This document shows positions 1 to 64,000 of a DNA stretch of 64,000 nucleotides, one piece after another. Location: contig NC_088305.1 of NCBI RefSeq assembly GCF_032854445.1, positions 7,631,606 through 7,695,605 on the forward strand, given 5' to 3'. Position 1 is the first letter of the stretch, and the number at the start of each line of letters is the position of its first letter. Made by a program: the position numbers and the translations under genes. Under the pieces are notes generated by a model. It saw only the letters and a list, made by a program, of their open reading frames with translations. It had not been told where the DNA came from and did no database searches. Source of the stretch: Liolophura sinensis (Eukaryota; Mollusca; Polyplacophora; Chitonida; Chitonidae).

Positions 1-356
1 ATGAAGCATTCCAAAACGACAACTAGTAATCTACGACTAGAAGTAGAAATGTACGATGGGAAGTAGTAATTTTACGATAGGAAATAGTAATTGTCGATGA
101 CGAGTGGTAATCTTTGATGGCAAGTAGTGATTCACGATGACCAGTAGTAATCTACGATTGCGAATAGTAATTTGCGATGGTAAATAGTAATCTATGGTGG
201 CAAGTAGTAATTTACGATGACCAGTAGTAATCTACGATTGCGAATAGTAATTTGTGATAGTAACTAGTAATCCGTGGTGGCAAGTAGTAATTTACGATGA
301 CCAGTAATAATCTAGGACCGCCAGTAGTAATCTATGATGGCGAGTAGTAATCTGCT
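1..356. repeat. 20-bp minisatellite, unit A
   Basis: Head-to-tail units of about 20 bp built on tagtaatctacgatgrcsag, roughly 17 copies with point changes. It marks the left edge of each duplicated unit. The array probably starts outside the window. Confidence 0.9.
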
Positions 357-490
357 TGGCCCGGTATTCGTATAATATGGCTGGGTGGGGAGTCATGTCA
401 GTTGTCTTCTGCTTTTACTTCAGTTGCGGCAGCATGAAAAACGGTTAAATACGGCGTTAAACCCAAACATTTATTCATTCATTCATTCAT
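357..490 (+). mobile_element. SINE-2 relic
   Basis: Contains the SINE-2 body motifs ggctgggtgggg, gtcatgtc and cagttgcggcagca, then the tail motif acggcgttaaacccaaaca and an attc repeat. The tRNA-like head is missing. Same position in units B (26300-26430) and C (33145-33270), so it predates the duplication. Confidence 0.65.
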
Positions 491-2227
491 TCAATGAAAT
501 GCATTTGTGTTTGGGGATCCAATGAAATAGTTAACGAGCTTTAGTTCCATGTTCATAACATTGACTCTTTGAAGAAACACCCAATTTCACCCACTAAATG
601 TGTGCAGAGAACAGAGTAAAGGAGTTACGCCCTTTTGACTACCAGGAGCTTACAGGACATTTACCGCTAGCCGATTTTCATGTCGTTCGCTAAGATCTGG
701 CACCATGCATACTGTTTACGACAATATAAGTCGAAGGAGCTTTCTACAACTATTACCATTCGTAGTCCGTAAAGGGCGTTCCAAGTCGATATTCGCAAGA
801 TCCATTTCCAAAACAACGTTTAACACTAGCTCCCAAAGATAAAGGTATGTAAGAAATTATGCAAATATGAAATAAAGCCAGTAACACACAAGAGAGTAGC
901 GGTCATCAGTTTTCAATGATACCGGGTAGACGGTGGATATTCCAGGCAGTGCTGTTGGAAATGTTTGGACAAAGATCAACTTCAAAGCCTGAAAACTCGG
1001 AATATCAAGTCTGGCCAGAGATGTCAGCAGGTAAATATGAACACTAATCCTTTAAGAATGATGATTCCCCATCCGAGTCCCTGTCCATAATCTTACACAC
1101 CCAGTCTATGATCCTGTAGTAATGTAACCTACATAGTGTACATCCAACTGGAGTCTCACTGGCAAAAAGCTCTAGTGTTGTTACACTAAAACTTCACGAA
1201 ATACTATCACGATAGATCAACCATGCCACGTCTTATTTTCATCTATGCAAATAATGCTGCTCAGCCGGCACAAAAGAGCAATCATTGGCGATAATTGTGA
1301 TTCTTTGTAAAGATTCAACTGTTCCTCCTCGTTTCTCCACAACGTAACCGTGATTTTTGCCATTTCAAGTCATTTCCAATTAGCTCTAACTTCGAGAAAC
1401 AGGCACGACCGAACATCTTCAACATTGATCTGGGACGGGAGATTTGGGTGGGTGGTGGTCTTGAGTGGGCAAAGAGGGTTGCAGCCCAAGAGATTTGAGT
1501 TCAGGGATCGCCCAAGCCCCGAAATCCATTGATTCTCAGATGCCCCGAGATGCATTCTAAGCGATAACCGTGGGAATAAAATGGGATTGACCTTGGAATT
1601 CTGAAGGTGCAGTTTTTCGTACGTATTTAAACCTATATATTGTATTAGGAAGTTTTATGTATAGAACGTTTACCCTGGATTTTAATGGCAGTGGTTTTTG
1701 TTGTTGTTGTTTTTTTAATTGTTCTTAACTGTCATGCCAAAAGCAAATAATGGTGTGTTTGAAGCAAAATGAATACTGTCTGACTGACTGCAATTATCAG
1801 GGGCAATACACTGATGAAGGAACAAAATGAACAGCAAGCCTGCATGAAATTAAAACCATTTTAAACTAAATCATTAAACTCTATTTGTGGGTTGAAGTGG
1901 CTTGCTTGGGCCTAGGCAGGTAAATATCGGAAATTGTTGAAAACAGACCTCAGCATTCAATTTAATTGTACTAGCTTGGACCTAAAACACTACCAATATT
2001 GTTGATAACACCCGCCTTCAGACTTTAACATTTAATGGATTTATTTTAGTTTAAAATATTTAAAAATAAATATCTGGTATGGTAAGGCGGGTAAACGGCC
2101 CCAATGCAAGAAACTGTGTCCCTCAAGAAACGAAGCTGATTAAAACTGTCACTGATGGCTGCTGACACTTTCGTCAGGCCACTCCTTTTTTCAACTTTGT
2201 TTTAAAAATAAATTTGAATATTTTGTG
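491..2227. other. Duplicated spacer, no gene recognised
   Basis: Present in all three units (26430-28150 and 33270-34980) with only scattered changes. A 61-codon minus-strand frame at 1370-1555 stays open in all three copies, but it has no recognisable domain, and close similarity of the copies is enough to explain it. I see no splice-supported gene. Confidence 0.6.
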
Positions 2228-2455
2228 ACCCAGGAGCATCTCATCAATGCGGTCGATGTAAGCCCGATTCCAGGTCATGTTGCCTTCCTCTTCGGCCGTC
2301 CGTAAGAAGGTTTGTCAGCAACCTGCCGATGGTCGTGGGTTTCCCCGGGCTCTGTCCAGTTTCCTCTCACTATAATACTGGCCGCCGGCGTATAATTGAA
2401 ATATTCTTGAGTACGGCGTAAAACAGCAATCAAATAAATAAACAAATATTTCTTT
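2228..2455 (+). mobile_element. SINE-1, 5'-shortened
   Basis: Body motifs atctcatcaatgcggtcgatg, atggtcgtgggtttcccc, ctggccgccggcgtataa and the tail cggcgtaaaacagcaatcaa plus aaataaata. The head begins inside the tRNA-like part. Copies at 28152-28380 and 34983-35210 show it was in place before the duplication. Confidence 0.8.
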
Positions 2456-2469
2456 TAGCGAGTCGTCTA

Positions 2470-2605
2470 CATTCTCCAGCCGTAAGTGGGAAGCTTTGGC
2501 AGCAACATGCAAATGGTCGTGGGTTTCCCCGGTTTTGCCCGGTTTCCTCCCACCATAATACTGGTCGCCGGCGTATAAGTGAAATATTCATGAGTACTTC
2601 TGTGC
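2470..2605 (+). mobile_element. SINE-1 fragment next to the previous copy
   Basis: A second, shorter SINE-1 body (ccagccgtaagtgggaag, atggtcgtgggtttcccc, gtataagtgaaatattca) directly follows the first in the same orientation. The tail is lost. Conserved in units B (28395-28530) and C (35225-35350). Confidence 0.75.
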
Positions 2606-2970
2606 AAGTACTATGAAACACAATGCTTAAACGGTCAAATTTCCAAAAGGGAGAAAAATTATCCAAAAATGAGAAAGAGAACCCTATAATTAATGTATAT
2701 GTATTCGGAAAGCAGCAGTTCATGTCATGTTTCGGTTTATTTACTTCGTAACGGTTTATGTGGTTCCAATTTGCTATTTCTTATGTGTATTTTAGGGCTC
2801 TGTGCACACGTTTATAGGTATCGCTGTAAGTATATTCTGCTCACCAAGCAAGCATCATGCTTATCCAGTTGTCATTCCCCAGTTTTTGTTTATTTTATTT
2901 TAGTCTCAACAGCAGTCTTCATACAGATTTGCACTCCGTATTGGTTGAAGACGAAGGCCAGACTGCGGAA

Positions 2971-3211
2971 GCCACCACACTAGCGTCCTCCACCACACTA
3001 GGGTCCTCCACCACACTAGCGTCCTCCACCACACTAACGTCCTCAACCACACTAGCGTCCTCAACCACACTAGCGTCCACCATCACATTAGCGTCCTCCA
3101 CCACACTAGCGTCCTCCACCACACTAGCGCCCACCACCATACTTGGGTCCTCCACCACACTACCGTCCACCACCACACTAGCGTCCTCCACCATACTAGC
3201 GTCCTCAGCCA
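2971..3211. repeat. 18-bp minisatellite within a Thr/Ser-rich reading frame, unit A
   Basis: About 13 units of accacactagcgtcctcc. Because 18 is a multiple of three, the plus frame 2857-3228 (123 codons) reads T-T-L-A-S-S over and over, and the opposite strand is open too (V-V-E-D-A-S). A possible splice acceptor (tttattttattttag) lies just upstream at about 2905. It might be a mucin-like exon, but no other exon or domain is visible, so I call it a repeat and leave the coding question open. Confidence 0.8.
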
Positions 3212-3228
3212 TTGATCATCTCTTATGA

Positions 3229-4914
3229 GTGTATATTTCCTAGTTTTCAAAGCAAATGCATGTATGTTCGGGTCAAATTTATTCCTTGACGCAACTTCAG
3301 ACAACAGCAGTATTCTGCTTTAACTGACACGAACAGGCAGCGAAAAGTCAGTGTTCTATCAGACAATTCCTGTGATAGCGTAAGGAGACGAACAGCCAGT
3401 GTAGCCTTCATCTGTATGGTGGTGTTTTGCCAGTAATTTCTAGCCTCAAAATGACCGTTGCCCCGATTGCCTTTAACATGTGGATGCACAGAGAGTTGCC
3501 ACTACAGACACATTCCAGTGACATATTGGTTTCAACTCCTGTCAGTCAGTAATAGTAACTATAAGGTAGGGTACATCCTGATCGAGCCGTCAATCATGCA
3601 GATCGATGAAGGAAAGTTTAAGGTTTTGAGGAGTTTGTGTTGGACATCGCTAGCTTGATTGATTGAAGATGCCTCCACTACTGACTGTTACCAAGGCAGC
3701 AGAAACACAAAGGGCAAGAGAATTTACAAATCCCTTAACCATGGTCTGGTGTGTCATACCATATGCACACATCATACAAATCAGATCTCAAACCCATGAG
3801 GCATAATTTGCCATGCAGAACTACAAACGTGAGTGACACTTTCTTATCGAGCGAAACAGAACAGAGTTTGCGAAAACTGACACAAACAAAACTGTTTTTA
3901 GTCTTGAAACGGAGACGGGAAACACTGTACTGTATGCATACTGACACCACACAGCCGTTACATGACACAGTATTATAACGAAGTAACAACTAATAGTATG
4001 AAATAATCATTGATGGTTTAAAGTAATCCCTGGTGGTGACAAATAATCCCTGATGGTCTCAAGAATTCATGGACTGTGTCTAATAAACACAGCTGGTGAC
4101 AAATTAACACGCAGACAGCATTGGGACATCAACGTAATATATATTATAAATCACTCATCACACGAAATAACAGTTCTGTGGCTTGTGGCAAAGCTGACTT
4201 ACGGTATTTGTCTGTAGTCTACACTATATTTTGTAACCAGTGGGGTCATGGGTTCGAAATCTGACCGCCGCCATGTACGTGACAGATTCATCGTTACAAC
4301 GTAACCCAACACTGGTATAATTCAAACACTCCATCTCCGTGCCTACAGCAGGAAAATGATAAATCCCTCAGAGACAGGTAGTCCAAAATATGGGCGGGAA
4401 CCCTTTGTAATAATAATAATAATCTCCACCTACAGCATAACAAATATGTCATAAAGTTAGTTACAACCCTAGCTTGATTGACATTCTGTATGTTTCACTG
4501 TCAGTTCATTCCTGGCGATTGGCGATGGTTTACTTCTTCCAATGGTAAACCAAAGCGCCCTTACGTGAATGAAAACTTCATCGGAACGTTTTTGAACACA
4601 GATATATGGAAGAATCGCGCAATAAGGCAACGAATCGGTTCATTACACAGGGCCCTGGCTGGCATGGACGGAGAAAGCGTTGTTCTGTAGCGGGTGGGCA
4701 GCATTTAGTAAAGAATCATTTGTTCCATTCATGAACTCGGTCGCGATCGTACAAGAATAATAATATTGAACTGGGGCATTAATAGTAAAAATTAATAATA
4801 TTTGACTGGAGCATTGATTAGTGAAAACCTGAATCCCAGATGTTTGTATTCCTGAAAAATATTACCACACTCCTAGAAAAGTAAGAACCCTTACTGGATT
4901 TTATCATCTTTCTT
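3229..4914. other. Duplicated spacer between the 18-bp array and GPCR1-A
   Basis: Shared with unit C (35914-37602) and mostly with unit B (29136-30442). Short open frames at 3458-3658 (66 codons) and 4478-4690 (70 codons) recur in the copies; the 70-codon frame has the same protein at 37166-37378. Neither has a recognisable domain or a clear promoter. An (aat)n run lies near 4410-4425. Probably noncoding flank of GPCR1. Confidence 0.55.
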
Positions 4915-5901
4915 TTAAGTTTCTTTGCAACACTTTGACATTTTATATCTGATCTTGTTGGTGACTGTGCTCAGTGGAAAGCGGAACAGTTTGCACACAA
5001 TATCGTGAAACGTAGGCAAGATCAACAAGAGTGTGTTATTCCAAAAGGGCGTTAGTAAATTTGGAAAATGAAAGGCGATGAACACAGGGAAGGGAATTAG
5101 AGACCACAAAACGTACATCGCAGCGATCGAAGCGAACTTTCTCGGCTTAACGCGTTGCTCCCTCAGGTGTTTTTCCAACCCGTACTTTTGACCTCCGGGT
5201 TTGTCGCTAGGCTTTCTCCACGACGATCCAATGAAAGTGAAGTAAACTACTCTTATCGTGGCAATCTGGCCGATAACAAACATGATGAGGAGCAGGAGGT
5301 AGATTGAAAGCAGATACTGCCTCGGATATGACCGCCAGTCACAGGTGGTTGTGTTGCCTGAGGCGTGGACGCCGCTTGTGGTTTTTCCCGTCATGTTGTT
5401 GTTGCACTGATCTATCCGCATTATTAAGACGGCGGCGGGAACGGCACTGTGGAGAAGCAGCCCAGCCAACAAGACAACTACGGTGATTGTCACAGCCCTG
5501 TTGGTTCGCAGACCTAATGATTGAAGCGGGAAAACCAGAGATTTACCCACCAGGAATTTCATTCCAAGTGACGCCAAGTAATACCACAATAAGCCAAACG
5601 TTCGGATTGCTAAAATGATTAAACATTTGGTATCAGCAGTAGAAGGCGGTGAAGTAGAGAAAGGTGGCAGTAGTGCTGAAGCTGGAAACACTGCCATGGC
5701 GAAAAATATTGCGCCGAGACAGAAATCTATTGCGCCAAACGTTGTAATGTTTGATTTTCTAAACCTGATAGCGATAACACACAATACATTAAGCACAATC
5801 AGTATACCTCCGAAAACAACCATGGTCACTAAACCTACCACTGTTACTGCATTAGCGGGATTACTTGAGTTCTCCACCAGTCCACTGTAATTGGTATCCA
5901 T
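4915..5901 (-). CDS. GPCR1-A, divergent 7TM receptor (328 aa)
   Basis: An intronless 7TM protein that probably sits in the plasma membrane; the ligand is unknown. Hydrophobic segments lie at about residues 18-48, 57-80, 92-122, 134-160, 196-225, 257-282 and 290-312. The N-terminus has sites for N-glycosylation (NYS, NSS). Cysteines at the start of TM3 (TKCLI) and in loop 2 (TTCDW) could form the usual class A disulfide. The DRY position reads around LGMKFLVGKS, there is no NPxxY in TM7, and TM6 has LWSLIPFP. The start is supported by an in-frame TAA two codons upstream. It shares the CDWxxYP loop motif with GPCR2, so both belong to one divergent rhodopsin-like group. The gene lies on the same strand as FReP-A, with about 3.3 kb between the two coding regions. 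Assignment to the 7TM fold is strong, to a named receptor class weak. Confidence 0.85.
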   Translation of the reverse strand: MDTNYSGLVENSSNPANAVTVVGLVTMVVFGGILIVLNVLCVIAIRFRKSNITTFGAIDFCLGAIFFAMAVFPASALLPPFSTSPPSTADTKCLIILAIRTFGLLWYYLASLGMKFLVGKSLVFPLQSLGLRTNRAVTITVVVLLAGLLLHSAVPAAVLIMRIDQCNNNMTGKTTSGVHASGNTTTCDWRSYPRQYLLSIYLLLLIMFVIGQIATIRVVYFTFIGSSWRKPSDKPGGQKYGLEKHLREQRVKPRKFASIAAMYVLWSLIPFPVFIAFHFPNLLTPFWNNTLLLILPTFHDIVCKLFRFPLSTVTNKIRYKMSKCCKET

Positions 5902-8900
5902 GTTTTAGTCCCTCAGTGTAAATAGCCCTTGTTTAAGCTAAACTCCGATTTAAAGCAGATATGGTCTGTTGTGATTCCCGGTATCAGTCTGTGTGAGACT
6001 GTCAATATTGGCAGTAACAGAACAAGGCACACTTCGTATGAATAATTCTGCTATGCAACCGGAACTAGAACGACCGGTAAAATAAAGCGAAGCGACATCT
6101 AGTGATGTCCACCATCGTGTGGGCGTCAAAGTACCTCCAATCAAGAGCCAAAAGCACCTCCATTCTAGAGTCTAAGGACATCTAATCAAAATCCAAAAGG
6201 ACGTCCAATCAAGAGTCAAAAGTGCATCCGATCGGGAGTCAAACGAACTTTCAATCCAGACTTTTTACACATGTCATAAAGCAACTAATACAGTAGAGTT
6301 TGCTGCACTATTTGAGTTCTGACTAAACGTCTTTGTATCTCATCTGGGCTAGGTTCGAGTTTGTAAAGAGTATATCACAGAGAAAGTTATCCACCACACA
6401 CCCATTTGTTATAGCTGTGCTGCTCGAGGAGGAAAACCCGCGGGCTGCACTCCGCGCAGTTGGTGGTTACTTACGTGTAACGGACTTACTGCGTAAACCA
6501 GCTAGTTCCTCTACAAAATTTTTGTCATAACATACTTGTCAGATTCTATGCCACGATTTCACCAAATGTTCTTCTTCCCGTCAACTTTCCGCCCGCCAGG
6601 TGAATCCACACTGATTCCACAGCCAGGTCCTAAAACTACCCCATACAATTTCCACACTATTATTTACATAGTGCTTTCAGACAAGCATAACGGGACTTGC
6701 TGCAGTGATTAATGGTCAGCTACATGTAAACTGTCCTGTCATAACCAAGCTTTATCAATTAGGAACATAATGGCATTGGCTCCAGAGTAGCAGTATGTTA
6801 TTATCGTTGATAAAACGCTAGGTTCACAGTTGGGTGACTAATACGACAACAGAAATGTATCAGCTCTGCTCAGACCATCAAGTTCACGACTGCAATGTAG
6901 TGTCAGGCCATTGATTATGCATATCAGGCTTTGGGCTGTTTATTTTAAAGGACCAGACAGCACCTGGCTAAAACATATTCCAATCGAAAGCAGGATTCTC
7001 AAGCGTTCTAAAAAGTATCACACTTTATTATTGTTATGCGATTTCACCGAATAACACGTAGAACAAAATGTTAATACTGCACAAATGGCTGGTGTGAATC
7101 GTGAGACATCTTGAGAATTTTCTCCAATCCAACACGCTGCTCTCAGATTGTGTGGCCTAAGTTGTAACGCAGCTTTTATCCTTTCACTCCATGAAGTGGC
7201 ATTCACTCCGTGAAGACATCATTTTGACATCGTTTACAACGATTTAGTCACGTATAGGCGAGGGACCATTTCATGTGGGGCAAAATCACCAGCACAACGC
7301 CTCCGGAGGCTACGACCTTAACCAGGAATACCTCATCTGTGCATCCGCAGGCTATTTAAAACTGTAAATGACACATTAAACTTACTGTATCAACTGCACC
7401 TGTGTGGAAGAAATATCCTTCCAGTATGTCTATCTGCCACTTGTATCTGTCATAGGCTACTGCTTTGACTATAATACGGAAAATAACTTCAACGCTAGAG
7501 AGCTATCGCAAACGTGACGTCACCTTGCTATCGATAATGGAGAAGCGCTGAAGCTGTGTCAAAACTTAACATTCATTAACTTTTATGGGTTGAAAAAAAT
7601 CTAAAAGATATTTAATGCCGCTTCAAGATACTTTGAATGGTAGCCTTTCAGTAGACATAAACATTAGTCACTTTCACTTTCACATTAGTCAGCATGCCAC
7701 CTATATTTAGCCGTCTGTAAATTTAGTCACACTATTTACCAAAATTGCCCTTAGCAAGTGGGACGTTACACCACAAATTCTACACACAGATATGTTGAAA
7801 GTTCATATCATTGCAATGACATGCTGGACAATGGGCGTGACGTTGACGCTTTACGGCACGGCTAGGGAAATCGGAGCACCTTAACCTGTACAAAATAAAT
7901 TAATATTATCAATATTTGATGAATTTTCTTTCCTAAAATATTTGTTTTAGGAGATGTACAAGGTAAGGTAGGTAATTAAAATCAGGCTTTGTGTACAGCT
8001 GCCAATATTGTGTATACCCGCCCGTGTTAAAATGATGTGGTTTACTCCCAAAGTGTCGCAAACCGACGATGTCACGGTACAAAAGGATGTCACCTAGGAG
8101 TCCCCTATTAAAACAAATATTTGGTTGCTCTTCACGAAATAAAGACCATCTTCATGTTTGGGGCAATGGTTGCTTATAGTTTCTTGTGTTCATTCATAAA
8201 AAAACCTTAATGTTAAAACGCCTAAACAAAATTTCAATTGACTTGTTAGTGATGTAATGTTATTGGTTCCAATCCAAACGTTCCACGAGTTTTGCTATAT
8301 TGACGGTTAGTAAAAACTGATTTCCTTTGTACACTACAAATACATTTGTGTTGTCTGTGACGCTATGCTTTTTTTTTCATTGTTGAAAAGAAAAATACGT
8401 AATATGGAGTCAGAATTATTGTAAGATGAAATACGTCTTTGTAGCGTAAGGCTTTGACATGTTGAGGACAGCACGGTCAAAAAAACTAAGTTCAAGGTCA
8501 TAATGAATGGAAGGTATGTATCGATCCGTATTTCTGGAAACTAAAAACTTGGAAAGAATGAAACGGATCTCAGATCTAGGAACAGATATGACAACTCTCA
8601 CACAGTTTTGGGATCTCTCTGAGCAATGTCGCACAGCTCAGAACTACACTGTATCCTGACGACATTGTTGAGGGCCGTTGTTCATTTATTTATTTATTGA
8701 TTTTACTGATGATATACGCCGAATTCAAGAGTATTTCACTTATACGACGACGGACAGCATTATTATGGGAGGATGAAAACGCCTTGATCATCCGCAGGTT
8801 GCTGGAGGACCAGCATAAGATTTGAACTCACAACGACCGCATTTGCGCTGGCATTCAAACCACCTCAGCCACGGAGACCCCCATCTATGCTGTGAGTCTT

Positions 8901-9162
8901 TTAAATTGCTAATGTGGCAGTGGTTTGGCCCCATATTCACTATTTAGACAAAAAATAGCAGTAAAACATTTTTAACTGTAATATGCCCATGTTATATGTC
9001 TTGGAGATTGGCTTTATGATTATGATGACCTCGAGCGGCTGTTATCCGAATGTCTTCCTCGACGCGTGAAGTCTTTGTTTGTATATACATTTAAACCATA
9101 AAGATAAAAAGAGATTCCGTGCTTAAGTGAAGCGTAGCGTCCCCAGAACTGTGTAGATGACG
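5902..9162. other. Intergenic region between GPCR1-A and FReP-A
   Basis: No gene seen. Most of it aligns in pieces with 38590-41364 of unit C, with many indels. The stretch 7918-8990 is an insertion absent from C; it joins cleanly with 41180-41220, and it contains the SINE-1 copy at 8683-8883. The block at 7780-7900 resembles bases near 41050-41170 and 55680-55710. Confidence 0.6.
8683..8883 (-). mobile_element. SINE-1, near full length
   Basis: Reads tail to head on the plus strand: tttatttatttattgatttt, gtatttcacttatacgacga, gaactcacaacgaccgcat, and ends at ccacctcagccacggagac, the tRNA-like head. It lies inside the unit A-specific insert 7918-8990. Confidence 0.8.
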
Positions 9163-16998
<7,836 letters not shown>

Positions 16999-18089
16999 TT
17001 CTCTTGTTACAAGCTAAAATGATAAGCAACGTGCAGAATGTCTAGAACCAGCGGAACAGCACTTCAGCAGCAGCTGTGCCGTGTTCCCCTGAGTCTTTTT
17101 TTCCGGTGAAGACTTCTGTGTTATTGTCGGCCATTGTGTGAAATCTTTGATCCCCTTAATAAAATGACAAATAGACTTTCTAAACCTTTATTCTTTGTTA
17201 AGTTTTAAGTGTTGAGTTTCACAGTGAAACCACCCAAACAAGTGAATATACACTCCAAAAATCTGTTAATTTTAACAGAAAGTCTGTTGTCTGAGTTATA
17301 CTAGAATGTTTTCTGTTATTATATTATATTTTATATTCAACATATTATCCTATTAGTCTAACACAATTTTAATGCTGAATTAAAAGACTAAATGTGCCAT
17401 ATTTAACAGAACAACGGAATACATTCGTCAGCGTCATTCAAACAGCAAACGTTCTGCTAAATTTAGCAGATCATTTTTAAGAGCCTAGACGAAGTCTGCG
17501 GTTTACAAGTGTGAGACACCTGACAAAAGATGGCGGCCTCAACATCAGAGTAAACAACTTGCTCATAGCTGTCCTTGACAATACTCAGAGATTTACATAT
17601 CGTTAACAAACAGACATAAATTAACCTCGTAGCCGCGCCGTACGATTCTCTCGTCTGGCTATATAAGTGCATGTTTACAGTATCCGGGAAATGCGTCAGG
17701 AGGACTGGCCACTTTAACACCGGGGGATGGGGTTGGGGGAAGGGGGGGGGTGCTGGCGGCAGCACTTTAACTGCATGGACTCGCTCTGCCACAAGCAGAC
17801 ACAGTATATGTACCCACATTTAATGAAGCCTCGAATGAAAATGTATTAATTACGATGAAAACTCGCCCCTCTCCCAAAAGTTTACATACACTTACATATA
17901 AAGTGAAGATAATGAACTGAGAACACAACACGCACTCACGTTTCGTATCACTATTCATCAGTCAGTCTGACTTCTGACAATGTGAAACTCTGCGTTAAAA
18001 CTATTCAATAAAATCGTAACATTTAACCACGCAATGACACGATTAAACTAGCATGGTACACATTTGGTTAATGCTTACGTTTCTTCCCT

Positions 18090-18395
18090 GGGATCAAACC
18101 CGGCTTAGATCACAACAAAGACGGTACGTGGTACGTGTTGCTACCTTGCTTGACACTCAGCACTAAGAAATTAGACCACAGGAAAGGCCTTATTGACGTC
18201 AATGGGTGGAGTGTCATGTCTGGTGTCTTGGGCATGATACTTCAGTGGTCGCAGCACTTTGGCAACACAGACCCGCCCAGCGACAAGAAGACACGCATAT
18301 GTACACACTTCTAATGATCCCTGATCGTCATTTGACTAAAAAATTTTAAAAAACGACGTTAAACCCTATGCGTTCATTTATCATTCATACGTCTG
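18090..18395 (+). mobile_element. SINE-2 copy
   Basis: Motifs gggatcaaacccggcttag, ctcagcactaagaaattaga, gtgtcatgtctggtgtcttg, cagcactttggcaacacaga, tatgtacacacttctaatga and the tail acgttaaaccctatgcgttc. A truncated copy precedes it at 17690-17900. Related copies: 21545-21890, 51880-52045, 52250-52590. Confidence 0.75.
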
Positions 18396-18399
18396 GAAC

Positions 18400-18610
18400 A
18401 TTCCTTGCGATTTTCCAATATCACTGAAAGCTGTTGACACCTTGCATGAATCCGTCTCAATCTCATACTTTATATACATCCTTAGTTCTGTACTGGTTTT
18501 GTGTGACGTTGTTTTTGAAATTGGCTTTGCGACCATTCACCAGGAACGTCCATTTTGGTTGACGGCCGGTGTGTGAATGTTGGGTGGAGTAAACCAGAAA
18601 AGTTAAAACG
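18400..18610 (+). repeat. Interspersed repeat R5 copy
   Basis: Motifs ccaatatcactgaaagctgt, ttgacggccggtgtgtgaat. Related copies at 32620-32835, 50835-50990 and 52575-52770. Noncoding, about 200 bp, class unknown. Confidence 0.6.
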
Positions 18611-19079
18611 TGACAAGTTATTGACACACTTTCCATCCGTGACGCACCAGATAGTCACGCCATATTGGTGGAAGACAAACGGATATCGACACATGCCTCC
18701 ACAAAATGGCCCCATCATTAAAAGTGGTTATCACTTATTGAGAGGAAGACCTCTGCCAGCGGAATGTTGAAAATTCCCTGTCCAAGGACAGAATTTAAAC
18801 CCCCCATCGGTTGTGCCATCGGGTGGAAATGCGATATTTTAACATTTTGGTCACGTCCCGGCGACCATATTATTTAATCTCAAAGTTTGGATGGTAACAG
18901 AAACGAGGACTGAAATGTCCAAACCACCATTACAAAACGAAGTTTTTGGAATGGAACAGACTCAAACGTTTGTGTTTTTTATAGAATTTACACCTCCCTT
19001 GCTGACAATCTGCTTGGTATATAAATGTGTATTGGAAAAAAACATTGGGTCCAAACCCAAATAATGTTGCATTAACATA

Positions 19080-20093
19080 TTATTTCTTACAAACATTTCG
19101 AAAAAATAGTTTTATGCCCTTTCTAATCTTGCTGGTCATAAAAATCATACCACATGCATGCTGTGTTGCACTGAGGCCTAACATTACCGACCACACAGCG
19201 TTCAGAACAGCTGGGTTGGAACAGTGCGTGTAGCAATGAAGCATAACAAGTGTTACGGTCACAAACGGACCGTAGAAAAACATCATACTGAAAGCCAGCA
19301 AGATACAGTTTCTGTTCCTTTTCCTGGACAATTCTCGGACTCTCTCAGACGCATCTGTACTCTGAGCAGCATTGTCTGTAACGGCCATGATTTGGACTTG
19401 GATGCTTCGACTCTTTTTGTTGGCAACTGCTATCATTACGGGGCTCAACACGACCACGATTAGATCGGCTGGGACGACTATTCCGTATGTAAAGAGGTAA
19501 AGAAACCACCTGGGATAAACTGACCAATCACAACTTGGGAGGTACTTTGTCCTACTCCCCACGGCCAGCTTGACCTCTCCGGTTTGGGAGTGGATAAAAA
19601 TGGCCGTAAGTGTCGCTATGGCAACAACTGGTAAAACGATGGAAAGAGCAATTCCAACCAAGCCCGACCTGTTGGCCGTCATTCCAGGACGTAATATTTC
19701 CATGTTCAGTACAACGGCACAGTAAGATGTAATGGATATACTTACAACAACAACAACGATCTGTAGACTGCAAACAACGAAACAACTAGTTGTATGTTGA
19801 AGAATAGAGGCCGAGTGAAGAAAAAGCAAGGACAACGGCATCATTATGACTGCCACTAACACTCCACCGAAATGAGAAAACACCATTAATTCCTTGTTGT
19901 GTAAAAGGTCGTCGCTGAAGATATGTCCGACGATTACCAAGACTGTAGATGTGAGAGCGATGCAGGCGATGACGACAACAACAACGCTGAGTGGCGCAAT
20001 GACCGAAAGGGACAACTCGCTGGATAAAGCTGGTGTTGAATTCATCATGGACTGGGTAAATTTTATGAATATAACTGGTGTCGAATTCATCAT
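19080..20093 (-). CDS. GPCR2-A, divergent 7TM receptor (337 aa)
   Basis: Intronless plasma-membrane 7TM receptor. I start at MMNSTPVIF because this point is conserved in GPCR2-C and gives equal lengths (337 aa); the frame is open 53 codons further up. The N-terminus holds a duplicated MMNSTP block with several N-glycosylation sites. Membrane segments follow at about residues 29-56, 68-93, 105-130, 143-168, 195-222, 258-286 and 296-316. C in TSCFVV (TM3) and C in CDWSVYP (loop 2) could pair. No DRY (NMEILRP at that place) and no NPxxY. The third inner loop is basic with KKSRSIQVQI and VRELSRKRNRN. It lies on the same strand as FReP-A, and its coding region starts about 2.1 kb past the FReP-A stop-to-start block. 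The ligand cannot be told from sequence. Confidence 0.87.
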   Translation of the reverse strand: MMNSTPVIFIKFTQSMMNSTPALSSELSLSVIAPLSVVVVVIACIALTSTVLVIVGHIFSDDLLHNKELMVFSHFGGVLVAVIMMPLSLLFLHSASILQHTTSCFVVCSLQIVVVVVSISITSYCAVVLNMEILRPGMTANRSGLVGIALSIVLPVVAIATLTAIFIHSQTGEVKLAVGSRTKYLPSCDWSVYPRWFLYLFTYGIVVPADLIVVVLSPVMIAVANKKSRSIQVQIMAVTDNAAQSTDASERVRELSRKRNRNCILLAFSMMFFYGPFVTVTLVMLHCYTHCSNPAVLNAVWSVMLGLSATQHACGMIFMTSKIRKGIKLFFRNVCKK

Positions 20094-21159
20094 GAACCGG
20101 ATGGAGTCTGATCGTATGCGAGGAAAAAAAACCCGAACGAACGCACACTTTAGAAATAGTGTTGAATATCCGCTAAGTCTCTGCATAAACACCAGGCGAA
20201 AAATGTTGTGGGCAGTTGTACAAATATGCACAGCCAGCTGATCGAGGTACATCGCCTGATAGACGCACGTGAAATTCTGTCGGAATCACTGCGACACAAA
20301 CAGCGCTAGCGTCGTAAGGGGAGTAGTTTATCGATGTTATGGAAACAAAGAAGGCCGTACATGTATTTACTGGGAATGTGACTTGCTTTTATGTCGGTAT
20401 TATGTCTTCATCGATTACTGATAGCGTGCGTGAATGACAAACTTAAAGCAAGAGTCATCAAAGAAAATGGACGTCCTAAGTTATTTAAAAAAAGTTCATA
20501 TATCACAATTAACTGTGATTTCTCCGAGACGAAATTGATATTTAAGCTAGTATTAGCTGATCCATGTGATGGATGTTACATTGTTGCCATGGCACTGAAA
20601 AGAGATGCCAGATAAACACAATATGGCAGATTAGATGTATAAATAGAAAAACAAAACACATTTTGAAAGAAAAAAAAACAAACAAGCTAGGAGTACAAAT
20701 ATAGCAACAAGTGAATAGTTTTCATTCTGAAAATATGTATCTCTGGTTAACATTTGCACCTCTTAACGTTTCCCGCAAAACGAATATCGACCGATTAAAA
20801 AAAATTATGACAGAGGTGACAACGCTGTCGATGGCCAGTACATTATTCAAAACGCCTTGTTGTACTTGGTTGTCAAGATTTAATACAACGAATACGTACG
20901 TGCATTGTTTTTCGTTGCTCGCAGAGTAGCTTGAATTTTTCATCAACAACATCTATGTGAAATTCGGGCAACTATACATCCCTAATTTCGAGACCGTACT
21001 CAAGAATTTCTCACTTGTAAGAAGGTAGGCTGTTTTATGGGCGGGGGCAACCGGAAGTTGTCGTAGGACCAGCATATAATCTCCATGTCAGATCACCTGT
21101 TAGAACGAATGATTCGGGCCACTTGAATGATTAGTTAACTTAAATCGAAAGGTTGATGA

Positions 21160-21400
21160 TACCGAGGTACCGAAAACAATGGCTAGATAAGCTCGAGGAT
21201 TCGTTGTACGAGGCCTGGGATTGAACCAACATCTCGGATGTCCAACAGATGAATGACATGAAGCACTAAGCCACCAAGGCTTCCGCTCTCCACCCGGACC
21301 TCACAACCTTGGATTGTAAGTAGCAGATCGAAAATACCAGAGGTGCCATCCCTATGATTTGATCGCTTCACCTATTCCCGTCACGCGTTTACAAATCCAT
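21160..21400 (-). mobile_element. SINE-3, tRNA-derived
   Basis: On the minus strand it reads gaagccttggtggcttagtg (A-box-like) and gatgttggttcaatcccagg (B-box-like). A second copy lies at 57730-57985 in the matching place of unit C, so it predates the duplication. Confidence 0.65.
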
Positions 21401-21544
21401 TAAGAATACATTGGACTTATTTATTTATTCATTCATTTATTTATTTTATTTTATGCTGCTGTCGCACGCTAACCACTTCGTGGAAGAACACTTAGATTAA
21501 TTTTTCGTATTCATGACAATTTTAGTTGGTGTAAAGATCGTCGT

Positions 21545-21890
21545 CTTCGGTGGTATAATGGTTAGAGCGTCCGCCTCGAAGTCGAGAGACTCAAAATGTC
21601 TTTGAAAATTGTAATTATTGCTGCCTCGCTTGGCGCTCATCACTGAGACGCTAGAGCAAGGAAACAGGACTCCTTGGTTCTGTGTCAATATAGTGTGACA
21701 GGTTGGAGTGTCATGTCTGGTGTCTGCGGCATGATACCTCAGTGACGGCAGTACTTTGGCGGCATGTATTCCCCGTCAAAAAAGACCAAATCTATGTGCA
21801 CACATACCTAACAACTCATCGTCGTCATGTCACAGAAACATTATTAAGTAGGACGTTAAACACCATGCATACATATATGCATACATACGT
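21545..21890 (+). mobile_element. SINE-2 with tRNA-like head
   Basis: Head tcggtggtataatggttaga-gcgtccgc, body gctgcctcgcttggcgctca, ggagtgtcatgtctggtgtc, cagtactttggcggcatg, tail gtaggacgttaaacaccatg followed by cata repeats. The most complete member of this family here. Confidence 0.78.
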
Positions 21891-22059
21891 CGTCGCAAGT
21901 GTTTGTTTGTTTGTTTTTTGTATGGCGATCTCATATACTGAATACATTCTGTAAAAAACACAAGGAACAATTACACCATATGCAGGTCCGTAGGGAAACC
22001 AAGTTAGAGCAATTAAATACCTTAAAATGTTGGTTTTAAGATCGATAAAGAAAAACTTG

Positions 22060-22560
22060 TTTTAACATTTTGTAGTGTGATAGAAGGCAGAACGGCAGAT
22101 AAATACGATTAAAAACGTACAGCATAGAGAGTAAAACCAGAACAGCCATAACAGTGTGATAACCGGTAAATGGTCACTCGGTTTTATTCTAACAGTTTGT
22201 GTAAATGCATAAACAGTAGCAATTTACACGACCAATAGCACCATGGCTTAAGTAGTTAAAGAAAAATGCAGTCATATCAGAGTTATTTAGTTCACCAGCA
22301 GAGGTTGTTTAGTCCACCAGCAGAATCCTGGTTTGTGCAAGAATACAATATAATTAAAGACGTACCGCATAGAGGTAGTAAGATAGCTGACAATCGGTCA
22401 CACGTAACCAGAGAAATACGGCCTCTTGTCAATTTAACACAGTAAGGGTTTGTTTCTAACTGCTCATGTATACACATCATGTAAATGCATAAACAGTAGC
22501 AATTTACACGCCCCTTTGCACCATGGTTTAAGCAGAATTAGGTAAAAAAAACAGTCTAGT
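22060..22560 (+). repeat. Two adjacent R4 repeats
   Basis: Two partial R4 copies in tandem, each with the cagcatagagagtaaaacca type start and the aatgcataaacagtagcaat block. The unit C match is at 58090-58745. Confidence 0.65.
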
Positions 22561-23074
22561 TCATTGGGTGAACTGTGTACAGAGTTACACCTGACCAACC
22601 AAATGTATATGCTATATCAAATTATGACAAGACGCTTCGTTCTAAATTTCTGTACTCTTAAGGGAAGAGAGGTTGGTCAGGTCAAATGTTCCGTCTCTAT
22701 CAGTAGGCAACATGGTGGCATTCTTGGACCTGGAACATATATATAGGACATGATTAGCTTACACGAACATGTAAGCAGTCGTGTTTAGTCACAATGCCAC
22801 AGCTAAAGGTATAGATGGCGTCATGGCGAATGTTGGATTGCTCCGCAAACAAAAGCTTCGCGGATACAAATAAAACCAAATACCCTTGTTGGTACGTCCG
22901 TTTTCGCCGACAAATGTCGCACGTGTATTAATGTAGAAATCAACCTTTATTTCAATTCTACAGATTCGATTTCAACAAACTGTTCTTAATTTTCGCATAC
23001 GAAAGCAACAAAAATTATCGTAGAATATGCAATCATCAAATCTTGTTAAGCCTATTCTGTAAACAATAGTGCTC

Positions 23075-23210
23075 CGTTTATTTATTTATTTGATTGGTGT
23101 TTTACGCTGCACTCAAGAATGTTTCACTTATACGATGACGGCCAGCATTATGGTGGAAGGAAACCGGGCGGAGCCCGGAGAAAACCCACGACCGTCTGCA
23201 GGTTTGGTGC
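23075..23210 (-). mobile_element. SINE-1 fragment
   Basis: Tail side only: tatttgattggtgttttacg, gtttcacttatacgatgacg, gccagcattatggtggaagg, acccacgaccgtctgcaggt. The unit C match at 59866-59955 carries an internal loss. Confidence 0.8.
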
Positions 23211-23999
23211 GTTTATAAACACGTTTATGTTACAGTTTGTAAACGTGTCCTGCTGTATAATCATAAAAACTATGTTTAGTGACAACTTAGTCGTGTATTA
23301 CATGTTTACTATGTAAACACATCACATGTTTACAAAAGTACGCACTCTTACGAATTTGCGCATTTTTACACTAAATATTCACACGAAACCATGCCAACCG
23401 GACTATTTATGCCAGGCCTACATGGAAATCTACACCACATTACTAAATAAACATTTCACATATTTAGACAAGTATAAAAATACATGTCTGTAGTAACTAA
23501 ACATAGTTTTTTATCATAATACACCAGGACATGTTTTCAAACTCTAACAGAAAGTTGTTTATAAATGGAAAACTAAGTTTTTCAGAGTACTATGAATGTG
23601 ACAGTTTTAATACATATTTTCACAATAAATCACTGAGTATTTTGTCCCTGTGGTTTTGTGCAACCTAGATCCATATGTAGCTTCCACAGAAGAACCACCC
23701 AAATCCCCGTGGACAGATTCTACAATGGGATTTTTAACTTATGTCCAAATTTCCAAACATCAATACAATACCCAGCTAAGTTCCATGATGTTTAAATTCT
23801 AAACACTTATTTTGACAAAACCCCTACTATTTTTTCCACAATATCAGGTCCCGTGAATAAAAAAAAATTCACATAACAATATTCAGTCAGAAAATATCTT
23901 TATCGTATAAGTGCAATATTTTTGAGTACGGGTCGCTATGGATGCATTGAATGTTACACAAATATACTTTCGCTAGACATTCTGACTAAACCAAGTATC

Positions 24000-24900
24000 A
24001 TTTACTTCCTAAGACATCCCTGCAGATAATTATACACTGACGTACATCCATATTGGAAACATACCTGCAAATAACAATATATAATATATAACAATTCGTA
24101 TTTGACCGGATAGAAGCATTACATGACATACCTGGATAACTGCCTCTATCAGACAAGACGCGATCCAAATACTGTTTATGACAGCCTGGACAGGGCAGTG
24201 CAACATCAACAAAGTTGTAGGAAACAGGCAGTATATAAACCAAATGTTAGACACAGAGGCCCGTATCGTCGTTTTGACAGCATACTCAATCTCTTAATGG
24301 CTTCTTCACTGTATGGGGCTTTTTCTGATACCGACTCTATCTGGGCTTCAATGCTTCTCGCTTTTTGTCTGGCAAAGAGCAGAATGTTAATATTCAGCGA
24401 TAATACAATAAAGCATGCAGGGAGATACAATACATAGGCGATTACGTATGCAAACCACGACAGGAAAACAGACCAGTCGCTTGCATCATATGGGGTGGTG
24501 GAATTCACGGTTGTCTCCCTTCAACTAATGTCGATGAAAGTAACAGAACACACTTGCACGTAAACAAATGGGAGAACTCCAGTAAGGAGCATGCTGATTT
24601 TAATGGACTTCCATTTCTTCTCCAAAATATCCAGGATAAAACATATTTCTGTTCCATACCATATTCGTGTCAAGTAAATTTAAAATGTACACAAGAACAG
24701 CACTTATCTGTCTCTCACAACTGTCATGAAATTGGCCTGAAATTATTCACAACGGTAAATATTTTCGAACGTACATCATCTTCAAAAGATATGAATTAAT
24801 GAGAACAAGGGAGTTAACTGCCATGGAGGCAGCAGCAAACGAGACTATCAGAATAGTGAGGGACAAGACCGCGCGCTCAGGTAGAGCCCCGCACACCATT
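24000..24900 (-). pseudogene. GPCR2-like pseudogene, unit A
   Basis: Minus strand from about 24880: a TM1-like stretch (VLSLTILIVSFAAASMAVNS), then frame breaks and stops where TM2 and TM3 should be, a TM4-like stretch (SMLLTGVLPFVYVQVCSV), a stop just before TVNSTTPYDASDWSVF, then TM5 and the third loop with ARQKARSIEAQI, as in ANKKSRSIQVQI of GPCR2. A frameshift near 24250 leads to NIWFIYCLFPTTLLMLHCP and VINSIW. The order matches GPCR2 and TM3 is shortened. Several stops are shared with the unit C copy, so it was dead before the duplication. Confidence 0.78.
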
Positions 24901-25905
24901 TTTGTTGTTATTGATGTTGTTGTCACAAAAGACTACATACCCTGTGTTATATCGAGACTCAGCTTTGCCACCGACCTTATGTCTGAAATAGTTTCAACAA
25001 TTTGCTGAAATGTTTCAGGCAAAAGCAGTTAGCCAGAGTTACAGAAAAGACGAAGCAAACACAGGCGTCGATCGAAAGCGCACGCGCCAAGAGCAACTCC
25101 GCCTTTGTCCTCTGGACTCTATTTACTCATAATAGGAGGTAATGGGAGTCAGAGTGTATACAAGGACGATCAAATGTTTGCAGACAAACATAAACCGTTC
25201 TCTATACTTTAACGATTAGCTATGAAGTTGAGTGAATTTATTAATGTAATGTATGAACAAGTAATCTATCACAAATTCAAGCCATTATCGGTATACCCGC
25301 ATGACAACTGCATACCTGGGTATTTCGACAGTTATGTTTTGTATTGTGGAAGACGGAATCCTACAGAGCATGGTGAATAGCTACGCAGCTGTAAGAGTGA
25401 TATAGTTAGAAAAAATTATAAATAGAAAAAAATAAGAACAGAACTTTTAAAGTCTTAGTTATGTTAGTAAAGATCTTGTGCGCATGACTTAACAAAAATC
25501 TCGTGCGCACGACACAATAATGCATTTCTGTTGGTCAATTATCTCGTGGGCATGACTTGTATTTATTTATTTTATTTATTTGATTGCTGTTTTACGCCGT
25601 ACACAAGAATATTCCACTTATACGACAGCGGCCAGCAATATGGTGTGTGGAAACCGGGCAGAGCCCGGGGAAAACCCACGACCATCCACAGGTTACTGCC
25701 AGGCCTTCCCACTCACGATCAAGACTTGTATGTGTTTTCTTCTACTTCAATTTTTTTTTCATAACCATGTCACTTTTACGGCTCCATGACTAGCTCTGAG
25801 TTAGGAAGACATTAATAGGATTTTGCAGGAAACAGAAAACATTTCCCAGACATTCTACAGACTATTTGTCACCTACATTCCTATTGACACCAGCTCAAAC
25901 TGTAT
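24901..25905. other. End block of unit A
   Basis: Matches 30460-31390 and 62830-63790. No gene seen. Contains the SINE-1 at 25562-25730. Confidence 0.65.
25562..25730 (-). mobile_element. SINE-1 fragment, unit A end block
   Basis: tttatttgattgctgtttta, acaagaatattccacttata, gaccatccacaggttactgc. Orthologous copies at 31038-31205 and 63418-63605. Confidence 0.82.
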
Positions 25906-25942
25906 ACAGTGTTGTTAGCCTCTGAAAAAATGAAGCATTCCA

Positions 25943-26282
25943 AAACGACAACTAGTAGTCTACGACTAGAAGTAGAAATGTACGATGGGAAGTAGTAATT
26001 TTACGATAGGAAACAGTAATTGTCGATGACGAGTGGTAATCTTTGATGGCAAGTAGTGATTCACGATGACCAGTAGTAATCTACGATTGCGAATAGTAAT
26101 TTGCGATGGTAAATAGTAATCCTTGGTGGCAAGTAGTAATTTATGATGACCAGTAATAATCTACGATTGCGAATAGTAATTTGTGATAGTAACTAGTAAT
26201 CCGTGGTGGCAAGTAGTAATTTACGATAACCAGTAATAATCTAGGACCGCCAGTAGTAATCTATGATGGCGAGTAGTAATCT
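25943..26282. repeat. 20-bp minisatellite, unit B
   Basis: About 17 units, nearly identical to 1-356. Marks the start of unit B. Confidence 0.9.
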
Positions 26283-26299
26283 GCTTGGCCTGGTATTCG

Positions 26300-26430
26300 T
26301 ATAATATGACTGGGTGGGGAGTATGTCAGTTGTCTTCTGCTTTTACTTCAGTTGCGGCAGCATGAAAAACGGTTAAATACGGCGTTAAACCCAAACATTT
26401 ATTCATCCATTCATTCATTCAATGAAATGC
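26300..26430 (+). mobile_element. SINE-2 relic, unit B
   Basis: Same relic as 357-490. Confidence 0.65.
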
Positions 26431-28150
26431 ATTTGTGTTTGGGGATCCAATGAAATAGTTAACGAGCTTTAGTTCCATGTTCATAACATTGACTCTTTGA
26501 AGAAACACCCAGTTTCACCCACTAAATGTGTGCAGAGAACAGAGTAAAGGAGTTACGCCCTTTTGACTACCAGGAGCTTACAGGACATTTACCGCTAGCC
26601 GATTTTCATGTCGTTGGCTAAGATCTGGCACCATGCATACTGTTTACGACAATATAAGTCGAAGGAGCTTTCTACAACTATTACCATTCGTAGTCCGTAA
26701 AGGGCGTTTCAAGTCGATATTCGCAAGATCCATTTCCAAAACAACGTTTAACACTAGCTCCCAAAGACAAAGGTATGTAAGAAATTATACAAATAGGAAA
26801 TAAAGCCAGTAACACACAAGAGAGTAGCGGTCATCAGTTTTCAATGATACCGGGCAGACAGTGGATATTCCAGGCAGTGCTGTTGGAAATGTTTGGACAA
26901 AGATCAACTTCAAAGCCTGAAAACTCAGAATCTCAAGTCTGGCCAGAGATGTCAGCAGGTAAATATGAACACTAATCCTTTAAGAATGATGATCCCCAAC
27001 CCGAGTCCCTGTCCATAATCTTACACTCCCAGTCTATGCTCCTGTAGTATTGTAACCTACATAGTGTACATCCAACTGGAGTCTCCCTGGGAAAAAGCTC
27101 TAATGTTGTTACACTAAAACTTCACACAATACTATCACGATAGATCAACCATGCCACGTCTTATTTTCATCTATGCAAATAATGCTGCTCAGCCGGCACA
27201 AAAGAGCAATCATTGGCGATAATTGTGATTCTTTGTAAAGATTCAACTGTTCCTCCTCGTTTCTCCACAACGTAACCGTGATTTTTGCCATTTCAAGTCA
27301 TTTCCAATTAGCTCTAACTTCGAGAAACAGGCACGACCGAACATCTTCAACATTGATCTGGGACGGGAGATTTGGGTGGGTGGTGGTCTTGAGTAGGCAA
27401 AGAGGGTTGCAGCCCAAGAGATTTGAGTTCAGGGATCGCCCAAGCCCCGAAATCCATTGATTCTCAGATGCCCCGAGATGCATTCTAAGCGATAACCGTG
27501 GGAATAAAATGGGATTGACCTTCGAATTCTGAAGGTGCAGTTTTTCGTACGTATTTAAACCTATATATTGTATTAGGAAGTTTTATGTATAGAACGTTTA
27601 CCCTGGATTTTAATGGCAGTGGTTTTTGTTGTTGTTTTTCTAATTGTTCTTAACTGTCATGCCAAAAGCAAATAATCGTGTGTTTGAAGCAAAATGAATA
27701 CTGTCTGACTGACTGCAATTATCAGGGGCAATACACTGATGAAGGAACAAAATGAACAGCAAGCCTGCATGAAATTAAAACCATTTTAAACTAAATCATT
27801 AAACTCTATTTGTGGGTTGACGTGGCTTGCTTGGGCCTAGGCAGGTAAATATCGGAAATTGTTGAAAACAGACCTCAGCATTCAATTTAATTGTACTAGC
27901 TTGGACCTAAAACACTACCAATATTGTTGATAACACCTGCCTTCAGACTTTAACATTTAATGGATTTATTTTAGTTTAAAATATTTAAAAATAAACATCT
28001 GGTATGGTAAGGCTGGTAAACGGCCCCAATGCAAGAAACTGTGCCCCTCAAGAAACGAAGTTGATTAAAACCGTCACTGATGGCTGCTGACACTTTCGTC
28101 AGGCCACTCCTTTTTTCAACTTTGTTTTAAAAATAAATTTGAATATTTTG
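26431..28150. other. Duplicated spacer, unit B
   Basis: Near-copy of 491-2227. No gene recognised. Confidence 0.6.
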
Positions 28151-28151
28151 T

Positions 28152-28530
28152 GACCCAGGAGCATCTCATCAATGCGGTCGATGTAAGCCCGATTCCAGCT
28201 CATGTTGCCTTCCTCTTCGGCCGTCCGTAAGAAGGTTTGTCAGCAACCTGCCGATGGTCGTGGGTTTCCCCGGGCTCTGTCCAGTTTCCTCTCACTATAA
28301 TACTGGCCGCCGGTGTATAATTGAAATATTCTTGAGTACGGCGTATAACAGCAATCAAATAAATAAACAAATATTTCTTTTAGCGAGTCGTCTACATTCT
28401 CCAGCCGTAAGTGGGAAGCTTTGGCAGCAACATGCAAATGGTCGTGGGTTTCCCCGGTTTTGCCCGGTTTCCTCCCACCATAATCCTGGTCGCCTGCGTA
28501 TAAGTGAAATATTCATGAGTACTTCTGTGC
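28152..28530 (+). mobile_element. Two SINE-1 copies in a row, unit B
   Basis: Same pair as 2228-2605, with the boundary near 28385. Confidence 0.78.
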
Positions 28531-28895
28531 AAGTACTATGAAACACAATGCTTAAACGGTCAAATTTCCAAAAGGGAGAAAAATTATCCAAAAATGAGAA
28601 AGAGAACCCTATAATTAATGTATATGTATTCGGAAAGCAGCAGTTCATGTCATGTTTTGGTTTATTTACTTCGTAACGGTTTATGTGGTTCCAATTTGCT
28701 ATTTCTTATGTGTATTTTAGGGCTCTGTGCACACGTTTATAGGTATCGCTGTAAGTATATTCTGCTCACCAAGCAAGCATCATGCTTATCCAGTTCTCAT
28801 TGCCCAGTTTTTGTTTATTTTATTTTAGTCTCAACAGCAGTCTTCATACAGATTTGCACTCCGTATTGGTTGAAGACGAAGGCCAGACTGCGGAA

Positions 28896-29120
28896 GCCAC
28901 CACACTAGCGTCCTACACCACACTAGCGTCCTCCACCACACTAGCGTCCTCCAACACACTAGCGTCCTCAACCACACTAGCGTCCACCATCACATTAGCG
29001 TCCTCCACCACACTAGCGTCCTCCACCACACTAGCGCCCACCACCATACTTGGGTCCTCCACCACACTAGCGTCCACCACCACACTAGCGTCCTCCACCA
29101 TACTAGCGTCCTCAACCATT
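28896..29120. repeat. 18-bp minisatellite in a Thr/Ser-rich frame, unit B
   Basis: About 12 units. The surrounding plus frame 28782-29135 (117 codons) stays open and ends with the same STIDHLL as the other copies. Confidence 0.8.
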
Positions 29121-29135
29121 GATCATCTCTTATGA

Positions 29136-31037
29136 GTGTATATTACCTAGTTTTCAAAGCAAGTGCATGTCTGTTCGGGTCAAATTTATTCCTTGACGCA
29201 ACTTCAGACAACAGCAGTATTCTGCTTTAATTGACACGAACAGGCAGCGAAAAGTCAGTGTTCTATCAGACAATTCCTGTGATAGCGTAAGGATACGAAC
29301 AGCCAGTGTAGCCTTCATCTGTATGGTGGTGTTTTGCCACTAATTTCTAGCCTCAAAATGACCGTTGCCCCGATTGCCTTTAACATGTGGATGCACAGAG
29401 AGTTGCCACTACAGACACATTCCAGTGACATATTGGTTTCAACTCCTGTCAGTCATTAATAGTAACTATAAGGTGGGGTACATCCTGATCGAGCCGTCAA
29501 TTATGCAGATCGATGAAGGAAAGTTTAAGGTTTTGAGGAGTTTGTGTTGGACATCGCTAGCTTGATTAATTGAAGATGCCTCCACTACTGACTGTTACCA
29601 AGGCAGCAGAAACACAAAGGGCAAGAGAATTTACAAATCCCTTAACCATGGTCCGGTGTGTCATACCATATGCACACATCATACAAATCAAATCTCAAAC
29701 CCATGAGGCATAATTTGCCATGCAGAACTACAAACGTGAGTGACACTTTCTTATCGAGCCAAACAGAACAGAGTTTGCGAAAACTGACACAAACAAAACT
29801 GTTTTTAGTCTTGAAACGGAGACGTGAAACACTGCACTGTGTGCATACTGACACCACATAGCCGTTACATGACACAGTATTACAACGGAGTCAAGTAACA
29901 CCTAATAGTATGAAATACTCATTGACGGTTTAAAGTAATCGATGGTGGTGACAAATAATCCCTGATGGTCTCAAGAATTCATGGACTGTGTCTAATAAAC
30001 ACAGGTGGTGACAAATTAACACGCAGACAGCATTGGGACATCAACGTAATATATATTATAAATCACTCATCACACAAAATAACAGTTCTGTGGCTTGTGG
30101 CAAAACTGACTTACGGTATCTGTCTGAAGTATATACTATATCTTGTAACCAGTGGGGTCACTCACTGCATCTCCGTGCCTACAGCAGGAAAATGGTAAAT
30201 CCCTCAGAGACAGGTAGTCCAAAATATGGGCGGGAACCCTTTGTAATAATAATAATAATCTCCACCTACAGCATAACAAATATGTCATAAAGTTAGTTAC
30301 AACCCTAGCTTGATTGACATTCTGTATGTTTCACTGTCAGTTCATTCCTGGCGATTGGCGATGGTTTACTTCTTCCAATGGTAAACCAAAGCGCCCTTAT
30401 GTGAATGAAAACTTCATCGGAACGTTTTTGAACACAGATATACCTTTTTATACATCGACCCTATGTCTGAAATAGTCAACAATTTGCTGAAATGTTTCAG
30501 GCGAAAGCAGATAGCAAGAGTTACAGAAAAGACGAAGCAAACACAGGCGTCGATCGAAAGCGCACGCGCCAAGAGCTACTCCGCCTTTGTTCGCTGGACT
30601 ATATTTACTCATAATAGGAGATAATGGGCGTCAGAGTGTATACAAGGACGATCAAATGTTTGCGGACAAACATAAACCGTTCTCTATACTTTAACGATTA
30701 GCTATGAAGTTGAGTGAATTTATCAATGTAATGTATGAGCAAGTAATCACAAATTCAAGCCATTATCGGTATACGCGCATGACAACTGCATACCTGGGTA
30801 TTTCGACAATTATGTTTTGTATTGTGGAAGACGCAATCCTACCGAGCATGGCGATTAGCTACGCAGCTGTAAGAGTGACATAGTTAGAAAAAACTATAAA
30901 TAGAAAAAAATAAGAACAGAACTTTTAAAGTCTTAGTTATGTTAGTAAAGATCTTGTGCGCACGACTTAACAAAAATCTCGAGCGCACGACATAATTGTG
31001 CATTTCTGTTGGTCAATTATCTCGTGGGCATGACTTG
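29136..31037. other. Unit B flank with deletion junction near 30443
   Basis: Matches unit A 3229-4605 up to ttttgaacacagatata, then continues as the end block (cgaccctatgtctgaaatag). Everything between is lost. No gene seen. Confidence 0.75.
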
Positions 31038-31205
31038 TATTTATTTATTTTATTTATTTGATTGCTGTTTTACGCCGTACACAAGAATATTCCACTTATA
31101 CGACAGCGGCCAGCAATATGGTGTGAGGAAACCGGGCAGAGCCCGGGGAAAACCCACGACCATTCACAGGTTACTGCCAGACCTTCCCACTCACGATCAA
31201 GACTT
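31038..31205 (-). mobile_element. SINE-1 fragment, unit B end block
   Basis: Same insertion as 25562-25730. Confidence 0.82.
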
Positions 31206-31491
31206 GTATGTGTTTTCTTCTACTTCAATTTTTTTTTCATAACCATGTCACTTTTACGGCTCCATGACTAGCTCTGAGTTAGGAAGACAATTAATAGGAT
31301 TTTGCAGGAAACAGAAAACATTTCCCAGATATTCTACAGACAATTTGTCACCTACATTCCTATTGACACCAGCTCAATCTGTATGCAATCTTGATGGAGG
31401 TCATGCTATTGACCACAGACGACCTTCATGTGCCGCAACATAAACTGGAACCGTGGAATTACCACCGAATGCAGTCAAGGAATATTAGATT

Positions 31492-31722
31492 TATTTATTT
31501 ATTTTTTATTTATTTCATTGGAGTTTTACACCGTACACAAGAATATTTCACATATACGATGGGCGGAAACCGAGCAGAGCTCGAGGGAATTCAGGTTGCT
31601 GGCAGACCTTCCCGGAGAGGAAGCCAGCGTGAGTTGGGCTTGAACTCACAGCGACAGCGCTAATGTGAGGCTTTTGTGTCACTGCCTGCGCTGGCGTGTT
31701 AACCACCTCGACCATGGAGGCC
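31492..31722 (-). mobile_element. SINE-1, full length
   Basis: Runs from a tatttattt tail through gagttttacaccgtacacaa and gcttgaactcacagcgacag to the head ccatggaggcccccag. The same insertion starts at 63885 in unit C and is cut by the window edge. Confidence 0.85.
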
Positions 31723-32029
31723 CCCAGATTAGAATTAATAATATATTACTTATTTCTTTGGTGTAATGTTCAACAATACACGATACAATCTTTCACTTAC
31801 ACCATTGTGGTCAGTATTATGTTGAAGGATACTGGAGTGCTCGCGATAACCCAACGACGTTTGGCAAATTACTGACGAACTTTCTTACGTGTGACGTACT
31901 GATATTTTTCAAACCCATCCTTCAAACCAGCCGTCTACTAAAATCGATGTTCCAGGTCAATAATCGCAAGTCTAATTATCAAAACAACGTTTATCACAAA
32001 CCACCAAAGAACTATGAAAGTATATAAAA

Positions 32030-32590
32030 TAATTATAATATAATCAAGACGTACAGCACTGAGAGAGAAAACCGGATCAGCGACGACAGTGTGATAGGTG
32101 GCAAATGGTTACATGTAACTGATGAAATACGTGCTCATGTCAGTTTAGCTCAGCCAGGGTTTTATTCTAACTGTTCTTATAATGCATAAATCGCAGCAAC
32201 TTACACAGCCCCATAGCTCCATGGCTTCAGCAGAATTAGGTAAAAAAACTTGCAGTGATGTTTATTGCAATTGATCAGACATAACTGGTTTAGAATGACT
32301 CAAAATGTTGTATTGCCATGACACTTAACATGCAATCACATTAAAACAATGCAAAGGGACTGGGCCTCGGGGCTGCTTAGTCCACCAGCAGAATCCTGGT
32401 TTATGCAGGAATACTATATAATAAAGACGTACAGCATAAAGAGTACAACCAGAGCAGCAATTGGTCAATTGGCAATTGGTGACACGTAACCGGTGAAATA
32501 TGTCCTCTTGTCAATTTACCTCAGTCGTAGTTTTATTCTGACTGTTCATGTAAATGCATAAATAGTAACAACTTACACGCTCCCCGAATG
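32030..32590 (+). repeat. Two adjacent R4 repeats
   Basis: cagcgacgacagtgtgatag, ccaccagcagaatcctggtt and related motifs, in two partial copies. Confidence 0.65.
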
Positions 32591-32619
32591 CTGGCTTCAC
32601 TCATTCGCCTACACCAGAC

Positions 32620-32835
32620 CTATCGTCTTTCCAACATCACTGAAAACTGTTGACTACTTTTCTTTACGTGATTCAGGCCGAATGTTTTTTACTTTATACA
32701 TTTTCTTAGTTCTTAGGTGGTTTGTGTTCTACATTCTTTTGGGAAAGGGTCCTTGCGATTCTGGACATAGGACGTCCTTATTTATTGACGGCTGGTATAC
32801 GGATGTTTGTTTCCACGCATGGATTAAACCTGAAC
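32620..32835 (+). repeat. Interspersed repeat R5 copy
   Basis: ccaacatcactgaaaactgt to ttgacggctggtatacggat, as at 18400-18610. Confidence 0.6.
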
Positions 32836-32947
32836 CGCGTGAGTCTTAGCAAATGAGAAACAAGCAGCATTAAGCACTGTAGACTGCCACAAGCTCACGG
32901 TCGTCTGTCGTGTTGTTAGGCTCAGAAAAAATGAAGTGTTCCAAAAC

Positions 32948-33123
32948 GACAACTAGTAATCTACGACTAGAAGTAGAAATCTACGATGGGAAGTAGTAAT
33001 TTTACGATAGGAAATAGTAATCGTCGATGACGAGTGGTAATCTTTGATGGCAAGTAGTGATTTACGATGACCAGTAGTAATCTAGGATCGCCAGTAGTAA
33101 TCTAGGATCGCCAGTAGTAATCT
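32948..33123. repeat. 20-bp minisatellite, unit C (short)
   Basis: About 8-9 units, half the length of the arrays in A and B. Confidence 0.9.
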
Positions 33124-33144
33124 GCTTGGCCTGGTATTCGTATA

Positions 33145-33270
33145 ATATGACTGGGTGGGGTGTCATGTCTGGTGTCTTCTGCTTCTACTTCAGTTGCGGC
33201 AGCATGAACAGCGATTGAATACGGCGTTAAACCCAAACATTTATTCATTCATTCATTCATTCAAACGCAT
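33145..33270 (+). mobile_element. SINE-2 relic, unit C
   Basis: Same relic as 357-490, with gtgtcatgtctggtgtcttc better preserved than in A. Confidence 0.68.
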
Positions 33271-34980
33271 TTGTTTTTGGGGGTCCAATGAAATAGTTAA
33301 CGAGCTTTAGTTCCATGTTCATAACATTGACTTTTTTAAGAAACACCCAATTTCACCCACTAAATGTGTGCAGAGAACAGAGTAAAGGAGTTACGCCCTT
33401 TTGACTACCAGGAGCTTACAGGACGTTTACCGCTAGCCGATTTTCATGTCGTTCGCTAAGATCTGGCACCATGCATACTGTTTACGACAATATGAGTCGA
33501 AGGAGCTTTCTAGCACTATTTCCATTCATAGTCTGTAAAGGGCGTTCCAAGTCGATATTCGCAAGATCCATTTCCAAAACAACATTTAACACTAGCTCCC
33601 AAAGACAAAGGTATGTAAGAAATTATACAAATAGGAAATAAAGCCAGTAACACACAAGAGAGTAGCGGTCATCAGTTTTCAATGATGCCGGGCAGACAGT
33701 GGATATTCCAGGCAGTGCTGTTGGAAATGTTTGGACAAAGATCAACTTCAAAGCCTGAATCTCAAGTGTGGCCAGAGATGTCAGCAGGTAAATATGAACA
33801 CTAATCCTTTAAGAATGATGATTCCCCATCCGAGTCCCTGTTCATAATCTTACACACCCAGTCTATGCTCCTGTAGTATTGTAACCTACATAGTGTACAT
33901 CTCACTGGCAAAAAGCTCTAATGTTGTTACACTAAAACTTCACGTAATACTATCACGATAGATCAACCATGCCACGTCTTGCTTTCATCTATGCAAATAA
34001 TGCTGCTCAGCCGGCACAAAAGAGCAATCATTGGCTATAATTGTGATTCTTTGTAAAGATTCAACTGTTCCTCCTCGTTTCTCCACTATGTGACCGTGAT
34101 TTTTGCCATTTCAAGTCATTTCCAATTAGCTCTAACTTCGAGGAGCAGGCACGACCGAACATCTTGAACACTGATCGGGGACGAGAGGTTTGGGTGGGTG
34201 GTGGTCTTGAGTGGGCAAAGAGGATTGCAGCCCAAGAGATTTGAGTTCAGGGATCGCCCAAGCCCCGAAATCCATTGATTCTCGGATGCCCCGAGATGCA
34301 TTCTAAACGATAACCGTGGGAATAAAATGAAAATGGGAATGACCTACGAATTCTGAAGGTGCAGTTTTTTGTACGTATTTAAAACTATATATTGTATTTG
34401 GAAGTTTTATGTATAGAACGTTTACCCTGGATTTTAATGGCAATGGTTTTTTGTTGTTGTTGTTTTTTTAATTGTTCTTAACTGTCATGCCAAAAGCAAA
34501 TTATGGTGTGTTTGAACCAAAATGAATTCTGTCTGACTGACTGCAATTATCAGGGGCAATACACTGATGAAGGAACAAAATGAACAACAAGTCTGCATGA
34601 AATTAAAACCATTTTAAACTAAATCATTAAACTCTATTTGTGGGTTGAAGTGGCTTGCTTGGGCCTAGGCAGGTAAATATCAGAAATTGTTGAAACCAGA
34701 CCTCAGCATTCAATTTAATTGTACTAGGTTGGACCTAAAACACTACCAATATTGTTGATAACACCCGCCTTTAAACTTTAACATGTAATTGGTTTATTTT
34801 AGTTTAAAATATTTAAAAATACATATCTGGTACCGGTATGGTAAGGCGGGTAAACGGCCCCAATGCAAGAAACTGTGCCCCTCAAGAAACGAAGCTGATT
34901 AAAACTGAGGGCTGCTGACACTTTCGTCAGGCCACTCCTTTTTTCAACTTTGTTTTAAAAATAAATCTGAATATTTTGTG
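33271..34980. other. Duplicated spacer, unit C
   Basis: Matches 491-2227 with more changes than unit B does. No gene recognised. Confidence 0.6.
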
Positions 34981-34982
34981 AC

Positions 34983-35350
34983 CCACGCGCATCTCATCAA
35001 TGCGGTCGATGTAAGCCCGATTCCAGTTCATGCTGCCTTCCTCTTTGGCCGTCCGTAAGAAGGTTTGACAGCAACCTGCCGATGGTCCTGGGTTTCCTCC
35101 GGGCTCTCTCCGGTTTCCTCTCACTATAATACTGGCCGCCGGCGTATAATTGAAATATTCTTGAGTACGACGTAAAACAGCAATCAAATAAATAAACAAA
35201 TATTTCTTTTAGCGAGTCGTCTACATTCTCCAGCCGTAAGTGGGAAGCTTTGGCAGCAACATGCAAATGGTCGCGGGCTTCCCCGGTTTTGCCTGGTTTC
35301 CTCCCACCATAATCCTGGTCGCCGGCCTATAAGTGAAATATTCATGAGTA
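34983..35350 (+). mobile_element. Two SINE-1 copies in a row, unit C
   Basis: Same pair as 2228-2605. Confidence 0.78.
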
Positions 35351-35745
35351 CTTCTGTTCAAGTACTGTGAAACACAATTCCTAAGCGGTCAAATTTTCAA
35401 AAGGTAGAAAAATTATCCAAAAATGAGAAAGAGAATCCTTTAAGTAATTTTATATGCATTCGGAAAGCAGCAGTTCATGTCACATTTTGGTTTATTTACC
35501 TTGTAACGGTTTATGTGATTCCAATTTGCTATTTCCTATGTGTATTTTAGGGCTCTGTGCACACCTTTATAGGTATCGCTGTATGTATATTCTATGTTGA
35601 TCTGCTCACTAAGCAAGCATCATGCTTATTTATTATTGTCCAGTTCTCATTCCCCAGTTTTTGTTTATTTTATTTTAGTCACAACAGCAGTCTTCATACA
35701 GATTTACACTTCGTATTGGTTGAAGACGAAGGCCAGACTGCGGAA

Positions 35746-35900
35746 GCCACCACACTAGCGTCCTCAACCACACTAGCGTCCACCATCACATTAGCGTCCC
35801 CCACCACACTAGCTTCCTGCACCACATTAGCGCCCACCACCATACTTCGGTCCTCCACCACGCCAGCGTCCACCACCATACTAGCGTCCTCAACCATTGA
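35746..35900. repeat. 18-bp minisatellite in a Thr/Ser-rich frame, unit C
   Basis: About 8-9 units. The plus frame 35557-35913 (118 codons) stays open through a shorter array, with a different upstream start. Confidence 0.8.
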
Positions 35901-35913
35901 TCATCTCTTATGA

Positions 35914-37602
35914 GTGTGTATTTCCTAGTTTTAAAAGCAAATGCATGTATGTTCGGGTCAAATTTATTGCTTGAAGCAACTTTAGACAACATCAGTAAGC
36001 AGTGCTTTGAACGGAGGTCTGCTTTAATTGACACGAACAGGCAGCGAAAAGTCAATGTTCTATCAGACAATACCTGTGATAGCGTAAGGAGACGAACAGC
36101 CAGTGTAGCCTACATGTGTATGGTGGTGTTTTGCCACTAATTTCTAGCCTCAAAATGACCGTTGCGCCGATCGCCGTTAACAGGTGGATGCACAGAGAGT
36201 TGCCACTACAGACACACTCCAGTGTCATATTGGTTTCAACTCCTGTCAGTCAGTAATAGTAACTATAAGGTGGGGTACATCCTGATCGAGCCGTCAATCA
36301 TGCATATCGATGAAGGAAAGTTGAAGGTTTTGAAGAGTATATGTTGGACATCGCTAGCTTGATTAATTGAAGATGCCTCCACTACTGAATGTTACCAAGG
36401 CAGCAGAAACACAAAGGGCAAGAGAATTTACAAATCCCTTAACCATGGTCCGGTGCGTCATACCATATGCACACATCATACAAATCAAATCTCAAACCTA
36501 TGAGGCATAATTTGCCATGCAGAACTACAAACGTGAGTGACACTTTCTTTGCGTAAACTGATACAAACAAAACTGTTTTTAGTCTTGAAACGGAGACGAG
36601 AAACACTGTACTGTGTGCATACTGACACCACATAGCCGTTACATGACACAGTATTACAACGGAGTCAAGTAACAGCTAATAGTATGAAATAATCATTGAT
36701 GGTTTAAAGTAATCCCTGGTGGTGACAAATAATCCCTGATGGTCTCAAGAATTCATGGGCTGTGTCTAATAAACACAGGTGGTGACAAATTAACACGCAT
36801 ACAGCATTGGGACATCAAAGCAATATATATATTATAATTCACTCATCACACAAAATAACAGTTCCGTGGCTTGTGACAAAACTGATTTACGGTATCTCTC
36901 TGAAGTCTACACTATATTTTGTAACCAGTGGGGTCATGGGTTCGAAATCTAACCGCCGCCATGTACGTGACAGATTCATCGTTACAACGTAACCCAACAC
37001 TGGTATAATTAAAACAGTCCATCTCCGTGCCTACAGCAGGAAAATGGTAAATCCCTCAGAGACAGGTAGTCCAAAATATGGGCGGGAACTCTTTGTAATA
37101 ATAATAATAATCTCCACCTACTGCATAACAAATATGTCATAAAGTTAGTTACAACCCTAGCTTGATTGACATTCTGTATGTTTCACTGTCAGTTCATTCC
37201 TGGCGATTGGCGATGGTTTACTTCTTCCAATGGTAAACCAAAGCGCCCTTACGTGAATGAAAACTTCATCGGAACGTTTTTGAACACAGATATATGGAAG
37301 AATCGCGCAATAAGGCAACGAATCGGTTCATTACACAGGGCCCTGGCTGGCATGGACGGAGAAAGCGTTGTTCTGTAGCGGGTGGGCAGCATTTAGTAAA
37401 GAATCATTCGTTCCATTCATGAACTCGGTCGCGATCGTACAAGAGAAATAAGATTGAACTGGGGCGTTAATATTAATAATTAATAATATTTGACTGGAGC
37501 ATTGATTAGTGAAAACCTGAATCCCAGATGTTTGTATTCCTGAAAAATATTACCACACTCCTAGAAAAGTAAGAACCCTTTCTTGATTTTACCATCTTTC
37601 CT
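35914..37602. other. Spacer before GPCR1-C
   Basis: Matches 3229-4914. Includes the 70-codon frame 37166-37378, whose protein equals that at 4478-4690. No gene assigned. Confidence 0.55.
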
Positions 37603-38589
37603 TTAAGTTTCTTTGCAACACTTTGACATTTTATATCTGATCTTGTTGGTGACTGTGCTCAGTGGAAAGCGGAACAGTTTGCACACAATATCGTGAAACG
37701 TAGGCAAGATCAACAAGAGTGTGTTATTCCAAAAGGGCGTTAGTAAATTTGGAAAATGAAAGGCGATGAACACAGGAAAGGGAATTAGAGACCACAAAAC
37801 GTACATCGCAGCGATCGAAGCGAACTTTCTCGGCTTAACGCGTTGCTCCCTCAGGTGTTTTTCCAACCCGTACTTTTGACCTCCGGGTTTCTCGCTAGGC
37901 TTTCTCCACGACGATCCAATGAAAGTGAAGTAAACTACTCTTATCGTGGCAATCTGGCCGATAACAAACATGGTGAGGAGCAGGAGGTAGATTGAAAGCA
38001 GATACTGTCTCGGATATGACCGCCAGTCACAGGTGGTTGTGTTGCCTGAGGCGTGGACGCCGCTCGTGGTTTTTCCGGTGATGTTGTTGTTGCATTGACC
38101 TATCCGCATTATAAAGACGGCGGCGGGAACGGCACTGTGAAGAAGCAGCCCAGCCAACAAGACAACTACGGTGATTGTCACAGCCCTGTTAGTTCGCAGA
38201 CCTAAAGACTGAAGCGGGAAAACCAGAGATTTACCCACCAGGAATTTCATTCCAAGTGACGTCAAGTAATACCACAAAAAGCCAAACGTTCGGATTGCTA
38301 AAATGATTAAACATTTGGTATCAGCAGTAGAAGGCGGTGAAGTAGAGAAAGGTGGCAGTAGTGCTGAAGCTGGAAACACTGCCATGGCGAAAAATATTGC
38401 GCCGAGACAGAAATCTATTGCGCCAAACGTTGTAATGTTTGATTTTCTAAACCTGATAGCGATAACACACAATACATTAAGCACAATCAGTATACCTCCG
38501 AAAACAACCATGGTCACTAAACCTACCACTGTTACTGCAATATCATAATTACTTGAGTTCTCCACCAGTCCACTGTAATTGTTATCCAT
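37603..38589 (-). CDS. GPCR1-C, divergent 7TM receptor (328 aa)
   Basis: Paralogue of GPCR1-A with the same length, same start context (in-frame TAA two codons upstream) and the same seven hydrophobic segments. By eye 11 of 328 residues differ, about 97% identity; three of these are in the N-terminal tail (NYDIAV for NPANAV) and the rest mostly in TM3, TM4 and loops. Cysteines TKCLI and TTCDW are kept, and DRY and NPxxY are absent here too. It lies on the same strand as FReP-C. With both copies intact and so alike, they are either recent duplicates or have been homogenised by gene conversion. Receptor class and ligand remain unknown. Confidence 0.85.
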   Translation of the reverse strand: MDNNYSGLVENSSNYDIAVTVVGLVTMVVFGGILIVLNVLCVIAIRFRKSNITTFGAIDFCLGAIFFAMAVFPASALLPPFSTSPPSTADTKCLIILAIRTFGFLWYYLTSLGMKFLVGKSLVFPLQSLGLRTNRAVTITVVVLLAGLLLHSAVPAAVFIMRIGQCNNNITGKTTSGVHASGNTTTCDWRSYPRQYLLSIYLLLLTMFVIGQIATIRVVYFTFIGSSWRKPSEKPGGQKYGLEKHLREQRVKPRKFASIAAMYVLWSLIPFPVFIAFHFPNLLTPFWNNTLLLILPTFHDIVCKLFRFPLSTVTNKIRYKMSKCCKET

Positions 38590-41364
38590 GTGTTAGTCCC
38601 TCAGTAAAAATAGTCCTTGTTTAAGCTAAACTCCGATTTAAAGCACACATGGTATTTTGTGATACACGGTATCAGTGTGTGTGAGATTGTCAACATTGGC
38701 AGTAACAGAACAAGGAACATAATTCTGCTATGCAACCGGAACTAGACCCACCGGTAAATGAGTGATGCCCACCATCATGTGGGCGCCAAAATAACCTTCA
38801 ATGAAAGTCAAAAGCTCCTCCAATCCAAAAGGACTTCCAATCAAGAGTCAAAAGTACCTCAAATCCAGATTTTTTTTACAATAGTCACAAAGCCACTAAT
38901 GGAAAAGAGTTTACTGCTCTGCTTGAGTTGTGATCAAACGTCTTTGTATCTGATCTGAGTTAAGTTTTAAAGGATATATCACATAGAAAGTTGTTCACCA
39001 CACCCCACTTGTCATAGCTGAGCTGCTCCAAGTGGAAAAAGCGGGGGCTCTGTTCTGCGCAGTTGATCAACACCTAATGGTTGCTTACGTGTAACTGACT
39101 TCCTGCGTAAACCAACAAGTTCCTTTCCAAAAGCAGCTTTATCTACCTCGCAAATTTTAATTTTCCGCCCGCCAGGTGAATCCACACTGATTCCATAGCC
39201 ACGTCCTGAAAGTACCCCATACAATTTCCACACTATTATTTACATAGTGCTTTCAGACAAGCATGACGGGACTTGCTGCAGTGATGAATGGTCAGCACAC
39301 ATGTAAACTGTCCTGTCATAACCAGGCTTTATCAATTAGAAACATAATGGCATTGGTTATTATCGTTGATAAAACGCTAGGGTCACAGTTGGGTGACTAA
39401 TCCGACAACAGGAATGTATCAGCTCTGCTCAGACCATCAAGTTCACGACTGCAATGTAGTGTCAGGCCATTGATTATGCAGATCAGACTTTGGGCTGTTT
39501 ATTTTAAAAGACTAGACATCACCTGGCTAAAACATTTTTTCAATCAAAGTCAGCATTCTCAATACTGCACAAATGGCTGGCGTGAATCGAGGCAGCCATC
39601 TTGAGAATGTTATCCAATCAAGCACGTTGCTATCAGACTGTACAGCCTTACATGTGACGTGGCCTCCACCCATTCACTCCATGAAGTGGCTCATGATAGC
39701 ACAGAACTACTGCGTAAGACATCATTTTGAGATCGTTTGCCAGTTAGTTACGAATAGCCGAGGGACCATTTCACAGTGTTGTGAGACAAGTCTGTATTAT
39801 TTACGAACCACCACAGACGTAAAATTAGTTGATTTACAACGACAGTATCAGACAGTAGCATACCGTCTCCCAAACCGCATGCATCTCCCCAGTAGAACCT
39901 ACTTAGACACTCTGTTCAAATTATACAAATACATAATTGTCGTTCGCTTAACCATTTCTAAATAACAAATATCAGAGTCAGTGAAAAATTCATTGGGGGT
40001 GGCGAAGGTTCACGGGAATGAGAAATTTTTTCTTTGAGTTTATGAGAATTAAAAAATTTAAATTTTGCTCCTTTGTCTTTCTTGTATACAAGGGATAATT
40101 TCCTTCTGTTTTCTTTTATAAAGTTATTGAAACGCCGTGTTTAAAACGAGGGGCTTTCTCTGACGTCCGCGATGACTAGGTCATCACGGCTCTCATCTTA
40201 GAAGCCACCACCACAAAACTGAAGCATAAAATTCAACGACAGTCGAATGCCTAGATCAGCCTCAGTGGTGCTTAGATTTATTTCCATTTGTTTCAGAATT
40301 GAGCTTGAAACTAGCTGTACAACAATCCTATTGTCTACTGCTAAAGACTCATAGTTGTACGTGGGTTCAGTAGTAATAATGAAGTCAAGCCATCACCACG
40401 TAAATGTAACAAAGCTTTCACAAACTTTCGATCCACATGCCGCTGTCAAGATAATGACCACGGCATATAAATCGAAAGCTTGTGAAACCTTTGTTACATT
40501 TACATGGTGCTGCCTTGACTTCATTATTATAATCCTACTGAAATTTTGTAAATATTTAATTGGGGTCAAAATCACCATCACAACCCTTCCAGAGGTCACG
40601 ACCTGAACCAGGAATACCCAGCCAAGCATCTGCAGCCTGCTTAACCTGTAAATGATATAGCAGGCTTCCTGTACATGTATCAACACTTCAAGCAGTGGAT
40701 CAGATATCCTTCCAGTATATCCACCTGCCACTTTTTTCTGTTATAGGCTGATGCTTTGATTATAATACGGAAAATAACTTCGACCTAAGAGAGCTAGAGT
40801 AAATATTTCGTCACCTTGCTATCGATAATGGAGAGGCGCTGAAGCTGTGTCAGGACGAAGTCTCACTAAACTTTTTCTGGGTTGAAAACAATTCCAAAAA
40901 GAATTTTAATGCCGATTTAAGATACTTTGGCTGGGAGCCTTTCAGTGGACATAAACATTCGTCAGGTGCTGTCTTTCATTTGAACTTCAGCCGTCTGTAA
41001 ATTTAGTCACACTATTTACCAAAATTGCCCTCAGCAAGTGGCACGTTACACCACAAATTCTACACACAGATATGTTGAAAGTCCATATCATTGCAATGAC
41101 ATGGACAATGGGCGTGACGTTGACGCTTTACGGCACGGTTGGGGAAATCGGAGCACTTTAACCTGTAGAATAATAAATTAATGTTATCAATATTGTCAAA
41201 ATGTCTTGAGAATTGACTTTATGATTATCATGACCTTTTAACGCCTGTTATACGAATGTCTTCCTCGACGAAGTCTTTGTTTGTATAACCATTTAAACCG
41301 CAAGGATAGAAAGAGATTCCCTACGTAAGTTATGCGTAGCGTCCCCAGAACTGTGTCGATGACG
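38590..41364. other. Intergenic region between GPCR1-C and FReP-C
   Basis: Aligns in pieces with 5902-9162. 39960-40560 is extra here and contains the palindrome at 40366-40542. A 130-codon plus frame at 39573-39965 has no counterpart in unit A and no domain, so I do not call it. Confidence 0.6.
40366..40542. repeat. Short foldback palindrome
   Basis: Left arm 40366-40432 (cagtagtaataatgaagtca ... ctttcga) and right arm 40472-40542 (its reverse complement with a few changes), arms about 65 bp, loop about 39 bp. Absent from the matching part of unit A. A MITE-like or hairpin-derived insert. Confidence 0.85.
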
Positions 41365-49318
<7,954 letters not shown>

Positions 49319-50165
49319 TTCTCTTGTTACAAGCTAAAATGTTAAACTACGAGCAGAATAACTAGGATTAAAGTGCCTTTCTGCCAGCGGAACAGCGCTT
49401 CAGCAGCAGCTGCGCCGAATGCCACTGAGTTTTTTTTTCGGGTGAAGACCTCTGTCTTTTTGTCGGCCATTGTGTTATATATTTGTCCTACTCAATAAAA
49501 TGGTAAGCAAAGCTTGCAAACCTTTAATCTCTGTGCGAGTGTGAGTGTCACAGTAAAACCATCCAAATAAATGAACATGCACTCCAAAAAATCTGTTAAT
49601 TTAACCAGAAAGCTTGTTGTCTGAGTTATACTAGAATGTATTGTGTTATTATAATATATGTCATATTCAACAAAATATCCCGTTAGTCTAACACAATCTT
49701 GATGTTGAATTAATAGACTAAATGTTCTATATTTAATAGAACAACGGAACACATTCTAGTATTACTCAAAAAACAGATTTTCTGTTGAATTTACCAGGAC
49801 ATTTTTGAGAGTATAGACGAAGTCTGCGATTACTCTCCTCACAACTGTTAGATACCTGGCAAAAATGGCGGCAAAAACATCAGAGTAAACAACTTGCTCA
49901 TTGCTTTCCTTGACAATACTCAGAGATTTACATATCGTAGACAAACAGACACAAGTCAGCCACGTAGCCGCGCCGTATGATTCTCTCGTCTGGCTATGTT
50001 GTGTATGTTAGCAGTTCCTGGGAAATGAGTCAGGCGGACAAGCCACGTTAACCTAGCAGTAGATCCATTAAAATACGCACACCGCACGGTATATAAAGAC
50101 AGGCAGGGTACAGACAACCTTATAGGAGGGTTCTGTTTTTCTGGTGTTTTGTGTGGGTGGTGGTG

Positions 50166-50189
50166 GTGGGGGGGGGGGGGGGGGGGGGT
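50166..50189. repeat. Poly-G run
   Basis: A run of more than 20 G after a tggtggtgg repeat. The exact length is unreliable in any read data. Confidence 0.9.
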
Positions 50190-50989
50190 GTTGGCTTTTC
50201 TCTGTATGATACCTGTTTGTAAATGCAGACAACATGGTCGCTTACGCGGAAAGATGATAATTGATAATGTCCAAGTATTGATAATGTTTTCTAGATTCCA
50301 CATAGAGACATGTAGATTTTAACTGATCTTTCACACCTAGGTTAAGGCACAAGACAAACTGTCTGTACGAAAGTAGATTGTATATATCTGATCGGTGTTT
50401 AACGCCACATTCAAGATTTTTTGGTCCAAACAAAAGCGGTGAGGTTTAATTATGTCAGGGGAGTCGGAGTGCCCGGAGTAAATTACTTCCCTTTGCTCCA
50501 GTTGCCATGTTAAGATGTCCTCATACACAGAAAAGACAAACCTATTAAAAGCAACAATGTACCACAAACCAACACAAAGCGAGGAGTAATCTCTGCCCTA
50601 ACAACCACAACCTGTATGATGGAAAATGTGGATGGAGTGCCCAGAATCTCTGGAACTACTGTTCATAATTGTATCTAATGCCGCTTAACTCGGGGCATTC
50701 TGCAGTGTACTAGTCGTGTTCATTTAGATGGAATATATGAACACTGACAATCAAAAGACAAACTAAGATACATTATTGATTATTGACAACTTATGAACTA
50801 GCATTGTACTCGCTATTATTTCATTCATTCGCATAGATGCGTCTTTCCATCATCACTTTACATACTTTCAAAGTGCTTTGATGGTTTGTGTTGGACGTTG
50901 CTTTCGGGGATTGGCCTTCCGATTGTCAACCTGGAAAATCCATTTTGGTTGACGGCTGGTATACCAATGTCTGTTTTAATGCCTAGATT

Positions 50990-51520
50990 CTGGACCATTT
51001 AGTATCTGATCTATTAGAGAGTCTCTTAGACGTATTCAATGAAATCTGGTTATCTAGGGATTTCCCGACGTCGTGGATGGAGGCTTGTTATATCTCGGAA
51101 ATTGTCTTCTGCGGAATAGCTTTTGGACAGAAGAATAAAAGTCTGAAACAGTTAGAATAAAACATGAATGAAACATTAGCAGTAAAACATGAACAGTTGG
51201 AAAGAAAGCCCTAAATGAGATAAAATGACAACAGGAAGAAATACACCGGTAACGCGCGACCATTTTCCAGCTTTCACACTGTCGTCACTGCTCTGGGTTT
51301 TCTTTCTATGCTGTACGTCTTAATGATATTACTTATGTATTCAAATCTGGTCGGCTACGAGCAAAAAGTTGGAGTACCACAAGGCAGTATTCTATCATCT
51401 ATGCTGTTTAGCTATATGCTGATGATCTCGTAACATGCTATGGTGCTACAAATGTGAATAACATCGAAGTGCAACTGCTGACCTGTCTAAATAAAATTGA
51501 GAAATGGGCATCTGTATAGC
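50990..51520 (+). mobile_element. Non-LTR retrotransposon (LINE) reverse transcriptase relic
   Basis: 50990-51105 reads LLESLLDVFNEIWLSRDFP then TSWMEACYI, like the N-terminal block of LINE reverse transcriptases. 51352-51405 reads GYEQKVGVPQGSILSSMLF, and after a frame break YADDLVTCYGATN and KIEKWASV. PQGS and YADD are the palm motifs. The part between is missing or scrambled. Confidence 0.78.
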
Positions 51521-51579
51521 TTATCAAACCATCCGAAACATCATGATCCTTCGTATAAAACTTGTAATGAACCACAGAC

Positions 51580-51745
51580 TGTAGATGTCACTGGTCTAGA
51601 ATTACTGAAAATGTTGACTTGTGATCACATTTGACATGCAACAATATTAAAACAATGCAAAGGAATCAGGCCTTGAAGCTTTGTCCACCAGCAGAATCTA
51701 GGTTCATGCAGGAATACAATGTAACTAAAGACTCATAGGCTGATA
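51580..51745 (+). repeat. R4 repeat fragment
   Basis: gatgtcactggtctagaatt, ccaccagcagaatctaggtt. Partial. Confidence 0.6.
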
Positions 51746-51879
51746 TGACGATAAATTCATGTTTCAACGTCCTTTAAAATAAAGTGGCACTTTTGTTTTC
51801 TCTACCTACAGCTTGAAATGACAAATTTTAAGATGTCTGCACCATACAGTGTCTTGAAGAATGGTACTTCTTGATTTTT

Positions 51880-52045
51880 TCGTACTTCGCTCAGCACTGA
51901 GAGAATAGAGCCAGGAAATAGGACTGGGTGTCTTGCGGCAGCGCTTTGCCACAAAGAGACACAGTATATGTACACACTTTTAAAGACTCCTCGCATGAAA
52001 AAGTATTACGTACGATGTAAAACCCAAAAGATGTACACATACACA
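51880..52045 (+). mobile_element. SINE-2 fragment
   Basis: ctcagcactgagagaataga, gcggcagcgctttgccac, acacagtatatgtacacact, tacgatgtaaaacccaa. Confidence 0.65.
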
Positions 52046-52249
52046 TACACGTAGAGTGAAGATAATGAAGTGAAAACACAACATCCGCTCATGTTTCGTA
52101 TCACCATTCATCAGCCAATCTGACCTATTTCAGAAGACTTCTTCTGCCAGTGTGAAACACAGCATTAAAACTATTCAATAAAATCATAACATTTAACCAC
52201 GCAATGACACGATTAAACTAGCATGGTACACAATTTTGTTAATGCTTTC

Positions 52250-52590
52250 ATTCTTTCCCCGGGATCAAACCCGGGTTAGATCACACCAAAGACTTTGAAA
52301 ATGGTGCCTGTTACTATCTCCATTGGTGCTCAGAACTGAGAAGTTAGAGCATACGAACGAGATTGGTTGGAACAGTGTCAGTATAATGGGACCGGGTGTG
52401 TCATGTCTGGCGTCTTGGGCATGATACTTCAGTGGTGGCAGCACTTTGGCGACAGAGACCCGCCCTGCCACAAGAAGAAACAGTGTATGTCCACACACCT
52501 AATGACTTCTCATCCTCATATGACTGAAAAATAAAGTATGACGTTAAAACCTCAAGCATTCATTCATTCATTTATTCACCTTTCCAATAT
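52250..52590 (+). mobile_element. SINE-2 copy
   Basis: gggatcaaacccgggttaga, gtgtcatgtctggcgtcttg, cagcactttggcgacagaga, tail tatgacgttaaaacctcaag then attc repeats. Matches 18090-18395. Confidence 0.78.
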
Positions 52591-52770
52591 CACTGAAAAC
52601 TGTTGACCCCCAGCATGAATCCGTCTTAATCTCATACTTTATATACGTTCCTATTTCTGTAAATGTTTGTGTTGAACGTTGTTTTGGGAAGTGGCCTCGG
52701 GACTATTGCCTAGGAACATCCATTTTCGTTGACGGTTGGTATATGAGTGTTTGTTGTGACACCTAAATAA
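52575..52770 (+). repeat. Interspersed repeat R5 copy
   Basis: ccaatatcactgaaaactgt to ttgacggttggtatatgagt. Another partial copy at 50835-50990. Confidence 0.6.
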
Positions 52771-53429
52771 GCAACCAACAAAAATAATGCCAATCCGAAA
52801 CACACACTTTTGACGGAAACATTTTTTGTTATTCAATGATTGTGGTATATCGCCATACTCAAGAATTTTTCATTTATTCAACTAGTTATGTTCAACTAGT
52901 TATGTACCACTTTCCGCTTTTTTAAACGAACATGCAAACTGAAATGACGACACTAAAACATAACCATACAAATGAAATCCATATCCCCAGAAAAAGCCTG
53001 ATTATGGAAACATTTTTCATGTCATTTAAATATATGACCAACGCATCATCTGTATATCATGTTTTTATCATCTGTATACACCATGGCGGTCAGTAATTTG
53101 GATGGAGTAAACGAGAAAATGTAAAACGTGACAAGTTACTGACACACTTTCCCATCCGTGACGCACAGATAGTCACGCCATATTGGTGGAAGACAAACGG
53201 ATATCGACACATGCCTCCACAAAATGGCCCCATCATTGAAAGTGGTTATCACTTATTGTGAGGAAGACCTCTACCAGCGGAATGTTGAAATTCCCTGTCC
53301 AAGGACAGAACTGAACCGGCTGTGCCATCGGGTGGAAATGTGATATTTTATTACTTGGTCACATCCCGGCTCCCATTTTATTTAATCCCAAACTTTGGCT
53401 GGTAACAGACGCGAGGACTGAAATGTTCA

Positions 53430-54195
53430 ACCCACCTTTACAAAACGAAGATTAAAATGTTTAGCCCAATATTACAAAACGAGGACTGAAATGTTCAACC
53501 CACCAATAAAAACGAAGACTGAAATGTTTAACCTACCATTACAAAACGAGGATTGAACTGTTCAACCCACCAATACAAAACGAGGATTGAAATGTTTAAC
53601 CCACCATTACAAAACGAGGATTGAACTGTTCAACCCACCATTACAAAACGAACACTGAAATGTTCTACCCACCATTACAAAACGAGGATTGAACTGTTCA
53701 ACCCACCATTACAAAACGAGGATTGAACTGTTCAACCCACCATTACAAAACGAGGAGTGGACTGTTCGACCCACCATTACAAAACGAGGATTGAACTGTG
53801 CAACCAACCATTACAAAACGAGGATTGAAGTGTTCAAATCATTATTACAAAACGACGATTGAAGTGTTCAACCACTATTACAAAACGAGCATTGAAGTGT
53901 TCAACCCACCAATAGAAGACGAGGATTGAACTGTTCAACCGACCATTACAAAACGAGGATTGAAATGTTCAACCCACCATTACAAAACGAGGATTGAACT
54001 GTTCAAACCACCAATACAAAAAGAGGATTGAAATGTTTAACCCACCATTACAAAACGAGGATTGAACTGTTCAACCCACCAATACAAAACGAACACTGAA
54101 ATATTCTACCTACCATTACAAAACGAGGATTGAACTGTTCAACCCACCATTACAAACCGAGGATTGAAATGTTCAACCCACCATTACAAAATGTT
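53430..54195. repeat. 34-bp satellite, unit C only
   Basis: About 22 units of ccaccattacaaaacgagga-ttgaactgttcaac. It ends about 110 bp before the stop codon side of GPCR2-C. Unit A has only about one unit at the matching place (18915-18950). Confidence 0.93.
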
Positions 54196-54305
54196 TATTT
54201 TTCGCATTTATACCTCCCTTGCTGACAATCTGCTTGGTATATAAATGTGCATCGGCAAAGCTATTGGGTCCGAAACAAAATAATGTTGCAATAACATATT
54301 ATTTC

Positions 54306-55319
54306 TTATAAATATTTCGAAAAAAATAGTTTTATGCCCTTTCTAATCCTGCTGGTCATAACGATCAAATTACAAGCATTCAACGTTACACTCAGGCCTA
54401 ACATTACCGTCCACACAGCGTTTAGAACAGCTGGGTTGGAACAGTGCGTGGAACAGTGAAGCATAGCAAGTGTTACGGTCACAAACGGACCGTAGAAAAA
54501 CACCATATTGAAAACCAACAAGAAACAGTTTCTGTTCCTTTTCCTGATCAATTCTCGGACTCGCTCAGCGGCATCTGTACTCTGAGCAACATTGTCTGTA
54601 ACGGTCATGATTTGGACTTGGATGCTTCGACTTTTTTTGTTGGCAAATGCCATCATTACAGAGCTGAGCACTGCCAAGAGTAGATCGGCTGGGACGACTA
54701 TTCCGTATGTAAAGAGGTAAAGAAACCACATGGGATATACTGACCAATCACAACCTCGGAGGACCTTTGTCCTACTCCCCATGGCCAGGTTGACCTCTAC
54801 GGTTTTGGAGTGGATAAAAATCGCCGTCAGTGTCCCTATGGCAACAACTGGTAAAACGATGGAAAGAGCAATTCCGACTTTTACCAAGCCCCACTTGTTG
54901 GTCATGGTTCCAGGACGTAAAATTTCCATGGCCAGTACAACGGCACAGTAAGATGTCATTGTTATACTTACAACAACAACAAGGATCTGTAAACTGCAAA
55001 CAACTAAACAACTTGTTGTATGTTGAAGAATAGAAGCCGAATGAAAAAAAAGGAAGGACAACGGCATCATTATGACTGCCACTAACACTCCACCGAGATG
55101 AAAAAACACCATTAATTCCTTGTTGTGTAAAAGGTCGTCGCTGAAGATATGTCCGACTATTACCAATACTGTAGATGTGAGAGCGATGCAGGCGATGACG
55201 ACAACAACAACGCTGAGTGACGCGATGACCGAAAGGGACAGCTCGCGTGATAAAGCTGGTGTTGAATTCATCATGGACTGGGTGAAGTTTGTGAATATAA
55301 CTGGTGTCGAATTCATCAT
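54306..55319 (-). CDS. GPCR2-C, divergent 7TM receptor (337 aa)
   Basis: Paralogue of GPCR2-A, same length from the MMNSTPVIF start and about 85% identical by eye. Keeps the doubled MMNSTP N-terminus (MMNSTPVIFTNFTQSMMNST), the TSC and CDWSVYP cysteines, basic loop 3 (KKSRSIQVQI, VRELIRKRNRN) and seven hydrophobic segments. DRY is replaced by AMEILRP, and NPxxY is absent. Two residues are inserted before TM4 (GLVKVG) and the C-terminus ends FFSKYL. Intact, so probably functional. The opposite strand is open for 222 codons (54772-55440), which is only a mirror of this gene. Confidence 0.87.
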   Translation of the reverse strand: MMNSTPVIFTNFTQSMMNSTPALSRELSLSVIASLSVVVVVIACIALTSTVLVIVGHIFSDDLLHNKELMVFFHLGGVLVAVIMMPLSFLFFHSASILQHTTSCLVVCSLQILVVVVSITMTSYCAVVLAMEILRPGTMTNKWGLVKVGIALSIVLPVVAIGTLTAIFIHSKTVEVNLAMGSRTKVLRGCDWSVYPMWFLYLFTYGIVVPADLLLAVLSSVMMAFANKKSRSIQVQIMTVTDNVAQSTDAAERVRELIRKRNRNCFLLVFNMVFFYGPFVTVTLAMLHCSTHCSNPAVLNAVWTVMLGLSVTLNACNLIVMTSRIRKGIKLFFSKYL

Positions 55320-55734
55320 GAACCGGATGAAGTCTAAACTTATCTGAGGAAAAAACACCGAACGAACGCACACTGTAGAAATAGTGTTGAATATCCGCTA
55401 AGCCTCTATATAAACACACGACGAAAAATGTTGTGGGCAATTACACGGATCTGCACGGCACAGATGATCGAGGTACATGGCGTGATGCTCGCACGTGTAC
55501 TTCTGTCATAAACACTGTGACACAGAAAACGCTAGCGTCACAAGGGGCGTAGTTATGGCAACAAAGAAGGTCGTACATGTATTTACTGGACATGTGACTT
55601 GCTTTTAATATCAGTACTATGCCTTGATTTTACTTTATCGATCGGCCTTTAGTCTGTGACACGTAATAACACAAGCTCTGCACATGGATATGTTGGAAGT
55701 ATATATTGTTGCAAGGAAAATGAAGTTATAAAAC

Positions 55735-56250
55735 TTTTTCTGATTCATAATGTTAAGGTCTATAAGCTCGGTTTCGAAGGCAAGAACCCATTTCCTCGGG
55801 TGACGTCATAATTATTCAAAAGCAATTGGCATACTGGATATTGGGCGGAGTTTAACGTGTTTTGGGACAGAGGGCGACGCCAGTTACCTAAACTACTATC
55901 GACTTAACTGTAAAACTCTGTTGCTGACACTGCCATGTTTGAAATTGTTTACACGTTTTGGTATAATAAAAACTTAATAAATGAATTTTATTTTATCTCT
56001 TGTCTCTATGATATCACAGTGGGATGGATGTTAAGAAATTAGTCTATTCGCAGACAGTAGAGTAGGCTGTGTTACTGCGTGGAGTTTTTTCTAACCGCTT
56101 GCTGGAGCAGCCATTGTAACACAAATTACTCCCCACGCTCATTGCCAAGCATGCAAGTTGCTTTTGAGAAATTATGACATCACCCAAGACAATGCGCTCT
56201 TGGTGTCGAAACTAAGCTTTTGATGTTTAACATTATGAATTACATTATTA
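55735..56250. mobile_element. Foldback element (MITE-like)
   Basis: Left arm 55738-55855 (gattcataatgttaag, ctcgggtgacgtcataatta, ttcaaaagcaattggcatac) is matched in reverse complement by the right arm 56135-56250 (ggcaatgagc ... ttgcttttgagaaattatga, catcacccaagacaatgcgc, aacattatgaatta). Imperfect arms of about 115 bp, centre about 280 bp. Absent from unit A between the matching points near 20395. No coding capacity. Confidence 0.78.
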
Positions 56251-56414
56251 GGTATTCTAACTGCATTTTCTCTGTAATAATATGGACGCTCAGCGTGTCA
56301 ATGTGTAGAGCCTGGGTCGTTACCTGCCTCTGGCAAAAGGCAATTTTGGTAGCCAGTATGACCGATTTTACAGACAGCTGAATATAGGCGACTCTCTAAA
56401 CGAAACAGACTATA

Positions 56415-56488
56415 GAGTTCAACTCACAGCGATCGCACTGGAGCGAGTTTCCAGGGTCATTGTGCCCTCAGCCACGGAGGCTCTGTAT
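56415..56488 (-). mobile_element. SINE-1 head fragment
   Basis: gagttcaactcacagcgatc to ctcagccacggaggctctg. Only the tRNA-like end. Confidence 0.65.
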
Positions 56489-57729
56489 ATTTTTTTATAA
56501 GATTTATAGCTACACAACACGCCCATCGGAAAATAACATATGTGCGAATGTGTATAAGGTCGATTGTTTCTCCGTGCATACTTTGTTTAAACTAAAACAA
56601 CAACAACAACATCTCCATTATGAAAAATTTAACTCTCAGAATGTGCATGTGATCCGTTGTTTGTCGATGAATACTTTGTTTAAACTAAAGCAGTTTGTGC
56701 GTTCGTGAATGACAATCGCAAAGCAAGCGCCATCGAAGATAATGGACATTCTAAACTGTTAAAAATCAATTTCAGATGTCACCATTAACTGTGATTTCTC
56801 CAAGAAGAAATAAGCTAATATTAGCTCATCCGTGTAATGGGTGCCACATTGTAGCCGTGATTGACAACGGCTTGAATTGTTTTCGGTATCCTGTGAAATG
56901 TTTCTGTTGGAATCAATAACATAGAAACGAAACGTCTTTTACTTAAAATACTTGTGGAAGACATTGTATTTCATCTTAGCATTTCCTTTGGTGTTTCTTT
57001 AGATATTGTCATTGTTGTCATGGCGCTGAAAAGAGATCAACACTATCTGGCAGATTAGGCGTATAAATACCAAACAGAACACATTTTGAAAACCAACAAA
57101 CAAGGAAGCGTATGAGTACAAATATAGCAACAACTGAATAGTTTTCGTTCTGAAAATATGTATCTCCTTTGAACATTTTCACTCCCTAACGTTTCACCCA
57201 AAACGGATATCGACCGGTTTATAAAATGACTCCGGAGACAACGCTGTCGATGGCCAGTAGTTATATTTGGTTAGCAGGGTTTAACACAAGCTCACGAACA
57301 CTGGAAGATAAAGAGGAAGTACAGTCATTATGTAACCGCTAGTGGATATGAGTTAATATCATTATCACATTTTCCTTGCCTGCTATGGTGAAATTCAACC
57401 TACCTTACTAATCTCCAGTGATGGAGTTAGTCTAGCCAACGAAATCCAGCTTCGACAATTACTGATGTCATAGCCATTCTGTAAAAAGGGCGTCCCCTCA
57501 AAGAAAAAAATGATAAGGACCTCACCTTGATTATGTTTATTTTTTTAGTCAACGAATACGTACGTGGACTGTTTGAATTTCTTATCAATAAAATGTATGT
57601 AAATTTGGGGAACTATACATCAATTATGTCGAGGCCGTACAAAAACAATTTCTCACTTGTAAGAAGGTTTATGGGTGGTGGAAACCGCATTTTGTCGAAG
57701 GACCAGCATATCATTTCCATCGAGGTTGG

Positions 57730-57985
57730 TGCTAGCGAGGTACCGAAAACAATGAACGCTAGATAAGCTCTAAGATTCCTTGTACGAGGCCTGGGATTGA
57801 ACCAACATCTCGGATGTCCGACAGATGAATGACATGGAGTACTAAGCCAAAAAGATCTCTGCTCTCCACCCGGACCTCTCAACCTTGGATTGTAAGTAAC
57901 AGATCGAAAATGCCAGAGGTGCCATCCCTATGATTTAATCGCTTCACCTGTTCCCGTCACGCGTTAACAAATCCATTAAGAGTAC
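57730..57985 (-). mobile_element. SINE-3, unit C copy
   Basis: Same insertion as 21160-21400. Confidence 0.65.
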
Positions 57986-58089
57986 CTTGTACTTAAACAG
58001 AGGAACAATCACACCATATGCAGATCATAGAGAGACCAACTGAGACCAATTACATACCTTGAAAATGTTGGTTTTAAGATCTGTATATT

Positions 58090-58745
58090 AAAAAAAGATG
58101 TTCTGGCACTCTGTAGGGTGACAGGAAGTAAAACGGCAGATAAAAAGAATTAAAGACGTACAGCATAGAAAGTAAAACCAGAGCTGCGACAACAGTGTGA
58201 TAGTTGGCAAGCGGTGACACGTAAAATACGACCTCTTCTCAGCGTACCTCAATTAGAGTTTTATTCTAACTGTTCATGTAAATGTATATATAGTAGCAAT
58301 TTACACGCCCCATAGCATTATGCCTTAAACAGAATTAGGTAAAAAAATCAGTGAAATTAAACGCAATTTATTAGAATTCATTGGTCTAGATAACTCAAAA
58401 TAACATGTTGTCATCACATTTAACTTAAAATCACATTAAAACAATGCAAATGGACCAGGCATGGGGACTGCTTAGTCCAGCTGCAGAATCCTGGTTTATG
58501 CGCAAATACAATATAATTAAAGACGTACAGTATAGAGAGTAAAACCAGAGCAGCGACGACAGTGTGATAGTTGGCAAGTGGTCACACGTAACCTGTGAAA
58601 TTCGGCCTCTTTTACCTCAGTCAGGGTTTGATTTTAACTGTTCATGTAAATGCTTAAACAGTAGTAATGTGCACGCCCCCTAGCACCATAGCTTAAGTAA
58701 AATTAAGTTAAAAAAACAGTGTCCTGTTCATTGGGGATCCAAATG
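58090..58745 (+). repeat. Two adjacent R4 repeats, unit C
   Basis: cagcgacgacagtgtgatag, aatgcttaaacagtagtaat and the cagaatcctggtttatgc block, in two copies. Matches 22060-22560. Confidence 0.68.
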
Positions 58746-59324
58746 TATATAAGTGCAAATTATGACGGGACGCTTCATTCGAATTCCCTGTGCTCATTAG
58801 GAAAGAGTGGTTAGCCAGGTAAAATGTTTCCGTTTCTATCATCATGTTGGCATACTTGGACCTGGGTATATAGAACATGACTGGCTTGCATTCTTGGACC
58901 TGGAACATGTATATAGGACATGATTAGCTTACACGAACAAGTAAGCAGTCGCGTTTAGCAACTATGCTGCGGCTACAGATGGTGTCATGGCGAATGTTGG
59001 ATTGCTCCATAAACAAAAACCTCGCGGATACAAATAAAAAACGAAATCAGTCTTGCCCTGAATCAACAACAGTAGTAGACAGATACTGAAATCTAACGGA
59101 GAATAAATAAATTCTGGATATAGGCATAACCTTTAGAGTTGAAAAAGGAATACTGTCTGACGTTCCATATTGCTGAAGTCGAAAACATATCTTTATCAAT
59201 TCTTCATTAAACGCTGCACGTTCAACTTAAACCATTTAGCCTCGTGCTGATTGTGACCTGTCTGATACCGCTGAATCCCTTGGAATTTCTACATGTCATA
59301 CATATCAGAGTGTTCCATACTATA

Positions 59325-59546
59325 AATGGGGGCCTCCCTAGCCCCTTTGGTTAGCGCGCTAAAAGAGTCTCTGACTAATGCGGTCTCTGTGAGATCAAGT
59401 CCAGCTCATGCTAGCTTCCTCTCCGGCCGTACGTGGGAAGGTCTTCCAGCAAACGTGCAGAAAGTCGTGGGTTTTCCCTGGCCTGCCCGGTTTCCTTCTG
59501 TCGTATAAGTGGAATATTCTTGATTACGGCGTAAAACACCAATGAA

Positions 59547-59581
<35 letters not shown>

Positions 59582-59586
59582 ATGAA

Positions 59587-59625
<39 letters not shown>

Positions 59626-59635
59626 GTAAATCTAT
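59325..59635 (+). mobile_element. SINE-1, full length, with long AAAT tail
   Basis: Head gcctccctagcccctttggt-tagcgcgc, body gagatcaagtccagctcatg, tail acggcgtaaaacaccaatga and about 20 AAAT units. No match in unit A, so recent. Confidence 0.9.
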
Positions 59636-59865
59636 ACTATAATACCATAAGTATAAAACATATACCCTTCGATCGAATGTTTTAAATTGTTGGTACGTCC
59701 GTTTTTGCATACAAATATTTCACTTGTAATAATGTAGACATCAACCTTTATTTCTCTTTCACCAAAGAGTTACTAATTTGCGCATGCGAAACCAAAAAAA
59801 AAGTGTGTTAGAATATGCAATCATCAAATCTTGTTTAGCCTGCTCTGTAAACAATAGTGCCCCAT

Positions 59866-59955
59866 TTATTTATTTATTTGATTGGTGTTTTACGCCGTAC
59901 TCAAGAATGTTTCACTAAAGGACGGAGAAAACCCACGACCATCTGCAGGTTTGCT
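59866..59955 (-). mobile_element. SINE-1 fragment
   Basis: tatttgattggtgttttacg, then jumps from gtttcactaaagg to cggagaaaacccacgaccat: internal loss relative to 23075-23210. Confidence 0.75.
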
Positions 59956-60707
59956 CCGCTTATTAACACCTTTCTGTTTGAGTTTGTAAACGTTTCCTGT
60001 TGTACAATCATAAAAAACCATGGTTAATAACTACACAGATGTGTGTTTCACATGTTTACAAAAGTATACACTTCTACACGTTTAACGGATTTTCACACTA
60101 AATATTAACACAAAACAATGCTTACCGGACTACTTGTGTCAGGCCTACATGAAAATATCCACCACATTACTTAATAAACATTTCACATGTATAGACAAGT
60201 ATAAAAATACATCTCTGTAGTAACTATACATAGCTTTTATATGATAATACACCAGGACATGTTTTCACACTGTAACAGAAAGATGTTTATAAACAGAACA
60301 CTAGTGTTTAGTATTATAAATGGAATGGTTTTATACATATTTTCACAATCAATCACTGAGTATTTTTGTACCTACAGTTTTGTGTAATGTAGATCAGTAT
60401 GTAACTGATATTCGACAGAATATCCACCCAAAGCCTCATGGACAGAATCTGCAGTGGGATTTTTAACTTACGTCCAAATTTCCAAACATCAATATAATGC
60501 CAAGCTAAGATCCATCATGTTTAAATTCTAAACAGGTAGCTTAACGAAATGTCTACTAATTTTTTCACAATATCAGGTGCCGTGAATAAGAAAAACAGTA
60601 ATTACACGATTCAATATTTAGTCAGAAAATATCTTTCTGTCATGCGTTCGCATGGTATCATGTTTACTCGATGCGGGTCAAACTGCATTCGTCTAATGTT
60701 TCCCAGG

Positions 60708-60967
60708 GGCCTCTGTGGCTCGGGTGATTAGCGCATTACCGCAGCGTAATGACCTGGGAGTCTCTCACCCAACGGTGGCTGTGTGTTCAAGTCCAGCTCA
60801 TGCTGGCTTCCTCTCCGGCCGTACGTGGGAAGGTCAGTAGCAGCCTGCGAATGGTCGTGGGTTTCCCCCAGGCTGTGCCGGGTTTCCTCCCATTATAATG
60901 CTGGCCGCCGTCGTATAAGTGCAATATTCTTGAGTACGAACTATAACACCAGTTAAATAAATAATTT
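60708..60967 (+). mobile_element. SINE-1, full length
   Basis: Head ggggcctctgtggctcgggt-gattagcgc, B-box-like gtgttcaagtcc, body gctggccgccgtcgtataag. In unit A only a stump of it (tcgtataagtgcaatatttt near 23903) remains, so A lost most of this copy. A second tail stump lies at 61030-61055. Confidence 0.88.
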
Positions 60968-61449
60968 CTGTGGTAGGACGTTCACCATCTGTAAGCCTAT
61001 GGCATACATGGGTATGCCTATGGAGGAAACCGGGTCGGCGTAAAACACCAAATAAATACTACCTTCGCTTACTTATATCTTGTAACTTCAGGGGACTGGC
61101 TGACAGGTCGCTATGACAACACTACCAAATCTTTGATGCATTGAATATTACACAAATATACTTTCCCTAGACATTCTGACTAAACCAAGTATCATTTACT
61201 TCCTAAGGCATCCCTGCAGATAATTGTACATTGACGTACATCCATATTGGAAGCATACCTGCAAATAAGTCATCGAGAGCCATGTACAACAAAACACGCA
61301 ACAATTGCTCTGACTGTATAATTCAAAGCGAGTCTCAAGTCTGGAATTACGCTGACTGTAGCATAATTGAGTTTATGATCGGAACCAGGCAAAACATAAC
61401 AATATAATGAAAAATTGTTTTAAGTTGAGAAGATAACAATCCAACATTC

Positions 61450-61471
61450 ATGCCCCCCCCCCCCCCCCCCC
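61450..61471. repeat. Poly-C run
   Basis: About 20 C in a row. Exact length not reliable. Confidence 0.9.
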
Positions 61472-61893
61472 ACAACCTCCCATGCAAAAAAAAAATAGTG
61501 GAGTGTGTGTGTGTCCAGTACATGTCGTTAGATGTAGGCCTACACGTTGATCTCCACAGATACTGGACGGACAAATATCCCCGAGACAGCAGCGATTGGC
61601 GAAGCTGAAGTTCCCATCAGGAGGAAGGTAAACACTTCGCTTATAACACGTTTTGACAGCTGTGCCGAGTTCCTGGAGAGTTAAGCTTTTGTTCCGAAGT
61701 CCTGCGTCCACACGCATGCGCCTTGTCCCGGTTGCAAGACGCAAGAATCAAATCTGTATTGAACGACGTTAGTTGTTAACTAATTTGTTGGCAGATATTA
61801 GCAGCGTCCATGGCCGTGACAACGCTAACCATCTTTTCGTCAAATAGGTGACCAAAAAGTTAAGTCTGATCATGCGCCGTTCTTCTGTAGACC

Positions 61894-62790
61894 CTATGGC
61901 GCCTTAAACAACTTCATATAACAATCCTTTACACCATTTCGTATTTGACCGGATATAAGCACTACGTCACATCCTTGGATTACTGCAGCTATCAGACAGG
62001 ACGTACTCCAAATACTATTTATGACAGCCGGGTCGGAATACTGGGCAGGGCAGTGTAACATCAACAAGGTTGTTGCAGGAAAGAGGCAGTTTATAAACCA
62101 AATGTTAACAAGTGTTAGACACAGAAGCCTGTATCGTCGTTTTGACAGCATACTCTTCTCTTAAAGGCTTCTCCACTTTTGGGGGCGTATTCTGATACCG
62201 GCTCTATCTGGGCTTGAATGCTTCTCGCTTTTTGTCTGGCAAAGAGCAGAATGTTATTATTCAGCGCCAATACAATAAGGCATGCAGTGAGATACAATAC
62301 ATAGGCGATTACGTATGCAAACCACGACGGGAAAACAGACCAGTCGCTTGCATCATATGGGCTGGTGGAATTCACGGTTATCTCCCTTCAACTAATGTCG
62401 ATGAAACTAACAGAACACACTTCCACGTAAACAAATGGGAATACTCCAGTAAGGAGCATGCCGATTTTAATGGACTTCTATTTCTTCTCCAAAATATCCA
62501 GGATAGAACGTATTTCTGTTCCATAACATATTCGTGTTAAGTAAATTTAAAATGTACACGAGAACAGCACTTATCTCTCTCTTACAACTGTCATGAAAAT
62601 GGCCCCGAAATTATTCACAGCAATAAATATTTTCGAGTGTACATCATCTTCAACAAGATATGACCCAATGAGAACAAGGGAGTTATCTGCCATGGAGGCA
62701 GCAGCAAACGAGACTATCAGGATAGTGAGGGATAAGACCGCGAGCCCCGGACACCATTTTTGTTGTTATTGATGTTGTTGTCACAAAAGA
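61894..62790 (-). pseudogene. GPCR2-like pseudogene, unit C
   Basis: Minus strand from about 62770: VLSLTILIVSFAAASMADNS (TM1), SYLVEDDVHSKIFIAVNNF and GAIFMTVV (loop and TM2), then TAA stops in a shortened TM3, SIKIGMLLTGVFPFVYVEVC (TM4), a TGA before TVNSTSPYDASDWSVFPSW, TM5 and ARQKARSIQAQIEPV. A frameshift near 62155 leads to LSKRRYRLLCLTL, NIWFINCLFPATTLLMLHCP and SDPAVINSIWSTSC, then SGQIRNGVKDCYMKLF. It follows GPCR2 order throughout. Better preserved than the unit A copy and shares its stops. Confidence 0.82.
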
Positions 62791-63417
62791 CTACATACCC
62801 TGTGTTATATCGAGACTCAGCTTTGCCACCGGCCCTATGTCTGAAGTAGTCTCAACAATTTGCTGAAATGTTTCAGGCAAAAGCAGTTAGCCAGAGTTAC
62901 AGAAAAGACGAAGCAAACACAGGCGTCGATCGAAAGCGCACGCGCCAAGAGCGACTCCGCCTTTGTTCCCTGGACTCTATTTACTCATAATAGGAGATAA
63001 TGGGCGTCAGATTGTATACAAGGACGATCAAATGTTTGCGGAGAAACTTAAAACGTTCTCTATACTTTAAAGATTAGCTATGAAGTTGGGTGAATTTATC
63101 AATGTAATGTATGAACAAGTAATCTATCACAAATTCAAGCCATTATCGGTATACGCACATGACAACTGCATACCTGGGTATTTCGACAGTTATGTTTTGT
63201 ATTGAGGAAAACGGAATCCTACTGAGCATGGCGAATAACTACGCAGCTGTAAGAGTGACATTGTTAGAAAAATTATAAATAGAAATAAATAAGAACAGAA
63301 CTTTTAAAGTTTTAGTTATGTTAGTAAAGATCTTGTGCGCACGACTTAACAAAAATCTCGTGCGCACGACATAATTGTGCATTTCTGTTGGTCAATTGTC
63401 TCGTGTGTATGGCATGT

Positions 63418-63605
63418 ATTTATTTATTTGATATATTTGATTGCTGTTTTACGCCGTACACAAGAATATTCCACTTATACGACAGCGGCCAGCAATATGG
63501 TGTGAGGAAACCAGGCAGAGCCCGGGGAGAACCCACGACCATCCACGTTGTGAATAATTTCAGGGACAGGTTACTGCCAGACCTTCCCACTTACGAGCAA
63601 GACTT
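63418..63605 (-). mobile_element. SINE-1 fragment, unit C end block
   Basis: Same insertion as 25562-25730, with an extra stretch (gttgtgaataatttcaggga) inside. Confidence 0.82.
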
Positions 63606-63884
63606 GTATGTGTTTTCTTCTATTTCAATTTTTTTTCATAACCATGTCACTTTTACGGCTCCATGACTAGCTCTGAGTTAGGAAGACATTAATAGGATTT
63701 TGCAGGAAACAGAAAACATTTCCCATATATTCTACAGACAATTTGTCACCTACATTCCTATTGACACCAGCTCAAACTGTATGCGATCTTGGTGGAGGTC
63801 ATACTACTGACCACAGACGACCTTCATGTGCCGCAACATAAACTGGAACCGTGGAATTACCACCGAATGCAGTCAAGGAATATT

Positions 63885-64000
63885 AGATTTATTTATTTAT
63901 TTATTATTATTTGATTGGAATTTTACACCGTACGTACACAAGAATATTTCGCAGATACGATGGCCCGCATTATGATGGGAAGAAACCGGGCAGAGCCCCG
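63885..64000 (-). mobile_element. SINE-1, cut by the window end
   Basis: tttatttatttattattatt, ttttacaccgtacgtacaca, cccgcattatgatgggaag. Same insertion as 31492-31722. Confidence 0.82.

What the first reader, a model, noticed from the sequence alone, without database searches (positions are those of the whole stretch)
1..64000. A tandem array of GPCR plus fibrinogen-lectin gene modules
Two full units repeat the same set (GPCR1, secreted FReP, GPCR2, dead GPCR), all on one strand, with a third collapsed unit between them. A secreted pattern-recognition-type protein locked in one duplicating block with two related orphan-like receptors is an unusual pairing. It could be a co-expanding sensory or immune module. 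The co-duplication is seen in the sequence; shared function is inference.
Basis: partly seen in the sequence, partly recalled or inferred. Interest (0 to 1): 0.75.

Follow-up and report, generated by a model that had tools for sequence, protein, structure and literature searches.

The report
Tandem-duplicated receptor and lectin-like gene block
A stretch of animal (perhaps mollusc) DNA carrying two receptor-like genes, one secreted fibrinogen-domain protein gene and one dead receptor gene was copied in tandem; this looks like an ordinary duplication, and nothing found here shows that the neighbours work together.

Summary
Two full units (U1 1-25929, U3 32931-64000) carry, collinear and on the minus strand, GPCR1, a secreted fibrinogen-domain gene, GPCR2 and a broken third receptor. 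A collapsed unit (U2, 25930 to about 32930) lies between; it lacks about 20.4 kb and all four genes. Corrections: the 'FReP' is modelled as a 273/274-aa, five-exon, single-domain FBG protein with a signal-peptide-like start and no IgSF part (an sFReD, not a FREP/VIgL). It keeps the calcium aspartates, but not the acetyl-binding pocket of FIBCD1. The receptors fit a 7TM topology and their PDB profile matches are all class A GPCRs (E 0.018 at best), but they hit no Pfam 7TM family and lack the DRY arginine. GPCR1-GPCR2 kinship is weak; GPCR2 and the pseudogene are clearly kin. The three intact genes show dN/dS below 1. The block is a mosaic: about 95% identical around the unit junctions, about 85-87% in the middle, which fits one older duplication plus later local exchange. 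No upstream sequence is shared among the genes. Best reading: segmental tandem duplication of chance neighbours from two large families. A functional lectin-receptor module is not excluded, but lacks positive evidence. Conservation in other species could not be tested.

The parts
1..25929 (.). Unit 1 (full). The window starts in register with 25930, the first base of unit 2
   Evidence: blastn self-comparison; junction sequences
25930..32930 (.). Unit 2 (collapsed): left part 25930-30442 and right part 30453-31562, joined where U1 position 4606 meets 24969 (20.4 kb missing, about 10 unmatched bases at the join); none of the genes found
   Evidence: junction; no tblastn hit here for any of five queries
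32931..64000 (.). Unit 3 (full, runs to the window end)
4915..5904 (-). GPCR1 of U1, single-exon ORF, 328 aa from Met (in-frame stop two codons before it)
37603..38592 (-). GPCR1 of U3, 96% aa identity to the U1 copy
16863..16998 (-). Fibrinogen-domain gene of U1, exon 1: start codon, signal-peptide-like stretch, phase-1 donor
   Evidence: prediction, no transcript
15115..15272 (-). Fibrinogen-domain gene of U1, exon 2
14520..14616 (-). Fibrinogen-domain gene of U1, exon 3
10222..10386 (-). Fibrinogen-domain gene of U1, exon 4
9163..9428 (-). Fibrinogen-domain gene of U1, exon 5 with stop codon
49180..49318 (-). Fibrinogen-domain gene of U3, exon 1 (signal-peptide-like)
46985..47142 (-). Fibrinogen-domain gene of U3, exon 2
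46421..46517 (-). Fibrinogen-domain gene of U3, exon 3
42433..42597 (-). Fibrinogen-domain gene of U3, exon 4
41365..41630 (-). Fibrinogen-domain gene of U3, exon 5 with stop codon
19080..20093 (-). GPCR2 of U1, 337 aa from the conserved double Met; single-exon ORF
   Evidence: start inferred from conservation
54306..55319 (-). GPCR2 of U3, 84% aa identity
24096..24881 (-). Broken GPCR (kin of GPCR2) of U1, with frameshifts and stops
61912..62750 (-). Broken GPCR of U3; three in-frame stops lie at the same places as in U1

Best explanation
A genomic block of about 25-30 kb, holding two intact 7TM receptor genes, one secreted single-domain fibrinogen-related (sFReD) gene and an already dead receptor gene, was duplicated in tandem (shown). 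The two full copies then diverged, with later exchange (gene conversion or unequal crossing-over) homogenising the DNA on either side of the unit junctions; a third copy close to U1 was reduced by a 20.4 kb internal deletion or built from a partial duplication (inferred from identities). The intact genes look constrained, each on its own. The receptors most likely act as lineage-specific, atypical class-A-like 7TM proteins, perhaps chemosensory, and the sFReD as a secreted calcium-binding FBG protein in humoral recognition or the matrix (inferred from family). Their neighbourhood is most likely passive hitch-hiking, not a functional module.
For: Collinear self-match. Three shared in-frame stops in the two dead receptor copies, so it died before the duplication and was carried along. 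Intact FBG domain, Pfam E 8.4e-72 and 1.3e-69; GT/AG introns and matching phase in both copies. dN/dS: GPCR1 0.37 (bootstrap 0.14-0.92, 5 of 300 replicates at 1 or more), GPCR2 0.59 (0.38-0.95, 5 of 300), FReP 0.37 (0.24-0.56, 0 of 300). Mosaic noncoding identity: 0.954 left, 0.864/0.870/0.846/0.855 middle, 0.916 and 0.948 right. No upstream similarity between different genes better than E 0.086. Both families are large in snails: 103 FReDs and 219 GPCRs in 772 Mb of B. pfeifferi; by my own arithmetic, random placement would put a GPCR within 5-10 kb of 0.3-0.6 FReDs per such genome.
Against: The three intact genes were kept in both full units, as a functional unit would also predict. A snail precedent for lectin plus GPCR in one protein exists (GRL101). 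Receptor genes flank the FBG gene on both sides, 2.1 and 3.3 kb away in U1, 5.0 and 2.8 kb in U3; a receptor on both sides by independent chance would be rarer than my estimate for one. In B. pfeifferi no obvious hot spots of sFReDs were reported, so the snail proxy does not show sFReD clusters as such. Exon 1 of the FBG gene alone has dN 0.17 above dS 0.13 (45 codons), so constraint is not seen there.
Confidence: 0.82

Rival explanations
1. Functional module: the secreted FBG protein binds a ligand (microbe, odorant carrier or conspecific cue) and hands it to, or itself activates, the neighbouring 7TM receptors; the block is kept together because the parts are co-inherited and co-regulated. 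It would be a split version of the lectin-GPCR fusion GRL101.
For: Co-duplication and co-retention in both full units; dN/dS below 1 for the three genes; GRL101-like GPCRs with a C-type lectin domain form a cluster of paralogues tied to schistosome resistance in B. sudanica (passages).
Against: No shared upstream sequence; uneven divergence of the parts; U2 lacks all genes; receptors have short N-termini and no added ectodomain; chance adjacency is to be expected in genomes with large FReD and GPCR families.
Confidence: 0.06
2. Part of the array is an assembly artefact: U2, about 98% identical to U1 in its left part, is an unpurged allele or haplotig of U1 carrying a deletion and not a third tandem copy.
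For: U1-U2 ungapped identity 0.980 over 4508 aligned columns against 0.955 (4303) for U1-U3; 2% is within reach of heterozygosity in molluscs (recalled).
Against: The U1/U2 and U2/U3 junctions are both clean and carry similar sequence just before the left part; in the right part U2 is nearly as close to U3 (0.953) as to U1 (0.962).
Confidence: 0.12
3. The 7TM genes are not G-protein receptors but another seven-helix membrane protein, or receptors no longer able to couple.
For: No Pfam 7TM hit in any of four proteins; the DRY arginine position is Val or Leu; phmmer of GPCR1 alone gave one chance match, not a GPCR; GPCR1 model of low confidence (mean pLDDT 38.7).
Against: Seven hydrophobic segments with basic inner loops in three of the four proteins, and six above my cut-off in the fourth; PDB profile searches listed class A GPCRs only, 5 of 5 distinct sequences in each (39 and 77 used the same four proteins and gave the same list), best E 0.018 with co-linear TM1-TM4; Cys at TM3 start, Cys before TM5 and Pro seven residues after the DRY place are kept.
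Confidence: 0.12

Closest known systems
sFReD (single FBG-domain FReDs) of planorbid snails
   Same: One C-terminal FBG domain only, as the class is defined in the B. pfeifferi paper (passages, PMC10075465; see also passages of PMC8861042); here with a signal-peptide-like start
   Different: Host species unknown here; no sequence of a snail sFReD was compared; acetyl-pocket residues of FIBCD1 not kept
FREP / VIgL of Biomphalaria
   Same: FBG domain, secreted; members cluster in the genome (passage, PMC5440852)
   Different: No IgSF domain and no interceding region in the five-exon model: not a FREP
Aplysia candidate chemosensory receptors (AcCRa-c)
   Same: Largely intronless, some clustered, class-A-like receptors of similar size (AcCRb 319-364 aa) (passages, PMC2700072)
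   Different: AcCRs keep the TM3-end arginine (ERC motif); GPCR1 and GPCR2 do not. Sequences not compared
GRL101-like GPCRs of B. sudanica (SudRes2)
   Same: A lectin-type domain and a 7TM receptor linked at one locus of clustered paralogues (passages, PMC12297450)
   Different: There a C-type lectin domain is part of the receptor protein; here an FBG protein and the receptors are separate genes

Membership tests
FReD / Fibrinogen_C (PF00147) | Complete FBG domain | tested here: met
   E 8.4e-72 and 1.3e-69 over profile 2-220 of 221
sFReD | FBG domain only (with secretion signal) | tested here: met
   Exon 1 with hydrophobic N-terminus and phase-1 donor joining exon 2 in both units; no signal-peptide program run, no transcript
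FREP / VIgL | One or two IgSF domains upstream of FBG | tested here: not met
   The five-exon model has about 20 residues between signal peptide and FBG domain; Pfam found no IgSF in nine open frames (54-118 aa) between exon 2 and GPCR2 of U1 (a selection of the frames listed). An unseen small exon is not fully excluded
TL5A/ficolin/FIBCD1-type acetyl-binding lectin | S1 pocket Tyr405, His415, Tyr431, Ala432, Trp443 (FIBCD1 numbers, passages PMC3908420) | tested here: not met
   U1 D, Q, T, Y, A; U3 D, Q, A, Y, V. A neighbouring Tyr could stand for Tyr431 if the alignment is shifted by one
TL5A/ficolin/FIBCD1-type acetyl-binding lectin | Calcium aspartates 393 and 395 and the 401-414 disulphide | tested here: met
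   Asp, Asp, Cys, Cys in both units
Class A GPCR | Seven TM helices, N-terminus outside | tested here: met
   Seven segments in three of four proteins, six above the cut-off in GPCR2 of U1; basic residues concentrated in presumed inner loops (hydropathy only)
Class A GPCR | Significant profile match to 7tm_1 | tested here: not met
   No Pfam 7TM family for any of four proteins at E up to 10
Class A GPCR | DRY arginine at TM3 end | tested here: not met
   25 residues after the TM3 Cys stands Val (GPCR1, both copies) or Leu (GPCR2, both copies); Pro at +32 kept in all four. The counting rule is recalled
Class A GPCR | GPCR fold | tested here: inconclusive
   GPCR1 model mean pLDDT 38.7, pTM 0.24; GPCR2 job never accepted (seven tries)
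Conserved FReP-GPCR module | Same order in other species | not testable with these tools
   No animal genomes held; search of the own genome unanswered in ten tries

The most novel reading that the evidence does not exclude
The secreted FBG protein is a ligand carrier or agonist for the two flanking, DRY-less 7TM receptors: a two-gene, split counterpart of the lectin-GPCR fusion GRL101, spread by tandem duplication as one recognition cassette.
Probability: 0.04. Interest if true: 0.72.

Novelty: new member of a known kind. Interest (0 to 1): 0.24.

Why it matters
It is a clean small example of how two large animal gene families (7TM receptors and fibrinogen-domain proteins) can grow by segmental tandem duplication, lose members, and be partly homogenised afterwards. 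If the pairing were shown to be functional it would give a secreted lectin-receptor pair in an invertebrate, which would be testable at once; nothing here demands that.

Tried and rejected
Tried without result: search of the window's own genome for PF00147 (machine not reached each time, same request repeated); a structure model of GPCR1 was too poor to use, so no fold search was run; a model of GPCR2 was never accepted; contig scans with GPCR1 (genome contigs) and GPCR2 (viral contigs) gave no relative, as expected for an animal gene; NCBIfam gave only chance matches for three receptor proteins; no tRNA (bacterial settings) and no Rfam family at gathering score.

Considered and rejected: a FREP/VIgL (no IgSF part found); that the high GPCR1 identity reflects selection alone (the noncoding DNA beside it is also 95% identical); a shared promoter (blastn of seven upstream stretches of about 1-1.2 kb; short motifs were not tested); that the plus-strand ORFs at 2830-3228 and 28755-29135 are genes (they lie over an 18-bp tandem repeat; not scanned against Pfam).

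Literature: nine searches. Of eight papers I saw found passages only. Neither the listings nor those passages describe an FReD gene co-duplicated with GPCR genes; subscription journals and supplementary files were not seen, so this is not a claim that it is unpublished.
Full report
What is there. Self-comparison shows three tandem units in the same orientation. U1 is 1-25929 and U3 is 32931-64000; they match in collinear blocks all along (about three quarters of the U1 sequence outside GPCR1 and GPCR2 aligns). U2 (25930 to about 32930) matches U1 only at both ends: 25930-30442 equals 1-4606, and 30453-31393 equals 24969-25914. So about 20.4 kb is missing, with some ten unmatched bases at the join. 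Similar sequence stands just before the left part at the U1/U2 and U2/U3 junctions. The window begins in register with 25930 and ends inside U3, so the array may continue on both sides.

Genes. All are on the minus strand. GPCR1 (4918-5904; 37606-38592) is a single-exon ORF of 328 aa from Met, with an in-frame stop two codons before that Met in both copies, 96% identical. GPCR2 (19083-20093; 54309-55319) is 337 aa from a conserved double Met, 84% identical. A third receptor, kin of GPCR2, is broken in both units (24096-24881; about 61912-62750). Three in-frame stops lie at the same places in the two copies, and each copy has further lesions of its own, so it was dead before the duplication and was carried along. 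tblastn (E up to 0.01) with the four GPCR proteins and the last exon of the fibrinogen-domain gene found nothing in U2.

The fibrinogen-domain gene. I resolved five exons in each unit, with GT/AG introns and matching phases. Exon 1 (16998-16863; 49318-49180) gives [24 protein letters not shown]..., a signal-peptide-like start, found by searching for a hydrophobic N-terminus with a phase-1 donor conserved in both units. Other candidates listed were passed over by eye: those inside GPCR2, one at 17958 and one in the 52-bp repeat. The products are 273 and 274 aa. Pfam Fibrinogen_C matches the 227-aa part from exon 2 on with E 8.4e-72 and 1.3e-69; the nearest solved structures by sequence of the U1 copy are FIBCD1, tenascin-R and ficolin-3. 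There is no IgSF, EGF or collagen part in the model, and nine open frames between exon 2 and GPCR2 of U1, chosen from those, hold no such domain. So by the definitions printed for Biomphalaria pfeifferi (passages, PMC10075465) it is an sFReD, not a FREP. Against FIBCD1 (residue roles from passages of PMC3908420), the two calcium aspartates and the disulphide cysteines are kept. The acetyl pocket is not: Tyr405 is Asp and His415 is Gln in both units, Ala432 is Tyr, Trp443 is Ala or Val, and Tyr431 is Thr or Ala in the printed alignment, with a Tyr one place away. The 'pattern-recognition' label is therefore a guess from the family.

The receptors. Three of the four proteins show seven hydrophobic segments and the fourth shows six above my cut-off; inner loops are basic, and N-termini are short with N-glycosylation sequons. 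Pfam gives no 7TM family for any of the four, even at E up to 10. Profile searches of PDB sequences list class A GPCRs only: orexin-1 and 5-HT1A receptors, E 0.52-1.3, with all four proteins (the same set in two orders with the same result), and 5-HT1F and bile acid receptors, best E 0.018, with the two GPCR2 copies. phmmer of the U1 GPCR2 frame gave only the bile acid receptor (E 0.05-0.1); phmmer of GPCR1 alone gave a single chance match to a viral capsid protein. Counting from the TM3 cysteine (a recalled rule), the DRY arginine position is Val in both GPCR1 copies and Leu in both GPCR2 copies, while the proline seven residues on is kept in all four. The passages read on Aplysia chemoreceptors (PMC2700072) say that those keep this arginine. 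GPCR1 and GPCR2 share 22% identity and a CDWxxYP motif before TM5, but their kinship is weak (z 2.3; 8 of 500 local shuffles reach the score). GPCR2, over the stretch that tblastn had matched, and a piece of the U3 dead receptor are clear kin (0 of 500); GPCR1 against the same piece was not above shuffles (122 of 500). The AlphaFold model of GPCR1 is unusable (pLDDT 38.7).

History. Noncoding identity U1-U3 is 0.954 left of GPCR1 (354-4914: 4294 of 4501 aligned bases; the tandem repeat at 1-353 left out) and 0.846-0.870 through the middle (5905-24080 in four stretches: 1676 of 1939, 3120 of 3587, 1659 of 1961, 2566 of 3001). It rises to 0.916 at the dead receptor (730 of 797) and 0.948 at the right end (24969-25929: 886 of 935); 23 to 3427 bases per stretch did not align and are left out. 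In 150-base steps the fall comes just upstream of GPCR1 (0.88, then 0.75-0.80 at 6107-6556), with 6557-7006 back at 0.92-0.95, so the edge is not a single sharp break. DNA on either side of the unit junctions was thus probably exchanged more recently than the middle. U2 is closest to U1 (0.980 left, 0.962 right). dS tells the same: GPCR1 0.044, GPCR2 0.149, FReP 0.268. Within the fibrinogen gene, exons 3 and 4 have dS 0.06-0.07 and exons 2 and 5 have 0.43-0.47 (that call numbers them 1-4); exon 1 has dN 0.17 above dS 0.13 over 45 codons, one extra codon of U3 left out. I cannot say whether this is conversion, selection or small numbers.

Constraint. dN/dS is 0.37 (GPCR1), 0.59 (GPCR2) and 0.37 (FReP, five exons), with bootstrap values at or above 1 in 5, 5 and 0 of 300 (without exon 1, gave 0.30 for FReP). 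The three genes look like working genes in both units, the receptors with less margin.

Is the pairing special? Evidence for: both intact receptors and the FBG gene were kept in both full units, with receptor genes 2.1-5.0 kb away on either side. Evidence against: upstream stretches of the different genes share nothing better than E 0.086, the parts diverged unevenly, and U2 lacks everything. In B. pfeifferi there are 103 FReDs (45 of them sFReDs) and 219 GPCRs in 772 Mb; by my own arithmetic, random placement gives 0.3-0.6 FReDs with a GPCR within 5-10 kb, and fewer with one on both sides unless the receptors were already a cluster. B. glabrata GPCR-like genes are reported to cluster, while no obvious hot spots of sFReDs were seen in B. 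pfeifferi. B. sudanica has 437 GPCR genes and Bulinus truncatus 709. These are proxies, since the species of the window is unknown. One chance neighbourhood followed by block duplication is enough. The nearest precedent for a functional link is GRL101, a GPCR with a built-in C-type lectin domain in a cluster of paralogues tied to schistosome resistance (passages); the present genes are separate and the receptors have no such ectodomain.

Verdict. The thing is most likely an ordinary segmental tandem duplication; its interest as a module rests on tests that could not be run here.

Noticed in passing
12078-13168 (+): A Tc1/mariner-like transposase in two overlapping frames (12422-13168: Pfam DDE_3, E 7e-10; 12078-12470: weak helix-turn-helix match, HTH_23 E 7e-5, below its cut-off), inside the long intron between exons 3 and 4 of the U1 fibrinogen-domain gene; this stretch did not align to U3.
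   Followed up: partly
2231-2448, 13646-13854, 25571-25722, 31049-31200, 48702-48786, 60754-60964 and others: A short dispersed repeat of about 75-150 bp in both orientations, perhaps a MITE-like element.
   Followed up: no
53412-54191: A 34-bp minisatellite with 23 copies just downstream of GPCR2 in U3; the U1 site (about 18901-18945) holds about one copy.
   Followed up: partly
15740-16031, 47590-47959, 14291-14462, 45848-46360, 13475-13642, 43623-44258: 52-bp, 43-bp and 32-bp minisatellites in introns of the fibrinogen-domain gene that differ in copy number between units.
   Followed up: no
FReP exons 14520-14616 and 10222-10386 against 15115-15272 and 9163-9428: Exons 3-4 are 95-99% identical between units, exons 2 and 5 only 82-85%: patchwork divergence inside one gene.
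   Followed up: partly
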